Both the position numbers and the translations under genes were made by a program. From Candidatus Eiseniibacteriota bacterium (lineage in GTDB: Bacteria > Eisenbacteria > RBG-16-71-46): a stretch of DNA of 64,000 nucleotides. This document shows, piece by piece, positions 1 through 64,000 of this stretch. The stretch spans positions 62,001 to 126,000 of the forward strand of contig JACOSV010000058.1 in NCBI GenBank assembly GCA_016178725.1. Reading direction: 5' to 3'. Each line of letters begins with the position of its first letter. Within the stretch, counting starts at the first letter, position 1. The notes below the pieces were generated by a model. The model was not told where the DNA came from and did no database searches. It saw nothing but the letters and a program-made list of their open reading frames with translations.

Positions 1-2
1 CC

Positions 3-1691
3 GTCGGCCGGCTCGGCGGTGCGGCGCTGCCGGCGCTCTCCGGCGTGCTCACGGTTGCGGGAGGATCGTTCCGCTACGCGGGTGCCCCGGCGGGCGTCGA
101 GGCGCTCGGCTTCACGGCGCGATTCGCGCCCGACTCGCTCGCGATCGGCGATCTCGCCGCGAAGATCGGCGGCCAGCCGGTCGCGGCGACGCTGGTCGCG
201 ACCCGCTTCGCCGATCCGTGGGTGCGGTTCTCGGCGCGCGGCGACGTCGATCTCGCCGCCGTCGGTCCGATGGTCGCGCCGCGCGACACGAAGCTCGGCG
301 GCCGCGTCGCGGTCAACGTCGCGGGCAGCGGCCGCGCGAAGGATCCCGGATCGCTGGCGCTCGACGGCGGCGCGATCTTGAAGGGCGTGAGCGTCCGGTC
401 GCCGATGCTGCCGAAGCCGGTCGAGGACGTGCACGGCGACGTGCGGTTCTCGCAGACCCGGGCGAGCGTCACCGGCTTCGGCGCGCGCGCCGGCAAGTCG
501 TCGTTCGCGCTCGACGCCACCGTCACGCGCCCGCTCGCGCTGTTCGGGCCGCCGGCGCCGTCCGCGGGCGCCGCGCCGGCCGCGGGTGCCGCGATCGCCG
601 CGCCAGTCGCGCCCGGCGCCGGCGCGTCGACGTCAATACCGCCGGCGACGATGGACTTCACGCTCACGTCGCCCTATCTCGACCTCGGCGAAATCATGCC
701 GACGACGGCGGGCGGGGCGCCGGTGCTGCCGAACGCGGTCGGCGGCGGCCGCGTCGCGATCCGGCGTCTGATCGACCAGAAGCTCGACGTGCAGGACGTG
801 GCCGCGACGGTGACGCTCGCGCCGCGGGTGATGACCGTGACGCAGTACGCGATGCGCGCCTACGGCGGCCGCGCCGCGGGCACGGCGAAGTTCGATCTGC
901 GCGATCCGGCGAAGCCGGCGTTCGACGTGCAGTCGAAGGTGGACAGCCTCGAGGCGGACGCGATCCTCTCGGCGTGGACGCCGGCGAAGAACCTGCTCCA
1001 TGGCGCGCTCTCGACGAACCTCCAGCTCTCGGGGAGCGGCGCCAGTCCCGCGGACCTCAAGCGCACGATCACGGCGGTCGGCCTCGCGCTCGTGGCCGAC
1101 GGCACGTTCGGCCCAGGGCCCACGCTCGAAGCGCTCGCGCGCTACGTGCACGTGCCGGCCCTCAAGACCGTGAAGTTCAAGGACGCGAAGGTGCCGTTCC
1201 GCGTCGAGCACGGCGCGGTCGTCACCGATCCGGTCGTGCTCTCGGGTCCCTACGGCGACTGGCGGCTCATCGGGTCGATCGGCTTCGACGGCGCGCTCGA
1301 CTACGCGGTGAGCGCGACGCTGCCGAAGGAGGTCGCGTCCGCGCTCGGCGCGAACGCCGCGCTCGCGGCCGGCGCGCTGTCGGACGACCAGGGCCGCATC
1401 CTGCTCGATCTGCGCGTGCGCGGCCCGGCCGCCGCGCCGTCGGTCAGCTGGGACACGGGCGCGATGCGCGACCGTATCGCCGGCCGCGTCTCGCAGGCGA
1501 TCGCCGGCCAGCGCTCGCGGCTCGACTCCACGGCACGCGCGTTCGCCGACACGCGCACGCGCGCCGCCGCCGACAGCGCGCGCAACGTGATCGAGCAGGC
1601 GAAGCGCGCCGCGGGGGACAGCCTCGCGCACCGCGTCGGCGACGTGTTCAAGGGATTCTTCTCCGGCGGTCGCGACACCACGAAGCACTGA
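3..1691 (+). CDS. AsmA-like protein, C-terminal part (5' end outside window)
   Basis: The frame is open from the first bases of the window, so the start lies upstream and only about 560 C-terminal residues are seen. The sequence is rich in short beta-strand-like stretches, with segments typical of AsmA family C-terminal regions: a 'STNLQLSGSG' block, then a region on deepening gradients ('GTFGPGPTLEALARYV' and 'PFRVEHGAVVTDPVVLSGPYGDW') that matches the AsmA_2 pattern. A Pro/Ala-rich linker lies around nt 545-645. AsmA family proteins are large inner-membrane-anchored periplasmic proteins, several of which move lipids between membranes. The last about 70 residues are helical and charged. mscL starts 17 nt downstream, so the two are probably co-transcribed. 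The family call is fairly secure; the exact subfamily is not. Confidence 0.8.
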   Translation, partial: VGRLGGAALPALSGVLTVAGGSFRYAGAPAGVEALGFTARFAPDSLAIGDLAAKIGGQPVAATLVATRFADPWVRFSARGDVDLAAVGPMVAPRDTKLGGRVAVNVAGSGRAKDPGSLALDGGAILKGVSVRSPMLPKPVEDVHGDVRFSQTRASVTGFGARAGKSSFALDATVTRPLALFGPPAPSAGAAPAAGAAIAAPVAPGAGASTSIPPATMDFTLTSPYLDLGEIMPTTAGGAPVLPNAVGGGRVAIRRLIDQKLDVQDVAATVTLAPRVMTVTQYAMRAYGGRAAGTAKFDLRDPAKPAFDVQSKVDSLEADAILSAWTPAKNLLHGALSTNLQLSGSGASPADLKRTITAVGLALVADGTFGPGPTLEALARYVHVPALKTVKFKDAKVPFRVEHGAVVTDPVVLSGPYGDWRLIGSIGFDGALDYAVSATLPKEVASALGANAALAAGALSDDQGRILLDLRVRGPAAAPSVSWDTGAMRDRIAGRVSQAIAGQRSRLDSTARAFADTRTRAAADSARNVIEQAKRAAGDSLAHRVGDVFKGFFSGGRDTTKH

Positions 1692-1708
1692 TGAGGGGAG
1701 GCCGAATC

Positions 1709-2110
1709 ATGTTCCAGGAGTTCAAGAAGTTCCTGCTCCAGACCAACGCGCTGGCGCTCGCGGTCGGCGTGATCATCGGCGCCGCGGTCGGCAAGGTCGT
1801 GAGCTCGCTGGTCGCCGACATCCTGATGCCCGTGATCGGCGTGATCATCCCGGGCGGGGCGTGGCGCGACCTCAAGTTCGTGCTCACGACCAAGCCGGAC
1901 GGCACGCCGGCCAACGCCATCACCTACGGCGCGTTCATCGGCAACGTCGTGGACTTCGTGATCGTCGCCGCGGTGGTGTTCATGATCACCAAGTCGCTGC
2001 TCAAGCCCGCGCCCGCCGCACCCGCGCCCGCGACCAAGGAATGCCCCGAGTGCAGGGAGACGATCCCGGCGACGGCGCGCAAGTGCCGGATGTGCGCCAG
2101 CGCGGTGTGA
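1709..2110 (+). CDS. mscL: Large-conductance mechanosensitive channel MscL with C-terminal zinc ribbon
   Basis: 133 residues. It begins MFQEFKKFLLQTNALALAVG and carries the MscL signature of TM1 (VGVIIGAAVGKVVSSLVADILMP) and a second membrane helix near residues 72-92 (FIGNVVDFVIVAAVVFMI). MscL forms a homopentameric pore in the inner membrane that opens under membrane tension and releases solutes on osmotic downshock. The usual C-terminal cytoplasmic helix is replaced by a Pro/Ala linker and a two-CxxC zinc ribbon (CPEC...CRMC) that runs to the stop. GAGGGGAGG 8-17 nt before the ATG is a good ribosome binding site. The last 38 bp are repeated at 3999-4036, behind the next gene. The next gene can start within the stop (GTGA overlap). 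Confidence 0.95.
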   Translation: MFQEFKKFLLQTNALALAVGVIIGAAVGKVVSSLVADILMPVIGVIIPGGAWRDLKFVLTTKPDGTPANAITYGAFIGNVVDFVIVAAVVFMITKSLLKPAPAAPAPATKECPECRETIPATARKCRMCASAV

Positions 2111-2111
2111 G
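2074..2111 (+). repeat. 38-bp direct repeat, copy A (mscL 3' end)
   Basis: This is the 3' terminal part of mscL encoding ...ARKCRMCASAV-stop plus one base. It is identical over 38 bp to 3999-4036. The two copies are 1925 bp apart and bracket the thioredoxin-like lipoprotein gene. Confidence 0.95.
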
Positions 2112-2130
2112 CGCACGCGGGGCGCTGCTC

Positions 2131-3987
2131 GTGAATCGTCGTTGGGCGCACGCGATCGTCGCGGCGATCGTCGTGCTCTCATGGCTCGCGACATCGTGCG
2201 CGACAGCGGGGGAAGCACGTCGTGTGGGCGCAACGCACGACGCCACGTACGTGACTCTCGTGAAGGGCGACACGCTGTTCGTCGAGCACGTGCGCGACGC
2301 GGACGGTGGCTTCATGGGCGAGATCATCGCCAGAGACGGCACGCCCTGGATCCGCTATCGCGCGTGGGTCGGTTCCGACGAAGCGATCATGCGGATCGAT
2401 CTCTCCATGACCTCCATGGGCGCCGCCCGGCCCGGTGATGTGCCACGGCCGCTCCTCACCGCGCGGCGCGAGCGTGACCGCGTCGTCATCGAGCCCGCGG
2501 AGCCGGGTCTCGGCATCACACGAACGGACGCCGCGGTGGACAGCGCGGCCTTCCTGACGATCGGGTCCTCGACCGGCATGACCGAGCAGGCGATACGGCG
2601 CGTCCGCCATATGGGACGTGGGACGGTTCGGCTCCGTGAAGTCGAGGCCATGGGCGGGCAGCTCTGGGAGGCGACGTTCACTCCCGGCAACCACGGTGCG
2701 CTCACCGTGACCGTCGGCCCCGAGACGTGGCGGTTCACGCTCGACGCAGGGGGCTCGATCCGCAGCGCCGACTGTCGGCTCGATGGCCGCATGCCGGGGT
2801 TCCGCGAGCTCGAGATCCATCGCATCGATTCGCGGGCACCGCTCGCGATCCGCCGCCCCGTCACGCTTCCCGACACCGCCGGACAGGTCAAGATCGATCG
2901 GCTGAAGGTGCGCTGGGCGCGCCTCGACGCCGTCGAGCGGGAGTTTCGGCGCACGCTGCACGAAGGCAGGGCGACCGCGATCCGCGTCGCGGCAGAGTCA
3001 GCGGTCGAGGCGATGGGCCTGCGCGGTGGTGCCTACCAGTCCATGCTCTGCACCGACGTCGCGATGGCCTTGCTCCGGGACGGTGACAAGACGTTCGCGC
3101 TCCTCTACGCGCATCGCGCGGTCGCCTATGCGAACAGCCACGACGTGCTGAGCTTCGGCGATCAGGGATTGCTCCAGGCGCGGATCTCCTCGCGTCGGGC
3201 GCTCGCCGAAGCGTTGTTCGCGCACGGCCACGCGGACAGCGCGTACCTTCTGGTCCGGCAGGCCATGGCGTTGCCGCGCGAGGAGGACGAGCTCGCGCTC
3301 CAGCGTGATCTCCGCCTGACGCTGGCGGGATTCCAGGAGTTCCAGGGCCGGCCGGACGATGCGATCGCCACCCTGTTCGAGGCCGTGGCGCTCGACACGT
3401 GCCATGACCTCCTCGCGCGTGCGCCGCTCCACCGGGTGTGGATGCGCCGATTTGGTGAAGACACCGATCTCGACCAGCGGATCGAGCACGCCCGCGAGCG
3501 GAAGTGGGCGAACGAAGTCCTCGGAGGCGGGGGTCCGATGCTCGATGGGGCGCGGGCGCCGGAGTGGGCGCTCTCTGATCTCAACGGCGCGGTTCGGCGG
3601 TCGTCGTCGTTCGCGGGCCGGCCGACCGTGCTTGTCTTCTGGGGCGGGTGGACGAGCGCCAATCGATCGATCCTGAGAACCGCGGAGGACTGGTATCGGC
3701 ACCGGTCGACGTGGGGCGTGAACGTGGTGAGCATCAACTGGGAGCTGCCGGGCCCGGGGCCGGTGAGCCGGGGGCTCGCCGCCGAGGCCATCGCGCGCGG
3801 GGGCTACCGCCTTCCCGTTCTGCTCGATCACGATCAGGCGGTGTTCAAGCGCTTCGGCGGCGAGCTATATCCGGCGATCGTCCTCATCGGCCGAGACGGC
3901 AGGGTTCGGCTCAGCACTTCCGGGGGCATGGCGGCGCGGAATCAGAAGCTGAGCGCTTCCGTGCGGGCCCTGGGGCGGGCGCTGTGA
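2131..3987 (+). CDS. Lipoprotein with TPR-like middle and inactive thioredoxin-fold domain
   Basis: About 618 residues from the GTG at 2131, chosen because it gives a clean signal peptide (MNRRWAHAIVAAIVVLSW then LATSC lipobox). A GTG at 2107 overlapping the mscL stop is the alternative. Residues about 60-270 form an unrecognised beta-rich domain. About 280-430 are helical and TPR-like, with a run of 'ALFAHGHADSAYLLVRQA' and 'GRPDDAIATLFEAVAL' type units. The C-terminal about 140 residues look like an AhpC/TSA-TlpA thioredoxin fold (GARAPEWALSDLNG, VLVFWGGWTSANRS, YPAIVLIGRDGRV). Where active TlpA proteins have WCxxC this one has WTSAN, so it cannot do thiol exchange in the usual way. Its bases appear less GC-saturated than its neighbours, and it is flanked by 38-bp direct repeats of the mscL end, both of which suggest transfer or insertion. 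The role is unknown. Confidence 0.75.
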   Translation: MNRRWAHAIVAAIVVLSWLATSCATAGEARRVGATHDATYVTLVKGDTLFVEHVRDADGGFMGEIIARDGTPWIRYRAWVGSDEAIMRIDLSMTSMGAARPGDVPRPLLTARRERDRVVIEPAEPGLGITRTDAAVDSAAFLTIGSSTGMTEQAIRRVRHMGRGTVRLREVEAMGGQLWEATFTPGNHGALTVTVGPETWRFTLDAGGSIRSADCRLDGRMPGFRELEIHRIDSRAPLAIRRPVTLPDTAGQVKIDRLKVRWARLDAVEREFRRTLHEGRATAIRVAAESAVEAMGLRGGAYQSMLCTDVAMALLRDGDKTFALLYAHRAVAYANSHDVLSFGDQGLLQARISSRRALAEALFAHGHADSAYLLVRQAMALPREEDELALQRDLRLTLAGFQEFQGRPDDAIATLFEAVALDTCHDLLARAPLHRVWMRRFGEDTDLDQRIEHARERKWANEVLGGGGPMLDGARAPEWALSDLNGAVRRSSSFAGRPTVLVFWGGWTSANRSILRTAEDWYRHRSTWGVNVVSINWELPGPGPVSRGLAAEAIARGGYRLPVLLDHDQAVFKRFGGELYPAIVLIGRDGRVRLSTSGGMAARNQKLSASVRALGRAL

Positions 3988-3998
3988 TGCGGCATGCG

Positions 3999-4036
3999 GG
4001 CGCGCAAGTGCCGGATGTGCGCCAGCGCGGTGTGAG
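3999..4036 (+). repeat. 38-bp direct repeat, copy B (orphan mscL tail)
   Basis: Perfect copy of 2074-2111, lying 12 bp after the stop of the lipoprotein gene and 3 bp before the convergent methyltransferase stop. An ATG at 3994 opens a 13-codon reading frame, MRARKCRMCASAV, that reproduces the second half of the MscL zinc ribbon. Whether this micro-frame is translated cannot be told. It most simply marks the original mscL end displaced by the insertion of 2112-3998. Confidence 0.9.
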
Positions 4037-4039
4037 GCG

Positions 4040-4858
4040 TCAGGGCTTTCGCGCCAGCGCGTACACGACGTTCGTCTCGACCGAGCGGACGCGGTTGCGG
4101 GCGATGAAATCGACGGTCGCCGCGCGCACGCGCTCGCGCCCGGCGCCGTCGGGCCGGTCGGGCGTGCCGCGATAGCCCGAGACGCGCACCGCAGTCCAGA
4201 AGACCTCGGGCGTCGCGATCGGATGTGATCCCGCCACCGCGACGATCTCGGCCGTCGCGACGCCGCCGTCGCGCAGGACCGCGGCGAGCGAGGCCGGATC
4301 GCAGATCCGATCCCACGGGTTGAATCCTTTGTAGAGGTCGGGTCGCACCTCGCGCACCGCGTCCCAGAACACGGTGTTCACGGGCTCGAAGAAGCGCGGG
4401 CCCCAGGTGGTGACGGCCAGCGCGCCGCCGGGCGCGACCTCGCGCCACAGCGCGCGCACGGCGGCGGCGATGTCCGGAACGAAGAACACCCAGAACACGC
4501 ACACCACCGCGTCGAAGGGCGACTCCGGCAGCCGGAGGTCGAGCATGTCGCCAGCGCGGAACTCGACGTGGCGCAACCCGCGCGCTTCGGCCTTGCGGCG
4601 CGCGAGCGCCAGCAGGTGCTCGGCGAGGTCGACGCCGATCACGCGGCCGCCGTCACCGACCGTCTCGGCGGCGGGAATCGCCGAGGCGCCGCTGCCGCAG
4701 CACACGTCGAGAATGCGGTCGCCGCGGCGCGGCGCAAGGCGTTCGATCGTCGCGCGCCCGTAGCGTTCCCAGAACGTGTTCGCCGGATCGTCGAAGCTGT
4801 CGGCGGCGGCGTTGTACGTCGTGCGGGCGCGGGCCCTCGCGTCGTCGAGCTCGGTCAT
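4040..4858 (-). CDS. Class I SAM-dependent methyltransferase
   Basis: 272 residues. The SAM-binding motif I is ILDVCCGSGASAIPAA (about residues 49-64), followed by the acidic 'GVDLAEHLLALARRKA' motif and 'GDMLDLRLPESPFDAVVCVF', the layout of the UbiE/Methyltransf_11 families. The protein is soluble and has no signal peptide. It converges on the mscL locus, with its stop only 3 bp from the orphan mscL repeat. No ribosome binding site is obvious before the ATG. The substrate cannot be deduced; a small-molecule substrate is most likely for this fold and length. Confidence 0.85.
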   Translation of the reverse strand: MTELDDARARARTTYNAAADSFDDPANTFWERYGRATIERLAPRRGDRILDVCCGSGASAIPAAETVGDGGRVIGVDLAEHLLALARRKAEARGLRHVEFRAGDMLDLRLPESPFDAVVCVFWVFFVPDIAAAVRALWREVAPGGALAVTTWGPRFFEPVNTVFWDAVREVRPDLYKGFNPWDRICDPASLAAVLRDGGVATAEIVAVAGSHPIATPEVFWTAVRVSGYRGTPDRPDGAGRERVRAATVDFIARNRVRSVETNVVYALARKP

Positions 4859-4868
4859 CGGCGGCAGT

Positions 4869-6239
4869 CTAGTGATTCACGGCCGCCCCGTCCTTCCACA
4901 TGCGCTGCCACCAGCGCATGTGGTCCTCGGGCCGCGACCAGTCGGCGGCGAGCGCCATCTTGTCGCGGATCTTCGCGAGCTCCCAGCCGGTGAGTTCGGC
5001 GACGTTGCCCGCCTCCTTCGCGCGGCGGTCGGCGAGTCCGGCGCGATAGGCGACCGCGCCGGGGCAATCGCCCTCGCCCTTCCACTCGTGACGGATGACG
5101 TACCGGTCCTGGAAGTTCGCGCGGTCGCTCGTCTCCTGGAACGCGAGGTCCTCGGGGAAGTGCTCCGCGTCGTAGCGCACGTGGAGGCGCGTCACGAACG
5201 GCGTCTGCCCGCCGCGCTGCGGGCCCGTGGCCGCCGCGATCCAGAAGCAGCCGAGCTGGCGCAGCTCGTCGTTCGAGAGCGGCTGGCTCGCGCACGGATC
5301 GCACCAGCCCATGTCCCACGCGTACTCGGTGAACACCACGTCCATGCCTTCATGGCGCACCTGGCGCGAGAACATGTCGCGGTAGAAGTCCTTGAACTCG
5401 GCCTGCACGAACTCGGGCACGTCGCGGTCGGAGGGGAGCTTCACGGTGCGGTAGTTCGTGGTCTCGACGCGGCCCTTGCGCGAGATCGCGTAGACGAACA
5501 TCTCCTGCGCGCCGTCGGCATTCACCATGCCGAGCCGGATCGGCAGCGAGAACCTGGGCGACTCGAACGCGACCTGGATCGGACGCAGGTACGTGAACCC
5601 GAGCTTCTGCTGCTCGCCGAGGTTCACCTTGGCGACGAAGAACTTCATCCCCTGCTTGATGTAGCTCGCGAGCACCGACGAGGCGCCGTTCGGGATGCGG
5701 TAGCCGTTCTCCTTGAGCCAGCGCTCGAGCCCGCCGCTCTCCTTCGCCGAGAGGATCAGGATGTCGTACTCGCCGACCGTGTACTGCGCCTCGATCGTGA
5801 CGCCGAGGCTCCGGCCTGCGCGGACGGAGATCTCTTCGAACGACTTCGCGACGCCGGCGGTTCGGGACGCGCGGAGCTCCATCGCGTCGCTCGCGACCGG
5901 GCACGGGTCGGGATCCCAGTACTCGACCAGCCGCGGCGCGGTGAACGCGTCGAGATGGTCGATGAGCGACTTGTCGCCGATATGGATCTGGCTCTTGTCG
6001 AGCACGACCGGCACCGGCACGACGATCGCGAACGCCTTCGGCTCGCCGCGAAAGTCGTTGGCCATCGTCAGCACGGTGCGGTCGCCGTCGCGCACCAGCG
6101 CCACCTGCGAGGCCTTGTTGAAGATCTTCGCGTCGCCGCTTGCGACGTAGAAGCCGCAGAAGGCGTGGGCCGCGCGCGGCGACACGAGCGCGGAACCCAG
6201 GACGACGGTGAGCAGCAGAAGCGTGAACGGGCGTTTCAT
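4869..6239 (-). CDS. DUF2330 secreted/membrane-attached protein
   Basis: 456 residues. GAGGAGG seven nt before the ATG fixes the start. A Sec signal peptide (MKRPFTLLLLTVVLGSALVSPRAAHA) is followed at once by 'FCGFYVASGDAKIFNKASQVALVRDGDRTVLTMANDF', the conserved opening of DUF2330 proteins, and 'AFAIVVPVPVVLDKSQI'. A Cys-containing block (WCDPCASQPLSNDELRQLGCFW) lies near residues 335-355. The family is exported and its biochemical role is unknown. The gene starts 10 nt after the stop of the RnfD-like membrane gene 6250-7308, so the two form an operon, which suggests a joint envelope function. Confidence 0.85.
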   Translation of the reverse strand: MKRPFTLLLLTVVLGSALVSPRAAHAFCGFYVASGDAKIFNKASQVALVRDGDRTVLTMANDFRGEPKAFAIVVPVPVVLDKSQIHIGDKSLIDHLDAFTAPRLVEYWDPDPCPVASDAMELRASRTAGVAKSFEEISVRAGRSLGVTIEAQYTVGEYDILILSAKESGGLERWLKENGYRIPNGASSVLASYIKQGMKFFVAKVNLGEQQKLGFTYLRPIQVAFESPRFSLPIRLGMVNADGAQEMFVYAISRKGRVETTNYRTVKLPSDRDVPEFVQAEFKDFYRDMFSRQVRHEGMDVVFTEYAWDMGWCDPCASQPLSNDELRQLGCFWIAAATGPQRGGQTPFVTRLHVRYDAEHFPEDLAFQETSDRANFQDRYVIRHEWKGEGDCPGAVAYRAGLADRRAKEAGNVAELTGWELAKIRDKMALAADWSRPEDHMRWWQRMWKDGAAVNH

Positions 6240-6249
6240 GCATGCCTCC

Positions 6250-7308
6250 TCACAGCGCGACCGGCGCCGGCGCGCGGCCGGCGAAGTCGCTCGGTTGAAT
6301 GCGGACGGCGGCAGGGGCGGCGCCCGCGGCGATGACGCTCCGTGTCGTGCGATCGCCGGATGCGGCGACCGCGGGGGTCCACTCATGGCGCGCGCCCGGC
6401 AGCAGCCGGTCGATCCACGGCGCGGCGAGCGTGAGGGCGGCGAGCGACCACACCGGTCCATTGGCGCGGAAGAGCGCGAACTGGACGATCCCGGCGCCGA
6501 TCGCGACCAGCGCCCCGAACAGCACGCGCCCGGCGCGCGAGTCCGGCGTGGTGCGCGGGTCCGAGATCATGTTGAACGCGAACTGGAGCAGCAGCCCGCT
6601 CTGCAGTCGGTGGATCGGGATCGTGAGCGGCTCGCAGAGCCAGAGCGAGCGGCCGAAGAGGATCGCGGCGTACGCGCCGAGGAACGCCAGCGTCACGTCG
6701 GCGCGGCCGGCGCGCATCACGACGGTGAGTCCGGCGCAGACGATCAGCAGCGCGACGAACGCGACGTGCCCGTACTGGCCGGGAGAGATCCAGCCCGCGC
6801 CGCTCGCGAGCATCACGACCAGCGCGAGGTTGGTCGGGTTCCAGAGGTGCTTGCCGCGGACGCGCAGCACGAACTTGCTCGCGATCGCGATCGCCGCGGC
6901 GAGCATGGCGGGCGCGATGCCGTGCGTGCGGAGCAGCGTGCAGAGGCCGATCGCCGAGATCAGCGCGCTCAAGGGATCGAAACGCGGCAGCCGGGCCATC
7001 CGCCCGCAGAGCCACTGCGTGGCGAGCGCCGCGCCGATCACGGCGGCGATCTGCGGAGCGCCGATGCCGAAGCCGAGGCCCAGGACGCCGTAGGCGAGCA
7101 GCGCCGAGAGCATCGCGATCTGGAACCAGCGCGGATCGCGCCGGGCCGGCGATGGAGTCCGGACCCGACGCGTCACGAGCTCGCGCCGCTCCCCTCGCAG
7201 CGCCCCGGAGGATGTGGCGCCGCGCGCCAATTGGTCATCGCGGCGCGCCGTAGCGAGGTTCCCGAGGCGCGTGTCCCTCGCGCGCCGTGCGGGTGTGGGA
7301 GCGTTCAT
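6250..7308 (-). CDS. RnfD/NqrB-like integral membrane protein
   Basis: 352 residues with about nine hydrophobic helices after a basic N-terminal tail of 60 residues. Two conserved blocks, 'GKHLWNPTNLALVVML' and 'QFAFNMISDPRTTPDS', are those of the RnfD/NqrB/RseC-neighbour membrane family whose classical members bind FMN through a Thr and carry electrons or couple ion movement. No other Rnf subunit is nearby, so this is a stand-alone relative, not part of a Rnf complex. GGAGAGG stands just before the ATG. It is the first gene of the pair with the DUF2330 protein and is divergent from ltrA. Confidence 0.75.
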   Translation of the reverse strand: MNAPTPARRARDTRLGNLATARRDDQLARGATSSGALRGERRELVTRRVRTPSPARRDPRWFQIAMLSALLAYGVLGLGFGIGAPQIAAVIGAALATQWLCGRMARLPRFDPLSALISAIGLCTLLRTHGIAPAMLAAAIAIASKFVLRVRGKHLWNPTNLALVVMLASGAGWISPGQYGHVAFVALLIVCAGLTVVMRAGRADVTLAFLGAYAAILFGRSLWLCEPLTIPIHRLQSGLLLQFAFNMISDPRTTPDSRAGRVLFGALVAIGAGIVQFALFRANGPVWSLAALTLAAPWIDRLLPGARHEWTPAVAASGDRTTRSVIAAGAAPAAVRIQPSDFAGRAPAPVAL

Positions 7309-7446
7309 GCCTCTCCGTACTCCGGTCGGGCCGACTCATTCCAGCGCCGAGAGGGAACGGGAGGCGGGGGGAACCCGCCCGTGAGCGGCGTTCCTAGCCG
7401 CGAGCACACTGCAAGACGCATTCCGCGGCGCCGGCCGCGGCAAACC

Positions 7447-7467
7447 GTTGTGCGCCCGTGCGGGCGC
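7447..7467. other. GC-rich hairpin in the ltrA leader region
   Basis: GCGCCCG (7452-7458) pairs with CGGGCGC (7461-7467), extended by GTT/AAC with a one-base bulge. It lies between the RnfD-like gene and ltrA. It could be a leader structure or a remnant terminator; there is no T-run. Confidence 0.4.
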
Positions 7468-7490
7468 AACGCGAAACGACGCGCCGGACC

Positions 7491-7525
7491 GTTACCCTCG
7501 TCACCGCTTCGGTAACAAAGGTGAC
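7491..7525. promoter_or_regulatory. Operator-like element: two GTYACC and two GGTRAC half-sites
   Basis: GTTACC (7491), GTCACC (7500), GGTAAC (7511) and GGTGAC (7520) form two interleaved perfect inverted repeats. Half-sites on each arm are exactly 9 bp apart, and the whole 35-bp block is centred on 7508. This regular spacing is typical of a site for a dimeric or tetrameric regulator. It lies about 50 bp before the chosen ltrA start and 180 bp before the divergent RnfD-like gene. The regulator is not identifiable. Confidence 0.55.
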
Positions 7526-7576
7526 AGTGCCGGGCCCGTGCGTTCGCGCCGCGCCGTTCTCTACCGTGCGGCGCCC

Positions 7577-8752
7577 GTGAACCACGCATCCAGAGCGCAC
7601 GCGCGCCCGGCCGCCGCGCGCCGGCCGCCGGTGCTCCGCGGCGCGCACGACGGCGAGCGCCACGCGACGTGGCTCGAGGTCTTCTTCGACCTCTGCTTCG
7701 TCGCGGCGGTCGCCGCGCTCACGCAGGAGCTGCGCGCCCATCCCTCGGTCGAAGGGCTGCTGCGCTTCGCCGGGCTCTTCGTGCCGGTGTGGTGGGCGTG
7801 GACCGGCTACAGCTGGTACGCGACCGGCTTCGACAACGACGACGACGTCTATCGCTCGGCGATGCTCGCCGCGATGCTGGCGGTGATCGCGCTCTCGGTG
7901 GGGATCGGCGGCGTCGCGAGCGGACGCATCGCGGGCTTCGTGCTCCCGTACGCGTTCATGCAGGGGCTGCTCGCGCTGCTCTTCCTGCGCTCGCGCCGCC
8001 ACGCGCGTCACGAGCGCGCGTTCACCACTGTCTACGCGCTCGGCGATGCGCTGGGCGCCGCGCTGTGGCTCGCGTCGCTGTGGGTGCCGCCGGCCCTGCG
8101 CGTGCCGACGTGGACGGCCGCGATGCTCGTGCTGATGACGACGCCGATGGTCGCCGCGCGCGCGATGCCGATCGAAACGTTCGACGCCTCGCACATCGCC
8201 GAGCGCTACGGCCAGTTCACGCTCATCGTGCTCGGCGAATCGATCGTCGCGGTGGCGGCGGGCACGGCGGCGACCGGGTGGAACGCCGGCGCGCTGGTCA
8301 CGGCGGCGATGGGCTTCGGTCTCGCGGCGTGCGTGTGGTGGGTGTACTTCGAGTTCGTCGAGGCGTCGGCGCTCGCGCGCGGCAACCTCGTGCGCGCGTT
8401 CGTGTGGGGCTACGGGCACCTGTTGATCTTCGCCGGCATCGCCGCGGCGGCGGCCGGCGTGCTGCTCGCGGTGATGGCGGCGGCCGGCGGCCGCGCGATC
8501 GGCGCCGCGGCGGGCGCGATCCTCGCCGGCGGCATGATCGCCGAGCTCGCCGCGATCGCGCTCATCCGCCTCACCGTGCGCGGCGGCGACGCGTCGGTCG
8601 CGGCGCGGGTCGCCGCAGCACTCGCGGCGGCGCTGCTCGCCGGGCTCGGCGGCGGGTTCGAGGCGCCCGCGTTCGTCGGCCTGCTGTTCGCGATCGTCGC
8701 GGCGGAAGCGCTGTTCGAAATCGTGCGGGCGAGGCGTTCGGCCGTCGCGTAG
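7577..8752 (+). CDS. ltrA: Low temperature requirement protein A (LtrA) family membrane protein
   Basis: About 391 residues from the GTG at 7577. The frame stays open upstream to 7448, but that stretch overlaps the operator-like element and is not family-like. The conserved LtrA opening 'ATWLEVFFDLCFVAAVAALT' is present, as are 'VWWAWTGYSWYATGFDNDD', 'ERYGQFTLIVLGESIVAVA' and 'WWVYFEF'. There are roughly ten membrane helices. LtrA was named from a cold-growth phenotype in Listeria; its molecular function is not settled. The gene stands alone. Confidence 0.85.
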   Translation: MNHASRAHARPAAARRPPVLRGAHDGERHATWLEVFFDLCFVAAVAALTQELRAHPSVEGLLRFAGLFVPVWWAWTGYSWYATGFDNDDDVYRSAMLAAMLAVIALSVGIGGVASGRIAGFVLPYAFMQGLLALLFLRSRRHARHERAFTTVYALGDALGAALWLASLWVPPALRVPTWTAAMLVLMTTPMVAARAMPIETFDASHIAERYGQFTLIVLGESIVAVAAGTAATGWNAGALVTAAMGFGLAACVWWVYFEFVEASALARGNLVRAFVWGYGHLLIFAGIAAAAAGVLLAVMAAAGGRAIGAAAGAILAGGMIAELAAIALIRLTVRGGDASVAARVAAALAAALLAGLGGGFEAPAFVGLLFAIVAAEALFEIVRARRSAVA

Positions 8753-8808
8753 CCGCACTCGTCCCGCGGCAGGGCGCGCCCGTCCTGTCGCGGCGCGGAT
8801 TCCGTTGC

Positions 8809-8842
8809 GGCCCGGGCTTCGGCTCCCGCACTCTCCCGGGCC
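8809..8842. terminator. Possible terminator/hairpin after ltrA
   Basis: GGCCCGGG (8809-8816) pairs with CCCGGGCC (8835-8842) across an 18-nt loop, in the 135-bp gap between ltrA and the M13 peptidase gene. There is no T-run, and the long loop weakens the case. Confidence 0.35.
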
Positions 8843-8887
8843 TCATTCCCACGCTTCCCCGTCACGCACGACACGAGGAGACACGCA

Positions 8888-10930
8888 ATGACCTCCGCAG
8901 CACGCGTTGCACGCGCCCTGATCGGCGCACTGTTCCTGCTGGCGCTTGGGCTAGCCGCGCGCCCGGCCGCGGCCGGAAAGCCGATCGATCCGGCGAACAT
9001 GGACACGTCGGTCAAGCCCGGCGACGACTTCTACCGCTACGCCAACGGCAAGTGGCTCGAGTCGAACCCGATTCCCGCCACCGAGAGCCGCTGGGGTTCG
9101 TTCTCCGAGGTGCTGGAGCGGAACTACGCCGTGCTGCACGAGATCCTCGACGCGACGTCGAAGCAGACGGGCGCGAAGAAGGGGAGCGCCGAGCAGCTGG
9201 CCGGCGATCTCTACGCGAGCGCGATGGACTCGGCGCGCGCCGAGGCGGACGGGGTGAAGCCGCTCGCCGATGAGTTCGAGCGCATCGCCGCGATCAAGAC
9301 CGCCGCCGATCTGCCGGCCGCGATCTCCCGCTCGCAGACGATGGGCGAGCGGGTGCCGTTCGTCCTGTTCGCGCAGCAGGATGCCAAGGCGAGCACCGAG
9401 GTGCGCCTGCAGCTCGTGCAGGGCGGTCTCGGACTCCCGGACCGCGACTACTACACCAAGACCGACGACGCCTCGAAGAAGCTGCGCGACCAGTACGTCG
9501 CCTACGTCGCCAAGCTGTTCACGCTGCTCGGCGACGACGCCACGACCGCCGCGGCCGAGGCCAACACCGTGCTCGCGTTCGAGACGCAGCTCGCCAACGC
9601 TTCGATGACGCGCGTCCAGCGCCGCGATCCCGAGGCCACCTATCACAAGATGACGTTCGACGAGGTCGTCGCCCTGACGCCCAACATTCCCTGGGCGCGC
9701 ATGTTCGACGACATGGCCATCAAGGACCGCGGCGCGATCATCGTCGGCATGCCGGACTTCATGAAGCAGGTCAACACGATGATGACGGCGACGCCGGTCG
9801 CCGACTGGAAGACCTATCTGCGCTTCCACGTCATCAACGGCGCCGCGTCGGAGCTGAGCTCGGCATTCGTGAACGCGAGCTTCGATTTCCACGGCCGCGT
9901 CCTCACCGGCACGACCGAGAACCAGCCGCGCTGGAAGCGCGCGCTGCGCACGGTGGACGGCGGCGTCGGCGAGGCGCTCGGCCAGCTCTACGTGGCGAAG
10001 ACGTTCGGGCCCGAGGCCAAGGCGCGCGCCAAGGCGATGGTGGACAACTTGCGCGCCGAGCTGCGCGACCGGCTTTCGCACCTCGAGTGGATGAGCGACG
10101 CGACGCGCCAGCAGGCGGTCAAGAAGCTCGATGCGTTCACCGTCAAGATCGGCTACCCGGACGTGTGGCGCGACTACTCGGCGCTCACGATCGACCGCGG
10201 CGCGCTCGTGCTCAACGAGAAGCGCATCGCCGCGTTCGAGTGGAACCGCAACATCGCCAAGCTCGGCAAGCCGGTGGATCGCAAGGAATGGGGCATGACG
10301 CCGCCCACCGTGAACGCGTACTACAACCCGCGCATGAACGAGATCGTGTTCCCGGCCGGCATCCTGCAGCCGCCGTTCTTCGACGCCGGCGCGGACGATG
10401 CGGTGAACTACGGCGGCATCGGCGCCGTGATCGGCCACGAGATGACGCACGGGTTCGACGATCAGGGCCGCAAGTCCGACGCCGACGGCAACCTCAAGGA
10501 CTGGTGGCAGACCGAAGACGCCGACAAGTACAAGGCGCGCTCGCTCATGGTCGAGAAGCAGTACGACGGCTACGTCGCGATCGACTCGATGCACGTGAAC
10601 GGCAAGCTCACGCTCGGCGAGAACACCGCGGACCTCGGGGGATTGAGCGTGGCCTACGGCGCGCTGCAGAAGGCGCTCGCCGGCAAGCCGCGCACGAAGA
10701 TCGACGGCTTCACGCCCGAGCAGCGCTTCTTCCTCTCGTACGCGCAGATCTGGCGCTCCAACACGCGTCCCGAGGCGCTCAAGCTGCGGATCAATACCGA
10801 CCCGCATTCGCCGGGCCGGTTCCGCTGCATCGGACCGCTCTCGAACATGAAGGAGTTCCAGGATGCGTTCGGGATCAAGGACGGCGACCCGATGATGCGT
10901 CCGGTCGCGGACCGCGCGAAGATCTGGTAG
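8888..10930 (+). CDS. M13 family zinc metallopeptidase (PepO/neprilysin-like)
   Basis: 680 residues, the usual length for M13. A signal peptide ends near residue 29 (LGLAARPAAAG). N-terminal family marks are 'PGDDFYRYANGKWL' and 'SRWGSFSEV'. The catalytic centre is complete: NAYYNP substrate motif at 476-481, HEMTH zinc site at 517-521 and third ligand E578 in GENTAD, then the C-terminal 'CIGPLSNMKEF'. M13 enzymes cut oligopeptides, here probably in the periplasm or outside the cell. GAGGAG 8-13 nt before the ATG supports the start. It is monocistronic, ending at a strong bidirectional hairpin. Confidence 0.95.
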   Translation: MTSAARVARALIGALFLLALGLAARPAAAGKPIDPANMDTSVKPGDDFYRYANGKWLESNPIPATESRWGSFSEVLERNYAVLHEILDATSKQTGAKKGSAEQLAGDLYASAMDSARAEADGVKPLADEFERIAAIKTAADLPAAISRSQTMGERVPFVLFAQQDAKASTEVRLQLVQGGLGLPDRDYYTKTDDASKKLRDQYVAYVAKLFTLLGDDATTAAAEANTVLAFETQLANASMTRVQRRDPEATYHKMTFDEVVALTPNIPWARMFDDMAIKDRGAIIVGMPDFMKQVNTMMTATPVADWKTYLRFHVINGAASELSSAFVNASFDFHGRVLTGTTENQPRWKRALRTVDGGVGEALGQLYVAKTFGPEAKARAKAMVDNLRAELRDRLSHLEWMSDATRQQAVKKLDAFTVKIGYPDVWRDYSALTIDRGALVLNEKRIAAFEWNRNIAKLGKPVDRKEWGMTPPTVNAYYNPRMNEIVFPAGILQPPFFDAGADDAVNYGGIGAVIGHEMTHGFDDQGRKSDADGNLKDWWQTEDADKYKARSLMVEKQYDGYVAIDSMHVNGKLTLGENTADLGGLSVAYGALQKALAGKPRTKIDGFTPEQRFFLSYAQIWRSNTRPEALKLRINTDPHSPGRFRCIGPLSNMKEFQDAFGIKDGDPMMRPVADRAKIW

Positions 10931-10951
10931 CGCGGTAGCGGGTCAGGCGGA

Positions 10952-10982
10952 GGCGGGCGGGCGCGGTCGCGCCCCGCCCGCC
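10952..10982. terminator. Bidirectional terminator between convergent genes
   Basis: GGCGGGCGG (10952-10960) pairs with CCGCCCGCC (10974-10982), and the loop can pair further (GCGC/GCGC). It sits exactly between the convergent stops of the M13 peptidase and the debranching enzyme. Confidence 0.6.
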
Positions 10983-10989
10983 TTCGGCT

Positions 10990-13101
10990 TTAGCCGACGG
11001 GCGCCGGCACTTCGGCGCGGTCGATCTCCTCGATCCACACGCGCAGCAGCTCGGCCGCGGCGAGCACCGAGACCGGCTGCGGCCACTCGCCGGGCGTGGG
11101 CGCGCCGCCGCGCGGGCGCGCGGCCGCATCGCCGTGCCGCGGCGCCGCGAAGCTCGCCGGCACGTGCGCCGTCGAGGCGCGATCGAGCTCGGCGCGCAGC
11201 GTCTCGATCCAGCCGCGCACCTTCGTCTGCGCGCCGGGGCTGCGCTTGTAGACGCGCAGCGTCGCCGTGATGAACGGCCCGATCCATTCCGGCGCGGCGA
11301 CGCTGGCACTCGAGGCCTCGCGCAAGCCGAGCGGCGTGAACAGCTCGCGCTCGAGCGTCGCGACCAGCCGCACGGCGAGGGGCGGCGGGAGCAGCGGCGG
11401 CGTGAGGCTCACCGCGAGGAGCTGCGACGGCGCGATGCCGGCGCGCGGGCCGGCATCGGTGAGCGAGTCGAACAGGCAGCCGCGCTTCTCGTCCCAGAAC
11501 GCCTCGACCGCGCGCTTCTGGTGCTCGCGCGCCCAGGCGAGGTAAAACGCGCCGCTCTCCTTGCGGCCGGTGAGCCGCCCGAGTTGCGCGGCGGCGACCA
11601 GCGCGTGGAACCAGAGCGCGTTGAGCTCGGGCCGCGCGCACGCAGCCTCGCCCTCGCCGGACCACAGCAGGCCGTCGGGCGCGACGCGGATCCCGCCGCG
11701 CGTGCCGGAGCGGTACGCCTGCATGATGCTCTCGATCGCGGGCGCCAGCGCCTCGACCGCGAGCTCCTGGTCCACGCTGCGCCGCGCCAGCATCTCCGCC
11801 GCATGCACGAGCCACAGTGCCGGCGCGGGATCGCCGTAGCGCGGTCGTCCGCTCTCGGGATCGAACGACTCGGGCGCCAGCCCTTCGTTCAGATACTCGA
11901 CGTAGCCGCGCAGCACCTCGCGCGCCGGCTCGAACGCACGCAGCGTGATCAGCGCCGGGAGCGCGCGCAGCGTCTCGGCGCCGCGCTCCGCGCCCGCGGG
12001 CAGGGCGGTGAGGAGCGTCATGCGGCCGTCGCGTTCGATCAGGCCGTCGGTGAGCGCCGCGGCGAAGCGCGCGACCCACGGCTCGCCGGCGTCGATGAGC
12101 GGCGCGGCGCGGCGCGCGAGCGCTTCACCCGGGCCGCCATGCGCCGCGGCCGCCTGACGCGCGGTGAAGTCGGCGCCCGAGATTGCGGCGCGCATCCAGC
12201 GCTCGCGCCGCGCGAGCTCGTCCTGCTCGAGATATCGCACGCACTCCGCGAGCGTCCTGGGCGGCGGCGTGCCGAGTCGTCCCTCGACCGCGAGCGCGCG
12301 GAAGAGGTCGTCCTCGATCGCGGCGACCACGTGCATCGCGCCGCCGACCGGAAGATCGTGCTCGAGGTGGCCGGGGATGAACCCGTCCTCGCTCGCCTCG
12401 GCCGGCGCCGCGGCGGTGCGGCTCCGGCCGCGCGCGGGCGGAGCGAACGCGCGGTCGGCGGGGTAGACGAGCCCGCGCTGCTGGACGTGCGCGGGCAGGA
12501 ACGCGCCGCCGTGCCAGAGCGTCAGCGCGGGCGTTCCGGCGAGCGACTCGATGCGCACGCGGCCCGGAACGCCCTGCGTCGCGCCGGCGAGGTCGGCGCC
12601 GTCGGCGACCAGCGCGTTCGGATTGCGCGCGACCAGCACCGGGCTCACGTGCAGCCGCGCGGGCGGCCCGTCGAGGTGGCGCCACGTGACCGCGACCGCG
12701 TGGTGGCCGCGGATCATGAACACCGACTTCTCGATCGTCGTGCCGCCGGCCCGCCAGCGCCACGTCGGCCACGGATCGTCGCGGAACGATTCGAGCAGCA
12801 GATGGCCGGCCGGGCGCGCCTCGTGCGGCGCGTCGGGCGTGGCGCCGCGATGGAGGTTGGTCGCGAGGTCGAAGCGCTCGGCGCCGACCTGCACCCGCTC
12901 GTCGAGCCGGAGCAGCGCGGTCGTGAGGCGGCCGTGCGCGGTGGCGCCGATCAGGAGCGCGTGCGTGCGCCGGGTGTGCGCGCCGGCGGCGGTGCCGGAG
13001 GCGAACCCTCCGCGACCGTCGCCGATCAGCCACTCCCTGGCGGTCGCGATGCCGAGGTCGTTGAGGACGTCCTGTCCGAGCTGCATGGGCCGGGACACCA
13101 T
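10990..13101 (-). CDS. Amylo-alpha-1,6-glucosidase / glycogen debranching enzyme (GH133 type)
   Basis: About 703 residues from the ATG at 13101 (13086 is also possible; neither has a clear ribosome binding site). The N-terminal GDE_N domain shows 'EWLIGDGRGGFASGTAAGAHTRRTHALLI', the bacterial debranching-enzyme signature, in about residues 20-50. The C-terminal alpha/alpha-barrel GDE domain shows 'RYGDPAPALWLVHAAEML', 'RPELNALWFHAL' and 'AFWDEKRGCLFDSL'. It hydrolyses alpha-1,6 branch points in glycogen-like glucan. A Pro/Ala/Arg-rich insert (about residues 195-215) and a Gly/Pro-rich stretch near the C-terminus vary from the family. The deacetylase gene lies 29 bp upstream on the same strand. 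Confidence 0.9.
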   Translation of the reverse strand: MVSRPMQLGQDVLNDLGIATAREWLIGDGRGGFASGTAAGAHTRRTHALLIGATAHGRLTTALLRLDERVQVGAERFDLATNLHRGATPDAPHEARPAGHLLLESFRDDPWPTWRWRAGGTTIEKSVFMIRGHHAVAVTWRHLDGPPARLHVSPVLVARNPNALVADGADLAGATQGVPGRVRIESLAGTPALTLWHGGAFLPAHVQQRGLVYPADRAFAPPARGRSRTAAAPAEASEDGFIPGHLEHDLPVGGAMHVVAAIEDDLFRALAVEGRLGTPPPRTLAECVRYLEQDELARRERWMRAAISGADFTARQAAAAHGGPGEALARRAAPLIDAGEPWVARFAAALTDGLIERDGRMTLLTALPAGAERGAETLRALPALITLRAFEPAREVLRGYVEYLNEGLAPESFDPESGRPRYGDPAPALWLVHAAEMLARRSVDQELAVEALAPAIESIMQAYRSGTRGGIRVAPDGLLWSGEGEAACARPELNALWFHALVAAAQLGRLTGRKESGAFYLAWAREHQKRAVEAFWDEKRGCLFDSLTDAGPRAGIAPSQLLAVSLTPPLLPPPLAVRLVATLERELFTPLGLREASSASVAAPEWIGPFITATLRVYKRSPGAQTKVRGWIETLRAELDRASTAHVPASFAAPRHGDAAARPRGGAPTPGEWPQPVSVLAAAELLRVWIEEIDRAEVPAPVG

Positions 13102-13130
13102 AGCATGGGCGGCGGCGCGTGACGCCGCGG

Positions 13131-14312
13131 TCAGAAGGCGGCCGGCCGGTCCACCAGGGACGCGAGCGGCACGATGCTCACCCCGCCGAGCCGCTTCGGC
13201 TCGAGCGCGTGCGCGAGCCAGCGGCGCGTGAGCGGCGTCGCGCGGACGAGCGCCACGACGTGGCCGCGCTTCCGCGCCGCGGCGAGCACCGCGGTCCAGC
13301 GCTTCTCGAGCGCGCGCGCGTTGTCGCCGCGCGTCTCGCCGTCCAGCACCTCGTCCGATTCGGCGTAGACGACGCCCATGTCGGAGGCGAGCGACCTGCA
13401 CACCGCGCCGGCCGCGGGCGCGACGTGGAGGAACGGCACGTGCCGGCGCTTGAGCTCCTTGTACACCGCGCGCATCACCGTCATGTCCTGGGTCGCGAGC
13501 GAGCCCATGTGGTTCGCGACGGCGGCGACCGCGCCCGCCTGATCGAGGTAGCGGCGGGTGAGCCGCGTGATCTCGCCCGACTTCATCGAGACGAGCAGCG
13601 CGCCCGGGCCGGGATTGATGCGCGGATAGTTGAGCGGCTCGAGCGGCAGGTGCAGGACGAGCTCGCGCGAGCGGTCGCGCGCGTGCGCCATCACGCGCTC
13701 GCTCGCCGGCCCGCCCGCGACCACGGCGACCGCGAACGGCTGCGGCAGCGTGAAGAACGAGTCGGCGGCCGCGGCGTCGTCGCCGAATCCGTAGAGCACG
13801 AGCGCGAGGCGCGCCGTGGCGGCGGCCGCCGCGCGCGCGCCGCCGGGCGCACGCACCAGGATCACCTCGTGCGTCGGCCGGTGCGGCAGGCCGACCAGCA
13901 TGTGCACCGACTCGGCGCCGGGATCGGTCCAGCGCTCGGTCGCCGACATCACCACCGCGCCCGCGTTCTCGAGCGAACGCGTGATGGCGTAGTTCGCCTG
14001 CAGCAGCGACGCGTTGGGCGCGAGCCCGACGCGCCAGCGCATCGGCGCGGCGCCGCCCTCGACCGGCGTCTCGCTGACGCTGTCGCGCGGCACCGCGACC
14101 GAGGCGAGGCCGAGCCGGATCGGCTTCGCGACGAGTCGGATGAGATCGGCGCGCGCGCCGAGGCCGGTCGCGCGGGCGATCAGCAGCCGGCCGCCGTCGG
14201 AGCGCACGAAGCGCACGCCTTCGCCGATGACGAACAGCGCGAGGGCGATGGCGGCGATCACGCCGAGCGCCTTCGGCGTGACGAGCGGGCCGCGCGACTT
14301 CCGTTTGCTCAT
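13131..14312 (-). CDS. Divergent polysaccharide deacetylase family protein (YibQ/DUF610-like)
   Basis: 393 residues. An N-terminal membrane anchor (about residues 14-31) is followed by a linker and a C-terminal domain with the family's landmarks: 'LALVLYGFGDD' where classical members have a conserved Asp-rich strand, 'PLEPLNYPRINPGPGALL', and 'VANHMGSLATQD'. The conserved HMGS and Asp residues keep part of the NodB metal site. The family is exported or membrane-anchored, with no firmly known substrate, and often sits near EnvC-type cell-wall genes. It is first in a two-gene unit with the debranching enzyme. Confidence 0.8.
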   Translation of the reverse strand: MSKRKSRGPLVTPKALGVIAAIALALFVIGEGVRFVRSDGGRLLIARATGLGARADLIRLVAKPIRLGLASVAVPRDSVSETPVEGGAAPMRWRVGLAPNASLLQANYAITRSLENAGAVVMSATERWTDPGAESVHMLVGLPHRPTHEVILVRAPGGARAAAAATARLALVLYGFGDDAAAADSFFTLPQPFAVAVVAGGPASERVMAHARDRSRELVLHLPLEPLNYPRINPGPGALLVSMKSGEITRLTRRYLDQAGAVAAVANHMGSLATQDMTVMRAVYKELKRRHVPFLHVAPAAGAVCRSLASDMGVVYAESDEVLDGETRGDNARALEKRWTAVLAAARKRGHVVALVRATPLTRRWLAHALEPKRLGGVSIVPLASLVDRPAAF

Positions 14313-14609
14313 GGCGATCGTGGGCCGGCACGGTACGCAGGGGGGGCGCGCGTCGTCAACGCCGCGCCGCCTGACGGGCCGCCCGCACCGGCGTCCCGGG
14401 CCGGACCCGCCGGCATCGGTCTTCAGGGCGGCGGGGGAACGGGGTCGCGAACGCCCGGTCGAGGGTCGATTGGAGCCCGCGGGACGCGGCTTATTTGCAC
14501 ATCGCTGACACGAATGCGGACTTCGAATGACAGGCTTATCGCGTCACGGCCGATAACGATCTCGCGCCCCGCTCCCCCCGCACGCCCGGCGCATCACTGG
14601 AGGTGCTCT
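14313..14609. other. 297-bp divergent intergenic region
   Basis: It lies between the start of the deacetylase gene (minus) and the Cys/Met-repeat protein gene (plus), so it must hold both promoters. The stretch 14490-14560 is clearly lower in GC than the rest (TTATTTGCACATC, GACTTCGAATGACAG, GATAACGATC), as expected of a promoter zone. No -35/-10 pair stands out. Confidence 0.4.
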
Positions 14610-15368
14610 GTGTCTTCTTCGCGAATCGTGTGCGCCCTTTCCGCCGTCATGCTGATCGCCGCGTCCGCGGCATGGGCGTGCGACAAGGACAAAGCCGCGG
14701 CGACCACCGCCGCGAATGGCGCCTGCACCGCCGGCATGGCGGCCACCGCCGCGAACGGCGCCTGCACTGCGAGCATGGCGGCGACGTGCACGGCCGGGAT
14801 GGCGGCCGCGTGCAAGGCCCACATGCAGGCGAGCGGTGCCACCGCCGCGACCGCCTCGTCCCACGCCTGCTGCGCGAAGGGCGCGGCGACCACCGCGGCC
14901 AAGGGCCGGACGCTGAACGTCATGGCCGCCGCCGGCGGCCACTGCGACGGGGGCGGCATGGCCGGGATGGCGACCGCCGATCTCCACGACGATTGCGAGG
15001 CGTGCCTCGACATGGCGAATGCGAGCGAGAGGCTCGACGCCGCCGGCGCGCACCGCCAGACCGTGCGGCTCAAGAACGGCGTGATGCTCGTCTACACCGC
15101 CGACTCGCCGGCGCACGTGAGCGCCGTGCAGGCCGCGATCGCATCGCGCAACGAGCACCTCGCGCACTACGTCGCGGTCGGCGACAAGGTGCGGCTGTGC
15201 AACGGCTGCAAGGCGATCCGCGGCGCGATCGCGAGCGGCAAGCTGAATCGTGAGGTCGTGAACATCCAGGGCGGCGTGCTCACGCTGCTGACCTCGAGCG
15301 ATCCCGCGATCGTGACGAAGATCCACGAGATGACCGACCAGAAGGTGGCGGCTCGCCTCAAGAGCTAG
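14610..15368 (+). CDS. Secreted Cys/Met-repeat protein with conserved C-terminal domain, unknown function
   Basis: 252 residues from GTG, placed by GGAGG 7-11 nt upstream. A Sec signal (SRIVCALSAVMLIAASAAWA) leads to the mature CDKDK. Residues about 35-80 hold four imperfect repeats of the form A/T-C-x3-M-A/Q (CTAGM, CTASM, CTAGM, CKAHM) joined by AATAANGA linkers, then CC, HC and CEAC motifs, about fifteen cysteines in all. The C-terminal about 100 residues are a compact mixed domain (VMLVYTADSPAHVSAVQ, KVRLCNGCKAIRGAI, GGVLTLLTSSDPAIV). Thiol plus thioether spacing suggests soft-metal binding, for example Cu(I), but this is inference. A good hairpin follows, so it is a single-gene unit. Confidence 0.75.
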   Translation: MSSSRIVCALSAVMLIAASAAWACDKDKAAATTAANGACTAGMAATAANGACTASMAATCTAGMAAACKAHMQASGATAATASSHACCAKGAATTAAKGRTLNVMAAAGGHCDGGGMAGMATADLHDDCEACLDMANASERLDAAGAHRQTVRLKNGVMLVYTADSPAHVSAVQAAIASRNEHLAHYVAVGDKVRLCNGCKAIRGAIASGKLNREVVNIQGGVLTLLTSSDPAIVTKIHEMTDQKVAARLKS

Positions 15369-15410
15369 GCGTGTCGCCGGCCCGGCGGCGGGGCGGCAGG
15401 GGATTCGATC

Positions 15411-15441
15411 GCGGGCCGGACCGAGCATCGGGCCGGCCCGC
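15411..15441 (+). terminator. Rho-independent-like terminator
   Basis: GCGGGCCGG (15411-15419) pairs perfectly with CCGGCCCGC (15433-15441), followed by TTCGTTGCT. It closes the secreted Cys/Met-repeat gene before the histidine kinase gene. Confidence 0.55.
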
Positions 15442-15484
15442 TTCGTTGCTGCGAACGCGGTTCGAGGGCTAGGCTTTTCGACCG

Positions 15485-17062
15485 ATGGGCATCCCACCAT
15501 TCAGCCGTCGCGTGCTCGGCATCCTCGGGCTCGGCGTCGTGCTCCCCGCGACGCTCCTTGCCGGCCTCGGGATCTACCTCACGCTGCGCGTCTCCGACGT
15601 CGTCCGCTCGCAGAGCGCGCGCTACGACCGCTACATGGCGCAGCAGATCACCGAGGGCTTCGAGGTCGAGCTCTTGAGCGACCTGCGCCACGCGCTCGCG
15701 CCGGCCGAGAACGCGGCGCGCGAGGGGCGCGGCCGCGATGCGATCCTTGCCGCGCTCGCCTCCGACGCCGGCGACTTCGGCGAGGCGCGCTTCATCCCGC
15801 TCGACAAGCTCGACAACTACGACCTCCTGCTGGTCGAGCACCAGCCGATCGTCTTTGCGCCTGGGCCACGGCCGGGCGAATGGTTCACCGGGCTCCTGAT
15901 CCACGATCCCGACGGGCAGGTGTCGGGCGTCGGCGGCTGGATGCTCGATCCCGCGACGTTTCTGCAGGCGCGACTGCGCCCGCTGTTCGAGGAGCACCTG
16001 CCGCAGAACGAGCGCATGTACGGCGGCATCGAGTCCACCCGCGGGCTGGTCGTCCGTCTCACCGGTCCCGACGGCCGGCGCATCGTGCTCGGCGGCGAGG
16101 CCGGCTACGAGCCCACCGCGTACACCGGACGCCTGACCGGACCGCTCGCGGGATTCAGCGTGCGCGTCGCCGCGACGCAGAACGCGCCGGTCGTGTGGGC
16201 GCAGCGCTTCGTCATCCTGCTCATCGTCTTCATCGTGCTGATGGGCGCCGTGCTCGCCGGGGCCACGTTCTTCGGCCTGCGCTATACCGTGCGCCAGCTC
16301 GAGCTCGCGCAGCAGAAGGCGAGCTTCGTCTCCAACGTGTCCCACGAGCTCAAGACGCCGATCTCGCTCATCCACCTCGCGGTCGAGACGCTGCTCATGC
16401 GCCGTTTCTCGTCGCAGCAGGACGCCGAGCGCTTCCTCAACACGATCAACCACGAGGCCATGCGCCTGAACCGGATCGTGGATCACATTCTCGAGTTCGC
16501 GCGGCTGGAGGCCGGCAAGCAGACGTTCCGGTTCGAGGCCGTGGACCTGCTTCCGGTGGTGCGCGACGCGGTGGAGAGCTTCCGCCTGCGGCTCGAGAGC
16601 GAAGGCTTCCGGCTCGACGTCGAGATGCCCGCCGATCTGCCGCTGGTGCGCGCCGACGCCGCGGCGCTGTCCCAGTGCGTGCTGAACCTGCTCGACAACG
16701 CGCTCAAGTACTCGCGCACCCGCCGCGAAGTGCGCGTGACGTGCGCGGCCCGCACGGACGAGGCGGGCGAGCCGCGCGCGGTCGTGATCTCGGTACAGGA
16801 TCGCGGCATCGGCATCCCGCCGCGCGATCAGAAGCGCATCTTCGAGAAGTTCGTCCGCATCGAAACCGGCCTGGTGCACGACGTGAAGGGCACCGGGCTC
16901 GGGCTGTCGCTGGTGGATCAGATCATGCGAGCCCATGGCGGCCACATCGAGGTCGACAGCGCCGTGGGCGAGGGCAGCACCTTCACACTCGTGCTCCCGG
17001 CGATCCGTTCGGTCGCCGCGGGGGCGCGGTCCGAGCCGCAGGAGAACGCGGCGGCATCATGA
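15485..17062 (+). CDS. Membrane sensor histidine kinase
   Basis: 525 residues. Two membrane helices (about 9-34 and 242-265) enclose a periplasmic sensor domain of about 205 residues with no recognisable ligand family. The phosphoacceptor H287 lies in FVSNVSHELKTPISLI, and the ATPase domain has the N box (NLLDNALKYS), G1 (DRGIGIP), F (IFEKFVRIE) and G2 (GTGLGLSLV). No HAMP domain separates helix 2 from the dimerisation domain. It autophosphorylates and passes phosphate to the response regulator 23 bp downstream. The signal cannot be read from sequence; the cysteine-rich secreted protein upstream is a neighbour but ends in its own terminator. Confidence 0.9.
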   Translation: MGIPPFSRRVLGILGLGVVLPATLLAGLGIYLTLRVSDVVRSQSARYDRYMAQQITEGFEVELLSDLRHALAPAENAAREGRGRDAILAALASDAGDFGEARFIPLDKLDNYDLLLVEHQPIVFAPGPRPGEWFTGLLIHDPDGQVSGVGGWMLDPATFLQARLRPLFEEHLPQNERMYGGIESTRGLVVRLTGPDGRRIVLGGEAGYEPTAYTGRLTGPLAGFSVRVAATQNAPVVWAQRFVILLIVFIVLMGAVLAGATFFGLRYTVRQLELAQQKASFVSNVSHELKTPISLIHLAVETLLMRRFSSQQDAERFLNTINHEAMRLNRIVDHILEFARLEAGKQTFRFEAVDLLPVVRDAVESFRLRLESEGFRLDVEMPADLPLVRADAAALSQCVLNLLDNALKYSRTRREVRVTCAARTDEAGEPRAVVISVQDRGIGIPPRDQKRIFEKFVRIETGLVHDVKGTGLGLSLVDQIMRAHGGHIEVDSAVGEGSTFTLVLPAIRSVAAGARSEPQENAAAS

Positions 17063-17084
17063 GACGGGAGGAAGCGTGGACGCG

Positions 17085-17777
17085 ATGAAGCACGTGCTGA
17101 TCGTCGAAGACGAAGAGGGTCTGCTGGAAGGACTGGCGCACAACTTCCGTTACGAGGGCTACGACGTCCTCACCGCGCGCACGGGGCCCGAGGGGCTCAA
17201 GGCGGCGCTCAAGCAGAAGCCGGACCTCGTCGTGCTCGACATCATGCTGCCCGAGAAGGACTGCTTCACCGTGCTCAAGGAGCTGCGGCTGCGGCATCGC
17301 GAGATGCCGGTGCTGGTGATCACGGCGCGCAACTTCGAGGCCGACGTGCTCAAGGGCTTCGACCTCGGCGCGGACGACTACCTGACCAAGCCGTTCGGCA
17401 TCAAGGAGCTGCTCGCGCGCGCCAAGCGGCTGATCCAGCGCGGCCCGAGCGCCGCCGGCTCACCCGGGCCGACCGTCTACACGTTCGGCGACGTCGAGGT
17501 GCGCTTCGAGCCGCGCGAGGTGCTCAAGACCGGCAAGCAGGTGGCGCTCTCGTTCAAGGAATTCGAGCTGCTCAAGTACATGATCGAGCACCGCGGCCGC
17601 ACCGTGTCGCGCGAGGAGCTGCTCGAGGAGATCTGGGGCGTGGACGAGGAGCTGGGCGTCACGACGCGCACCGTGGACACGCACGTCTCGAACCTGCGCT
17701 CGAAGCTCGGCGCGGGGTTCGCGCAGCCGTTCATCGTCGCCGTGCACAAGGTCGGCTACAAGTTCGTCGAGCCCTGA
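17085..17777 (+). CDS. OmpR/PhoB-type response regulator
   Basis: 230 residues from the ATG; a GTG at 17076, nearer the GGGAGGA site, would add VDA. The receiver domain has the acidic pair at E8/D9, phosphoacceptor D52, T80 and K102. It is followed by a winged-helix DNA-binding domain (VALSFKEFELLKYMIEHRGRTVSREELL, TRTVDTHVSNLRSKLG, VHKVGYKF). It binds DNA as a phosphorylated dimer and is the partner of the histidine kinase just upstream. Four bases after its stop a short lipoprotein-like frame begins. Confidence 0.92.
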   Translation: MKHVLIVEDEEGLLEGLAHNFRYEGYDVLTARTGPEGLKAALKQKPDLVVLDIMLPEKDCFTVLKELRLRHREMPVLVITARNFEADVLKGFDLGADDYLTKPFGIKELLARAKRLIQRGPSAAGSPGPTVYTFGDVEVRFEPREVLKTGKQVALSFKEFELLKYMIEHRGRTVSREELLEEIWGVDEELGVTTRTVDTHVSNLRSKLGAGFAQPFIVAVHKVGYKFVEP

Positions 17778-17781
17778 GCGG

Positions 17782-18123
17782 GTGACCCCCGGCCGCACTT
17801 CCGGGTCCCGCGGCACGGCGCTCTCGGCCGCCCTCCTGCTGGCGCTGACGGCAAGCGCCTGCGCGTGCCACGAGGCCGCGGATTCGTCGGCCGCCGCCCC
17901 TGCGCCGTCCGCCGCCGGCGACATGGCCCGACGTGCCGCCGAGGATCATGACGCGCATCGCACGGGATTTGCTCCGCTCGACCGGGAGCGACTAGCTCTT
18001 CTTCTCGGTCGGGCCCATCGGGCCCGGATCGCGCCTCGGACTAGCCGAGCAGCTCGAGGTCCGCCAGATCCCGAGGGCGTCCGAGCGCGCGTTTGTTGCG
18101 GATCAGCTGCTCGCGGCCGATGA
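17782..18123 (+). CDS. Short lipoprotein-like frame, 3' half probably replaced
   Basis: A GTG 4 nt after the response regulator stop opens 113 codons. The first about 65 residues make sense: basic start, hydrophobic core (LSAALLLALTASAC lipobox) and a Ser/Ala/Pro-rich spacer. From about 17990 on, however, the frame runs antisense through the orphan cytochrome tail and then the nucleotidyltransferase 3' end, giving Arg/Ala-rich sequence typical of GC-rich shadow translation. The likeliest reading is a lipoprotein gene, co-transcribed with the two-component system, whose 3' end was lost at the rearrangement. Expression is uncertain. Confidence 0.35.
   Translation: MTPGRTSGSRGTALSAALLLALTASACACHEAADSSAAAPAPSAAGDMARRAAEDHDAHRTGFAPLDRERLALLLGRAHRARIAPRTSRAARGPPDPEGVRARVCCGSAARGR
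17994..18031 (-). repeat. Orphan copy of the cytochrome c 3' end
   Basis: On the minus strand this encodes DPGPMGPTEKKS and, with the preceding CTA at 17992, a stop codon. The intact cytochrome gene ends DPGPVGPTEKKS-stop. The 38 bp match 18682-18719 at 35 positions. It lies 10 bp beyond the stop of the nucleotidyltransferase gene and is not attached to any cytochrome reading frame. Confidence 0.85.
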
Positions 18124-18475
18124 ACGGGCAGTCGAGATCGCCCATCTTCCCGCTCACGCGATCGCGCCAGGCTTCGTCGAACGATACGCCGGTCAGCGAC
18201 GTGAGCACGTCGATCCGACGCGGCGCGACGCCGATCTGATAGACGATCCCGGGCGTCCGGAGATCCGCCTCGCTCAAGTCCTGGAGTGGAGCGCCGAACG
18301 CCTCCAGCGCGCGATGCACCCGGGCGGCGTTCTCCGCCGTGGGCTCGACCCAGATGTCGAGGTCGCCGGTCGCGCGCGGTCGCGCATGCAGCGACACGGC
18401 GTATGCGCCGACGATCAGATAGCGCGCTTCAGCCGCGGAGAGTTCGCGCAACAGCGCGATGAAGTCGTTGCTCAC
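18041..18475 (-). CDS. Small nucleotidyltransferase (DUF6036/AbiEii-like)
   Basis: 144 residues. The core 'YLIVGAYAVSLHARPRATGDLDIWV' is the nucleotidyltransferase signature: a Gly-Ala loop, then R-x-T-x-D-L-D with two metal-binding aspartates. 'GVAPRRIDVLTSLTGVSFDEAW' supplies the third Asp strand, followed by a short helical end (GREQLIRNKRALGRPRDLADLELL). This compact family is close to antitoxin/toxin nucleotidyltransferases of the AbiEii and MNT type, which transfer nucleotides to RNA or protein partners. It overlaps the small upstream gene by 47 bp, so the two are translated together. The pair lies between two copies of the cytochrome c 3' end. Confidence 0.8.
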   Translation of the reverse strand: MSNDFIALLRELSAAEARYLIVGAYAVSLHARPRATGDLDIWVEPTAENAARVHRALEAFGAPLQDLSEADLRTPGIVYQIGVAPRRIDVLTSLTGVSFDEAWRDRVSGKMGDLDCPFIGREQLIRNKRALGRPRDLADLELLG

Positions 18476-18641
18476 CGGCGTCCCATCCCTTGAACCGCCA
18501 GAGTTCGAGGCTCAACTGCCACGCGGACTCGAGCCGCTCCTCGGGCGTGAGGCGCGCCCAGAACGCCCGGTCGATGCGATCGGCATCGGGGCCGAGTCGC
18601 GCCTTCTCGCCCGTGATCGGAGTCGTGCGACGTCCATCCAT
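18429..18641 (-). CDS. 70-residue partner of the nucleotidyltransferase
   Basis: 70 residues, charged and helical, with 'FWARLTPEERLESAWQLSLELWRFKG'. Short proteins with a TPEERL-x-W-x-LS pattern are often found directly before nucleotidyltransferase genes like the one here, as a two-gene toxin-antitoxin-like unit; that pairing is from general knowledge and not proven for this pair. The 47-bp overlap with the next frame supports a shared function. No ribosome binding site is clear. Confidence 0.65.
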   Translation of the reverse strand: MDGRRTTPITGEKARLGPDADRIDRAFWARLTPEERLESAWQLSLELWRFKGWDAGEQRLHRAVARTLRG

Positions 18642-18679
18642 GCGGCGAGCCTACCACGGCGTCGCCGCGTCCGATTCCG

Positions 18680-19654
18680 TCAGCTCTTCTTCTCGGTCGG
18701 CCCCACCGGGCCGGGATCGTGGGTCGAGGGCGGCACGGTCTTGATGTAGCGGTAGATCGCGCGCAGGTCGTCCTCGTCGAGCTTCATCAGTCCCTGCCAC
18801 GGCATCGGTGAGCCGGGCAGCAGGCGCCCGGCGCGCAGCCGCGTGACGAACTGATCCTCGCTCATCGATCCGAGCCGGCCGTGCGTGGGATCGACGGTGA
18901 TGTTGGGCGTCGACCAGTAGCGGCCCCGCTCGTCGGTGATGAATCCCGCCGAGCCGCCGAGCCTGGGCCCCGTGAAGGCGCCGGTCTTCTCGTCGCGCTG
19001 CGTGTGGCAGCTCACGCACAGCGCCACCGATTCGACCAGGTAGCGTCCGTTCTCGGCCGTCGCGCCCCGCGGACTCTTCGCCGTGACGTCGGGCTTCGGC
19101 CCGACGGGGCTGGCGAGCACGGTCGCCTTCAGCACGCTGCCCAGCGCCGAGTACCGATGCGCCGACACGACGTTGTGCACCGGCGGCTGCGCCTTGAGGT
19201 ACGACACCACGGCGATCAGATCTTCGTCCGAGAATCCCTGGAATTCCATGAACGGCAGCAGCGCGCGGCCGTCGATGCCGACGCCGCTGCGCAGCGCGCG
19301 CGCGATCGCCTTCGCCGGCGCGGCGCCGATTCCGGTCTCGGCGTCGGGCGTGATGTTGCGCACGTAGAACGTGCCCGGCGGGATGTCGAAGACCCGTCCG
19401 CCGATGAGCGGCACGTCGGCGCCGCTCAGCATCGCCTGCACCTGCGTCGTGTCGCCGTGGCACTGCGCGCAGTTGGCCATGTCGCGGACGATGTAGCGCC
19501 CGCGCGCGACGACGGCGCTGTCGGTGGACGCCTCGAGGGGCGGATACGGCGTCGCGGCGAACGAGAGGTGCTGCCGCGAGGCGACGAAGACCGCGATCCC
19601 CGCGACGAGCACCACCACGAGCACGACCAGGATCAGCAGGACCTTGCGGATCAT
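18680..19654 (-). CDS. Dihaem c-type cytochrome, membrane anchored
   Basis: 324 residues. One N-terminal membrane helix (KVLLILVVLVVVLVAGIAVFVAS) anchors two periplasmic cytochrome c domains with haem sites CAQCH (about residue 62) and CVSCH (about residue 212). Downstream methionines in each domain can be axial ligands. The arrangement is that of alcohol-dehydrogenase-type subunit II and related electron carriers, so it probably hands electrons to a terminal oxidase; no dehydrogenase gene is adjacent. AAAGGAAGG lies 6-14 nt before the ATG. Its terminal 38 bp occur again at 17994-18031. Confidence 0.9.
   Translation of the reverse strand: MIRKVLLILVVLVVVLVAGIAVFVASRQHLSFAATPYPPLEASTDSAVVARGRYIVRDMANCAQCHGDTTQVQAMLSGADVPLIGGRVFDIPPGTFYVRNITPDAETGIGAAPAKAIARALRSGVGIDGRALLPFMEFQGFSDEDLIAVVSYLKAQPPVHNVVSAHRYSALGSVLKATVLASPVGPKPDVTAKSPRGATAENGRYLVESVALCVSCHTQRDEKTGAFTGPRLGGSAGFITDERGRYWSTPNITVDPTHGRLGSMSEDQFVTRLRAGRLLPGSPMPWQGLMKLDEDDLRAIYRYIKTVPPSTHDPGPVGPTEKKS
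18682..18719 (-). repeat. Cytochrome c 3' end (repeat partner)
   Basis: Last coding bases of the intact cytochrome gene; matches 17994-18031 at 35 of 38 positions. The two copies are in the same orientation, 688 bp apart, and bracket the nucleotidyltransferase pair. Confidence 0.85.
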
Positions 19655-19688
19655 CGACGCCTTCCTTTCCGGTGACGGGTGGACATCC

Positions 19689-20618
19689 TCACGGCCGAAC
19701 CTCGGACGACCCGCGCTCCGCCGCCGCGCGCGCGAGCCGCGCGAACTCCTCGAGCGTCAGCGTCTCGCCGCGGCGCTGCGGATCGATCCCCGCCTGACGG
19801 GCGAGCCGCGCGACCGCGTCCTTGCCGAGCGCGAGCGTCTCCTCGAGCGTGTTCATCAGCTGCTTGCGGCGCATGTGAAACGAGCCGCGGATGACGCGGA
19901 ACAGCAGCGCCTCGTCGGGCACGTCCACCGGCGGGTGGTCGCGCAGGAAGAACCGCACCAGCATGCTGTCCACGTCGGGCCGCGGCCAGAACGACGCGGC
20001 GGTCACGCGCATGAGCGGCTCCATCCGCGCGTGGTAGCGCGCGAACAGCGTCAGCGCGCCGTACTCGGGCGTGCCGGCGGCGGCGGCGAGGCGCTCGGCG
20101 TACTCCTTCTGCACCAGCAGCACCGCACGCGTCACCACCGAGCGCTGCGCGAAGATCCGTTCGAGGATCGGCGTGGTGATGTTGTACGGGATGTTGCCGA
20201 CCACCACGAGCCGTTCGGCGCCGTGTTCGGCGGCGAGCGCCGCGAGATCGAGCTCGAGGAAGTCGCCCTCGATCAGATCCACGCCGGGGAAGCCGGCCGC
20301 CTCCTCGCGCATCGCCGCGGCGAGCCCGCGGTCGAGCTCGACCGCGATCAGCTTCCGCACGCGGCGGGCGAGGCGGAACGTCAGCGCGCCCGCGCCCGGA
20401 CCGATCTCGACCGCCACGTCGGCGGGATCGAGCCGCGCGTGGTCCACGATGCGCTCGGCGGTCTCCTCACGGATCAGGAAGTTCTGGCCGAAGCGCTTGC
20501 GCGGCGAGAGGCCGTGCACGGCGAGCAGATCCTTGACGCGGGCGGCTTCGCCGGGCTCGGTCGCGGCGCGGCGGCGCACGTACGCGGAGGCGCGCGGCGC
20601 GCGCGGCGGACGGACCAT
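19689..20618 (-). CDS. rsmA: 16S rRNA (adenine1518/1519-N6)-dimethyltransferase RsmA (KsgA)
   Basis: 309 residues. 'RKRFGQNFL' at the N-terminus, motif I 'AVEIGPGAGALTFRLA', 'AVELDRGL' and the catalytic 'VGNIPYNITTPIL' (N-x-P-Y) are diagnostic of KsgA. The C-terminal domain shows 'FWPRPDVDSMLVRF' and 'RGSFHMRRKQLMNTL'. It dimethylates two adjacent adenines in helix 45 of 16S rRNA during late 30S assembly. The N-terminus is 30 residues longer than usual and basic, so a downstream start is possible. It is the last gene of the minus-strand run metG, kinase, tatD, HEAT protein, rsmA. Confidence 0.95.
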   Translation of the reverse strand: MVRPPRAPRASAYVRRRAATEPGEAARVKDLLAVHGLSPRKRFGQNFLIREETAERIVDHARLDPADVAVEIGPGAGALTFRLARRVRKLIAVELDRGLAAAMREEAAGFPGVDLIEGDFLELDLAALAAEHGAERLVVVGNIPYNITTPILERIFAQRSVVTRAVLLVQKEYAERLAAAAGTPEYGALTLFARYHARMEPLMRVTAASFWPRPDVDSMLVRFFLRDHPPVDVPDEALLFRVIRGSFHMRRKQLMNTLEETLALGKDAVARLARQAGIDPQRRGETLTLEEFARLARAAAERGSSEVRP

Positions 20619-20699
20619 CGCCGCAGTGTAGGCGAGCCGGCGCGGCGGCGTGAAGTCCGAAGCCCGTGTCGCGGCCCGGCGCGCGGCGAACGCCGCGGT

Positions 20700-21764
20700 C
20701 TACGCGCTCAGCTTCTGGATGCCGCCGTCGAGCGCTTCGCGCGCCATGTCGCGCGCGTAGGGATCGGCGCTGGTCGCCACGATCTGCCGCAGCGCCGCCT
20801 GACCGTCCTCGCCCAGATCCATCAGCGCGTACGCGGCGTGATGGCGCACCCACCACGAGGCATCGGTGAGCCGCGCCGCGAGCGCGTGAATCGCGAGCGG
20901 CGTGCGCACGCGTCCCAGCGCCCGCGCCGCCTGCGCGCGCACCTGCCAGGCGTCGTCCTTGAGCGCGGCGATGAGCGACGTGCCGCACTCGATCGCCTGC
21001 AGCAGGCCGAGCGCACGCGCCGCGGCGGCGCGCATGTCGACGTCGCCGCCGGCGAGCCGCCGTTCGAGCAGCGGTCGGGCGGAGCGCTGCGCGCGCAGCC
21101 CGATCACGTCCACCATCGCGATCTCGAGCCGCGGGTGCGCGACGCCGCGCGTCAGCGCATCCTCGATCACGGTGGCGCCGCTCCGGCCGTAGGCGCGCAG
21201 CAGCGCCGCCAGCGCCGCGCGCGGGCGCTTCGCCAGCGCCTGCGGATGCGCGAGCAGCCAGCGCAGCGCGCCGCGGTCACGGTAGCGCGCGAGGGCCGCC
21301 GCCGCCGCCTGCGTGACGATCTCGGGTCCGCGCGCCATCGCTTCGCGCAGCAGGCGCCACGACGCGCGGGAGCGGAGCAGCGCGAGCCGCCGTGCGGCGA
21401 GCACGCGACGCCACGGCGAATCGTCGGTGAGCGCGCGGCGCTCGGCCGCGGCGTGGCGCAGCCGCGTCAGCGCGGTCGAGAGCCGCAGCCATTCGGCGCG
21501 GTCGAGCTTGAGCGGGAGCGATTCGAGCACGGTCCATGCGGTGCCGGCGTCCGCGGCATCCATCGCGCGCAGCAGGTCGGCGGCGCCGACGGTGTCGTCG
21601 AAGAACGCGGCGACGGTGCGCGTGAGCTCGGCGCGGCCGCGGCGGGCGCGCAGGCGCTGGCGGCGGCCCACGGCGCGCACGCCGAACACGGTGGTCGCGA
21701 TCATCATCATGACGACGATGATCGCGATCACGGGCGGCATCCCGAGATCGGTGGAGATGGACAT
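20700..21764 (-). CDS. HEAT-repeat protein with N-terminal membrane helix
   Basis: 354 residues. A membrane helix at residues 10-31 (PPVIAIIVVMMMIATTVFGVRA) is followed by a helical linker and at least five HEAT/PBS-lyase-type repeats from about residue 190 (for example 'DVDMRAAAARALGLLQAIE', 'AWQVRAQAARALGRVRTPLA', 'SWWVRHHAAYALMDLG'). Such repeats form a curved protein-binding scaffold, here on the cytoplasmic face or periplasmic side. No enzyme motif is seen. The gene lies between tatD and rsmA with gaps of 41 and 81 bp. Confidence 0.75.
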   Translation of the reverse strand: MSISTDLGMPPVIAIIVVMMMIATTVFGVRAVGRRQRLRARRGRAELTRTVAAFFDDTVGAADLLRAMDAADAGTAWTVLESLPLKLDRAEWLRLSTALTRLRHAAAERRALTDDSPWRRVLAARRLALLRSRASWRLLREAMARGPEIVTQAAAAALARYRDRGALRWLLAHPQALAKRPRAALAALLRAYGRSGATVIEDALTRGVAHPRLEIAMVDVIGLRAQRSARPLLERRLAGGDVDMRAAAARALGLLQAIECGTSLIAALKDDAWQVRAQAARALGRVRTPLAIHALAARLTDASWWVRHHAAYALMDLGEDGQAALRQIVATSADPYARDMAREALDGGIQKLSA

Positions 21765-21805
21765 GCTCGGCCTGTTTTCGGCAGGTCCGGCCCGGCGCTT
21801 GAGCG

Positions 21806-22579
21806 TTACGCGGGGCCGCCCGGCGGCGCGCGGAAGAGATCGCGCGCGTTGGCGGTGGTGATGCGGTCCACGTCCGCCGCCGTCCAGCCGCGCAGCTCGG
21901 CGAGCCGCGGCACGATCCGCGCGAGCAGCCCGGGCTCGTTGCGGCGCAGCGAGCGCGGCTCGGGCTCGAGATACGGCGCGTCCGTCTCGAGCACCAGCAT
22001 CTCGGCGGGCGCCGTGCGCACCGCCTCTTCGAGCGGCGCGTGGCCGTACGTCAGCACGCCGCCGATCCCGAGCTTGAAGCCGATCGCCGCGGCGCGCTCG
22101 ACCGCCGCGGGCCCGTCGTCGAAGCAGTGGAGCACGCCGCCCGCCGCCGGGCGCATCGTCTCGAGGATCGCGAGCGTCTCCTCGAGCGCCGAGCGCTGGT
22201 GGATCACGACCGGCAGGCCGAGCTCGTCGGCGAGCCGCACCTGCGCCCGGAACCAGCGCTCCTGATCGGCGCGCGGCGCGTGATCGCGGTAGAAGTCGAG
22301 GCCGGTCTCGCCGATCGCGACGACGCGCGGATGGCGCGCGTGGTCGCGCAGCGCGGCGAGATAGTCGTCGCCGACGCGGCCCGATTCGCCGGGATGCACG
22401 CCGACCGCGAGGTAGACGTTCGCGTGCTCGCGCGCGAGGTCGTGCGCGCGCGGCACGATCTCGGGCGCGTAGGCGATCTCGATCAGATGCGTGACGCCGG
22501 AGTGGCGCGCGCGGTCGAGCACGTGCACACGGTCCTTGTCGAAGCGCCTGTCGCAGAGATGGCAGTGCGTGTCGATCAT
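21806..22579 (-). CDS. tatD: TatD family metal-dependent hydrolase
   Basis: 257 residues, normal length. The metallo-hydrolase barrel is complete: 'MIDTHCHL' (HxH), 'GVHPGES', 'AIGETGLDFYRD' (metal Glu), 'VIHQRSA', 'GVLHCFDD' and 'LVLETDAPYLEPEP'. TatD proteins are Mg-dependent 3'-5' DNA exonucleases or related hydrolases, and their gene often follows metG. The start overlaps the kinase stop by 4 bp (ATGA), so translation is coupled. Confidence 0.93.
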   Translation of the reverse strand: MIDTHCHLCDRRFDKDRVHVLDRARHSGVTHLIEIAYAPEIVPRAHDLAREHANVYLAVGVHPGESGRVGDDYLAALRDHARHPRVVAIGETGLDFYRDHAPRADQERWFRAQVRLADELGLPVVIHQRSALEETLAILETMRPAAGGVLHCFDDGPAAVERAAAIGFKLGIGGVLTYGHAPLEEAVRTAPAEMLVLETDAPYLEPEPRSLRRNEPGLLARIVPRLAELRGWTAADVDRITTANARDLFRAPPGGPA

Positions 22580-23364
22580 GCGCCGCCCATCGCCGCGAGC
22601 CGGTCCGCCGCCTCGGCGGCTCGCGGGCGGTCGGCGGGCCGCATGGCGAGCAGCGCCTCGATCAGCTCCTGGAGCGCGGTCGGCGTCGCGGCCGGGAGCG
22701 GCGGCGGCGGCTCGGACGCGACGCGCGTCGCGACCGCCGCGACCTGCGCGCCCCCGAACGGCGGATGGCCCGAGATCATCTCGTAGAGCAGGAGCCCGAG
22801 GCCGTAGGCGTCGGTCGCCGCCTCGGGCGGCCGGCCGAGCGCCGTCTCGGGCGCCATGTACTCCGGCGTGGCGTCGAGCGTGCGCGGGCCGCCGTCGGCG
22901 ACGGCCTGCGTGCAGAAGTCGGCGACCTTCGCCGCGCCGTTCGCGGCGAGCAGCACGTTCTCGGGCTTGAGGTCGGCGTGCAGGACGCCGAGCCCGTGCG
23001 CAAACGCGAGCGCCGCGGCGACTGCGCGTCCGGTCGCGAGCGTCTCGCGCAGCGGCACGGGCCCGTGCTCGACGCGCTCGCGCAGCGTGCGGCGGCCGAC
23101 GATCTCCATCGCCACGAACGCCATGTCGCCCGTGTCGCAGACGTCGAGCGTCGCGACGATGTGCGGGTGGCGGAGCGCCAGCGCGCGGCGCGCGCTCGCG
23201 AGCCAGCCGTCGCGCGCGGCCGCGGTGGCGATCAGCGCGGGATGCGGCACCTTGATCGCCACGGCAACGCCGGACCGCGTGTCCTCGGCGCGGTACACGG
23301 TCCCGCTGCCGCCGGCGCCGAGCAGCTCCTCGATCCGGTAGTGGGCGAGCGTGCGGCCGATCAT
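22576..23364 (-). CDS. Compact serine/threonine protein kinase
   Basis: 262 residues, only a kinase domain with no membrane helix or sensor. Gly loop LGAGGSGTVY and ATP-anchoring K38 (VAIK) are intact, and the activation end has APE (171-173). Two standard motifs deviate: the catalytic loop reads H129-A-D131-L-K-P-E-N instead of HRD, and the Mg motif is D149-F-C instead of DFG. The catalytic Asp, Lys and Asn remain, so activity is still plausible. It sits between metG (44 bp upstream) and tatD (4-bp overlap), an unusual site for a kinase in a translation/housekeeping run. Confidence 0.85.
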   Translation of the reverse strand: MIGRTLAHYRIEELLGAGGSGTVYRAEDTRSGVAVAIKVPHPALIATAAARDGWLASARRALALRHPHIVATLDVCDTGDMAFVAMEIVGRRTLRERVEHGPVPLRETLATGRAVAAALAFAHGLGVLHADLKPENVLLAANGAAKVADFCTQAVADGGPRTLDATPEYMAPETALGRPPEAATDAYGLGLLLYEMISGHPPFGGAQVAAVATRVASEPPPPLPAATPTALQELIEALLAMRPADRPRAAEAADRLAAMGGA

Positions 23365-23408
23365 CGTGGTCTCGCGACGGAGCGCGGCGCGGCGGGCGCG
23401 CGACGCGC

Positions 23409-25145
23409 CTACGCCCTGGCCTCGAGCTCGATGCGCGGGAAGAGGCTCTTCACCTCGCCGAGCGTGCGGCCGGCGACCGGCGATGCGGCCGGCGCCGCGC
23501 CCGCGAACGACGGCCGCGCGTCGTCGCCGCGCGCCTCGCCGGGCGAGCCGGAGAGCGCGAGCAGGCGCCACAGCTCCTCGCTCTTCGCCGGGATCGCCGG
23601 CCACGCCGCGATCGCCGTGAGCCGCAGCGTCTCGAGCAGGGCGTGGATCGCGGTCGCGAGCTCGGGCTCGCGCGCCGGATCCTTGGCGAGCGCCCACGGC
23701 TTGACGCGCTCGATGAACTCGTTCGCGCGCACCACCGGAACCCACGCCGCGGCGAGCGCATCGTGGATGCGCAGATCGCCGAACGCCTGCGGCACGTCGT
23801 CGGCTGCGCGCACCGCGGCCGCGATCAGCGCTTCCAGCGCCTCGCGCGCCGCGGCGTCCTGAAGCGCCTCGGGCCGCCACGTCGCCGGCGCGGTGCCGGC
23901 GAAGTATTTGTGCACCATCGTGACGCTCCGGCTCGCGAGGTTGCCGAGATCGTTCGCGAGGTGCGTGTTGCAGTGCTCGACCAGTTGCTCGAGCGTGAAC
24001 TCGCCGTCGCGGCCGGTCGGGATCGCATCGAGCAGGTAGAAGCGCAGCGCGTCGGCGCCGAAGCGCTCCGCGAGCTCGACCGGGTCCACCACGTTGCCCG
24101 CGGACTTGGAGAGCCGCTCGCCGCGCGCGTAGATGAATCCGTGCACGTAGATCTGGCGCGGCAACGGCACGCCCGCCGCGAGCAAGAGCGCCGGCCACAG
24201 CACGCAGTGGAAGCGGCTGATGTCCTTGCCGATCAGGTGCAGCGCGTTGGTGAACTTCTTGGTCGTCGTGCCCGCCCACGCGGCGCCGGGCTTGCCCTGC
24301 CCGTCGAGGTCCTGGAACGCGTCCTCGCGCGCGGCGCCCGGGCCGGCGACTTCGTTCTCGCGCGCGAGCCACCACAGCGAGTACTTGCGCTCGGGCCAGC
24401 CGATCGCCGAGAGGTAGTTGAGCAGCGCGTCCGCCCACACGTAGACCGTGTGCCCTTCGGCGCCGGCGATCTCGTCGGGGAGCGCGACGCCCCACGGCAC
24501 GTTGGGGCGCGTGACGCTCACGTCCTGCAGCCCGTCCTTGATCACGTTGAGCACTTCGTTGCGCCGGTACTCGGGCTGGATGAAGTCCGGGTGCGCCTCG
24601 ACGTGCTTGAGCAGGGCCTCGTCGTACTCGGAGAGGCGGAAGAAGAAGTTGGTCTCGCGCACCTTCTTCGGCACGGTGCCGTGGATCGGGCAGCGCCCGT
24701 CGCCGTCGAGATCCTTCTCCTGCTTGAACTCCTCGCAGCCCTCGCAGTAGAGGCCTTCGTAGGCCTCCTCGAACAGCACCGGCTCGCCGGTCTTCGGGCT
24801 GCGCGCGTCGTGCAGCCGGCGGAAGAGCTCCTGCACCGCCAGCTCGTGGCGCGGATCGGTGGTGCGTATGAACTGGTCGTACGAGATGCCGAGCACCTTC
24901 CACGCCTGCTTGAACGCCGGCACCAGCTCGTCTACGAACGCGCGCGGCGTCTTGCCCGCGGCCTCGGCGGCGCGCGCGATCTTCTGCCCGTGCTCGTCCG
25001 TGCCCGTGAGGAAGAAGACGCTCTCGCCGCGCTGACGGTGGAAGCGGGCGATCGCGTCGGCCAGCACCTTCTCGTACGCGTGGCCGAGGTGCGGCCGGCC
25101 GTTCACGTAGTCGATGGCGGTGGTGATGTAACAGCGGGCGGGCAC
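23409..25145 (-). CDS. metG: Methionyl-tRNA synthetase
   Basis: 578 residues. Class I signature HLGH at 19-22 and the KMSKS loop as RLSKS at 344-348. A single zinc knuckle is formed by C134, C137, C152 and H155. The anticodon-binding helical domain follows, with 'NTHLANDLGNLASRSVTMV'. It has no C-terminal EMAP-II-like tRNA-binding domain, so it is the short form. It charges tRNA-Met for initiation and elongation. It leads the operon metG-kinase-tatD-HEAT-rsmA, and a TATACT -10-like box lies 31 bp upstream of its ATG. Confidence 0.97.
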   Translation of the reverse strand: MPARCYITTAIDYVNGRPHLGHAYEKVLADAIARFHRQRGESVFFLTGTDEHGQKIARAAEAAGKTPRAFVDELVPAFKQAWKVLGISYDQFIRTTDPRHELAVQELFRRLHDARSPKTGEPVLFEEAYEGLYCEGCEEFKQEKDLDGDGRCPIHGTVPKKVRETNFFFRLSEYDEALLKHVEAHPDFIQPEYRRNEVLNVIKDGLQDVSVTRPNVPWGVALPDEIAGAEGHTVYVWADALLNYLSAIGWPERKYSLWWLARENEVAGPGAAREDAFQDLDGQGKPGAAWAGTTTKKFTNALHLIGKDISRFHCVLWPALLLAAGVPLPRQIYVHGFIYARGERLSKSAGNVVDPVELAERFGADALRFYLLDAIPTGRDGEFTLEQLVEHCNTHLANDLGNLASRSVTMVHKYFAGTAPATWRPEALQDAAAREALEALIAAAVRAADDVPQAFGDLRIHDALAAAWVPVVRANEFIERVKPWALAKDPAREPELATAIHALLETLRLTAIAAWPAIPAKSEELWRLLALSGSPGEARGDDARPSFAGAAPAASPVAGRTLGEVKSLFPRIELEARA

Positions 25146-25176
25146 GGGCGTCTCCGGTCGGTGAACGAGGCGCGGC

Positions 25177-25182
25177 AGTATA
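25177..25182 (-). promoter_or_regulatory. -10-like box for metG (TATACT)
   Basis: The minus strand reads CCGCTATACTGCC here, 31 nt before the metG ATG. It resembles the sigma-70 -10 consensus, and a near-identical GCTATACT stands before the SurA-like gene (40064-40069). No convincing -35 lies 16-18 bp upstream. Confidence 0.4.
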
Positions 25183-25258
25183 GCGGAAAGGCCGAGCGCC
25201 CTTTCCGCGCCGGCCCCGTCTGCGTGATAGTCGCCGGGATGCTCCGTATCTGGAGGCG

Positions 25259-25792
25259 ATGACCGTGGACAACGCGCCGTTCGCGAGGCTCTGGACGTGG
25301 GCCGTCCCCGCCGCCGAGGTGGACTGGGAGGCGGTCTACACCGAGCAGCTGCCGCGCATCTACAACTTCTTCCGCTACCGGGTGGGCGACGGAGCGGTGG
25401 CCGAGGATCTCACCTCGATCACGTTCGAGAAGGCGTGGCGCGCGCGGCATCGCTACCGCCGCGACCGGGCGCGTGTCGGCACGTGGCTCGTGGTGATCGC
25501 GCGGCGCGTGGCGGTTGACCACTACCGCGGCGCGCGGTGGCACGAGCCGCTCGACGCGGCGGAGCGGATCGCCGGGGGCGCGACGCCCGAGGAGATCGCC
25601 GAGCTGCGTTCGGACCTCGACCGGCTCGGCCGGCTGCTCGTGACGCTGCCCGGGCGCGAGCGCGATCTCGTGGCGCTGAAATACGGAGCCCGGCTCACGA
25701 ACCGCGCGATCGCCGACCTGACCGGGATGAGCGAGTCGAACGTCGGCACGATCCTGCACCGCACGGTGCGGGACCTCCGTGCCCGATGGTGA
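25259..25792 (+). CDS. ECF-type RNA polymerase sigma factor
   Basis: 177 residues. Region 2 shows 'LPRIYNFFRYRVGDGAVAEDLTSITFEKAW', where the D-A-E-D-L pattern is typical of sigma-E-like factors. Region 4 is a helix-turn-helix (LPGRERDLVALKYGARLTNRAIADLTGMSESNVGTILHR). ATG 25259 has GGAGG only 2 nt away; GTG 25265 has better spacing and may be the real start. The next gene begins at the stop codon and encodes a membrane protein likely to control it. Targets may include the ABC exporter genes that follow. Confidence 0.92.
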   Translation: MTVDNAPFARLWTWAVPAAEVDWEAVYTEQLPRIYNFFRYRVGDGAVAEDLTSITFEKAWRARHRYRRDRARVGTWLVVIARRVAVDHYRGARWHEPLDAAERIAGGATPEEIAELRSDLDRLGRLLVTLPGRERDLVALKYGARLTNRAIADLTGMSESNVGTILHRTVRDLRARW

Positions 25793-25803
25793 AGGGGGAG
25801 ACG

Positions 25804-26781
25804 ATGGACGAGATGGACGATCGCTTTCTGGAATCCTACGCGCGCGATCCGCGCGCCGAGTTCGCGGGTTCGCTGCGCCGGCGGCTGGCCGAGAGCGACG
25901 CGGCGCCGCGCCGCGGCTTCGCGTGGCGGCCGGCGCTCGCCGGCGCCACCGCGCTCGCGACGGTGATCGCGCTGTTCGCGTTCCCCTCGGTGCGCGCGTT
26001 CGCGCAGTCGGTGCTCGACCTGTTCCGCGTGCGCAGCTTCGTCGCCGTGTCGTTCGATCCCGAGCGGCTCGAGAAACTGCGGGCGATGAAGCAGGACAAC
26101 ACGATGGTCGTGTTCGACCGCAAGGAGGTGCTGCAGGATCCCGGCAAGCCGACGATCGAGCCCTCGGCGGGCGCGGCCTCGGCGCTCGTGGGGTTCAACG
26201 TGGCGAGCCCGACCTATCTCCCGGGCGGCCTGGTCGCCGACACCGTCGCGGTGACGGGCGAGGGCCGCGCGCGCCTCGGCATCACCACGTCGCGGCTGCG
26301 CGACCTGCTCGCCCAGCTCGACCTGCGCGACGTCGAGGTGCCGGCGAACCTCGACGGCAAGGATCTCTCCCTCCACATGTATCCGGTGGTGTCGGAGAGC
26401 TACCGCCACGGCGAGCGGCGCATGCAGCTCGTCCAGTCGCGCAGCCCCGACATCGCGCTGCCGTCCGGCGTCGATCTGGCCCGTCTCGGCGAAATGGGCC
26501 TGCGCATCCTCGGTCTCGACGCCGGCGAGGCGCGCCGCGTCGCGCGCTCGATCGACTGGCGCAGCACGCTGGTCGTGCCGGTGCCGCTGAACGCCAGCTC
26601 GTTCCGCCCGGTCACCGTGCGCGGCAACTCCGGCCTGCTCGTGACGCTCGCCGAGTCGTCGTACGGCCGCCGGCAGCGCGCCGGGACGGTCGTGCTCTGG
26701 ACCGAAGGCGATCGCGTGTTCGCGCTCGACGGCACGCTCTCGCCTCCCGACATGATGCAGGTGGCCGAGTCGGTCCGTTAG
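25804..26781 (+). CDS. Membrane-anchored regulatory partner of the ECF sigma factor
   Basis: 325 residues. GGGGGAG just before the ATG at 25804 favours this start (25786, overlapping the sigma stop, is possible). A charged cytoplasmic tail of about 45 residues is followed by one membrane helix (LAGATALATVIALFAFPSVRAF) and an extracytoplasmic domain of about 250 residues with DUF4367-like features ('SPTYLPGGLVADTVAV', 'VTVRGNSGLLVTLAES', 'VVLWTEGDRVFALDG'). Position and topology are those of an anti-sigma factor, but no HxxxCxxC zinc motif is present in the tail, so the binding mode would differ from ZAS-type anti-sigmas. The function is inferred from context. Confidence 0.7.
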   Translation: MDEMDDRFLESYARDPRAEFAGSLRRRLAESDAAPRRGFAWRPALAGATALATVIALFAFPSVRAFAQSVLDLFRVRSFVAVSFDPERLEKLRAMKQDNTMVVFDRKEVLQDPGKPTIEPSAGAASALVGFNVASPTYLPGGLVADTVAVTGEGRARLGITTSRLRDLLAQLDLRDVEVPANLDGKDLSLHMYPVVSESYRHGERRMQLVQSRSPDIALPSGVDLARLGEMGLRILGLDAGEARRVARSIDWRSTLVVPVPLNASSFRPVTVRGNSGLLVTLAESSYGRRQRAGTVVLWTEGDRVFALDGTLSPPDMMQVAESVR

Positions 26782-26793
26782 TCTGGACGCGGC

Positions 26794-27720
26794 ATGAACG
26801 GGCTGGCCGTCGAGACGCACGGACTGCGCAAGCGCTTCGGCGCCACGCTCGCGGTCGCGGACCTCTCCCTGTCGGTGCGGCGGGGGGAGGTCTTCGGCTT
26901 CCTCGGCCCGAACGGCGCGGGCAAGACCACGTCGCTCAAGATGCTGCTCGGCCTCGTGAGCCCGAGCGCGGGGCGCGTGTCCGTTCTCGGCGCGCGGCTC
27001 GGCGACCGCGAGGCGCGCGCGCGCGTCGGGTTCCTGCCCGAGCACTTCCGATTTCAGGACTGGCTCACCGGTCGCGAGCTGCTGCGCTTCCACGGCCGGC
27101 TGTTCGGCATCCCGGCCGCCGAGCTCGAGCGGCGCGCCGACCGGCTGCTCACGCGCGTGGACCTCGCCGACGCCGCGCACCGCAAGCTGCGCGAGTACAG
27201 CAAGGGCATGGTGCAGCGGATCGGCCTCGCGCAGGCGCTGATCAACGATCCCGATCTCGTGTTCCTCGACGAGCCGACCTCGGGGCTCGATCCGCTCGGC
27301 CGCCGCCTCGTGCGCGACGTGATCAAGGAGCTCAAGGCGCGCGGCACGGCGGTGTTCCTCAACTCGCACCTCCTCGGCGAGGTCGAGGCGACCTGCGATC
27401 GCGTCGTCTTCATCCAGCGCGGACGTACGATCCGCGAGATGGCGCTCGGCACCGACGCGGCGGTGATCGAGGTGGAGCTGCGCCTCGGGCCGCACGACGG
27501 CGCGACGCTCGCGGCACTCGCACGGATCGCGGTCGCGGCGCCCGCGCCGGCGGCCGACGGCCGCACCGTGCGGCTCACGGTGGCGGGCGAGGACGCGCTG
27601 TCGGCGATCGCGCCGCTGCTCGTCGAGCGCGGCGTCACGCTCTACGAGATGCGCGCCGGCCGGCCCTCGCTCGAGGCGCTGTTCCTCGAGATCATGGGCG
27701 AAGGCCAGAGGCCCGGCTGA
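26794..27720 (+). CDS. ABC transporter ATP-binding protein
   Basis: 308 residues. Walker A GPNGAGKTTS, signature YSKGMVQRIGLAQAL, Walker B LVFLDEPTSGLDP and the H-loop NSHLL are all present. The C-terminal about 90 residues after the ATPase core are the regulatory extension common in CcmA/NatA-type exporters. It powers the permease in the next gene, whose ATG shares a base with this stop (TGATG). It follows the sigma/partner pair by 12 bp, so all four genes are probably one transcript. Confidence 0.93.
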   Translation: MNGLAVETHGLRKRFGATLAVADLSLSVRRGEVFGFLGPNGAGKTTSLKMLLGLVSPSAGRVSVLGARLGDREARARVGFLPEHFRFQDWLTGRELLRFHGRLFGIPAAELERRADRLLTRVDLADAAHRKLREYSKGMVQRIGLAQALINDPDLVFLDEPTSGLDPLGRRLVRDVIKELKARGTAVFLNSHLLGEVEATCDRVVFIQRGRTIREMALGTDAAVIEVELRLGPHDGATLAALARIAVAAPAPAADGRTVRLTVAGEDALSAIAPLLVERGVTLYEMRAGRPSLEALFLEIMGEGQRPG

Positions 27721-28556
27721 TGCGCCGGCTCATCGTCATCGCCCACCTCACGCTGCACGAGGCGTTGCGCCGGCGCGTACTGCTCGCCGCGCTGATCGGC
27801 GGCGCGGCGTTCCTCGCCCTCTACGCGATCGGCTTCCACTTCATCGTCCGGGATCTCGCGCACCAGACGCGGATCACGCTGCTCGAGCGCCGCGTGGCCT
27901 TGAACGGCATCACGCTCGCCGGGCTCTTCGCGGTCAACCTGCTCACCGTGATGAGCGCCGTGCTGCTGCCGCTCGACACGCTCTCGGGCGAGATCGCCTC
28001 GGGCTCGATCCAGACGCTCGCGGCGAAGCCGATGCGCCGTGCCGAGATCGTGCTCGGCAAGTGGCTCGCGCACGTCGCGGTCGTGCTCGGCTACCTCGCG
28101 GTCATGGCGGGCGGCGTGCTGCTCGTCGCCCGATTCACCGCCGACTTCGTGCCGCCGGCGATCGCCGACGGTCTGCCGCTCATGGCGATCGAGGCGGTGC
28201 TGCTGGTCTCGATCTCGATCGCGGGCGGGACGCGCTTGAGCACCGTCACCAACGGCATGGCGGCATTCGGGCTCTACGGCATCGCGTTCGTCGGCAACTG
28301 GGTCGAGCAGATCGGCACGTTCGTGAACAACGCCGCGGCGCGGAACGTCGGCACGGTCGCGAGCCTGATCATGCCGGCCGAGGCGCTGTGGCAGCGCGCC
28401 GCGTGGTTCATGCAGCCGGCGATCATGCGTGATCTGCACGCGACGCCGTTCTCACCCGTGTCGGTGGCGAGCCCGGCGATGGTGTGGTGGGCGGCGGGCT
28501 ACGCGATCGTCGCGGTGCTGCTCGCGGTGCGCGGGTTCCAGAGGCGCCAGCTCTAG
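27720..28556 (+). CDS. ABC transporter permease (ABC-2 type)
   Basis: 278 residues, about six membrane helices: 'RVLLAALIGGAAFLALYAIGF', 'LAGLFAVNLLTVMSAVLLPL', 'WLAHVAVVLGYLAVMAGGVLL', 'AIEAVLLVSISIAGG', 'MAAFGLYGIAFVGNW' and a last one near 255-272. The 'DTLSGEIASGSIQTLAAKPMRRAEIVLGKW' block is the ABC-2 family mark seen in NosY-like permeases. The substrate is unknown. The stop TAG overlaps the stop of the convergent ricT by two bases within a CTAG palindrome. Confidence 0.9.
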   Translation: MRRLIVIAHLTLHEALRRRVLLAALIGGAAFLALYAIGFHFIVRDLAHQTRITLLERRVALNGITLAGLFAVNLLTVMSAVLLPLDTLSGEIASGSIQTLAAKPMRRAEIVLGKWLAHVAVVLGYLAVMAGGVLLVARFTADFVPPAIADGLPLMAIEAVLLVSISIAGGTRLSTVTNGMAAFGLYGIAFVGNWVEQIGTFVNNAAARNVGTVASLIMPAEALWQRAAWFMQPAIMRDLHATPFSPVSVASPAMVWWAAGYAIVAVLLAVRGFQRRQL

Positions 28557-29443
28557 CCCTGCGGCGGGGGCTCGTCCGGCGCCGCGCCGCCGCCGTTGCC
28601 CTTCTCGTTGTCCTTGCAGTGGCAGTCGCCGCACGCGTGGTACGGGCCGGGAGGCAGGTCGGCGTAGGCGACGCGGTGCTCGCCGCCCTCGTTGTCCCTG
28701 AGCCACACCGCTTCCTGGAAGATCTCCGTGCGGGTCACGACCAGAACGCCCTTTCCGGTCTTGAGCTTCGTTCCGGGCGGCGGCAGCCGGTCGTGGCTGT
28801 CGCGGTAGCTCGTCAGCTCGTAGGCGAGGCAGCACAGCAGCCGGCCGCACGCGCCCGAGATCTTGCTCGGGTTGAGCGAGAGCTGCTGCTCGCGCGCCAT
28901 CTTGAGCGTCACGGGATGGAAGTCCTTGAGCCAGGTCGAGCAGCAGAACGCGCGGCCGCACGGACCGCAGCCGTCGAGGCGCTTGGCCTGATCGCGCACG
29001 CCGATCTGGCGCAGCTCGATCCTCGTGTGGAAGCGGGCGGCGAGATCCTTGACGAGCTCGCGGAAGTCCACGCGGTGCTCGGCCGAGAAGTAGAACGTGA
29101 TGCGGTGGCCGCCGAACGCCACCTCGACCTCGCTCAGGTCCATCTTGAGATCGCGGAACTCGATCCGGTCGCGGCAGAACTCGAACGCCGTGCCTTCGAG
29201 CGCGTGGTTGTGGTCCTCCTGGTCCAGGTCCTCCTCGGTGACCTTGCGGATGATCTCGCGCGTCACCGTGCCGGGACGCTTGAGCGCCACGAGCTGCGGA
29301 TCCTTGAGGAACACGTCGCCGATCGTCTCGCCGTGCTCGGCCTGGACGATCACGCGATCGCGGAGCTTGAGCCAGAGGTTGCGGGAGTTGAGGAAGAACT
29401 CGCGGTGCGACGCACGCAGGGCGACCTGCACGATATCGGCCAT
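28553..29443 (-). CDS. ricT: RicT (PSP1 domain) regulatory iron-sulfur protein
   Basis: 296 residues from the ATG preceded by GAGG. The PSP1 core contains 'EFRDLKMDLSEVEVAFGGHRITFYFSAEHRVDFRELVKDL', and the cysteine motifs 'CGPCGRAFCCSTWL' and 'SGACGRLLCCLAYE' are as in RicT/YaaT. In Bacillus RicT joins RicA and RicF in an Fe-S complex that directs RNase Y; in other phyla the gene usually neighbours holB. Here holB is 3 kb upstream on the same strand. The tail CGDCHCKDNEKGNGGG adds further cysteines and low complexity. Shared stop with the convergent ABC permease. Confidence 0.92.
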   Translation of the reverse strand: MADIVQVALRASHREFFLNSRNLWLKLRDRVIVQAEHGETIGDVFLKDPQLVALKRPGTVTREIIRKVTEEDLDQEDHNHALEGTAFEFCRDRIEFRDLKMDLSEVEVAFGGHRITFYFSAEHRVDFRELVKDLAARFHTRIELRQIGVRDQAKRLDGCGPCGRAFCCSTWLKDFHPVTLKMAREQQLSLNPSKISGACGRLLCCLAYELTSYRDSHDRLPPPGTKLKTGKGVLVVTRTEIFQEAVWLRDNEGGEHRVAYADLPPGPYHACGDCHCKDNEKGNGGGAAPDEPPPQG

Positions 29444-29480
29444 CCGACTGCCTCTATGACGGACGAGCGTCCGTATCGAA

Positions 29481-29499
29481 CGCCGGCGGAGCGCCGGCG
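29481..29499. other. GC hairpin upstream of ricT
   Basis: CGCCGGCG (29481-29488), loop GAG, CGCCGGCG (29492-29499). It lies in the 214-bp gap between the end of the repeat protein gene and ricT. It may be part of the terminator region or the ricT leader. Confidence 0.35.
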
Positions 29500-29561
29500 A
29501 GAGTTGGTGAAGCGTCATCCGGCGGGGACTTGGACCGCGATCCGAAGCCGGCTATGAAGAG

Positions 29562-29579
29562 CCTCCGCGTCGGCGGAGG
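29562..29579 (-). terminator. Terminator-like hairpin after the 8-repeat protein
   Basis: CCTCCGC (29562-29568) pairs with GCGGAGG (29573-29579) around a 4-nt loop. On the minus strand it is followed by CTCTTCATAG. It lies 79 bp beyond the stop of the repeat protein gene. Confidence 0.45.
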
Positions 29580-29657
29580 ACGTGATCGAGACGCGGAGAA
29601 GATAACGCAGGCTCGGCGCCGTTTCATCCGCGTAACGCGGACGGCGTCCGGCGGCGG

Positions 29658-31400
29658 TCAGGGGATCAGGGCGAGCTTTTCGACCCGTGCCGGCGCGGCG
29701 CCGGCGCGCACCACCGCCAGATAGACGCCGGCCGGGAGCCGGGCGCCCGCGGCGTCGCGGCCGTCCCAGTCGAGCGTGTGCGGCCCGGGGGCGAGCGCCA
29801 CGCCGTCGAGGAGCACGCGCACCGTGCGGCCGCTCACGTCCGTGATGCGCGCGTCCACGCGCGATTCGGCATCGAGCGAGAACGCGAGGCGCGTCGCGAC
29901 GCGCATGGGATTCGGCGCGGCGGCGAGCGCCACCGGCGGCAGCGCCGGCAGGCCGGGCACGTCCACGGTCGGCACGCCGCCCGCGCCCGCGATCCGCTGT
30001 GCGTAGAGGTCGGCGCTCGTGCCGCGCTGATCGGACCACGCGATGATCGCGCCGCCCGTGCCGTCGGCCATGATCGAGTTCAGGTACTGGTCGCCGGCGG
30101 CGCCGCAGTACACGGCGCCGTTCGCGCTCCATCCCGCAGGCAGCGTGCCCGCGCCGCTGACCCGCAGCGCGTAGACGTCGGTCGCCGCGGCGCCGGTGCG
30201 CTGGTCGTTCCACGCGATGAACGCCCCGCCCGCCGCGTCGCTCGCGACCGCAGGATCGAATTGGTTGCCGTCCGCGGTGCAGATCGCGAGACCGTTCGCC
30301 GGCCAGCCGGCGGCGATCGCGCCGGCGGGCGTCGCGTGCTGGGCGTAGATGTCGCTCAATCCCGCGCGCAGGTCGATCCAGGCGACGAACGCGCCGCCCG
30401 CGCCGTCCGCCGCGATCGAGCCGCCGTACTGTTCGGCGAGGTCGGTGCAGATCGCGAGGCCGTCGGCGGTCCACTTCGCCGCGCCGTCGGCGCCGATGCG
30501 CTGCGCGTACACGTCCGAGTTGTCCGAACGATGGTCCTCCCACTCGACCAGCACGCCGCCCGCGCCGTCGCTCGCCGCGTGGAGCTCGATCTGATCGCCC
30601 GCGGCGGTCGTGACCGGGACGCCGTTCGTCGCCCACTGCACCACGCCGGAAATACTGACGCGCTGCGCGAACACGTCGCCGTTGCCGGCGCCGTTGCGGT
30701 CGTCCTCCCAGACGATGATCGCGCCGCCCGCGCCGTCCGTGACCGCGACCGGGAACCGCTGGTCGCCGGCGGCCGCGCAGATCGGGATGCCGCTCACGGT
30801 CCACTGCGCGATACCCGCCGTGTTGACGCGCTGGGCATAGATGTCGCCCAAGCCGCTGCGGAAGTCCTCCCAGACCACGATCGCGCCGCCCGCGCCATCG
30901 CGCACGATGCTGGGGTGTCCCTGCACGCTGGTGAGCGTGCACACGTCCACGCCGCTCGCGGGCCAGCCGGCGGCGATCGCGCCGCCCGCGTTGACGCGCT
31001 GGACGTAGATGTCGGGGTTCGATCCGCCGGCGCGGTAATCCTCCCAGGCGATGTACGCGCCGCCGACGCCGTCGGAGGCGATCACGGGCGCCACCTGATC
31101 CTGCGCCGCGGTGCACAGCGCGCGTCCATCGGCCGGCCAGCCGCTGCCGAGCACGCCGTTCGGTCCGACGCGCATCGCGTAGACATCGCTCGCGGTGCCG
31201 CGGCGATCCTCCCAGACGGCGATCGCGCCGCCGGTGCCGTCGGGCGCCATCACCGGGTAGTTCTGGTCGCCGCTCGCGGTGCAGAGCGCGCGGCCGTCCA
31301 CCGGCCAGGCGGCGTGCGCCGGCGCGGCGCACGCGGCGAGCGCCAGGGCGCAGAGGGCGGCGCGAACGAGCGCGCGATCGAGTGAGCGCATGCGGAGCAT
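29658..31400 (-). CDS. Secreted eight-repeat protein with C-terminal FlgD-like Ig domain
   Basis: 580 residues from the ATG at 31400. A signal peptide (RAALCALALAACAAPAHA) precedes eight tandem repeats of about 54-58 residues. Each starts W-P/T/A-x2-G, has a C-T/A near residue 9, 'D-G-x-G-G-A' and 'V/A-W-E-D-x-R', and ends 'D-I/V-Y-A-Q-R-V'; this is a beta-propeller-like pattern. The last about 90 residues (PNPMRVATRLAFSL, ITDVSGRTVRVLL, LDWDGRDAAGARLPAGVYL) are the FlgD Ig/T9SS-like C-terminal domain typical of secreted proteins in Eisenbacteria and relatives. It is likely a surface or released protein; no ligand can be named. Confidence 0.85.
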   Translation of the reverse strand: MLRMRSLDRALVRAALCALALAACAAPAHAAWPVDGRALCTASGDQNYPVMAPDGTGGAIAVWEDRRGTASDVYAMRVGPNGVLGSGWPADGRALCTAAQDQVAPVIASDGVGGAYIAWEDYRAGGSNPDIYVQRVNAGGAIAAGWPASGVDVCTLTSVQGHPSIVRDGAGGAIVVWEDFRSGLGDIYAQRVNTAGIAQWTVSGIPICAAAGDQRFPVAVTDGAGGAIIVWEDDRNGAGNGDVFAQRVSISGVVQWATNGVPVTTAAGDQIELHAASDGAGGVLVEWEDHRSDNSDVYAQRIGADGAAKWTADGLAICTDLAEQYGGSIAADGAGGAFVAWIDLRAGLSDIYAQHATPAGAIAAGWPANGLAICTADGNQFDPAVASDAAGGAFIAWNDQRTGAAATDVYALRVSGAGTLPAGWSANGAVYCGAAGDQYLNSIMADGTGGAIIAWSDQRGTSADLYAQRIAGAGGVPTVDVPGLPALPPVALAAAPNPMRVATRLAFSLDAESRVDARITDVSGRTVRVLLDGVALAPGPHTLDWDGRDAAGARLPAGVYLAVVRAGAAPARVEKLALIP

Positions 31401-31449
31401 CGTGCGAATTCTATCGGCGCGACGGCGGCCCGCGCGCATCCAGCCGAAC

Positions 31450-31472
31450 GGGCGGCCGAGTTCCGGCCGCCC
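31450..31472. terminator. Terminator-like hairpin
   Basis: GGGCGGCCG (31450-31458), 5-nt loop, CGGCCGCCC (31464-31472): nine perfect pairs. It lies between the barrel protein gene and the eight-repeat protein gene, both on the minus strand, so it probably ends the former. Confidence 0.55.
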
Positions 31473-31563
31473 GCCCTGCCACGCGCGTTGCATCGTGCAC
31501 GAACGCGGCGCGCGCGCGTGCGCGCCGCGCGGTCGCGCGGTCCGGCGGCGCAGTCCGGCGGCG

Positions 31564-32163
31564 CTAGTAGGAGATGCCGAACGTCACCGGGATGATCTGG
31601 GTCTGGAACGTCTTGAGGCTGCCGAACGCGCTGTTGAGGCCCTTGTCGGTGTAGATGTTCTCCACCCGGCCCTCGACGAACGCGGAGATCTGACCGAGCC
31701 GCAGCTCGACGCCGACGCCGCCGTTGATGCCGAACTGCGTCTTCGACGTCGACGTGCCTGTGCCGTCGTCGGCCTTGAAGTTGAACGCGCCGACGCCGGC
31801 GAGGACGTACGGCTTGATCGGCCCGACCGGGAATCCCAGCGTGATGTCGCCGAGCCCCGAGAGCACGCTGCCCGTGCCCTGCGTCGCCGTCGGTGTGGTG
31901 GGCGGGGCCTTGAAGTCGAGCTTCTCGTAGCCGAGCGCCGCGCGGAGACCGAAGGGCAGCCGGGGCGGGGAGAACGACACCCAGCCCTTGCCGTGGAACC
32001 CGGTCTTGAACGCATCCTTGGCGTCGCTCACCGGCACGCTCAAGCCGCCGCCGAATCCGAAATGGACCAGACGCGACGATTCCTGCGTGGCGGCGCAAAC
32101 GCGGGACGTGGGCAGCGCGACGAGGCAGGCGAGCGCGAGCGAAGAGGCGAAGAAGCGCTTCAT
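31564..32163 (-). CDS. Outer-membrane beta-barrel protein, OmpA/OmpX-like fold
   Basis: 199 residues from the ATG with GAGG six nt before it. A signal peptide ends near 'SRVCA'. The mature part alternates glycine and aromatic strands ('HFGFGGGLSVPVSDAKDAF', 'RAALGYEKLDF', 'IKPYVLAGVGAFNFKA', 'FGINGGVGVELRLGQISAFVEGRVENIYT') and ends with an aromatic residue (TFGISY), as expected of an eight-strand barrel inserted by the Bam machine. It stands alone between holB and the repeat protein. The function is unknown. Confidence 0.8.
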   Translation of the reverse strand: MKRFFASSLALACLVALPTSRVCAATQESSRLVHFGFGGGLSVPVSDAKDAFKTGFHGKGWVSFSPPRLPFGLRAALGYEKLDFKAPPTTPTATQGTGSVLSGLGDITLGFPVGPIKPYVLAGVGAFNFKADDGTGTSTSKTQFGINGGVGVELRLGQISAFVEGRVENIYTDKGLNSAFGSLKTFQTQIIPVTFGISY

Positions 32164-32295
32164 GGCGGACCTCACGAGGTGGGGGAGCCCGGCGGCCCGG
32201 GCGGGGGATCTGCGGCGCGGCGGAGCATGGAATCGCGGCTGCCGCGCGTCAATCGCGTTCTCGTGCGCAGCGGACGACGAGCGCCGCGGCGCGCG

Positions 32296-33522
32296 TCAGT
32301 AGTCCCAGCGCGCGGCGGGATGCGGGGGCCAGTCGCCCTCGCCGAGCGGCCGGCCGCCGACGCGCGCCATCGCCGAGAACAGCGTCATGTCGGCGCTCAC
32401 GTTGCCGTCGATCGAGCGCAGCGCCTCCTCGAGCACCATCAACCGCCGCCGCACCTCACGCGCGTCGATCGTCTTCGCCTGCCGGCGCAGCTCGGCCTCC
32501 TGATCGCGGTTCGCGAGCATCTCCGCGGCCGCTCCGTAGCGGACGCGCAGCAGGTCGCGCAGCCACAGCTCGTGGAACTCGATCATCCGCCGCAGCGACT
32601 CGCGTCCGGTCTTGCCGTAGCGCATGAACCCCTGCGCCGCCTTCCACAGCTCGCCCGCCTCGCCCTTGATCGCGGGGCCGAGCAGCGCCATCGCCTCATC
32701 GCGGATCGCGCCCGGCCCGGGATCGCGCAGCGTCAGCGCGCGCGTCAGATTCCCGGCGGCGAGTGCGGCGAGCAGCCGCGCGTCGTCGGCCGCCACGCCG
32801 GCGCGCGCGGTGAGGAACGAGCGCACCGTCGACTCGGCGAGCGGGGCGAAGCGCACGCGCTGGCAGCGCGAGCGGATCGTCGCCGGCAGGCGGTTCGGCC
32901 GCGACGTCGTCAGCACCCAGACCGCGGTCGCGCCCGGCTCCTCGAGCGACTTGAGCATCGCCGAGTACTGGTCCTCGCGCATGCGGTCGGCGTCGCGCAC
33001 GACGACCACGCGCCGGGCGGCCTCGAACGGGTGATAGGCGAGGTCGCGCAACAGGTCGCGGGTGAGCGAGAGTCGGATCGAGGCCGCCTTGTCGTAGACG
33101 AACGCGAAGAGCGGGTCGTCGCGCAGCGCCGTGACGGTCTCGATCACGGTCTCGTCGAGTTTGCTCTCTTCCCCCGAGACCGGGAACAGGAACTTGAGAT
33201 CCGGATGCTGGAGCGTCGCGGTCCTGGCGCACGCCGCGCATGCGCCGCACGCGTCGTCGAGCGGCGCGCCCGGCGCGTCGGCCGGCGCCGCGGGCTCGAT
33301 CGCGTCGAACAGGCTCGGCGCCGCGGCGGCCGCGGGTGCGGCGCCGGCGGCGCGGTCGCACAGCAGCGCGCGCGCGAACGCGAGCGCCGCCGTGCCCTTG
33401 CCGACGCCCGGCGGACCGTGGAAGAGATACGCGTTCGCGAACCGGCCGCCCTTCACGACACCGCGCAGGAACGCGGTCGCGGTCGGCTGATCGAGCAGGT
33501 CGGCGAGTCGGACGATCGGCAT
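32296..33522 (-). CDS. holB: DNA polymerase III subunit delta'
   Basis: 408 residues. The AAA+ fold shows a P-loop GPPGVGKG (about 36-43), a zinc module (C-x2-C-x2-C ... HPD near residues 90-110), the sensor region 'RVVVVRDADRMREDQYSAMLKSLEEP' and the 'SRCQRVRF' motif. It is a clamp-loader subunit that helps place the beta clamp. An Ala/Pro-rich insert of about 35 residues sits between the P-loop region and the zinc module. It follows envC by 10 bp, at the end of the unit ftsE-ftsX-envC-holB. Confidence 0.92.
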   Translation of the reverse strand: MPIVRLADLLDQPTATAFLRGVVKGGRFANAYLFHGPPGVGKGTAALAFARALLCDRAAGAAPAAAAAPSLFDAIEPAAPADAPGAPLDDACGACAACARTATLQHPDLKFLFPVSGEESKLDETVIETVTALRDDPLFAFVYDKAASIRLSLTRDLLRDLAYHPFEAARRVVVVRDADRMREDQYSAMLKSLEEPGATAVWVLTTSRPNRLPATIRSRCQRVRFAPLAESTVRSFLTARAGVAADDARLLAALAAGNLTRALTLRDPGPGAIRDEAMALLGPAIKGEAGELWKAAQGFMRYGKTGRESLRRMIEFHELWLRDLLRVRYGAAAEMLANRDQEAELRRQAKTIDAREVRRRLMVLEEALRSIDGNVSADMTLFSAMARVGGRPLGEGDWPPHPAARWDY

Positions 33523-33532
33523 GGCGCCCCCG

Positions 33533-34735
33533 CTACCGGAGCCAGGTCGCGGGATCGAGCGCGCTGCCGCCCTTCCGTACTTCGAAGTGGAGCCCCGGGC
33601 CCTTGAGCGAGCCCGCCTCGCCGACGCGGCCGATGATCTGCCCGGACGCGAGGTCCTGGCCGACCGCGACGTTGATCTCCGAGAGGTGCGCGTAGAGCGT
33701 CCGGTAGCCGTCCCCGTGGTCCACGATCACGATCGGTCCGTACGAGGCGTAGTCGTCGCTGGTGTACTCGACGCGCCCCTTCGCGACGCAGCGCACCGCC
33801 GTGCCGATCTCGGCGGCGATGTCGATGCCGTTGTTGTTGATCGTCGTGCCGAAGCGCGGATGGACCTCGGGGCCGAAGTGCCCGACCACCTCGCCGCGCA
33901 CCGGCCACTCGAGCGCGCCCGCGCCCTTCGCGAAGTCGCCGCTGTAGGCGGGCGCCGGCTTGCCCCCGGCGACCGCGGCCTTCCGCCGCGCTTCGAGCGT
34001 CGCGAGCAGCTTGGCGATCGCGCGCGCGGTGCGCTCGAGCTCGGCGGCGGCGGCCTCGTACGATTCGCGCTGCGTCTTGATGGTCTCGACCTGCTGCGCG
34101 CGCGTCTTCTGCTGCCCCTGCAGACGCTGGTTCTCGCCGGTCGTCAGCTTCGCGGTGTGCTCGATCTGCTTGATGTGCCCCTGCAGCCGCGTTTCGAGCG
34201 TCGCGACGCGATCCTTGCGGTCGTGCACGTCCTCCATCAGCTGACGATCCTGCTCGGCGACCATCTGGAGGAAGTCCCAGCGCGCGAGCAGCTGCGCGAA
34301 CGACTCGTGCGAGAGCACGACCTCGAGGTCGCTCGCGGGACCGTACTTGTAGATGTTGCGCAGGCGCTTCTTGAGCCGCGCGCGCGCTTCGGCCAGCGAC
34401 TGGATGCTGTGCTCGAGATCGGTGCGCGTCACGTCGAGCTGCTGATCGAGGTTCTTCTGCCGCTGCGAGAGCCGGCGGAGCCGCACGCGCGTGCCGGCGA
34501 GCTCCCGCTCGGTGTGGCGCAACTGGCCGACCGCCCTGTTCTCCTGCCCCTTGAGCTCGCTCGCCTTCTGGCGGTTCTCGCGGATCTGACGCTGCGTCTC
34601 CTCGAGCTGGAGCCGCTGCGCGCGCTCGAGGCTGTCCTGCTGCGCGGCGGCCGGCGCGGCGGCGATGCATGCGCCCGCGAGCAGCGCGGCGCACGCGACG
34701 CCCGCGCGCCGGGCCGCCCGGACGGCGCCGCTCAT
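33533..34735 (-). CDS. envC: EnvC-type murein hydrolase activator (degenerate LytM/M23)
   Basis: 400 residues. A signal peptide precedes a long coiled coil (about residues 35-255, with 'QRQIRENRQKASELKGQE', 'LSQRQKNLDQQLDVTR'), then a C-terminal LytM domain. In that domain the first zinc ligand of active M23 enzymes is replaced by Asn (NNNGIDI), while Asp and the later 'YAHL' and 'GLHFEVR' histidines remain. This fits EnvC-like proteins, which activate cell-wall amidases and do not cut themselves. It is coupled to ftsX by a 4-bp ATGA overlap, matching the FtsEX-EnvC partnership at the division septum. Confidence 0.9.
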   Translation of the reverse strand: MSGAVRAARRAGVACAALLAGACIAAAPAAAQQDSLERAQRLQLEETQRQIRENRQKASELKGQENRAVGQLRHTERELAGTRVRLRRLSQRQKNLDQQLDVTRTDLEHSIQSLAEARARLKKRLRNIYKYGPASDLEVVLSHESFAQLLARWDFLQMVAEQDRQLMEDVHDRKDRVATLETRLQGHIKQIEHTAKLTTGENQRLQGQQKTRAQQVETIKTQRESYEAAAAELERTARAIAKLLATLEARRKAAVAGGKPAPAYSGDFAKGAGALEWPVRGEVVGHFGPEVHPRFGTTINNNGIDIAAEIGTAVRCVAKGRVEYTSDDYASYGPIVIVDHGDGYRTLYAHLSEINVAVGQDLASGQIIGRVGEAGSLKGPGLHFEVRKGGSALDPATWLR

Positions 34736-35589
34736 GGGCCGACCGAGCGCAGCACGCGCGAGAGCGCGAGCCACGCCGCGAACCAGGCGAGCGCGATCGC
34801 GACCACGAAGAACCCCAGCGCCCACACCGGGGGCAGGAACACCATGCGGATCAGCTGCGCGTCGAGGAGGCGTTGCAGGCCGAAGACCGCGGCGAGCGCG
34901 AGCAGCGCCGCAAGCCCGACCTCGAACACGGCCTCGATCACGAACGGCCAGGCGATGAATCCGTCGGTGGCGCCGAGCCGGCTCATGATCTCGACCTGAT
35001 GGCGCCGCGCGAGCACGGTGAGGTGGATCGTGTTGTAGACGACGAAGCCCACCGCGATCGCGACGATCAGGCCGACGGCGATCGTGCCGAGACGCAGCCC
35101 GTTGCCGAAGTGATGCAGTCGCCGCACCCACTCGGCGCCGTAGCGCACGTCCTCGACCTCGGGGAACCCGGACACCTGCCGGGACGCGGCGTCCATCGCC
35201 TCGGGCGTGAGCAGCGCCGGCTTCAGGCGAATGCGCAGTGAGGCGGGCAGCGGATTCTCGTCGACGCCGTCGAGCAGCGACGGATCGCCGACCTGCCGGC
35301 GCAGCGCCTCCCACGCCTCCTCCTTGCTGACGTAGGTGACCGCGCCGTAGAGCTCGCTCAACCGCGTGATCAGCGCCTGCCGCTCGGCGGGCGTCACCTC
35401 GTCGCGCAGGTAGACGATCATCTCGCGCCGGTCGCCGAGATTCGTCACCGCGATCTGCGCGTTGTACGACAGCATCATGAAGCCGCCGATCAGCGCGAGT
35501 GCGGCGGTGAGGACGAAGATCGCCGTGGTGCCGAGCCCGCGGTGCTGGCGGAACGATCGCGACGCTTCGCGGAAGTAGAAGGCGTGCAT
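34732..35589 (-). CDS. ftsX: Cell division protein FtsX
   Basis: 285 residues with four membrane helices (about 20-42, 165-190, 215-238 and 255-278). The N-terminal signature 'FREASRSFRQHRGLGTTAI' and periplasmic loop 'REMIVYLRDEVTPAERQALITRL' are typical of FtsX. With FtsE it forms an ABC-type complex that transmits ATP-driven shape change to EnvC in the periplasm. It begins 2 nt after the ftsE stop and overlaps envC by 4 bp. Confidence 0.93.
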   Translation of the reverse strand: MHAFYFREASRSFRQHRGLGTTAIFVLTAALALIGGFMMLSYNAQIAVTNLGDRREMIVYLRDEVTPAERQALITRLSELYGAVTYVSKEEAWEALRRQVGDPSLLDGVDENPLPASLRIRLKPALLTPEAMDAASRQVSGFPEVEDVRYGAEWVRRLHHFGNGLRLGTIAVGLIVAIAVGFVVYNTIHLTVLARRHQVEIMSRLGATDGFIAWPFVIEAVFEVGLAALLALAAVFGLQRLLDAQLIRMVFLPPVWALGFFVVAIALAWFAAWLALSRVLRSVGP

Positions 35590-35591
35590 CG

Positions 35592-36326
35592 TCAGGCTCC
35601 CGGCGCCGGCGGCGCGGCGTCGGCCGTGGATGGCGCGGGGTCGGCGCCCGCGGCGGCGGTCGCGCCGGTCGCCGCGCCCGCGAGCCGGCCGTCGCGGATC
35701 TCGATCACCCGGGCCGGCAGCGCCTCGGCGACCTCGCGCCGCGTCGTGACCAGCAGCAGCGCCGCGCCCTCGTCGTGGATGCGGCGCAGCAGCGTCAGCA
35801 CCTCGTCGGCGCTCTTCGGCTCGAGCGCGCCGGTCGGCTCGTCGGCGAGGATCGCGGCCGGGCGATGCACGATCGCGCGCGCGATCGCGACGCGCTGCCG
35901 CTCGCCCGCCGAGAGCTCGGCGGGAAACGCCTCCTGCTTCTGGTGCATGCCGACCTCTTCGAGCGCGAACAGCACGCGCGGGATCACCTCGTCGTCCGCG
36001 AACCGTCCGGCGATCCGCACCGGCAGCGCCACGTTCTCGAACACCGAGCGGTCGGCGAGCAGCCGGAAGTCCTCGTAGATGATGCCGAGCGTGCGCCGCA
36101 GCAGCGCCCGCTGCGAACGCTTGAGCCGGCCGCTGCGGAACGTGCCGACGGTGACCGCGCCGCTCGTCGGGCGCATCTCGTGCGTGATCAGCCGCAGCAG
36201 CGTGGTCTTGCCGGCGCCGGTGTCGCCGAGGAACACGACGCACTCGCCCTCGTCCATGTGCCACGACACGTCCTCGAGCACGAGGCGGCCAGCGAAGCGC
36301 TTCGAGACCTGATCGAAGGTGATCAT
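35592..36326 (-). CDS. ftsE: Cell division ATP-binding protein FtsE
   Basis: 244 residues from ATG 36326 (a TTG at 36335 is possible). Walker A GDTGAGKTTLL, signature LSAGERQRVAIARAI and Walker B ILADEPTGALEP are complete, with the FtsE-specific 'GIIYEDFRLLADRSVFENVALP' segment. A Gly/Ala/Pro tail of about 30 residues is not needed for function. First gene of the ftsE-ftsX-envC-holB unit. Binds FtsX at the inner membrane and powers septal amidase activation. Confidence 0.95.
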   Translation of the reverse strand: MITFDQVSKRFAGRLVLEDVSWHMDEGECVVFLGDTGAGKTTLLRLITHEMRPTSGAVTVGTFRSGRLKRSQRALLRRTLGIIYEDFRLLADRSVFENVALPVRIAGRFADDEVIPRVLFALEEVGMHQKQEAFPAELSAGERQRVAIARAIVHRPAAILADEPTGALEPKSADEVLTLLRRIHDEGAALLLVTTRREVAEALPARVIEIRDGRLAGAATGATAAAGADPAPSTADAAPPAPGA

Positions 36327-36396
36327 CCCGGCCAAGCTAACAGAGGCCGGGGAGCCGCCTCAACGCTCCGCGGCCGCGTACGGCCGGGCGTCGGCA

Positions 36397-36954
36397 CTAC
36401 CGGGCCGCGCGCCGCCGGGGCGGCACCGGCGCCGCGACGGCGGCGAATGCCCGCTCCTCGCAGCGGATCCGCACCGCGAGCACGAGCGCCTGCGCGACGC
36501 CGAACGCCGCGGCGGTGCGCCACGCGCCGAACATCATCGCGCCGGCGATCGTCTCGATGAACACCGCGAGGTAGTTGGGGTGCGCGAACCACCGGTACGG
36601 GCCGCGCACGATGCGCGGCGCGCCGGGCAGCACGAGCACGCGCGCGCTCCAGCGGTCGCCGAGCGCGCGCATCGCCGCGAAGCGCAGCGCCTGCGCCGCG
36701 ATCCAGCCCGCGAGCCACAGCGCCGCGAACCGCTCCGGCCGCGCGCCCACGCGCAGGATCTCGGCGACGAGTGCCATCGGATAGAGCGCGTGGACCAGCA
36801 CGATCCACGGGAAGTGCGCGGCGCCGAACTCGCGCGCGCCGCGTGCCCGGAGTGCGCGATCGGCGCGCGCCGAGACGGCCAGCTCCCAGAGCCGCTCGGC
36901 GACGAAGTAGACGAGGAACGCGACGAGCGCGGCGCCTACGGGCGCGGCGCTCAC
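36397..36954 (-). CDS. ICMT-family membrane methyltransferase, likely acting on the PKS product
   Basis: 185 residues from a GTG start 13 nt after the PKS stop. About five membrane helices, and the ICMT/PEMT signature near the C-terminus 'GPYRWFAHPNYLAVFIETIAGAMM' followed by 'RIRCEERAF' (the RHPxY...E-E pattern). Members next to type III polyketide synthase genes methylate long-chain alkylresorcinols or alkylpyrones in the membrane; that role is inferred here from adjacency. It closes the operon cupredoxin-PKS-methyltransferase. Confidence 0.82.
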   Translation of the reverse strand: MSAAPVGAALVAFLVYFVAERLWELAVSARADRALRARGAREFGAAHFPWIVLVHALYPMALVAEILRVGARPERFAALWLAGWIAAQALRFAAMRALGDRWSARVLVLPGAPRIVRGPYRWFAHPNYLAVFIETIAGAMMFGAWRTAAAFGVAQALVLAVRIRCEERAFAAVAAPVPPRRRAAR

Positions 36955-36967
36955 GCGCGCGCCGTGC

Positions 36968-38056
36968 TCACGCCGCCGCGCCGCGCATCAGCAGGTACTC
37001 GGCGCAGAACCCCGGCCCGAGCGCCGACAGCACCGCCGTCTCGCCGGCGCCGATCGCCTGCGCCTCGAGCGCTCGCTCGAGCACGAACAGGCACGTGGGC
37101 GAGGACATGTTGCCGTGGTCGCGCAGCACGGCGCGCGCGTGGGCCAGCGCGTCGCGGCCGAGGCCGAGCGCCTGCTCGTACGCGGCGAGCACCTTCATGC
37201 CGCCGGGGTGGGCGACGACGTGATCGATCGCCTCGAGCGAGAGATCGTGGCGGCCGAGGAACTCGGCGAGCCCGGGGCGCACGCGCTCGCGCACGATGGT
37301 CGGGATGTCGCGCGCGAACACCACGTGGAGCCCGCCGCCGTCGACGTCCCAGCCCATCACGTCGAGCGTGTCGTTCCAGAACGTGCTGGCGCTCGCCACC
37401 AGGTCGAGCGGCCGGCGCCCGTTGGCGTGCGGCGCCTCGTCGTCCGGCCCCGCGACGACCAGCGCGGCGGCGGCGCCGTCGGCGAACAGCGACGCGGCGA
37501 CCAGATTGCGCTTCGAGAGATCGTTGCGCTGGAACGTGAGGCTGCACAGCTCGAGCGCGACGAGCAGCACGCGCGCGCCGGGGCGCGCGAGCGCGAAGTC
37601 GCGGGCGCGCGCGAGCCCCGCCGCGCCGCCGGCGCAGCCGAGGCCCCAGATCGGCGTGCGGTGAAAATCGGAGCGCAGCCCGAGCGCGTTGGCGATCCGC
37701 GCGTCCACGCTCGGCGCCGCGATGCCGGTCGAGGAGACGAACACGAGGTGGTCGATGTCGTCGGGCGCGAGGCCGGCGCGCTCGAGCGCGCGCGTCGCGA
37801 CCTCGCCGCCGAGCCGCACCGCGTGCTCGATGTAGAGCGCGTTCTTCTCGGCGAAGTCGTGGTCGCGCGCGTACCATTCGAGCGGCGCGCACACGTGGCG
37901 CTCGCGGATCCCGGCGTGCTCGAACACCGCCAGCAGGCGGTCGTGGTCCTCGCGCAGCACGTCCCGGAACAGCCCGCGCGCGAACTCGCGCGCGTCCGCC
38001 TGCGTGACCGCGTGGGGCGGCACGGCGGTCGCGAGCGAGACGAGCCGCGCGATCAT
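36968..38056 (-). CDS. Type III polyketide synthase (chalcone/stilbene synthase family)
   Basis: 362 residues. The catalytic triad is intact: C141 in WGLGCAGG, H283 in VAHPGG and N316 in DHGNMSS. Such enzymes extend a starter acyl-CoA with malonyl-CoA, and in bacteria with an adjacent ICMT gene the products are usually long-chain alkylpyrones or alkylresorcinols of the membrane. The starter specificity cannot be read from sequence. Its ATG overlaps the stop of the cupredoxin lipoprotein gene by 4 bp, so the two are co-translated, and the methyltransferase follows after 13 bp. Confidence 0.93.
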   Translation of the reverse strand: MIARLVSLATAVPPHAVTQADAREFARGLFRDVLREDHDRLLAVFEHAGIRERHVCAPLEWYARDHDFAEKNALYIEHAVRLGGEVATRALERAGLAPDDIDHLVFVSSTGIAAPSVDARIANALGLRSDFHRTPIWGLGCAGGAAGLARARDFALARPGARVLLVALELCSLTFQRNDLSKRNLVAASLFADGAAAALVVAGPDDEAPHANGRRPLDLVASASTFWNDTLDVMGWDVDGGGLHVVFARDIPTIVRERVRPGLAEFLGRHDLSLEAIDHVVAHPGGMKVLAAYEQALGLGRDALAHARAVLRDHGNMSSPTCLFVLERALEAQAIGAGETAVLSALGPGFCAEYLLMRGAAA

Positions 38057-38454
38057 GGCTCGACGACGAGCGTGCCGGTCATGCCCTTCTTCGCGTGCCC
38101 GTCCACGTGGCAGAAGAAGGTGTAGGAGTCGGGCCGGGTCGGCGTGAAGCGCACGCGCGCGGCGCGCATCCACGTGCCTTGGTTCACCGTGAGCCCGGGT
38201 GCCGCAATCGTGAAGCTGTGCGGGATCATGTGGCCGCTGTTGTGGAGCTCGAGCTCGACCGGCTTGCCGGCGTGGACGACGATGCGATTGGGCTCGAAGT
38301 AGAAGCTGTGCAGATGGACCGTCACGCGCTGGACGCCCTGCGCATCGGGCGTGGCGACGGCGCTCACGACCGGGCGTCGGAGCCCCGATGTGCATCCGGC
38401 GAGGAACACGAGGGCGATCGCCGCGGCGGCGGCGGTCCGCGAAGTGCGTTGCAT
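38053..38454 (-). CDS. Cupredoxin-fold lipoprotein
   Basis: 133 residues. Lipobox LVFLAGC at residues 15-21 and GGGAG six nt before the ATG. The mature domain is a small blue copper fold with a complete type-1 copper set: His in 'HMIPHSFTI', then Cys, His and Met in 'YTFFCHVDGHAKKGMTG'. It would sit on the periplasmic face of a membrane and carry single electrons. It leads the type III PKS operon, with a 4-bp overlap to the PKS gene, an uncommon pairing that suggests the PKS lipid takes part in redox chemistry or that the copper protein modifies it. Confidence 0.88.
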   Translation of the reverse strand: MQRTSRTAAAAAIALVFLAGCTSGLRRPVVSAVATPDAQGVQRVTVHLHSFYFEPNRIVVHAGKPVELELHNSGHMIPHSFTIAAPGLTVNQGTWMRAARVRFTPTRPDSYTFFCHVDGHAKKGMTGTLVVEP

Positions 38455-38544
38455 GCGAATCTCCCGACGATGAAGGGACGTCTTCGCGGGGGGATGAGTG
38501 GTTGGATGCGCGGCCGGGCCTGGGCGATCCGCGACGATTCGCGT

Positions 38545-39963
38545 CTAGGTCTTGTTGATCTTGATCTGCGCCTTGGCGCGCAGCCCCTTCACGTACTCGT
38601 CGAGCCGCTCGCGGAACATCATCTCGCCGACCGCGGCGGGCAGCTCGTTCTTCACTTCCTCGAGCGTGTACTCGTGCTCGGGCTTCCGGTCGGTGATCTT
38701 GAACACGTTGAACCCGGCCTGATTGACGAGCACCTCGCTGACGCCGCCGACCCTCACCGTGTCGAGCCCGGCGCGGATGTTGGGCTGCAGCGTCGCGACC
38801 GAGAGGAAGCCGATGTCGCCGTCGTCGGCGTGCGGGCCGGCGTAGCGGCTGTAGCGCTTCGCCACGGCGCCGAAGTCCTTCGCCGTGAGCGCCTCGGCGC
38901 GCGCCCTGTCGGCGGTCGCCCGGGCGCGCGCGACGTCGTCGTCGCTCAATGGCACGCGGATCAGGATGTGGCGCACGTGCGCTTCGAGCAGCGGCGTGCC
39001 CTGGGCGTCGGTGCTGTCGCGTCCCGCCGCCGTCTTGAGCGTGTCGCGGTCGAGCCCTTCGACGAGGTGCCAGCCGTACGCGGTGCGCAGCGGCTCGCTC
39101 ACGCTGTTGAGCTTGCCTTCGAACACCGACTTCTCGAACGCCGGGTCCATCGTGCCCTTGACGAGGTAGCCGAGGTCGCCGCCGGAGCGCGCCGACGTCT
39201 CGTCGTCCGACGTCTCGCCCGCGACCTTCGCGAACTTCTCGCCGCCCACGATGCGCTTGCGGATGCCTTCCGCCTTCACGCGCGCCGCCGCCTCGGTCGC
39301 GGAGTCCGCCGTCGCCGGGATCTGGATCACCGACATGCGGAGTTCGGCCGGCGCCTTGGGGAACTTGTCCTTGTGCGCCTTGAAGTAGATCTCGGCCTCG
39401 GTCTGGCTCGGCGTGCGCTTCGGGACCTGCTTCACGACCAGCCGCTGCACCATCGCGCTGCGCCGCGCCTCGTCGCGGAAGCGCTCCATCAGCCTCTCCT
39501 CGGTCATGTTCTCCTTGCGCAGCTGCTCCTGGTACGCGGCGGGCGTCGCGAAGCGGCCCCTCACGTCCTGCAGCACGTCGGCCGCCTGCCGGTTGACCTC
39601 GGCGTCCGCCACGGTCACGCCATGGCGCTTGGCCTCGGCGACGATCAGCTTCTCGTCGATCAGCTGGTTCAGGATCTGCGTGCGCAGCGTGTCCACGGTC
39701 TGCGAGTCCACCTGGGCCTGCGCCTTCATCAGGTACAGATAGAGCTGCTCCTCGACGTCGCTCTGCAGCACGACCTCGTCGTTGACGACCGCGGCGATGC
39801 CGTCGAGGCGCCGCGCGCCGGCCTTGCGGGCGCCCGTGCGCGCGGGCGTCGCTCCCGCGGTCGGCCTGGCCGCCGGTCGCGTCGCGGTCGGGGTGGTCGC
39901 GGGCCCGGCGCCGAGCACGGCGAGGGCGAGGACGACGAGGATGGGACCGCCGAATCGTTTCAA
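38545..39963 (-). CDS. SurA-like periplasmic peptidyl-prolyl isomerase/chaperone
   Basis: 472 residues from a TTG start supported by GGAGG 10 nt upstream; no ATG or GTG fits the signal peptide (LKRFGGPILVVLALAVLGAGP). After a Thr/Ala/Pro-rich linker comes the SurA N-domain ('GIAAVVNDEVVLQSDVEEQL', 'ILNQLIDEKLIVAEAKRHGV'), then two PpiC rotamase domains (about 225-325 and 345-440; 'GGDLGYLVKGTMDPAFE', 'HADDGDIGFLSVATL'). It aids folding of outer-membrane proteins in the periplasm. A monocistronic gene with a TATACT box about 100 bp upstream. Confidence 0.9.
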   Translation of the reverse strand: MKRFGGPILVVLALAVLGAGPATTPTATRPAARPTAGATPARTGARKAGARRLDGIAAVVNDEVVLQSDVEEQLYLYLMKAQAQVDSQTVDTLRTQILNQLIDEKLIVAEAKRHGVTVADAEVNRQAADVLQDVRGRFATPAAYQEQLRKENMTEERLMERFRDEARRSAMVQRLVVKQVPKRTPSQTEAEIYFKAHKDKFPKAPAELRMSVIQIPATADSATEAAARVKAEGIRKRIVGGEKFAKVAGETSDDETSARSGGDLGYLVKGTMDPAFEKSVFEGKLNSVSEPLRTAYGWHLVEGLDRDTLKTAAGRDSTDAQGTPLLEAHVRHILIRVPLSDDDVARARATADRARAEALTAKDFGAVAKRYSRYAGPHADDGDIGFLSVATLQPNIRAGLDTVRVGGVSEVLVNQAGFNVFKITDRKPEHEYTLEEVKNELPAAVGEMMFRERLDEYVKGLRAKAQIKINKT

Positions 39964-40340
39964 AGCAGGAGCCTCCGGAAGTGGAACCGGCGCCGCCCTA
40001 AGGTCGCGCGCCGCACACGGGCGACGATCGCACGCGACCACCACCCTCGAGAAACAGCGGCGGAGTATAGCCGCACCCCGGCGGAGGCACACAGCAATTT
40101 GCCTGCCGCACAAGGCCTTGACAGCGATCGCCGCGCCGGCGCGCACGGCGCCGCGCATGCGGCGTTCGCGGCCGTGGCGCGCCTGCCGCGCTCGTCGCCG
40201 CATGGCCGCGCCGGTCGGCCGCGGACCGGCGCGCACGCGGCCGGGCGCTATCCTCGTCGGCCGGACCGCGCACCCGGGCGGCGCTCCGTACCGGCATTCG
40301 TGCTTCGTTCACGCCCGGCTCGTGTGGGAGATTCGCAACC
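39964..40340. other. 377-bp divergent intergenic region
   Basis: It separates the SurA-like gene (minus) and the LytS-like kinase gene (plus) and must hold both promoters. On the minus strand TATACT (40064-40069) is the best -10 candidate. On the plus strand TATCCT (40249-40254) is a weaker one. A CAAGGCCTTG palindrome at 40111-40120 runs into a TTGACA at 40118-40123 with no -10 at proper spacing. No gene is supported. Confidence 0.4.
40064..40069 (-). promoter_or_regulatory. -10-like box for the SurA-like gene (TATACT)
   Basis: The minus strand reads GCGGCTATACTCCGCC, about 100 nt before the TTG start. The same GCTATACT core lies before metG. No matching -35 is visible, so it may be recognised through the -10 alone. 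Confidence 0.4.
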
Positions 40341-42503
40341 GTGACCCATGAGTTCCGCGCCCGCCGCGCGCTGGCGGTCGTGGCCGTGGCGGTCGCCTTG
40401 AGCTTCGCGGCGCCGCGCTTCCTCACCCACACGCCCTATCCGCGCCTCGGCGTCTCGCTCACGATCGACGCGGCGCGCGGCCTGCCCAAGGTGGCGCGCG
40501 TCCTCGGCCCGCCGGCCGAGGGGTTGCTCCGCGACGGCGACGTGCTGATCTCCGTCAACGGCGAGCGCATGCGTGCGCCGTCGCTGCGGCCCTCGGCGCC
40601 GCACGATCGGCTGCCGCGCGACGTCTTCACGCTCGAGTTCGAGCGCGACGGCCGCGTCATGCGCGTGCTCATGCCGCCGGTCCACCTCTCGCCGTGGCAG
40701 CGGCTGCGCGCGCTGCTCGTGCCGCTCACGGCGGTGGTCGCCGCGCCGCTGGTCGCGTTCTGGCTCGTGTGGCGGCGGCCCGACATCGGCACCGCGTGGA
40801 CATTCCTGCTGTTCGCCAATCTGCAGGCGGTCGCGGTCGTGCACGAGGTGTATCGCACGCCCGACTTCGAGCCGACGGGCCTGTTCAAGAGCTACCTCGC
40901 CCTCTACGGCTGGCTGGTGTGCTTCGCGCCGGCGTCGTTCATCCATTTCATGTCGGTGTTCCCGCGCCCGCGCTGGCGGCCGGGCGCGATGGCGCGCAGT
41001 CCGTGGTTCTGGCTGATCGTCGCCGGCTACGTCACGCCGCTCTACTTCATCGCGCGGCTGATCGCGGACGGATCGCTGCCGCAGCAGCCGTTCGCGGTCT
41101 ATCAGACGCTGGCCATGGCACTCGGCGTGGTTTCGATCGTCGAGCGCTACGGGCGCCCCGGGCGCGGCGACTGGCATCCGACCCGCAGCCAGCGCGGCCT
41201 CGCGCTCGGCGTCGCGCTCTTCCTGCTGATCGGCGCGGCGCTCGGCTGGGCGCTCGAGAACGAGGCGTTCGCGGCGCTGCTCCAGTTCTCGGGCTTCCGG
41301 CTCATCGCGGCGGCGGTGAGCTTCACGCTGCTCGGCACGCCGTTCGTCATGGCGTTCCTGATCGCGCGCGACCCGGTGTTCGATCCGCGCCGGCTGCTCG
41401 AGCGCGGGCTCCCGTACGCGCTGCTCTCGGGCGTGCTCGCGGCGCTCTACCTCGGCATCGTCGTCGCCGGGCAGCGGCTGTTCGCCTCGATCACCGGCGA
41501 GCAGGCGCTGGTGATCAACGTGGTCGCGGCGCTGGTGGTGGCGTTCGTGTTCGCGCCGCTGCGCGTGCGGCTGCAGCGCGCGCTCGACCGCCTGTTCCGC
41601 CGCGACGTGATGGCGCTGCGCGCGGCGCTCGATCAGGCGGGGCGCGAGCTGCTGCGCGCGCTCGACCGCGACGACGCGCGCGCCTCGGTCGAGGCGGCGC
41701 TGCTGCGTGGGATCGGCCGCCGGGTCGCGCTCGACTGGCCCGAGAACGGTCCGCCGCGGCTCGCGGCGGGCGAGGAGCTGCCCGAGCACGCGCAGGGCGC
41801 GGTCGAGAACCTGCTCAATCAGGCCGGCATCCGGCTCGAGAATCTGGCGCTCCAGGAGCAACGCGGCGCCGCCGAGCGCCGAGCCGTCGAGCTGCGCGAG
41901 GCCGCGACCCGCGCCGAGCTGCGCGCGCTCCACGCGCAGATCCAGCCGCACTTCCTGTTCAACGCCTTGAACGCGCTCTCGTATCTCACCGAGACCGATC
42001 CGCGCGCCGCGCAGCGCTTCACCGAGCGGCTCGCCGACATGCTGCGCTACACGGTCGAGGCGGGCGGCCGCAGTGCCGCGCTGCTCGGCGACGAGATCGC
42101 GTTCGTCGAGGACTACCTCGGCATCGCGCGCGAGCGCTACGACGGCGAGCTGGCGTTCCAGTTCCGCGGCGCGCGCGAGCTGCTCTCGGTGACGGTGCCG
42201 CCGCTGCTGCTCCAGCCGCTGGTCGAGAACAGTCTGAAGCACGGGCTCGCGCCGGACGCCGAGGCGCTCCATCTCTCGCTCGACGCCTGCCGCCGCGACG
42301 GCTGGCTCGAGCTCACGTTTTCGGACGACGGCACGGCCAACGGCAACGGATCGCGCGGCCTCGGCGTCGGCCTCGACAATCTCGAGCAGCGCGTGCAGCG
42401 CTTCGCCGGCCCCGGCTCGAGCATGAGCGCCGGTCCGCGGCCGGAAGGCGGATTCGCCGTGACCATGCGCTGGCGCGACCAGGGTGCGGAGGTGAAGCGA
42501 TGA
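40341..42503 (+). CDS. LytS-type sensor histidine kinase with PDZ-like N-terminal domain
   Basis: 720 residues from a GTG. After one membrane helix, residues about 33-110 resemble a PDZ domain ('RLGVSLTIDAARGLPKVARVLGPPAEGLLRDGDVLISVNGERM'). Then come about eight membrane helices (about 128-415), a coiled helix, and the LytS His_kinase domain with H537 in 'HAQIQPHFLFNALNALSYL', N box 'PLVENSLKHGL' and 'GVGLDNLEQRVQRF'. A PDZ domain outside the membrane suggests that it senses a peptide or protein C-terminus. It is co-translated with the LytTR regulator (4-bp overlap). Confidence 0.88.
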   Translation: MTHEFRARRALAVVAVAVALSFAAPRFLTHTPYPRLGVSLTIDAARGLPKVARVLGPPAEGLLRDGDVLISVNGERMRAPSLRPSAPHDRLPRDVFTLEFERDGRVMRVLMPPVHLSPWQRLRALLVPLTAVVAAPLVAFWLVWRRPDIGTAWTFLLFANLQAVAVVHEVYRTPDFEPTGLFKSYLALYGWLVCFAPASFIHFMSVFPRPRWRPGAMARSPWFWLIVAGYVTPLYFIARLIADGSLPQQPFAVYQTLAMALGVVSIVERYGRPGRGDWHPTRSQRGLALGVALFLLIGAALGWALENEAFAALLQFSGFRLIAAAVSFTLLGTPFVMAFLIARDPVFDPRRLLERGLPYALLSGVLAALYLGIVVAGQRLFASITGEQALVINVVAALVVAFVFAPLRVRLQRALDRLFRRDVMALRAALDQAGRELLRALDRDDARASVEAALLRGIGRRVALDWPENGPPRLAAGEELPEHAQGAVENLLNQAGIRLENLALQEQRGAAERRAVELREAATRAELRALHAQIQPHFLFNALNALSYLTETDPRAAQRFTERLADMLRYTVEAGGRSAALLGDEIAFVEDYLGIARERYDGELAFQFRGARELLSVTVPPLLLQPLVENSLKHGLAPDAEALHLSLDACRRDGWLELTFSDDGTANGNGSRGLGVGLDNLEQRVQRFAGPGSSMSAGPRPEGGFAVTMRWRDQGAEVKR

Positions 42504-43315
42504 GGATGTCGCAGCGGAAGCATGCGCCCGACGAGCGCGGCGGCGAGGGCGGCGCATTGCGCGCCGTGATCGCCGACGACGAGCCACGCGCGCGCCAGTT
42601 CCTCGACCGGCTCCTGAAGGAGCACGGCGAGGTCGAGGTGGTCGCCAAGGCGAGGAACGGCGCCGAGGCGCTCGCCGCGGTCGGCAGGCACCGGCCCGAC
42701 GTCGTGTTCCTCGACATCCAGATGCCCGACCTCTCGGGGCTCGAGGTGGCGCGGCACTTCATCGGCCGCGAGCCGCCGGTGGTCGTGTTCGTCACCGCCT
42801 ACGACCAGCACGCGGTCGAGGCGTTCGAGGTCGCCGCACTCGATTATCTCCTCAAGCCGATCCGCCGCGAGCGGCTCGCCGAGACGCTGCGCCGCGTCGC
42901 GCACGAGGTGAAGAGCGGCGCGCGCGCCGCCGGGCAGGAGGCGGCGGTGCGCGCGGTGCTCGCGAGCCCCGACGTGCAGCAGAGCCTCGAGCCGCTGCGG
43001 CGATTGCCGGTGCGTTTCCGGCGCGAGGTGCGGCTGCTCGATCTCGAGCAGGTGTCGCGCATCGTCTCGCGCGACCGCGTCGTGCTCGCGTGCGCCGACG
43101 GGCGCGAGTATCTCGTGGACTACACGCTGCAGGAGCTCGAAGAACGCCTGCCGCCCGGCCAGTTCGTGCGCGCGCACCGCGCGGCGCTGGTCAACATCGA
43201 CGCGATCGAGTCGTACGGCGGCGAGGACGGCGTGCTGGTGCTGCGGCTCAAGGACGGCACGCGCGTCGAGGCGAGCGAGCGCCGTGCAGCCGAGGTGCGG
43301 CGGAAGTTGCGGTAG
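42500..43315 (+). CDS. LytTR-type response regulator
   Basis: 271 residues. Receiver domain with DD at about 26-27, phosphoacceptor D72, T99 and K119; then a linker and a LytTR DNA-binding domain (VRLLDLEQVSRIVSRDRVVLACADGREYLVDYTLQELEERL, QFVRAHRAALVNIDAIES). It begins inside the kinase stop (ATGA), so the two form a cognate pair. LytTR proteins bind paired direct repeats of about 9-10 bp. A strong hairpin directly follows. Confidence 0.93.
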   Translation: MRMSQRKHAPDERGGEGGALRAVIADDEPRARQFLDRLLKEHGEVEVVAKARNGAEALAAVGRHRPDVVFLDIQMPDLSGLEVARHFIGREPPVVVFVTAYDQHAVEAFEVAALDYLLKPIRRERLAETLRRVAHEVKSGARAAGQEAAVRAVLASPDVQQSLEPLRRLPVRFRREVRLLDLEQVSRIVSRDRVVLACADGREYLVDYTLQELEERLPPGQFVRAHRAALVNIDAIESYGGEDGVLVLRLKDGTRVEASERRAAEVRRKLR

Positions 43316-43325
43316 GGGGCATTCC

Positions 43326-43351
43326 GGCAACTGGCTGCGCGGCCAGTTGCC
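43326..43351. terminator. Bidirectional terminator hairpin
   Basis: GGCAACTGGC (43326-43335), 6-nt loop, GCCAGTTGCC (43342-43351): ten perfect pairs with mixed composition, so not a chance GC stem. It lies between the convergent LytTR regulator and the 43410-44012 membrane gene. Confidence 0.65.
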
Positions 43352-43409
43352 ACAATCCGGATGCGTTCCTACTCCGCGCGCCGCCCCGTCAGCGCAACGT
43401 GTACGCGGG

Positions 43410-44012
43410 TCAACGCAGCAAGCCGCCGGTGGACTCAGGGGGCGCCGTGGCGCGGATCTCGGCGTCGCTGCCCGGTCGCGGACGCGTTGCGCCGGCGCTG
43501 GAACCCGCCCTCGATTCGCTCAATTGAACGAAGACCGCTCCGAGAACGGTCAGCGTCGAGATCGCGATGCCGACCGAGCGCACGATGCGTTTCGTATGCC
43601 GATAGCCTCCGCCGTGTCCGATCTTCACCCTTTTCTTGACCGGACGCTTCTCGTCACCGATCGCGACCTCGCCGAACAGGCCCAGCACCTCGCACTGACG
43701 GACGTATTCGTCGCCGAAATTCGCGTAGATCTTGTGGTCTTCCTCGATCTTGCGATTCGTGGCCGACACGATGACCGCGGCGAGCAGGCTGGTCACGGCA
43801 GCCACCGACCAGGCGAGCGTACCCGCGTGCGGAATCGGGTGGCTGGGCACGATGATCGCCGCGAAGATGGCGCCGATCGCCGTGAGCAGGGTGGTGAGCA
43901 GGCTGATCGCGTCGCGCTTGTGCGCGAGCTCGGAGTCGTGGTACGCGCGCATCGCGTCGAACAACTCGCGCTTGTTCGCGTCGTGAGTCTTGCGCGCCTC
44001 GGCATCGAGCAT
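43410..44012 (-). CDS. Three-helix membrane protein, unknown function
   Basis: 200 residues from the ATG with GGAGG 8 nt upstream; an ATG at 44036, preceded by GGAGTAGG from the orphan permease tail, would add MATTEDPR. A charged helix (about 1-28) leads to two membrane helices (about 30-50 and 58-78), then a soluble Cys-containing segment ('NRKIEEDHKIYANFGDEYVRQCEVLGLFG'), a basic loop and a third helix (about 142-162) with a Ser/Ala/Pro tail. Not recognised as a defined family; the 2-helix-plus-soluble layout loosely recalls SLATT-like membrane proteins. Base composition is less GC-rich than its neighbours. Confidence 0.65.
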   Translation of the reverse strand: MLDAEARKTHDANKRELFDAMRAYHDSELAHKRDAISLLTTLLTAIGAIFAAIIVPSHPIPHAGTLAWSVAAVTSLLAAVIVSATNRKIEEDHKIYANFGDEYVRQCEVLGLFGEVAIGDEKRPVKKRVKIGHGGGYRHTKRIVRSVGIAISTLTVLGAVFVQLSESRAGSSAGATRPRPGSDAEIRATAPPESTGGLLR

Positions 44013-44037
44013 ACGGGGGTCCTCCGTGGTCGCCATC

Positions 44038-44060
44038 CTACTCCGCGCGCAGCGCCTCGA
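44038..44060 (-). repeat. Orphan copy of an ABC permease 3' end
   Basis: On the minus strand the frame reads RPIEALRAE-stop, the standard C-terminus of MacB/FtsX-like permeases, with nothing of the permease left upstream: an in-frame TGA (the stop of the PH-domain gene) precedes it by 11 codons. The 23 bp are identical to 44620-44642, the end of the intact permease. Confidence 0.8.
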
Positions 44061-44076
44061 TCGGGCGCTCGCGACG

Positions 44077-44574
44077 TCAGGCTCCGGATCGATGCGCGCC
44101 CTCTTCGGCCCCGAGCGGCTCGCCCGCCGCCGCGGCCTGCACGGCATGGCGAAAGTCGAGCGGCGACTGGATTCCCGAGAACGACTCCCGGGTCCCGCCG
44201 CTCCCGGTGACGACGATGTCGCCGTAGCCGAAGAGGCGGCCCGCAAGGCTCTGGCTCACGGCGATCGCCTCGATCTTCGGCAACAGCAGCTCGATCGAAC
44301 GCGTGCTCAGCACGCCGACCTTGATGATGACGCGCCGGTTGGTGACCGCGAACTCGGCGCTGCGCCGGCGCGTCCGGGCGATTCCCATCATGACCAGCGC
44401 CGCCAGGGCCGGCGGGAGAGCGAGCAGCTTCGTCCCGGATCCGAGGGCGACCACGATCAGCGGCAGCAGCACGAGCAGCGCGATCAGGATCGGCACCACG
44501 TACGACTTCCAGTGGAGCAGCGTCCGGTACGTCACCGTCTCCCCGGGCAGCAGATGCCTGTCGACGTAGCCCAT
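44077..44574 (-). CDS. Bacterial PH-domain (DUF304/bPH2) membrane protein
   Basis: 165 residues. AAAGGAG lies six nt before the ATG. Two membrane helices (about 25-47 and 49-67) are followed by a bacterial PH domain ('EFAVTNRRVIIKVGVLSTRSIELLLPKIEAIAVSQSLAGRLFGYGDIVVTGSGG'). Members of this family are envelope proteins of mostly unknown role, some in stress responses. It directly follows the ABC permease gene, and 14 bp after its stop comes the orphan permease tail, so it looks like cargo inserted at the permease stop. Confidence 0.88.
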   Translation of the reverse strand: MGYVDRHLLPGETVTYRTLLHWKSYVVPILIALLVLLPLIVVALGSGTKLLALPPALAALVMMGIARTRRRSAEFAVTNRRVIIKVGVLSTRSIELLLPKIEAIAVSQSLAGRLFGYGDIVVTGSGGTRESFSGIQSPLDFRHAVQAAAAGEPLGAEEGAHRSGA

Positions 44575-44619
44575 CTCGCTCCTTTCGCCCCGATGTCGCG
44601 CGCCCCGGGATCGCGGTCG

Positions 44620-44642
44620 CTACTCCGCGCGCAGCGCCTCGA
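44620..44642 (-). repeat. ABC permease 3' end (repeat partner)
   Basis: Terminal bases of the intact permease gene (…PVEALRAE-stop), identical to 44038-44060. Same orientation, 582 bp apart, bracketing the PH-domain gene. Confidence 0.8.
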
Positions 44643-45822
44643 CGGGATCCATGCTCGCGGCGCGGAGCGCGGGCGCGACGCCGGCGCCGATGCCGACCAC
44701 GAGCGCCATCGCGATCGCCTCGACCACGATGAGCGGCGAGGTCGCCGACGAGAGCCCGGGCACGCTGTGCGAGAGCGTCCAACCGCCGGCGAGACCGATG
44801 AGCAGTCCCGCGATCCCGCCGCCCGCCGCCGTGACCGCCGACTCGAACAGGTACCAGACCAGGATCTGGCCGCGCGTCGCGCCGATCGCCTTGGCGAGGC
44901 CGATCTCCCCGACCCGCTCCTGCACCACGATCCACATGATGGTCATGATGCCGATCGCGCCCACGAGCAGGCTGATCGCCGCGATCCCGGTCACGACGCC
45001 GGCGATCACGCCGAGGATGCGGTCCACCATCCCCTGACTCTCCTTCTGCGTGTAGATCGTGAAATCCACGACGCCCTGATGCCGCTCCTTGAGCAACGCG
45101 GTCGCGCGCGCGCCGACGGAGTCGATCGCGTCGTTCGATGCGGAGAGCAGGTCCACCTCGTCGGCCTCGAGCTTGTTGAAGAGCTGGAGCGCGCTCGCGA
45201 CCGGGATGAACGCGGTGTCGTCGAGATCGAAGCCGAGGAACTGCCCCTTCTGCTCCATGACGCCGATCACGCGGAAACGCGTCTCGGCGATGCGCACGAT
45301 CTCGCCCAGCGCGTTCGCATCGCCGAACAGCTCCCGCTTGAGCTTGGGGCCTAGCACCACCACCGGCGAGGCGCGGTCGAACTCCATCTTCGGGATGAAG
45401 CGCCCGTTCGCGACGTGCATGGACCACACGGTCGGCACGTCCGAGGTGGCCCCGTAGACCATGACGCGCCGTCCGCGCGCCCCCCAGCGCACGAGGCTCG
45501 AGCCGTACGCGGTCGGCACGGCGCCGACGACGCCCGGGATGCGGGCGAGCAGCCGCGCGTCGTCCATCGTCAGCTTGCGCGTGCCCGCGCCCATGAGGCC
45601 CGGCATGCCGCGCGTCTCGAGCTTGCCGGGATAGACCGCGACCAGCGTCGTTCCGAACTGCGTCATCTGGCCCATGATGTAGCGGCGCGTGCCCTCGCCG
45701 ATCGAGGCGAGCAGCACGACCGCGGCGACGCCGACGGTGATCGCGAGCGCCGAGAGCCCGTAGCGCAGGCGGTGCATGCGCAGCGCCTCGAGCGTCAGGC
45801 CGAACAGATCGGAGAACGTCAT
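44620..45822 (-). CDS. MacB/FtsX-like ABC transporter permease 2
   Basis: 400 residues. MacB-type layout: helix near 22-42 (RYGLSALAITVGVAAVVLLASIGEGTR), a periplasmic MacB_PCD domain of about 210 residues, and three C-terminal helices in an FtsX domain (GIAAISLLVGAIGIMTIMWIVVQER, ATRGQILVWYLFESAV, ATSPLIVVEAIAMALVVGIGAGVAPALRAA). Its start overlaps permease 1 by 4 bp. With the ATPase (47578) and the HlyD adaptor (48297) it forms a MacAB-like export complex; having two unlike permeases implies a heterodimer. The substrate is unknown. Confidence 0.9.
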   Translation of the reverse strand: MTFSDLFGLTLEALRMHRLRYGLSALAITVGVAAVVLLASIGEGTRRYIMGQMTQFGTTLVAVYPGKLETRGMPGLMGAGTRKLTMDDARLLARIPGVVGAVPTAYGSSLVRWGARGRRVMVYGATSDVPTVWSMHVANGRFIPKMEFDRASPVVVLGPKLKRELFGDANALGEIVRIAETRFRVIGVMEQKGQFLGFDLDDTAFIPVASALQLFNKLEADEVDLLSASNDAIDSVGARATALLKERHQGVVDFTIYTQKESQGMVDRILGVIAGVVTGIAAISLLVGAIGIMTIMWIVVQERVGEIGLAKAIGATRGQILVWYLFESAVTAAGGGIAGLLIGLAGGWTLSHSVPGLSSATSPLIVVEAIAMALVVGIGAGVAPALRAASMDPVEALRAE

Positions 45823-47027
45823 CCCTGCTTGCCGCGCAGCGCGTCGGCGGCGTGGAGCCGCGCCGCGCGGCGCGCCGGCATGAGCCCGAACGAGACGCCG
45901 GCGACGATCGCGAGCGCCAGCACGAGCAGGATCCAGCCCGGATTCGGCTTGAGCGGGATGAACGTCCACACCGCCGCGGCGATCAGCACGGCGATCACGC
46001 CGCCGCCGATCCCGATCGCCGCGCCGCCGCCCGAGAGCATCAGCGCCTCGGCGAGGAACACCTCGAGGATCTGACGCCGCCGCGCGCCGAGCGCCTTCAG
46101 CAGTCCGACCTCGCGCGTGCGCTCGCTGACCGAGACCAGCATGACGTTCATGATGCCGATGCCGGCGACGGCGAGCGAGATCGCGGCGATCCCGGCGAGG
46201 CCGGCGGTGAGCGCGTCGATCACGGCGCCGAACGTCTTCAGCATCGCGTCCTGCGTCATGAGCGTGAAGTCCTCCTGGTTCTCGTGGCGCTGCATGAGCA
46301 CGGCCCGCAGCTGTCGCTGCGCGATCGGCACCGCCTCGGGCGCGACCGCCTCGGCGAGCACGCGGAACAGGCTCGACTGGTCGAACATCTTGAGCCCGAC
46401 CGACACCGGCACGATGACGAGATCGTCGTAGTCGATGCCGATCGAGATCCCTTTCGGCGCCAGCACGCCGATCACGCGCAGCCGCCAGTCGCCGATCCGC
46501 ACCAGCTTGCCCAGCGGGTTCTCGCCCTGGAACAGCTCGCGCGCCACCTTTTCGCCGAGGACGACGACGCGATCGCCGACGTGCGGGTCGCCGGGCGGCA
46601 GGAACTGGCCGGTCGAGAGGGCGAGCTTGCGCACGTCGATGAAGATCGAGGTGCTGCCGATCACGCGGATGTCGCGGCTGCGGCCGCCGTACGCGATCGG
46701 TCCGCTGCCGAGCGACATCGGCGCCGCGCGGCGGATCGCGGGCGACTGGCGCTCGATCGCCGCCGCGTCCTCGAGCGTGAGATCGCGCGTGCCGCCGCCC
46801 GGAATCGGCATGCCGGTGGTCTCGATGCGCCCCGGGATCACGATGACGAGGTTGCTGCCGACGCCGGCGAACTCGCGGACGACGTACGCCTTGGCCGCGT
46901 CGCCGAGCGACGTGAGCATCAGCACCGCCATCACGCCGATTGCGATCGCCGCGAGCGTCAGCCCCGTGCGCAGGCGATGGAGCGTGAGCGTTTCCCACGC
47001 GAGGTGGATGAGATCGGCGCGGCGCAT
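45819..47027 (-). CDS. MacB/FtsX-like ABC transporter permease 1
   Basis: 402 residues, same architecture as the next gene: first helix 'RTGLTLAAIAIGVMAVLMLTSLGDAAK', MacB_PCD periplasmic domain with 'VVVLGEKVARELFQGENPLGKLVRIGDWRLRVIGVL', then FtsX helices 'IAAISLAVAGIGIMNVMLVSVSERTREVGLLKALGARRRQILEVFLAEAL' and 'LALAIVAGVSFGLMPARRAARLHAADALRGK'. The coupling-helix block SERTREVGLLKALGA is intact. Coupled to permease 2 by an ATGA overlap. The DinB gene separates it from its ATPase. Confidence 0.9.
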   Translation of the reverse strand: MRRADLIHLAWETLTLHRLRTGLTLAAIAIGVMAVLMLTSLGDAAKAYVVREFAGVGSNLVIVIPGRIETTGMPIPGGGTRDLTLEDAAAIERQSPAIRRAAPMSLGSGPIAYGGRSRDIRVIGSTSIFIDVRKLALSTGQFLPPGDPHVGDRVVVLGEKVARELFQGENPLGKLVRIGDWRLRVIGVLAPKGISIGIDYDDLVIVPVSVGLKMFDQSSLFRVLAEAVAPEAVPIAQRQLRAVLMQRHENQEDFTLMTQDAMLKTFGAVIDALTAGLAGIAAISLAVAGIGIMNVMLVSVSERTREVGLLKALGARRRQILEVFLAEALMLSGGGAAIGIGGGVIAVLIAAAVWTFIPLKPNPGWILLVLALAIVAGVSFGLMPARRAARLHAADALRGKQG

Positions 47028-47069
47028 CAGCGGCGCGCCTCGGGGCGCATGCGACGCATCGTGGCTCGC

Positions 47070-47561
47070 CTAGCCCATCCGCTCGTCGGCGGTGGGCCCG
47101 TAGATCATCGGCACCGGGATGTCGAGCAGGCGCAGGTACACCGTCATCTGGCCGCGATGGTGGCTCAAGTGGCTGATCGTCTGCCGCACCATCACGCCGC
47201 GCGGCATGGACATGAACACGCGGCCCTTGTTCGTGAGCGACCACATCACGTCGTAGTCGGCGTCCTTGGACGCGGCGATCGCCGTGCGGGCCTCACGCGC
47301 GTTCTTGTCGAACGCTTCGAGCAGTCTGGGCGTCGGCTCGAACGAGTAGCCCGGGAATCCGCCGAGGTCGAGCTCGGTCGCCGTGAGCGTGTTCGTGATC
47401 CAGCCCGGCATGTTCGACAGCAGCTGCGCGAGGTGGCCGAGCGCGAACGACTTGACGTGCGGCTTCCACGTCCCTTTGTCGGTCGGGACGCGCTCCAGCA
47501 CGCGCCGGGTCGAAGCCATCTCCTGATCGAACTCCGGGAGCAGCGTGTCGCGGATGCTCAT
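47070..47561 (-). CDS. DinB family protein
   Basis: 163 residues, a four-helix bundle of the DinB_2 type with conserved metal-type histidines (ALGHLAQLLSNMP near residue 41 and HLSHHRGQMTVYLRLL near residue 137). GAGGAGG lies seven nt before the ATG. Members act as thiol-dependent transferases or hydrolases using bacillithiol, mycothiol or other cofactors; the specific reaction is unknown. It sits inside the export operon between the ATPase (16 bp upstream) and permease 1 (42 bp downstream), which is not a usual MacAB arrangement. Confidence 0.85.
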   Translation of the reverse strand: MSIRDTLLPEFDQEMASTRRVLERVPTDKGTWKPHVKSFALGHLAQLLSNMPGWITNTLTATELDLGGFPGYSFEPTPRLLEAFDKNAREARTAIAASKDADYDVMWSLTNKGRVFMSMPRGVMVRQTISHLSHHRGQMTVYLRLLDIPVPMIYGPTADERMG

Positions 47562-47577
47562 GGGATACCTCCTCGTG

Positions 47578-48297
47578 TCATTCCTCGACGATACATCCGT
47601 CGCGCATGCGCAGCGCGCGGCGGGCGTGGCTCGCGACGCGCGGATCGTGCGTGACGAGCACCAGCGTCAGTCCGCCGGCGTTCAGCCGCTCGAGCAGCGC
47701 GACGATCTCCTCGCCCGACGCGGTGTCGAGATTGCCGGTCGGCTCGTCGGCGAGCAGGATGCTCGGCTCCATCACCATCGCGCGCGCGATCGCGACGCGC
47801 TGGCGCTCGCCGCCCGAAAGCTGGTCGGGCCGGTGTGTCATGCGCTTGCCGAGACCGACCGCCTCGAGCGCCGCGCGCACCCGGTCGCGCCGCGCGCGCG
47901 GATCCATGCCGGCGAAGATCATCGGCAGCTCGACGTTGCGCGCCGCGGTCATGCGGCCGACGAGATGGTACGACTGGAAGATGAAGCCGATGCGCTTCTG
48001 GCGCACCTCGGCGAGCCGGTCCTCGGAGAGGCTCTGCACCGGCTCGCCTTCGAGCTCGTAGACGCCCGAGGTCGGCGTGTCGAGGCAGCCGAGCACGTTC
48101 AGCATCGTGGACTTGCCCGAGCCCGAAGGGCCCATGATCGCGACGAACTCGCCGCGGGCGATCGCGAGCGAGACGTCGTTCAGAGCGCGCACTTCGGATT
48201 CGCCGACCTGGTAGACGCGCGAGACGTGGTCGAGCCGGATGACCGCGCCGTTCCGCGCCTCCGCCGCATCGCCGCGCGCTTCGGCGCCGACGGCCAT
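47578..48297 (-). CDS. MacB/LolD-type ABC transporter ATP-binding protein
   Basis: 239 residues. Walker A GPSGSGKSTM, signature LSGGERQRVAIARAM, Walker B ILLADEPTGNLD and H-loop VTHD are complete; 'GFIFQSYHLVGRMTAARNVELPMIFAGM' is the LolD/MacB Q-loop style. It drives the two permeases further along the operon. Its ATG shares a base with the stop of the HlyD adaptor gene (TGATG), so adaptor and ATPase are co-translated. Confidence 0.95.
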   Translation of the reverse strand: MAVGAEARGDAAEARNGAVIRLDHVSRVYQVGESEVRALNDVSLAIARGEFVAIMGPSGSGKSTMLNVLGCLDTPTSGVYELEGEPVQSLSEDRLAEVRQKRIGFIFQSYHLVGRMTAARNVELPMIFAGMDPRARRDRVRAALEAVGLGKRMTHRPDQLSGGERQRVAIARAMVMEPSILLADEPTGNLDTASGEEIVALLERLNAGGLTLVLVTHDPRVASHARRALRMRDGCIVEE

Positions 48298-49433
48298 CAC
48301 GGCTTCCCTGCGGCCGCCTTCGCGACGGCGCGCGCGCCGGCCTTGACGCCCTGCTTCTCGAGGCTCGTGATCACCGTCTCGCCCTCGCGGACGCCGCTCA
48401 CGACCTCGGTCCAGTCCCAGTTCTTGAGCCCGATCTTCACGTCGCGGCTCGCCGCCGCGCCCTTGTCGAGCACCAGCACGCGCTTGCCCTCGATCACGGC
48501 GTTGGTCGGCACGCGCAGCACGTCGGGCCGGCGGTCGAGGATGATTTCGACATCGGCGGACGTGCCGGGCTTGGGCGTCGGCGCGCTCGGATCCTTCTTG
48601 AGCTCGACCTCCACCTCGAGCGTGCGGTTCTGCTCGCGCACGTCGTTCACCACCGGCGCGACGCGGCTCACCGTCGCCTGCCATACGCGCCCGCGATACG
48701 GATCGAGCGTGACGCGCGCCGGCAGGCCCTCGCGCACGCGGCCGATGTCGATCTCGTCGAGCGGCGCGCTGACGTACAGCGGATCGAGGCTCACCACCTC
48801 CATCACCGGCTGCCCGGGGATCACCGACTCGCCGACCTCGACCAGCCGCTCGCTGATCACGCCGTCGAACGGCGCGCGGACTTCGAGGTGCGCGAGCTCG
48901 TCGCCGGCGAGGCGCACCGCGGCCTCGGCGCGTCGCGCGCGCGCGTCGCCGCCCTTCTTCACCGCGTCGGCGCTCTCGAAGCGCGACTTCGCCTGATCCA
49001 TATCGCCCTGCGACACCATGCGCGAGGCGAAGAGCGACTGCGTGCGGTCGAACTGCTGTTTGGCGAGCGTCTGATCGGCCGCCGCGGCGTCGGCGGCGGC
49101 GTGCGCGGCCTCGAGGTCACGGCGCGCCGCGTCGAGCTGCGTCGTGGCGGTCGAGGCGTCGAGCAGGAGCAATGACTCGCCGCGCCGGACGCTCGATCCC
49201 TCGCGATGCGGGATCGCGGCGACGCGGCCGGCGCGATCGGCGCCGACGCGCGCGCGCAGCCGCGCCTTGACCGTGCCGGCCTGACTGTTGGTCACCGCGT
49301 CCTCGACCACGCCGCGCGCGACCGTGACCACCTCGACCTCGACCGGCCTGGGGCGAAAGACGGCGACCCGCAGCAGCACCAGCAGCGCCACGAGCCCGGC
49401 GGCGATCAGCCACCAACGCCCGGGGAGTCGCAT
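48297..49433 (-). CDS. Periplasmic adaptor subunit (HlyD/MacA/RND type)
   Basis: 378 residues. One N-terminal membrane helix (LIAAGLVALLVLLRVAVF) and the adaptor order: lipoyl half (VGADRAGRVAAIPHREGSSVRRGESLLLLD), an alpha-hairpin coiled coil (about 95-175), the second lipoyl half (LEVRAPFDGVISERLVEVGESVIPGQPVMEVV), then beta-barrel and membrane-proximal domains. It links the inner-membrane ABC complex to an outer-membrane exit; no TolC-like gene is in the window. Shares one base with the PPIase stop upstream and with the ATPase start downstream. Confidence 0.92.
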   Translation of the reverse strand: MRLPGRWWLIAAGLVALLVLLRVAVFRPRPVEVEVVTVARGVVEDAVTNSQAGTVKARLRARVGADRAGRVAAIPHREGSSVRRGESLLLLDASTATTQLDAARRDLEAAHAAADAAAADQTLAKQQFDRTQSLFASRMVSQGDMDQAKSRFESADAVKKGGDARARRAEAAVRLAGDELAHLEVRAPFDGVISERLVEVGESVIPGQPVMEVVSLDPLYVSAPLDEIDIGRVREGLPARVTLDPYRGRVWQATVSRVAPVVNDVREQNRTLEVEVELKKDPSAPTPKPGTSADVEIILDRRPDVLRVPTNAVIEGKRVLVLDKGAAASRDVKIGLKNWDWTEVVSGVREGETVITSLEKQGVKAGARAVAKAAAGKP

Positions 49434-51187
49434 CAGCTTCCCGGGGTCGCGGGGGCGGGCGGCCAGGGGACGCGGCGCAGGCGATCCGCGTACAGGAACA
49501 CCGGCCGCACGGCGTGGCGCAGCGAATCCGTGAGCGCCGCGAGGCGCGACTCGCGCTTGATCTCGGTCGCGACGTTCTGGAGCTGCTGCACCGCACCGGG
49601 TGAGAGCGACTCGAGCGGCGGCGCCGCCACCGTGCTCTCGATGAGCTGGACGATCCGCCAGCCGGCGGGCGTCGCATACGGGCCCGCGATCTCGCCCGCG
49701 TGCATCGTCGCGAGCTTGGCCGCGAACGCGCCCCAATCGGTCGCGTTCGGGAACGTCAGCGACTCCTCGCGCACGTGCGCGCCCGCGCCGGCGGCTGCCG
49801 CGGCCTCGCGCAGGCTCGGCGCCTGTCCCGCATGCGCGGCGAGCTCGGCGGCGGCGGCGGAATCCTTGAGCGTCACGCTCTGCACCCGCGCCTTCGTGAG
49901 CTGCAGGAATCCCGACTTGTAGTGGTCGTAGGCCATCGCGACGTCGGCCGGACCGACGGCGATGCGCTGCATGACCTGGCGCGTGTAGTAGGCGTCGAGC
50001 AGGAAGTTGTCGAGGCGGTCGCGCATGCGCTGCTTGAGCTCGGGTTCGTCCTGCAGCCGGCGTGTCGTCGCCTCGGCGACCGCCGCCTGATTGACCGCCT
50101 GCGCCTCGATCCAGCGCTCGACGACCGGCGTCGCGTCGAGGTTCGGCCGGCCGGCGCTCTCGCTGGCGAGGTCGTCGTAGGCCTCGCCGAGCGTGTAGCG
50201 GCCGCCCAAGTACGTGGCGAGCACCTGATCGCGCGCCGGGCCGAGCGGCGCGACGGAGGCGACCGAGCCGCCGGTGCGGAACTGCGACACCATCGCCTGC
50301 GGCGCGCCGGGCACCACCTGCACCTGATAGAGCTCGCGCAGGTTCTCGATGAGGCGCAAAGCGGTGACGCGCTGCTTGCGCTGGCGCAGCGCTTCCATCA
50401 GCTGCGCGCGCTCCTGCTCGTATGGCGCATCGGTCGCGGGCTTGCGCGCGTCGAGGCGCAGCACGAACCAGCCCTGACCGCGCACGCCGATCGGCCCGAT
50501 CAGCGTGTCGAGCGGCCCGGTGCGCACGATCTCGTCGAGCGGCGGCATGAGCGCGCCCGCCTGCACCAGGCCCACGTCGCCGCCCGCCGGCACCATGCCC
50601 GACGGGTTGTAGCGGTTCGCGACGGTGGCGAAGTCCAGGCCGCGCGCGATATCCATCGCGGCGTGCTTCGCGACCTCCTCCGTGTACGTGAAGATCAGAC
50701 GCAGGTGCGTCGCGGTGCGCCGGCGCTCGTAGAGCGTCCGCGCCTCGGCCTCGCTGACGCCGAACGGTCCGCCGGCGAGGCGCTGGAACAGCGCCTCGCG
50801 CAGCAGCTGGCGCTCGAGCGTGCCGCGGAAAGCGATGAAGGCGGGCGTGCCGTCCAGGTGCTCGGCGATCGCGCCCTCGACCAGCAGCCGGCGCTGCACC
50901 ATGTCGGCGAGGAGTCGCGCGCGCGCGCTGTCGGGCGATCCGGGGTACTGGCGGAGCGACACGCGTGCCACGTCGTTGAACTCGGCCATGGTGATCGGCC
51001 GCGTGCCGACGACGGCGAGCACGTCCGCGCGGTTCGAGCAGCCGGCGAGCGCCCATGCCGCGAGCAGGAGCGCGGCGCGCGCGAGGGCGCGCGCGGGGCC
51101 GCCCGGGCGACGGGCGCGGGCAACGTCTCCGGCGCCGTCGGCGACGCGGCAGCGCGGCACGGGACCACCTTTCATCGAGGGGAGCAT
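49433..51187 (-). CDS. PpiC/SurA-like peptidyl-prolyl isomerase lipoprotein
   Basis: 584 residues from ATG 51187; the true start may be a little further in. A lipobox ends the hydrophobic run (LLLAAWALAGC), so it is a lipoprotein. N-domain 'VLAVVGTRPITMAEFNDVARVSL' and 'VQRRLLVEGAIAEHL' resemble SurA/PrsA, followed by one clear rotamase domain ('HLRLIFTYTEEVAKHAAMDIA', 'AGGDVGLVQAGALMPPLDE') and a second less typical half. It probably assists folding of exported proteins, and its one-base overlap with the adaptor gene suggests service to the export system. Confidence 0.85.
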   Translation of the reverse strand: MLPSMKGGPVPRCRVADGAGDVARARRPGGPARALARAALLLAAWALAGCSNRADVLAVVGTRPITMAEFNDVARVSLRQYPGSPDSARARLLADMVQRRLLVEGAIAEHLDGTPAFIAFRGTLERQLLREALFQRLAGGPFGVSEAEARTLYERRRTATHLRLIFTYTEEVAKHAAMDIARGLDFATVANRYNPSGMVPAGGDVGLVQAGALMPPLDEIVRTGPLDTLIGPIGVRGQGWFVLRLDARKPATDAPYEQERAQLMEALRQRKQRVTALRLIENLRELYQVQVVPGAPQAMVSQFRTGGSVASVAPLGPARDQVLATYLGGRYTLGEAYDDLASESAGRPNLDATPVVERWIEAQAVNQAAVAEATTRRLQDEPELKQRMRDRLDNFLLDAYYTRQVMQRIAVGPADVAMAYDHYKSGFLQLTKARVQSVTLKDSAAAAELAAHAGQAPSLREAAAAAGAGAHVREESLTFPNATDWGAFAAKLATMHAGEIAGPYATPAGWRIVQLIESTVAAPPLESLSPGAVQQLQNVATEIKRESRLAALTDSLRHAVRPVFLYADRLRRVPWPPAPATPGS

Positions 51188-51247
51188 GTCAGAGAAGGCC
51201 GACGGGAAACCTAGCCGAGCACGCGGGGACCCGCAAGCGCGCGGCGG

Positions 51248-51951
51248 CTAGCGGAACACCCAGTGCGCGACGCGCGTCTCGAGGCTCCAGTAGATGAGCG
51301 CGTACGCGGCGAGATCGAACGCGGCGTGCGCGATCATCAGCAGCGGCAGCGCTCGCGTGCGCGCGTAGATCGCGCCGAACGCCAGCCCGGTGAAGACCGC
51401 CTGCTCGGCGCCGGGCAGACCCTGATCGGGCAGGTGCATCGCGGCGAAGAGGAGCGCCGTGCCGGCGACGGTCGCGAGCGCCGCCGCGCGGCTCGTGCCG
51501 ATCCGCCGGCCGAGACGCTCGAACAGGAAGCCGCGGAACACCGTCTCTTCGCCGAAGCCCGCGCCGGCGATCAGCGCGTAGAGCATCCCCGGCGCGGCAC
51601 CTGGATTGCCGGCGAGGAAGTGATACGTGCGGTTGATGGGATCGGCGCCGAGCATCGGCATCACGAGAGCCTTCATCGCGAGCTTGAACGCGGCGCCGAA
51701 GACGACGCCGAGCGCGATCGTGCGCGGCCAGCTCGCCGGGCGGACGAAGCCGAGCGCGCGCCATGGCGTGCGCGAGCGCCACGCCCACAACAGCACCAGC
51801 GCGCCGTTCAGCGACACGAACACGCCGTTTGCGAGGAGGATCACGAGGACCGCGGCGAGGCCGGTCGGTCCGAACCCGCGCAGCGCCCGGGCGAATCCGT
51901 CGTCGTCCGGCGCGGCGCGCGTCACGGGCGTGTCGGGGCTCGGCGCGTCGC

Positions 51952-51955
<4 letters not shown>
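51248..51955 (-). CDS. CPBP family intramembrane metalloprotease (Abi/CAAX-like)
   Basis: 235 residues, about six to seven membrane helices. The catalytic motifs are present: GEETVFRGFLFERL (EExxxR), 'AAMHLPDQG' and 'MIAHAAFDLAAY' histidines. These glutamic-type intramembrane proteases cleave membrane proteins or prenylated substrates and can protect producers from peptides. It overlaps mfd by 4 bp and is followed after 60 bp by the PPIase lipoprotein gene, so an envelope-processing role with the exporter is conceivable. Confidence 0.9.
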
Positions 51956-55554
<3,599 letters not shown>

Positions 55555-55659
55555 GGCTCCTGATGCGCGGTCACGCCGTGCGCCGCACGATGCAGCGCAC
55601 GCTCCAAACGCGAAAAGCCGCCGCGGACGTTCCGGGGCGGTCGATCCATTCACGACAAC

Positions 55660-55680
55660 GCCTCGCCGATTCGGCGAGGC
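55660..55680. terminator. Terminator-like hairpin
   Basis: GCCTCGCC pairs with GGCGAGGC (55660-55667 / 55673-55680) around a 5-nt loop, between the thioredoxin-like gene (minus) and mfd (minus). It probably ends the former. Confidence 0.5.
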
Positions 55681-55712
55681 GAGAGGACGCTACCAGAGAG
55701 TCGCCGCGAAAC

Positions 55713-56423
55713 CTACCGCGTGCCCGTTGCTCCAGGGGCCGGCTCGGCGAGCACCTTCGCGAGCACGCGCTCGAGGTCCGCGTACTGGAGATCGCAGCGC
55801 GCGTGCGCCGGATCGCTCGACGGGTGGTACTCGCCGCCGCCGTGCACCCAGCGCACCACGCCCTCGCGGTCGATGAGGAACGAAACCGACGTCCAGTCGC
55901 GATCCGGGTGGCCGTCGAGCCAGTAACGGTCGAGAGTCTGCCAGTCGCGGTCGAGCGCGAGCGCACCGTGGAACCCGAGACGCTTCGCGAGGGCCGCGAC
56001 GTGCGCGTCCTTCACCTCGTGCGGCGGCTTGGGATGGAACACGCCGACGCAGACGAGCCCCTCGGCGGCGTGCGCGATGCGCAGGCGCTCGATCGCGGGC
56101 AGCGTCGCCGCGCAGAAGTAGCAGCCCTCGTTCCACCACCGCACGAGCACGACCTTGCCGCGCAGGCCCTCGAGGGAGAGCGGCGGGCCGATCCAGCGCG
56201 TGAACGTCCATGCCGGCGCCGGCTTGCCGATCATCTCGACGCCGGAGTCGGGATCGTCCGCCAGGGCCGCGTGCGACATGGGCCGCGCTTCGCGCGGCGC
56301 CCGCATCGCGTGGTCGTGCATCGCCTCGGGATCGTGCGCCGCGCCGGCGCGCCCGCACGCCCGCGCCGCGACCGGCGCGGCGATCAGCAACGCCGCGCCG
56401 GCGAGGGAGATGAGCATTCGCAT
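55713..56423 (-). CDS. Secreted thioredoxin-like (redoxin/TlpA) protein
   Basis: 236 residues. An N-terminal signal or anchor (MRMLISLAGAALLIAAPVAARA) is followed by a His/Met-rich stretch (DPEAMHDHAMRAP) and a thioredoxin fold: 'VEMIGKPAPAWTF', 'LRGKVVLVRWWNEGCYFCAATLPAIERL' with an active CYFC pair, 'VSFLIDREGVVRWVHGGG'. It acts outside the cytoplasm in thiol reduction or oxidation. Unlike the 2.1-4.0 kb lipoprotein, its redox cysteines are intact. A promoter-like pair lies right before the ATG, which would give an almost leaderless mRNA. Confidence 0.88.
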   Translation of the reverse strand: MRMLISLAGAALLIAAPVAARACGRAGAAHDPEAMHDHAMRAPREARPMSHAALADDPDSGVEMIGKPAPAWTFTRWIGPPLSLEGLRGKVVLVRWWNEGCYFCAATLPAIERLRIAHAAEGLVCVGVFHPKPPHEVKDAHVAALAKRLGFHGALALDRDWQTLDRYWLDGHPDRDWTSVSFLIDREGVVRWVHGGGEYHPSSDPAHARCDLQYADLERVLAKVLAEPAPGATGTR

Positions 56424-56432
56424 GGTCCAGAG

Positions 56433-56461
56433 AGAATAATGCGATGCGGCGCCCGGCCCAA
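56433..56461 (-). promoter_or_regulatory. Sigma-70-like promoter for the thioredoxin-like gene
   Basis: Minus strand: TTGGGC (56456-56461), 17-bp spacer, TATTCT (56433-56438). The -10 box ends only 9 nt before the ATG at 56423, so a transcript starting at normal distance would have a leader of about 0-3 nt. Confidence 0.45.
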
Positions 56462-56464
56462 TCC

Positions 56465-56473
56465 TGATATAGG
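56465..56473 (+). promoter_or_regulatory. Extended -10 promoter candidate for the OmpA gene
   Basis: TGATATAGG: a TG motif one base before TATAGG, as in extended -10 promoters; the -35 region is poor. It overlaps the divergent promoter region of the thioredoxin-like gene and is about 64 bp before the OmpA-family ATG. Confidence 0.4.
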
Positions 56474-56536
56474 CTGCCCGCCAAGAGCCACGATCACCAT
56501 CGGATGGATCGGCCGCGCCCATCGAGGAGGTGTCTC

Positions 56537-57358
56537 ATGCGGGCTGCACGAATCGCACTCCCCCTGCTCGCCGCCCTTCTCTGCGCCGCGAGCGCGCACG
56601 CGATGCCGCCGAGCGCGGCCGCGCACATCGATCCCAAGGCCCCGTGCTATCGCTGGCCGGCCGTCGACTGGGACGGCGACGGCGTCTTCGACCGCATCGA
56701 TCGCTGCCCCGACACGCCTAAGGGCTGCAAGGTGGATCAGTGGGGCTGCTCGCTCGACAGCGACGGCGACGGCGTCTGCGACGGCATCGACCGCTGCCCC
56801 GACACGCCCAGGGGCCAGAAGGTGGACGCGTACGGCTGCTCGGCGTCGCAGCGCACGACCGCGCACGTCGCGCCGCCGCCGGCCGAGCCGCCACGCGAGG
56901 TGCCGAAGCCGGCGCCGGTGCCGCAGCCGGCGCCGAAGTCGGTGAGCGAGAGCGAGCGGCAGCTGATCGAGAGTGGCCGCATCCGGCTCGAGAACGTCTA
57001 CTTCGAGACCGCGAAGGCCAAGCTGCTGCCCGAGTCCGAAGCGTCGCTGCGCGAGGCCGGCGAGGCGCTCGAGAAGTTCCCGAACCTCCAGATCGAGGTC
57101 GAGGGCCACACCGACACGCGCGGCACGGCGCCGTACAACAAGCGCTTGAGCCAGGCGCGCGCCGAGACGGTGCGCTCGTGGCTGCTCGAGCACTATCACC
57201 TGCGCTCCGAGAACTTCGTCGCGCACGGCTACGGCAAGGAGCGCCCCGAGACCAAGGAGCGGAACGACGAGGAGCTGCTGCGCAACCGCCGCGTCGTGCT
57301 CACCGTGAAGAATCCCGAAGATCTGCCGAAGGGCGTGAGGGTCGAGAACAAGAAGTGA
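56537..57358 (+). CDS. OmpA-family outer-membrane protein with calcium-binding TSP3 repeats
   Basis: 273 residues, start fixed by GAGGAGGT five nt upstream. A signal peptide ends in SAHA. Two thrombospondin type 3-like repeats (DWDGDGVFDRIDRCPDTP and DSDGDGVCDGIDRCPDTP) can bind calcium and are followed by a Pro/Ala spacer. The C-terminal OmpA peptidoglycan-binding domain (VYFETAKAKLLPESEASL, VEGHTDTRGTAPYNKRLSQARAETVRSWL, GYGKERP) is complete. No N-terminal barrel is present, so it is probably periplasmic or attached through a partner. It tethers the outer membrane to the cell wall. The PepSY-like gene follows after 27 bp. Confidence 0.92.
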   Translation: MRAARIALPLLAALLCAASAHAMPPSAAAHIDPKAPCYRWPAVDWDGDGVFDRIDRCPDTPKGCKVDQWGCSLDSDGDGVCDGIDRCPDTPRGQKVDAYGCSASQRTTAHVAPPPAEPPREVPKPAPVPQPAPKSVSESERQLIESGRIRLENVYFETAKAKLLPESEASLREAGEALEKFPNLQIEVEGHTDTRGTAPYNKRLSQARAETVRSWLLEHYHLRSENFVAHGYGKERPETKERNDEELLRNRRVVLTVKNPEDLPKGVRVENKK

Positions 57359-57385
57359 TCGCGCCCAAGGCGCGGAGGAGATGCG

Positions 57386-57838
57386 ATGCGTGTCATGTTC
57401 GGAGCGACCTCGGTGCTCGCGGCGGCCCTGTGCGTGGCCGCCGCGGCGAATGCGGAGCAGACCATCACCCGTGCCCACGTGCCCAGGGCCGTGCTCGCGG
57501 CGTTCGCGAAGCAGTGGCCGAACGCGAAGGTGCGCGGTTACAGCCGCGAGGTCGAGAAGGGCGAGACGACGTACGAAGTCGAGAGCCGTGAGGGCGACGT
57601 GAAGCGCGACGTGTCCTTTGCGGCGGACGGCAGCGTGTCGGTCGTCGAGGAGACGATGCCCGCCTCCGCGCTTCCGGCCGGAGCACAGAGCGTGCTCGCG
57701 GGGCTCAAGCCCGCGGCGAAGGTCGGCGCGGTCGAGAAGGTGACGCGGGGCGCGACGGTCGAGTACGAGGTCCACGTCCGCCAGGGCGCGAAGGCGAAGG
57801 AGATCGTCTTCGACCTCGAGGGCAAGCGGACGAAGTAG
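57386..57838 (+). CDS. Secreted PepSY-like protein
   Basis: 150 residues with GGAGGAG five nt before the ATG and a signal peptide ending ANAEQ. Two tandem halves of about 60 residues each fit the PepSY-like (PF11396 type) pattern: 'VPRAVLAAFAKQWPNAKVRGYSREVEKGETTYEVE' and 'LPAGAQSVLAGLKPAAKVGAVEKVTRGATVEYEVH'. Such small periplasmic domains are thought to bind or inhibit partner proteins; no partner is evident. It is probably co-transcribed with the OmpA gene. Confidence 0.8.
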   Translation: MRVMFGATSVLAAALCVAAAANAEQTITRAHVPRAVLAAFAKQWPNAKVRGYSREVEKGETTYEVESREGDVKRDVSFAADGSVSVVEETMPASALPAGAQSVLAGLKPAAKVGAVEKVTRGATVEYEVHVRQGAKAKEIVFDLEGKRTK

Positions 57839-57841
57839 CGT

Positions 57842-59992
57842 TCACGCCGGCGTCTCGGCGCCGGTCCTGGCGCCGAGTCCCCAGCGCGCGAGGATCGTCT
57901 CGGCGACGAGCAGCATCAGCGCCGTGATCACGAACCACGTCCACAGCTCCCGCCCGTAGCGCGCCTCGCGCACGCGCCGCGTGAGATCGGCGCCCGGGCG
58001 CAGCACCTGCGCGCGGCCGTCGGGGAAGCCGGCGATCAGCGTCGCCTCGGGGAGCGGCGTGAGATCCGACTCCTCGGCCGGCGGATTGACGGCGAACGTG
58101 TTGCGCAGCGCGCCGTTCTTGAGCACACGGTAGAGACCCGGCTGCTCGATCGGCGCCGAACGCAGCCGCGTCGCGCCGGACTCCGCGACCAGCTCGCTCG
58201 GCACTTCGTGCCCCGACGTGTCATCGATCCGCCACGTGCCGGTTCCGGCCGGCGCGGTGTAGCGGTCGCCGGGCGTGAGCGAGGCGGCCGCGGTGCCGCG
58301 CGCGAGCACCTTCACGGACTGGTGGATGAGCGGCAGGAACGCGCCGCTCACGGGGAAGTCCGAGGCCTGGGCGTCGAGCGCCGCGGTGAAGACCAGTGCG
58401 TGCGGCGCTTCGACCAACGCCGGGCGCGAGCGATCGAACTCGAGCAGGACGCGGGCCGCGCTTCGCGCGGCGCCCGCCACGCGGGCGCCCGCGCCGCCAC
58501 GTCCTGCGCCGCTCGCGCCGCCACGTCCTGCGCCGCCACCGGCCGCGCTCATGTCGAGCGCGCGCGTTGCGTGGAATCCGGCGGTCGAGAGCGGCTCGCC
58601 GGGCCGGGCCGGGAAGCCCGCCAGCGCCGGATGCCCGGCGATCGCGCGCTTGAGCCGCCACACCGCGCCCGCGGGCGCCTGCTCGACCGGCCCGATCGCG
58701 CCGACGCCGAGCTCACGCAGCAGCGATCCGTTCCAGAACGCGGGATCGGCGCGCCCGCCGAGGACGACCATCACGCCGCCGCCGGCGCGATGGAAGTCGA
58801 GCACCGCCTGCTCTTCGATAGGCCCCATCCGCGCGAGATCGTCGAGCACGACGACGTCCGCCTCGGCGATGCGCGCGGGCAACGCGGTCGCATCCACCGT
58901 CGTGACCTCGAGCCCCGAGGCGGGCGAGCCGGCTTCGAGCGCGAGCCGGAGCGGCGAGGGCGGACCGTCCTCGCGCAGCAGCACGCGCGCCGCGCCCGCG
59001 TGGCCGGCGGCGAAGACGCGGCGGTTGTCGAGCGCGAGCGCGTCGTCGGGGATGATCGCGACACCGCCCTGCTGCGGCAGGCGCGCGAGCGGGAGCAGCG
59101 TCGAGCCGTCGCCCTGTTCCGGCATCGGCAGGAAGCCGCGCCCGAGCTCGGCGTTGTCGGTCGCGTCGCGCACCTCGACGCTCAAGTCGCCCGGCGGGCC
59201 GCCGTAGGACGTCGCCGAGACGCCGAGTGCCGCGCCCGATTCGCTCGGCTCGAGCGCCGCATCGGTGAGGCCGACGTTGGCGCGATGCGCCGCCGCGAAC
59301 GGCATGAGGTAGACGCGCGCCCGATCCCACGGCCCCGCCGGCGCGCGCCACGCGCCGGCGCCAACGCCGCCCGCGCCCGCGCCGAAGCCGGTCGCTTGGA
59401 AGTCGGAGATCCAGAACAGCTCGCGGTTCAGGGCATGGCTCTCGGCCAGCGCGCGCGCCGCGAACTCGAGCGCGCGAGCGTGATCGGTGGCGCGCGCGGT
59501 CGCGACCAGCGCCTGCGACGCCGCGCGCAGCCGGCCCGCGTCCGCGATCGGTCGCGCCGAGAAGGGATGCGGACCCTGGTCGTAGGGGACGAGCAGCATC
59601 TCGTCCTCGGGCCCCAGCGTCGCGAGCAGGCCCTCGACCGCGCGCCGCGCCTCGCCGATCGCCGTGCCGCCCGCGCTCGTCGCGCCCATGCTGCCGCTCT
59701 GATCCACGAGCGCCACGACCGTCGTCGCCGCGCCGCGCGCCGGGCCGAGTGTCCCCTTCACCGCCGGCCGGCTCATCGCCAGCGCGATCGCCGCCACGGC
59801 GAGCGTGCGCAGCAGCAGCAGCAGCCACTGGCGCAGCTTGAGCCGCCGGATCTCGCTGCGGTTCACCTCGGAGAGGAACTCGAGCGACGGAAAGCGCGTC
59901 TCGCGCGGGCGCCGGCGTGTGAACAGATGGATCAGGATCGGGATCGACGCGGCGGCGAGGCCGAACAGGAACAGCGGATTGAGGAAGCTCAT
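57842..59992 (-). CDS. BatA/aerotolerance-type membrane protein with vWA-like domain
   Basis: 716 residues. The BatA N-terminal domain 'MSFLNPLFLFGLAAASIPILIHLFTRRRPRETRFPSL' with two membrane helices is followed by a vWA-like domain with a metal site (VVALVDQSGSMGA, DxSxS), two further beta-rich segments (glutamine-amidotransferase-like 'ADVVVLDDLARMGPIEEQAVLDFHRAGGGVMVVLGG') and a C-terminal helix near 685-705. A Gly/Arg/Ala-rich low-complexity stretch lies around residue 480-500. Such proteins work with MoxR ATPases and DUF58 proteins in chaperone-like complexes; MoxR is not in this window. Coupled to the next upstream gene by a 4-bp overlap. Confidence 0.88.
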   Translation of the reverse strand: MSFLNPLFLFGLAAASIPILIHLFTRRRPRETRFPSLEFLSEVNRSEIRRLKLRQWLLLLLRTLAVAAIALAMSRPAVKGTLGPARGAATTVVALVDQSGSMGATSAGGTAIGEARRAVEGLLATLGPEDEMLLVPYDQGPHPFSARPIADAGRLRAASQALVATARATDHARALEFAARALAESHALNRELFWISDFQATGFGAGAGGVGAGAWRAPAGPWDRARVYLMPFAAAHRANVGLTDAALEPSESGAALGVSATSYGGPPGDLSVEVRDATDNAELGRGFLPMPEQGDGSTLLPLARLPQQGGVAIIPDDALALDNRRVFAAGHAGAARVLLREDGPPSPLRLALEAGSPASGLEVTTVDATALPARIAEADVVVLDDLARMGPIEEQAVLDFHRAGGGVMVVLGGRADPAFWNGSLLRELGVGAIGPVEQAPAGAVWRLKRAIAGHPALAGFPARPGEPLSTAGFHATRALDMSAAGGGAGRGGASGAGRGGAGARVAGAARSAARVLLEFDRSRPALVEAPHALVFTAALDAQASDFPVSGAFLPLIHQSVKVLARGTAAASLTPGDRYTAPAGTGTWRIDDTSGHEVPSELVAESGATRLRSAPIEQPGLYRVLKNGALRNTFAVNPPAEESDLTPLPEATLIAGFPDGRAQVLRPGADLTRRVREARYGRELWTWFVITALMLLVAETILARWGLGARTGAETPA

Positions 59993-60606
59993 CGCGCGTA
60001 CGCCGTGAACCGGCCGCTCGCCGGATCCCACACGTCGATGCCGGTCACGGGATGGATCTCCCATCCGGTGGTGCGGCCGATCGTCATCGTGTGCGGCGTG
60101 TCGTACTGGACGTCGTAGAGCAGCCAGCCGTGGAGGCGGACGCGCCGCGCGCGCCGGTCCCAGCGCGTGTCGCCCGATCCGATCGGCCGGAACAGCGCCG
60201 CCAGCGGCTCGAACTGCCACGTCGCCGATCCCCGCCGCCAGCGCGCCGGGATCTCGGCGGTGACGTAGCGCTCGTTCGGCCACGAGGGCACGCTGTCGGT
60301 GGCCGCGACCTCGAGATGGATGTCGCCGTCGCTCGAGGTGAGCATGCCCTCGATGTAGCCTTCGAGCGTGACGCCGCGACGCTCGATCGGCGCGTACGCG
60401 CTCATCGCCTCGCCGTGCGGGAGCGCCCCCATCACGGCGAACGTGATCGGCTCGAGCGCGGCGGGCGCCTCGAGACGATCCTTCATCGCACGCAGGTGAT
60501 GCGCCTCGGGCGAGGCGAGCGGGCCGATCCCCGCGAGCGTCAGGAACCCGGCGAGGCCCGTCGCGCCGAGCGCGAGCGACAGCAGCGCCGCGATGCGCAT
60601 CGTCAT
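59989..60606 (-). CDS. Predicted exported protein in the DUF58-BatA unit, unknown function
   Basis: 205 residues. An N-terminal helix/signal (MRIAALLSLALGATGLAGFLTLAGI) is followed by a beta-rich domain with 'RRGVTLEGYIEGMLTSSDGDIHLEVAATD' and 'RVRLHGWLLYDVQYDTPH', which has the look of an OB fold, and the closing 'TGWEIHPVTGIDVWDP'. No named family recognised with certainty. Its stop overlaps the BatA-like start by 4 bp, so it belongs to that complex or pathway. Confidence 0.7.
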   Translation of the reverse strand: MTMRIAALLSLALGATGLAGFLTLAGIGPLASPEAHHLRAMKDRLEAPAALEPITFAVMGALPHGEAMSAYAPIERRGVTLEGYIEGMLTSSDGDIHLEVAATDSVPSWPNERYVTAEIPARWRRGSATWQFEPLAALFRPIGSGDTRWDRRARRVRLHGWLLYDVQYDTPHTMTIGRTTGWEIHPVTGIDVWDPASGRFTAYAR

Positions 60607-60640
60607 CGCGCAGCGCTCGGCGGGGCCGGAACGCGCGCGA

Positions 60641-61546
60641 TCACAGCAGTCGCGCCCGCTTCTCGAGGTAGGCGAGCAGCGCCTGATCGAACGGCGTGCG
60701 CGTGTCGAGGCGGACGTAGTCGATGCGGTTCTCGCGGCACACGCGCGCGTACTGGGCGCTCCATGCGGCGAGGCGCTCGCGGTAGCGGCGCGCGATCTCC
60801 CACGGCTCGGTGGTCAGCCGGTCGCCGCTCTCCATGTCCACGAACGTCGCGGTGTCGGTGTACGGGAATTCGATCTCGTCGGGATCGAGGATGTGGAACA
60901 CGACGACTTCGTGCCGGCGGTGGCGGAAGTGTTGGAGCCCGAGCAGCACCTCGGCCGGCTGATCCATGAGGTCCGAGAGCAGCACGATCAGCCCGCGGCG
61001 CTTGATGCGCTCGGCGAGCTCGTGGAGCGCGGGGCCCAGCTTCGTCCGGCCCTGCGGCTCGAGACCGCCGATCGCCTTGAGCAATTCGTCGAGATGGGAA
61101 CGCACCGCGCGCGCCGGCAGGTAGCGGAGCGGCTTGTCGGCGAAGAGCATCGCGCCGACCGCGTCCTGCTGATGCAGCATCAGGTAGGCGAGCGCGGCGG
61201 CGAGCGAGCGCGCGTAGTCGAGCTTGCTCATCGCCGCGCGCTCGGAGCGGAACGCCATCGAGCCCGAGAGATCGAGCAGCAGATGGCAGCGGAGGTTCGT
61301 CTCCTCGGTGTACTGCTTGACGAGCAGCCGATCGCTGCGCGCCCACACCTTCCAGTCGAGGTTCTTGAGCGGATCGCCGGGCATGTACGGCCGGTGCTCG
61401 GCGAACTCGACGCTGAAGCCGTGGAACGGACTGCGGTGCATGCCGGCGATGAAGCCCTCGACGACGAGCCGCGCGCGCACGTCGAGGTGCGAGAGGCGCG
61501 CCACGACCGCGGGGTCGAGGTAGGCGCGGGCGCCGGCGGCGCTCAT
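60641..61546 (-). CDS. DUF58 domain protein (vWA-like)
   Basis: 301 residues. 'GFIAGMHRSPFHGFSVEFAEHRPYMPGDPLKNLDWKVWARSDRLLVKQYTEETNLRCHLLLDLSGSM' is the conserved DUF58 core, with the vWA metal motif DLSGS. DUF58 proteins are the usual middle member of MoxR-DUF58-BatA operons. The ATG overlaps the methyltransferase stop by 4 bp, which supports this start over the GTG at 61561. The gene continues to the exported protein and the BatA-like gene. Confidence 0.9.
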   Translation of the reverse strand: MSAAGARAYLDPAVVARLSHLDVRARLVVEGFIAGMHRSPFHGFSVEFAEHRPYMPGDPLKNLDWKVWARSDRLLVKQYTEETNLRCHLLLDLSGSMAFRSERAAMSKLDYARSLAAALAYLMLHQQDAVGAMLFADKPLRYLPARAVRSHLDELLKAIGGLEPQGRTKLGPALHELAERIKRRGLIVLLSDLMDQPAEVLLGLQHFRHRRHEVVVFHILDPDEIEFPYTDTATFVDMESGDRLTTEPWEIARRYRERLAAWSAQYARVCRENRIDYVRLDTRTPFDQALLAYLEKRARLL

Positions 61547-62310
61547 GCCCACGCCGTCCACACCATCTCCTGCGCGTGCGTCGTGTACGGCGCCCCGTCG
61601 AATCCGCCGGAGAGCGCCCAGCGCGAGAACCCGGCGGCCTGGAGCAACAGCTCCATCTCGGGGACGAACGTCCAGCGGAGCGTGAGCCGGTCGCGCAGCG
61701 TCTCGGCCACGTAGCCGCGCGCGTCAGAGACGCGCACCTCGCGCTCGCCCTTCAGCACCTGCCGCACGCGGTCGTAGTGATTGCGTGCGTAGATCGCGAC
61801 CGGAAGCCCGGACTCGGGATCGTCCCACTCGCGCTCCATCTCCAGCTCGTCGCCGGCCGACGCGATCCGCTCGAAGCTCGGGAACCAGAGGTTGTAGACC
61901 AGCACCCCGCCCTGGGCGAGGTGCGCGCGGATGCGGCCGAGCGCCGCGAGCTGGTCGGCGGTGGTCGTGAGGTGCATGAACGCGCGGAACGGGATCGTGA
62001 CGAGGGGGAAGCGCCGTGGCAGCGTGAAGTCGCGCATGTCGGCGACCTGGACGCGCGGCGCGAGGCCGAGCGCCGCGGCCTTCCGCTGCAGCACCTCGAT
62101 CATGCCGGGATGGATGTCGATCCCCTCGATGTCCACGCCGGTCTGCAGCGTCGGCAGCAGGATGCGCCCGGTGCCGCAGCCGCATTCGAGCACCGGCCCG
62201 CCGGCCGCCTTCGCCCGCTCGACGTAGAACTCGAGATCGTCGCGATACCACGAGTAGATGAAGTCGTAGCGCTCCGGCTGGACGTAACCCTCGATGTCGC
62301 GCGCGTCCAT
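61543..62310 (-). CDS. Class I SAM-dependent methyltransferase
   Basis: 255 residues. Motif I 'VLECGCGTGRILLPTL' (about 40-55), acidic 'GIDIHPGMIEVLQRKA', then 'VADMRDFTLPRRFPLVTIPF' are standard. The fold resembles methyltransferases of small molecules. It sits where the MoxR ATPase gene would stand in most DUF58 operons and is coupled to DUF58 by an ATGA overlap, but a functional tie is uncertain. Substrate unknown. Confidence 0.87.
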   Translation of the reverse strand: MDARDIEGYVQPERYDFIYSWYRDDLEFYVERAKAAGGPVLECGCGTGRILLPTLQTGVDIEGIDIHPGMIEVLQRKAAALGLAPRVQVADMRDFTLPRRFPLVTIPFRAFMHLTTTADQLAALGRIRAHLAQGGVLVYNLWFPSFERIASAGDELEMEREWDDPESGLPVAIYARNHYDRVRQVLKGEREVRVSDARGYVAETLRDRLTLRWTFVPEMELLLQAAGFSRWALSGGFDGAPYTTHAQEMVWTAWA

Positions 62311-62326
62311 GATCGCCCGGGCCGCG

Positions 62327-63727
62327 CTATGCGGCGGCGGTTCGACCGCCGCCGCCGGTGCCGGGACGGCGGCCCTTCCAGACGAAGTAGACCGGGAAGC
62401 CGAGTGCGGCGATGCCCACGCCGGCCCACGCCTTCCAGCCGCTGTCGTGTAGATCGCTGACGATGATCATCGCGGTCGCGACGATGAAGAGCAGCGCCGG
62501 GAATGGGAAGAACGGCGTGCGATACGAGGGCGCGGCGATCCCGCCGCGCGACTCCTTCCGGCGCTGGACGAACAGCGCCGCGGTCGTGAGCGCATAGAAA
62601 GCCCAAGACGTCGTGACGAACCAGCCCGAGACGTCCTCGAACCCGCTCGCGCACCAGAGCCACACGCACGAGAGCACGCCCTGGATCCAGAGCGCGAGCG
62701 ACGGGGTGCCGCGCCGGGGATCGAGGCGGGCGAGCGGCTTCCACAACAGGCCGTCGGCGGCCATCGCCTGCGTCACGCGCGGGCCGGTGAGGATCGCGCC
62801 GTTGGTCGTGCCGAACGTCGAGACCGCGACCAGCACTGCGAGCGCGCGGGCGCCCCAGTCGCCCATCAGCCGGTGGATGGTCTCCGAGCCGACCGCTTCG
62901 TAGCGCGCGACGCCGTCGGCGCCGAGCACGTGGTAGTAGGCGATGTTGGTGAGCACGTAGACGGCGATCACGAGCCACGTGCCCCACACGATCGCGATCG
63001 GCAGCGTTCGCTTCGGCTCGACGATCTCGCCCGCGACGTACGTCGAGTCGGTCCAGCCGTCGTAGGCGAACAGGATCGAGATCATCGCCACCGCGAACGC
63101 GCCGAAGCTGAACGCCGCGACCGGCGCCGCGGCCGCGACCGGCGTCGCGGCGTGGCTCGTCGGCAGCGCGAACGCCGCGACGCACAGCATGGCGATCCCG
63201 ACCACCTTGAGCGTCGTGAACAGCGACTGCGTGCCCGCGCCTTCCTTCGCGCCGAGCCAGTTGATGAACGTGAGTACGAGGATCGCCGCGGCGCCGCTGG
63301 GGAACTCGGCGGACTTCGGCAGGTGCAGCACCTGGCAGAAGTAGAGCGCGAAGACGCTGGTGATCGAGGCGATGACCGTCGGCTTGATCACCCAGAGGTT
63401 GGCCCACCCGAACACGAAGCCGAACGCGTCGCCGAAGCTCTCGCGGATGAACACGTAGAGGCCGCCGGTCTTGGGGGAGGCGACCGCGAGCTCGGCCAGC
63501 ACCAGCGAGCCGCAGATCGAGAGCACGCCGCCCACGACCCACGCCGCGAGAACGATCCAGAATCCCGAGAGATGCTGCGCGACCGAGTGCGGCGAGCGGA
63601 AGATCCCGGAGCCGATGATGTTGCCGACCGTGATCGCGGTCGCGGCGTAGAGCCCGATCTGTCGCTTGAGCTCGATCGGCTCCGCGGGCGTCGTCGCGCC
63701 GGAACGAAGCGCGGTCCGCTCGTTCAT
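62327..63727 (-). CDS. APC-superfamily amino acid permease
   Basis: 466 residues, twelve membrane helices. Family marks: 'AITVGNIIGSGIFRSP' in helix 1, 'GLYVFIRESFGDAFGFVFGWANLWVIKP' and 'FAYDGWTDSTYVAGEI' in helix 6 region. Related to LAT/YhdG-type amino acid transporters, so a neutral amino acid or peptide precursor is probable. It lies 16 bp before the methyltransferase and 7 bp after the small membrane gene, all in one run. Confidence 0.92.
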   Translation of the reverse strand: MNERTALRSGATTPAEPIELKRQIGLYAATAITVGNIIGSGIFRSPHSVAQHLSGFWIVLAAWVVGGVLSICGSLVLAELAVASPKTGGLYVFIRESFGDAFGFVFGWANLWVIKPTVIASITSVFALYFCQVLHLPKSAEFPSGAAAILVLTFINWLGAKEGAGTQSLFTTLKVVGIAMLCVAAFALPTSHAATPVAAAAPVAAFSFGAFAVAMISILFAYDGWTDSTYVAGEIVEPKRTLPIAIVWGTWLVIAVYVLTNIAYYHVLGADGVARYEAVGSETIHRLMGDWGARALAVLVAVSTFGTTNGAILTGPRVTQAMAADGLLWKPLARLDPRRGTPSLALWIQGVLSCVWLWCASGFEDVSGWFVTTSWAFYALTTAALFVQRRKESRGGIAAPSYRTPFFPFPALLFIVATAMIIVSDLHDSGWKAWAGVGIAALGFPVYFVWKGRRPGTGGGGRTAAA

Positions 63728-63734
63728 GCCGGGC

Positions 63735-63959
63735 TCACGAGCGCTTGCGCAGGAAGGAGAAGATCGCGGCCAGGCCGCCGACCACCAGCAACCCCTGGAT
63801 CACCCGCAGCAGACTGATGACCCAGACGATGCCGATCGCGAGCGCCGCCCAGCGGAACCATTCCGATCCGCCGCCCGTCATCCGGCTGATGACGAACAGC
63901 ACAAGCAGCAGGAACGGGGCGATGACGAGAAACCGCGCCGCGCGCAGCAACCGGAACAT
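63735..63959 (-). CDS. Small two-helix membrane protein
   Basis: 74 residues with GAGGGGG seven nt before the ATG. Two hydrophobic helices (about 10-27 and 36-56) and a basic tail FLRKRS. No family recognised. First gene of the run permease-methyltransferase-DUF58-BatA within the window; any gene upstream lies outside. Confidence 0.7.
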   Translation of the reverse strand: MFRLLRAARFLVIAPFLLLVLFVISRMTGGGSEWFRWAALAIGIVWVISLLRVIQGLLVVGGLAAIFSFLRKRS

Positions 63960-64000
63960 GATCGCCCCCTCTGCCAGGTCGAGAACGGCGCGCCCCGCGG

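Follow-up and report, generated by a model that had tools for sequence, protein, structure and literature searches.

Organisation of the three loci

The DNA analysed is a window of 64,000 nucleotides taken from one contig of a Candidatus Eisenbacteria metagenome assembly. At three places in this window, a host gene is followed by a cargo of 0.56-1.9 kb, past which a second copy of the 3′ end of the host gene is found. The three gene-end repeats reported in the initial annotation were all recovered, with the positions and identities listed in Table 1. A search of the window against Rfam gave no match.

Table 1. Host genes, cargos and repeated gene ends in the window
Feature	Position	Strand	Match or evidence
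Host gene 1: mscL, zinc-ribbon-like C-terminus, 133 aa	1709..2110	+	Pfam MscL 2.6e-32
mscL 3′ end, copy inside intact gene	2074..2111	+	38/38 vs 3999-4036
Cargo 1: TlpA/AhpC-TSA-domain protein, 617 aa from GTG 2134	2134..3987	+	Pfam AhpC-TSA 3.4e-09
mscL 3′ end, second copy past cargo 1	3999..4036	+	38/38
Convergent neighbour 1: methyltransferase	4040..4858	-	Pfam Methyltransf_25
Cytochrome c 3′ end, second copy past cargo 2	17994..18031	-	35/38
Cargo 2b: DUF6036/AbiEii-like nucleotidyltransferase, 144 aa	18041..18475	-	Weak DUF6036 profile match, distant PDB match
Cargo 2a: small ORF, 70 aa	18429..18641	-	Partner recognisable in 71/80 related loci
Host gene 2: diheme cytochrome c, 324 aa	18680..19654	-	Pfam Cytochrome_CBB3 1.7e-12
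Cytochrome c 3′ end, copy inside intact gene	18682..18719	-	35/38 vs 17994-18031
Permease 3′ end, second copy past cargo 3	44038..44060	-	23/23
Cargo 3: bacterial PH-domain protein, 165 aa	44077..44574	-	Pfam bPH_2 4.8e-13
Host gene 3: MacB/FtsX-type ABC permease, 400 aa	44620..45822	-	Pfam MacB_PCD, FtsX
Permease 3′ end, copy inside intact gene	44620..44642	-	23/23 vs 44038-44060

At the mscL locus, the repeat extends 1 nt beyond the TGA stop codon, and 4 bp separate the copied stop from that of the convergent methyltransferase gene. Cargo 1 has a GC3 of 0.85, as compared with a genome mean of 0.93, and gives only a weak thioredoxin-like match in NCBIfam.

At the cytochrome c locus, the cargo is a pair of genes. 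It had been proposed that the copied tail keeps the stop codon of the host. A stop codon is indeed present, but it is TAG in the copy and TGA in the host gene. The DUF6036 profile matches 6 of 11 members of the cargo-2b family (best E-value 1.3e-07); the window protein itself, at 0.0087, is below the curated cut-off. A distant match to PDB entry 8an4 was also obtained. PADLOC gave no match, NCBIfam gave none for cargo 2, and no paper on DUF6036 was found in a literature search.

The permease repeat finishes exactly at the TAG stop codon. The second copy reads PIEALRAE-stop, as compared with PVEALRAE-stop in the host, and cargo 3 has only a weak PuhB-like match in NCBIfam. This repeat may correspond to a conserved C-terminus of the permease family, and the locus may be the relic of another permease instead of an insertion.

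Occurrence in the genome

Close repeats were sought in 1.49 Mb of the 3.07 Mb genome (about 49%), with copies 200-6000 bp apart, a score of at least 22, and a gene end or non-coding DNA involved. Twelve such repeats were found, some of which are tandem paralogues or dispersed repeats, versus none in each of five codon-shuffled or Markov controls of the same size. The repeats are thus commoner than chance, and the absence of hits in the codon-shuffled controls rules out high-GC composition as their source. An overlap artefact of the assembly is also unlikely, because an overlap join leaves one copy rather than two and because most repeat pairs are imperfect.

Two further cases of the same architecture were found in the scanned sequence, outside the window. 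In the first (C17), a carboxymuconolactone-decarboxylase (CMD) gene is followed by an AT-richer cargo of 0.85 kb (GC 0.595) and a tail of about 72 bp. In the second (C6), a DinB-like gene is followed by a cargo of 5.7 kb and a tail matching at 149 of 157 positions. The repeats are 38, 38 and 23 bp long at the window loci and about 72 and 157 bp elsewhere, with a divergence between copies ranging from 0 to about 8%. Such variability is as expected in the absence of a fixed att site. The repeats of the window and of the scanned sequence outside it are unrelated to one another in sequence and have no common att core, and the inserted units have no shared ends, in line with the earlier remark that element ends are lacking.

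At four loci, the similarity between host and copy stops at most 1 nt from the stop codon. The strong sites of the genome lie mostly at convergent junctions, and the copied CMD stop, like that of mscL, is only 2-4 bp from the stop of the convergent neighbour, which agrees with the earlier view that the copied tail stands at the apparent native junction. The genome also contains one classical copy of a tRNA-Lys 3′ end, as well as tandem permeases with near-identical C-termini (C83).

Comparison with relatives

Within the genus, the comparison was with one other species, the sister species. Neither a cargo-free site nor a donor arrangement was found in relatives, where the host-neighbour junctions are unconserved or lie at contig ends. 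In the sister species, mscL and the permease gene are located at contig ends, the cytochrome c gene is missing from its place, and the CMD gene sits on one contig and the sortilin gene on another. When relatives were checked for mscL next to the methyltransferase gene, no orthologue of the latter was found. Homologues of cargos 1 and 2 do occur in the sister species, in unrelated places and with no copied tail.

A search of 47 genomes of the class for the host and cargo together, as would be expected of a donor, was likewise negative. Among these genomes, cargo 1 was found only in the sister species (50%) and, as a distant match, in one other. The description of the cargos as patchily distributed accessory genes is upheld. 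An orphan 3′ remnant of a cytochrome c gene was observed in one genome (G009); a seemingly similar tail in another (G007) is explained by the end of a contig.

The cargo-2 pair in other genomes

From 420 cargo-2 relatives, 80 loci were kept for comparison. Of 77 loci from other genomes, 6 have direct repeats bracketing the pair, versus 0 of 460 mismatched flank pairs. Six of the 15 repeats detected in those loci straddle the cargo, the geometric expectation being 16%. No flanking direct repeat was detected at the loci that served as controls, namely those of mscL (24), cytochrome c (24) and bPH (8).

In another Eisenbacteria genus (G018), the copied target is the arm of a terminator hairpin, with clean edges and 32 of 33 bp matching. 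In Acidobacteria, it is a 52-bp segment of a gene end that stops 7 bp before the stop codon and, in Thermodesulfovibrionales, a 23-bp segment at a convergent junction. Since the target copies of the same pair thus include a terminator hairpin, intergenic DNA and a gene end cut short ahead of its stop, the idea of a process targeted to stop codons is not supported. The ends of the cargo-2 unit vary between loci and none is conserved. Cargo 2b was not found in phages; six distant relatives occur in plasmids.

Possible mechanisms

Considering these observations, the best explanation, to which we give a probability of roughly 0.6, is that each locus arose by the independent capture of one or two small accessory genes at a gene end, through an imprecise, homology-assisted illegitimate recombination that duplicated the target flank. 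In such a model, the incoming DNA, linear or circularised, would carry a host gene end together with the cargo and would pair, presumably in a RecA-dependent manner, with the resident gene as homologous anchor. The far end of the cargo would then be joined illegitimately within the last tens of bases of the resident gene. The outcome would be an intact host gene, followed by the cargo and by the resident tail. No enzyme seeking the stop codon would be involved. The survivors would be seen at gene ends, mostly at convergent junctions, as an insertion there disrupts no gene. The genome encodes ComEC, which makes DNA uptake plausible.

The differences between host tail and copy are mostly silent at the cytochrome c and CMD loci (5 of 7 changed codons, simulated p 0.015-0.02), as though a second coding allele had remained in place. 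At mscL, the copies are identical and give no information on allelic divergence. Some findings count against capture with a homologous anchor. As described above, relatives gave neither a cargo-free site nor a donor arrangement. With purely random breakpoints, similarity need not end so close to the stop codon at four loci. In the DinB pair, only 2 of 8 changed codons carry silent changes (assessed by eye) and the changes are at random positions, a pattern expected of plain target duplication more than of allele exchange.

Plain target duplication, by template switching or by filling of widely staggered breaks, would need no homologous donor allele; copies would be identical at first and would then drift. 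Besides the DinB pair, the identity of the mscL copies and the clean-edged hairpin target of G018 agree with this mechanism, which we nevertheless consider rather unlikely in view of the silent-site bias and of the similarity ending next to the stop codon.

It may also be imagined that the small ORF and the nucleotidyltransferase form a minimal mobile unit devoid of transposase, repeatedly inserting with target duplications of about 20-60 bp across several phyla, its capture being promoted by host recombination or by a function of the pair itself. This idea is speculative and is held to be improbable.

Integrative elements that use attB sites at the 3′ ends of tRNA or protein genes leave a copied 3′ end past the insert and restore the gene. 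Remnants of such elements, having later lost their integrase, would account for the 3′-end location, the restored coding end and the silent differences, and the genuine tRNA-Lys 3′-end copy elsewhere in the genome also speaks for them. Nevertheless, five unrelated targets would require several integrases, all lost, and the inserts comprise only one or two genes. The loci have no integrase, fixed att sequence or defined element ends. In agreement with the initial annotation, the cargo proteins have no integrase match, and a genome-wide search with the PF00589 profile gave matches on other contigs but none on this one. An integrase origin therefore appears very doubtful.

Equally doubtful is the decay of tandem paralogues, in which the cargo would have lain between two host copies, the second of them later reduced by deletion to its tail. 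The coding-like divergence of copies, the tandem permeases of C83 and the orphan remnant of G009 speak for it, and it is the best fit at the permease locus. Against it, deletion would have to stop at a similarly short tail at every locus, the sequence beyond the repeats shows no paralogue, and the full-length tandem paralogues once considered were not seen in relatives for mscL or cytochrome c.

Relation to known systems

It was first suggested that the process could be undescribed, but capture with target duplication has published counterparts. Insertion with long target duplication was reported in Helicobacter pylori (Nobusato et al., 2000, cited in PMC1643837 and PMC3031569). As far as these citing papers describe it, small gene cargos without a transposase are flanked by long direct repeats of the target, variable in length, as in the present case. 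The repeats described here are likewise longer than transposon target duplications and variable in length, and the insert ends are unconserved. According to the same sources, the H. pylori cargos are mainly restriction-modification genes recognised by comparison of two strains, whereas those described here were recognised within a single genome and comprise a TlpA-like protein, a nucleotidyltransferase pair and a PH-domain protein.

Homology-facilitated illegitimate recombination combines one homologous anchor with one illegitimate junction, and single-crossover integration of circularised fragments yields target duplications of 109-950 bp (PMC3240628). In the laboratory, however, the former is usually accompanied by loss of a stretch of recipient DNA roughly as long as the insert (PMC3240628), whereas here the tail is retained and the repeats are 23-157 bp long; this difference also counts against the best explanation. 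Homology-facilitated illegitimate recombination was also proposed for the T6SS arrays of Vibrio cholerae, where a new module is inserted at a gene and the old 3′ end is displaced downstream (PMC5361080). In these arrays, the incoming gene replaces the effector (PMC5361080), whereas here the host gene is kept whole and has no relation to the cargo.

Accessory genes travel singly between genomes with no visible mobile element. Loci that keep a duplicated target at their junctions are direct footprints of the landing step. The nucleotidyltransferase pair, bracketed by target repeats in several phyla, offers natural cases in which the contributions of a homologous anchor, of template switching and of staggered ends may be separated.

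Copied host gene ends in the genome

The initial annotation had pointed to three host genes whose 3′ ends recur beyond one or two accessory genes, the cargo, and all three repeats were found in the window. At mscL the cargo is a single gene of 617 aa whose product carries an AhpC/TSA (TlpA-like) domain; at cytochrome c it is a small ORF paired with a nucleotidyltransferase, and at the permease a single bacterial PH-domain protein. Third-position GC of these cargos (0.73-0.92) is at or under the genome mean of 0.93. At cytochrome c, a stop is kept, but the codon is not the same, TGA in the host and TAG in the copy.

Host 3′ ends recurring beyond cargo
Locus	First repeat or host	Second repeat or copied tail	Identity	Remarks
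mscL, window	2074-2111	3999-4036	38/38	reaches one base beyond TGA
cytochrome c, window	18682-18719	17994-18031	35/38	minus strand
MacB/FtsX-type permease, window	44620-44642	44038-44060	23/23	last codon TAG
CMD-family gene, contig C17	106232-106828 (host gene)	105320-105390 (tail)	68/71	
DinB-like gene, contig C6	1932-2088	7794-7950	149/157	5.7 kb between

Of the genome's 3.07 Mb, 1.49 Mb were read, with genes called by a codon-usage model. Within this part, 12 pairs of ungapped direct repeats had a spacing of 200-6000 bp, involved non-coding DNA or the end of a gene, and reached a score of at least 22. None occurred in each of five codon-shuffled or Markov controls, so that the comparison with shuffled sequence proposed at the outset gives an excess over chance. 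Some of the 12 are tandem paralogues (e.g. C83 47977/49246, two permeases) or dispersed repeats. The full pattern of host, cargo and tail was seen five times, at the window loci, at a carboxymuconolactone-decarboxylase-family (CMD) gene, with cargo GC of 0.595, and at a gene called DinB-like from its sequence rather than from a profile match. Contig C6 also carries a classical tRNA-Lys 3′-end copy, with an insert of 2.4 kb. The reverse order, in which cargo stands between a copied 5′ end and its host, was not clearly seen anywhere in the 1.49 Mb, and with just five cases the asymmetry in favour of 3′ ends is suggestive only.

Several side observations may be recorded. Three of the five cases lie inside the 64-kb window despite 1.43 Mb more having been read; the window had been flagged for them. 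At L127 5503-6231 (contig C17) lies an AT-richer gene (GC about 0.6) of about 240 codons with the CMD gene end on both sides. At L105 1500-10441 (contig C6), two lower-GC islands are stacked at tRNA-Lys, with tRNA 3′-end copies at about 2072 and 7934, the DinB-like gene end being duplicated along with the first. A hairpin-like repeat, GGGCCGCGCTTCGCGCGGCGCCCGC, occurs twice directly and, over 21 bp, once inverted (window 55417-55437, 56280-56304, 58453-58477). Dispersed palindromes of REP-like type, CGGCGCCGCG..CCAAGTTGATCACGCGGCGG, lie between genes at C83 3246-3388, C11 1374/5442/5469, C74 9722 and C39 2063. Further repeats are seen at window 56664-56842 and 29658-31400: a tandem one of 90 bp, coding Asp-rich (D.DGDG) units, and many within one gene, spaced by about 162-168 bp.

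Origin and divergence of the copies

Decayed tandem paralogues had been considered as an alternative, but neither a full tandem paralogue of mscL or cytochrome c nor a repeat straddling either gene was found in relatives. At the permease locus, the copy ends in RERPIEALRAE-stop, versus MDPVEALRAE-stop in the host. Similar C-termini are shared by further permeases, both in this genome and in relatives, so the locus may be what is left of a different permease. Two relatives lack the PH-domain gene at this place, and their orthologous permease ends at a convergent junction. An orphan 49-codon cytochrome c 3′ remnant was noted in a genome without a close full copy (L227 1071-1217, on G009 C119).

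The copies at cytochrome c and CMD diverged as coding sequence: five of the seven altered codons carry silent changes, including TGA/TAG and a two-base AGG/CGC, and at least 5/7 arises in 1.5-2% of simulations of random substitution. In the DinB repeat just two of eight altered codons, judged by eye, are silent, and this copy thus resembles unconstrained DNA. The mscL copies show no differences.

The copied tails at mscL, CMD and DinB face a convergent neighbour. The stop of the mscL copy lies 4 bp from that of a methyltransferase gene, the stop of the CMD copy 2 bp from that of a sortilin-like gene, and the DinB end adjoins tRNA-Lys-derived sequence. Because the junction resembles a native compact one, the tail on the far side of the cargo is probably the resident host end at these three loci. 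Survival alone can yield a bias towards gene ends, since inserts at convergent junctions break neither promoter nor reading frame.

The nucleotidyltransferase pair at other loci

In the sister species, homologues of the mscL-locus cargo (50% identity) and of the nucleotidyltransferase (78%) occupy other loci, where no copied tail was seen. Among 47 genomes of the class, 14 encode the nucleotidyltransferase, and 11 out of 39 relatives have the PH-domain gene. The cargo moves INDEPENDENTLY of its hosts.

In another genus (G018), a direct repeat of 32/33 bp surrounds the pair, with a spacing of 664 bp versus 688 in the window; here a terminator-like hairpin 3′ of another gene provides the target, one of its arms, and no gene end is involved. 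Among 80 nucleotidyltransferase loci from a species-genome collection, the small partner ORF is recognisable in 71. Flanking repeats scoring at least 20 occur at 6 of 77 usable loci; 460 mismatched pairings of left and right flanks gave none. Straddling repeats make up 6/15 of all repeats in these loci, against 16% from geometry (binomial p about 0.02, by hand). L322, whose repeat is just 52/67, enters the first count only and L310 the second only; the L361 repeat resembles a dispersed intergenic repeat, and that of L332, although strong (203 bp), is ambiguous in its context. Clear cases are L290 (Eisenbacteria; the G018 locus), L291 (Acidobacteria), where 52 bp of a gene's end are copied past the insert, halting 7 bp short of the stop, and L343 (Thermodesulfovibrionales), with 23 bp between convergent genes. 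No common start or end sequence of the inserted stretches was found.

Target repeats around the small ORF and DUF6036/AbiEii-like nucleotidyltransferase (window 18041-18641; L290/L274 on G018 C253, L291, L343) are thus observed at unrelated sites in several phyla.

Mechanism and precedent

The sites of the nucleotidyltransferase pair contradict the stop-codon targeting that had been proposed, and a stop-seeking enzyme is also unnecessary. An integrase is unlikely to lie behind the insertions, given five different targets without a shared core; in agreement with the initial annotation, the five integrase-family matches in the genome all fall on contigs other than that of the window. What remains is recombination inserting a gene and leaving the target flank twice. 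The insert, the repeats, their variable length and coding-like divergence at two loci are established by the data. A donor fragment made of a host gene end and cargo would be anchored on the resident gene by homology, and the second junction would be illegitimate, within the resident tail. By template switching, an identical product would arise with no need of a homologous donor, and this is the better fit for DinB and G018. DNA uptake by this bacterium is plausible, since a ComEC-family protein is encoded in the genome.

Insertion with long target duplication is reported from two H. pylori strains and often concerns restriction-modification genes (Nobusato et al. 2000, via PMC1643837, PMC3031569). 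Homology-facilitated illegitimate recombination is also described, and single crossovers of circularised DNA lead to target duplications of 109-950 bp (PMC3240628). The same kind of event was proposed for displaced gene ends of V. cholerae (PMC5361080). By their appearance, the present loci would be insertions with long target duplication, new examples of this known kind and not the undescribed process first suggested. The initial observation is therefore confirmed and extended, its interpretation being supported in part only.

The one PDB relative found for the nucleotidyltransferase is an AbiEii/AbiGii-type toxin, and some members match DUF6036 or AbiEii; a toxin-antitoxin-like role may thus be guessed for the pair. 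The nucleotidyltransferase pair is the part worth following.

Follow-up and report, generated by a model that had tools for sequence, protein, structure and literature searches.

A MenT1-like gene pair between two copies of a cytochrome c gene end in Candidatus Eiseniibacteriota: a likely insertion with target duplication

How the last codons of one cytochrome c gene came to stand on both sides of a nucleotidyltransferase gene pair is the question raised by a 64,000-nucleotide stretch of Candidatus Eiseniibacteriota DNA (hereafter the window). On the minus strand of this stretch, the order of features is cytochrome c, a small gene, the nucleotidyltransferase (NT) gene and an orphan copy of the cytochrome tail (Table 1). 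On the plus strand, a histidine kinase gene, a response regulator gene and a lipoprotein-like ORF run towards the minus-strand genes. We consider it likely that a toxin-antitoxin-like unit, self-contained and equipped with a -10 box, was inserted at the cytochrome 3' end and duplicated about 38 bp of its target. By this route, the small gene and NT would have entered together where the cytochrome gene ends; with about 38 bp of target copied, the cytochrome would retain its full 3' end, and the second copy would be left orphaned past the unit.

Table 1. Positions of the features at the cytochrome c locus, numbered from the first letter of the window.
Feature	Position	Strand	Remarks
Cytochrome c gene, intact	18680..19654	-	ORF; 324 aa, two cytochrome c domains; proposed insertion target
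38-bp repeat copy within intact cytochrome gene	18682..18719	-	reaches first base of stop codon
Putative inserted unit, 650 bp	18032..18681	-	-10-like box, small gene and NT gene; extent taken from the region between the repeats
Extended -10-like box TGGTAGGCT	18648..18656	-	directly 5' of the ATG of the small gene
Small gene, putative antitoxin	18429..18641	-	70 aa; two predicted helices; overlaps NT start
Nucleotidyltransferase (NT) gene, MenT1-like	18041..18475	-	144 aa; invariant T36, D38, D40, K128, D139 (20 aligned members)
38-bp repeat copy past NT gene (orphan tail)	17994..18031	-	35/38 identical; own TAG stop ends at 17992
Short lipoprotein-like ORF	17782..18123	+	ORF; convergent with cytochrome; true 3' end uncertain

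The duplicated cytochrome c gene end

The intact cytochrome, which was assigned by Pfam matches to PF13442 (1.7e-12) and PF00034 (2.5e-11), ends in DPGPVGPTEKKS-TGA. The orphan tail, DPGPMGPTEKKS-TAG (17992-18030), lies on the same strand 9 bases past the NT stop codon. Realignment confirmed the duplication of 35/38 bp claimed in the original prediction (45 bp at 87% when extended) with a local alignment score of 61, compared to maxima of 38 for 200 dinucleotide-type shuffles and 37 for 1500 upstream/downstream pairings across different loci. The tail was found to be an orphan as described, with the NT gene and no cytochrome upstream of it. When the 3.07-Mb draft assembly was searched for further copies using a degenerate pattern (≤3 mismatches), just two were detected, which rules out a genome-wide repeat element. 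The tail was likewise ruled out as a component of the NT unit, since no trace of it was found around NT at six other loci of the family.

Three differences separate the shared codons of the two copies, of which two are synonymous and one is V/M. Because the window copies thus differ by 8% (3/38), the event would be old or the two copies would come from different sources. The orphan copy runs on into its own TAG, as the original gene end would, and the last two bases (GA) of the cytochrome's TGA are supplied by the insert; this arrangement of stop codons fits, without proving, an insertion inside the stop codon. Orthologues of the cytochrome (approximately 60% identical) were found in six family genomes and align only to about residue 317, and hence the tail itself is not comparable across relatives.

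In-silico joining of the window flanks into an empty site left the cytochrome intact with either copy and the end of the lipoprotein ORF ambiguous. The start of this ORF lies just past the regulator's stop codon; its true 3' end is uncertain, as the ORF crosses the orphan tail into NT antisense. Two other repetitive regions were observed in the window. The first (14699-14819) consists of short tandem repeats, in frame and with units of 39 and 24 bp, in an ORF rich in alanine, methionine and cysteine that precedes the histidine kinase gene. The second (30219-31314) is a cluster of direct repeats, imperfect and 45-100 bp long with a spacing of 490-1000, probably within a gene for a repetitive protein.

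The gene pair and its flanking duplications at other loci

Six family genomes encode NT proteins approximately 65-79% identical to that of the window; their genes lie at loci other than the window's and are in each case preceded by the small gene. By a scan of public genomes and two phylum searches, the pair was also detected in Gemmatimonadota, Myxococcota/Deltaproteobacteria, Acidobacteria, Planctomycetes and others; the pair therefore occurs at unrelated loci in many phyla. Distant NT relatives were present in six plasmid records. Two Acidisarcina polymorpha plasmids (NZ_CP030844.1 and NZ_CP030843.1) encode an NT with 43% identity to that of the window, and thus the wider NT family occurs on plasmids too. 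Phage cargo was ruled out, as NT had no match in 50,697 phage records.

Direct repeats at these other loci were scored as tightly bracketing when the left copy ended no more than 120 bp before the start of the small gene and the right copy began no more than 60 bp from the NT stop. With the window left out, 4/132 pairs were tightly bracketed, compared to 0.17% of pseudo-unit positions in 1.16 Mb of control DNA around 60 NT loci (binomial p ~8e-5, an approximate value as the control hits are concentrated in two regions rich in repeats). The four repeats span 41-216 bp: 41 bp at 37/41 in genome G018, 82 bp at 100% identity in G550, 216 bp at ~95% in Sorangium, and 49 bp at locus L185, the last being a weak case. 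No tight repeat was detected at the remaining 128/132 pairs; at these, either the repeat decayed or the pair arrived another way. When repeats were counted irrespective of geometry, they were found at 15/~167 loci (12/119 plus 3/48) versus 25/882 control positions. Several of the looser repeats are tRNA copies or duplicated neighbour genes, and for this reason the evidence was restricted to the tight geometry. A separate case was noted at locus L160, where a 225-bp repeat (128-352 and 1737-1961, ~96% identical) surrounds another NT gene and extends from the last part of one gene into the beginning of an NAD-synthase-like gene; a larger unit may have been inserted there in the same way.

For two of these other insertions, relatives with an empty site were found. 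In G550, a unit of 788 bp separates the convergent genes PlsC and FabH. Its 82-bp duplication includes the ends of both genes, and thus both neighbours are intact; a lone FabH tail stands on the far side, the same arrangement of a lone gene tail beyond the unit as in the window. In three relatives of this genome (G828, G757 and G827), PlsC is directly beside FabH, with a single copy of the sequence and no NT. Similarly, the G018 unit, with its 41-bp duplication, lies between ompA and map, which are neighbours without the pair in six relatives. The original prediction of a mobile cassette with a defence-like or toxin-antitoxin-like pair as cargo is supported by the unrelated loci, the repeated bracketing by target DNA and the two empty sites.

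The window unit consists of just two genes, neither of them a transposase gene, and its repeat would stem from the same type of event as those above, that is, a long target duplication of variable length by a unit that encodes no transposase. Insertion with duplication of a long and variable stretch of target (on the order of 100 bp) has been described for restriction-modification systems (Nobusato et al. 2000, as related in PMC1643837, PMC3031569 and PMC3874152). As far as these accounts relate it, that process resembles the present one in that the unit is small and self-maintaining with no visible transposase, that direct repeats of target sequence, long and variable, flank it, and that some relatives have the site empty (here for G550 and G018). 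It differs in that the cargo here is a nucleotidyltransferase/small-protein pair and not restriction-modification genes, the repeats here are 38-216 bp, and the hosts here are Eisenbacteria and Myxococcota, not Helicobacter; with this cargo, the published pattern is extended to another kind of gene. Text searches returned no report of a nucleotidyltransferase pair inserted with long target duplication, a result of little weight as subscription papers lie mostly outside their coverage. Unit ends at the cases compared by eye share no obvious sequence. We infer the insertion chemistry of the window unit by analogy; the duplication may come from a filled-in staggered break, template switching or integration at short homology.

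A variant of the last of these routes would leave copies that were never identical: the unit may have arrived on DNA of a related organism (e.g., as a circle, by single crossover) that already carried a diverged cytochrome tail. The 8% divergence of the window copies and the two synonymous changes among the three are as expected from such an integration, and the variable repeat length also fits. The G550 copies, by contrast, are identical over 82 bp, and a donor would be needed that carries the unit beside the same gene end every time, an arrangement seen in no relative. This origin is therefore considered unlikely.

The same interval in relatives

Near relatives by name in a public collection are Candidatus Eisenbacteria, and the set for this phylum comprised 47 genomes. 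The response regulator is present in 19/20 family genomes, and the interval between it and KsgA was judged in 15 of the 18 relatives examined, namely those with both genes on the fetched contig. Neither the NT pair nor a second cytochrome was found between the regulator and KsgA in any of the 15. Distant G008 is the only one of the 15 with a cytochrome in the interval. It has the order KsgA-cytochrome-regulator without the pair, and a protease-like ORF fills the gap; a clean empty site matching that of the window was seen in no close relative. The synteny check suggested with the original prediction, whether relatives lack the pair and have the regulator-side gene directly beside the cytochrome, thus has an answer only at a distance: G008 lacks the pair, with another ORF between cytochrome and regulator. 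Within the family, the content of the regulator-KsgA interval varies. Between the convergent regulator and KsgA genes (17777-19689 in the window; loci L049 and L096), this slot may be empty or may hold the cytochrome and protease-like ORF of G008 or, in G001 of the same genus, a glycosyltransferase and a TPR protein.

These comparisons bear on whether the tail is the remnant of a tandem cytochrome gene, lost save for its last 38 bases, with the NT pair having come independently or having replaced the second gene. The unlike stop codons (TGA/TAG) and the two synonymous differences would be in keeping with coding divergence between paralogues; two synonymous changes among only three differences are, however, weak evidence. 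No complete second cytochrome, the finding named in advance as contrary to a cassette, is present at this place in the 15 family genomes in which the interval is visible. The organism's own genome also has no second close cytochrome (the best other is 37% identical over 180 residues, on another contig), and the repeat stops exactly at the unit edges, as it does at four other NT loci. The orphan tail is thus probably not a dead paralogue, and we regard a decayed tandem gene as an improbable source. The repeat is short and the draft assembly consists of 88 contigs, but chance similarity or an assembly artefact is very improbable: the repeat's score of 61 compares with at most 38 in the nulls, the copies differ at three sites and both lie inside one 132-kb contig, and such repeats are rare in control DNA. 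Insertion of the unit with duplication of the cytochrome end remains the preferred reading.

Relationship of the pair to MenAT1

The predicted structure of NT (model pLDDT 94.7) was compared to the PDB, and its five best matches were all MenT1 structures, either of the protein by itself, of its phosphorylated form or of its complex with MenA1 (E 4.6e-8 to 4.2e-6). MenT1 was also the best PDB sequence match (1.9e-5) to a profile of 20 NT members. MenT1 lengthens the acceptor stems of tRNAs, and its blocker is MenA1, a protein of 68 aa encoded upstream (PMC10435456, PMC11375011). The MenT1 residues T39, D41, K137 and D152, all four examined by mutagenesis (PMC10435456, PMC11375011), align to NT T36, D38, K128 and D139, which are invariant in the 20 members. 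The window pair is thus similar to MenAT1 of Mycobacterium tuberculosis in nucleotidyltransferase fold, the four functionally tested residues and a small upstream partner (70 versus 68 aa). It differs in that NT is ~25% identical to MenT1 over the fold and shorter (144 versus ~190 aa), and in that the small partner has no detectable similarity to MenA1.

A known defence system or named family was ruled out, the window pair having no PADLOC or NCBIfam match; one weak PHROG match, of unknown function, was found. Likeness to AbiEii/DUF6036 proteins is limited to weak profile matches among the 20 members (PF08843 in 12/20, PF19502 in 11/20 and PADLOC AbiEii in up to 10/20). The window NT, by contrast, has no match to PF08843 (DUF1814/AbiEii) above the Pfam cut-off, to which its relatives match weakly, and no PADLOC match, and its 70-aa partner belongs to no Pfam family above cut-off and is not an AbiEi-type regulator.

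The small partner was found upstream of 142/174 NT genes, and the window's was modelled with two helices (pLDDT 78.9) and no detectable homology to MenA1. A TANNNT motif occurs at the distance of the -10-like box in 72/118 loci versus 12/118 in a control window. Most units would thus have a -10 box of their own, and with this box directly upstream of the small gene at 72/118 loci the unit apparently has a promoter of its own. Based on the MenT1-like fold, the conserved residues, the MenA1-sized partner upstream and the -10 box, the pair is probably toxin-antitoxin-like, its toxicity being read across from MenT1. By the same analogy, NT would add nucleotides to tRNA ends, as MenT1 does, and the small protein would block NT as MenA1 blocks MenT1.

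The mechanism, a long target duplication by a unit without transposase, and the relationship to MenT1 go beyond the original prediction. A broader reading, which we offer tentatively and consider rather doubtful, is that of a widespread nucleotidyltransferase toxin-antitoxin unit, with a new antitoxin family, that spreads itself across phyla by transposase-free insertion, duplicating 40-200 bp at gene junctions and leaving the neighbours intact. The small partner may represent a new family of antitoxins to MenT-like enzymes, and the NT pair family provides more than 130 small, alignable units in several phyla, most with a promoter-like box. As some of these units are flanked by near-identical repeats and matched by empty sites in related genomes, the insertion step is open to comparative study, which bears on how toxin-antitoxin and restriction-modification genes move outside recognisable mobile elements.
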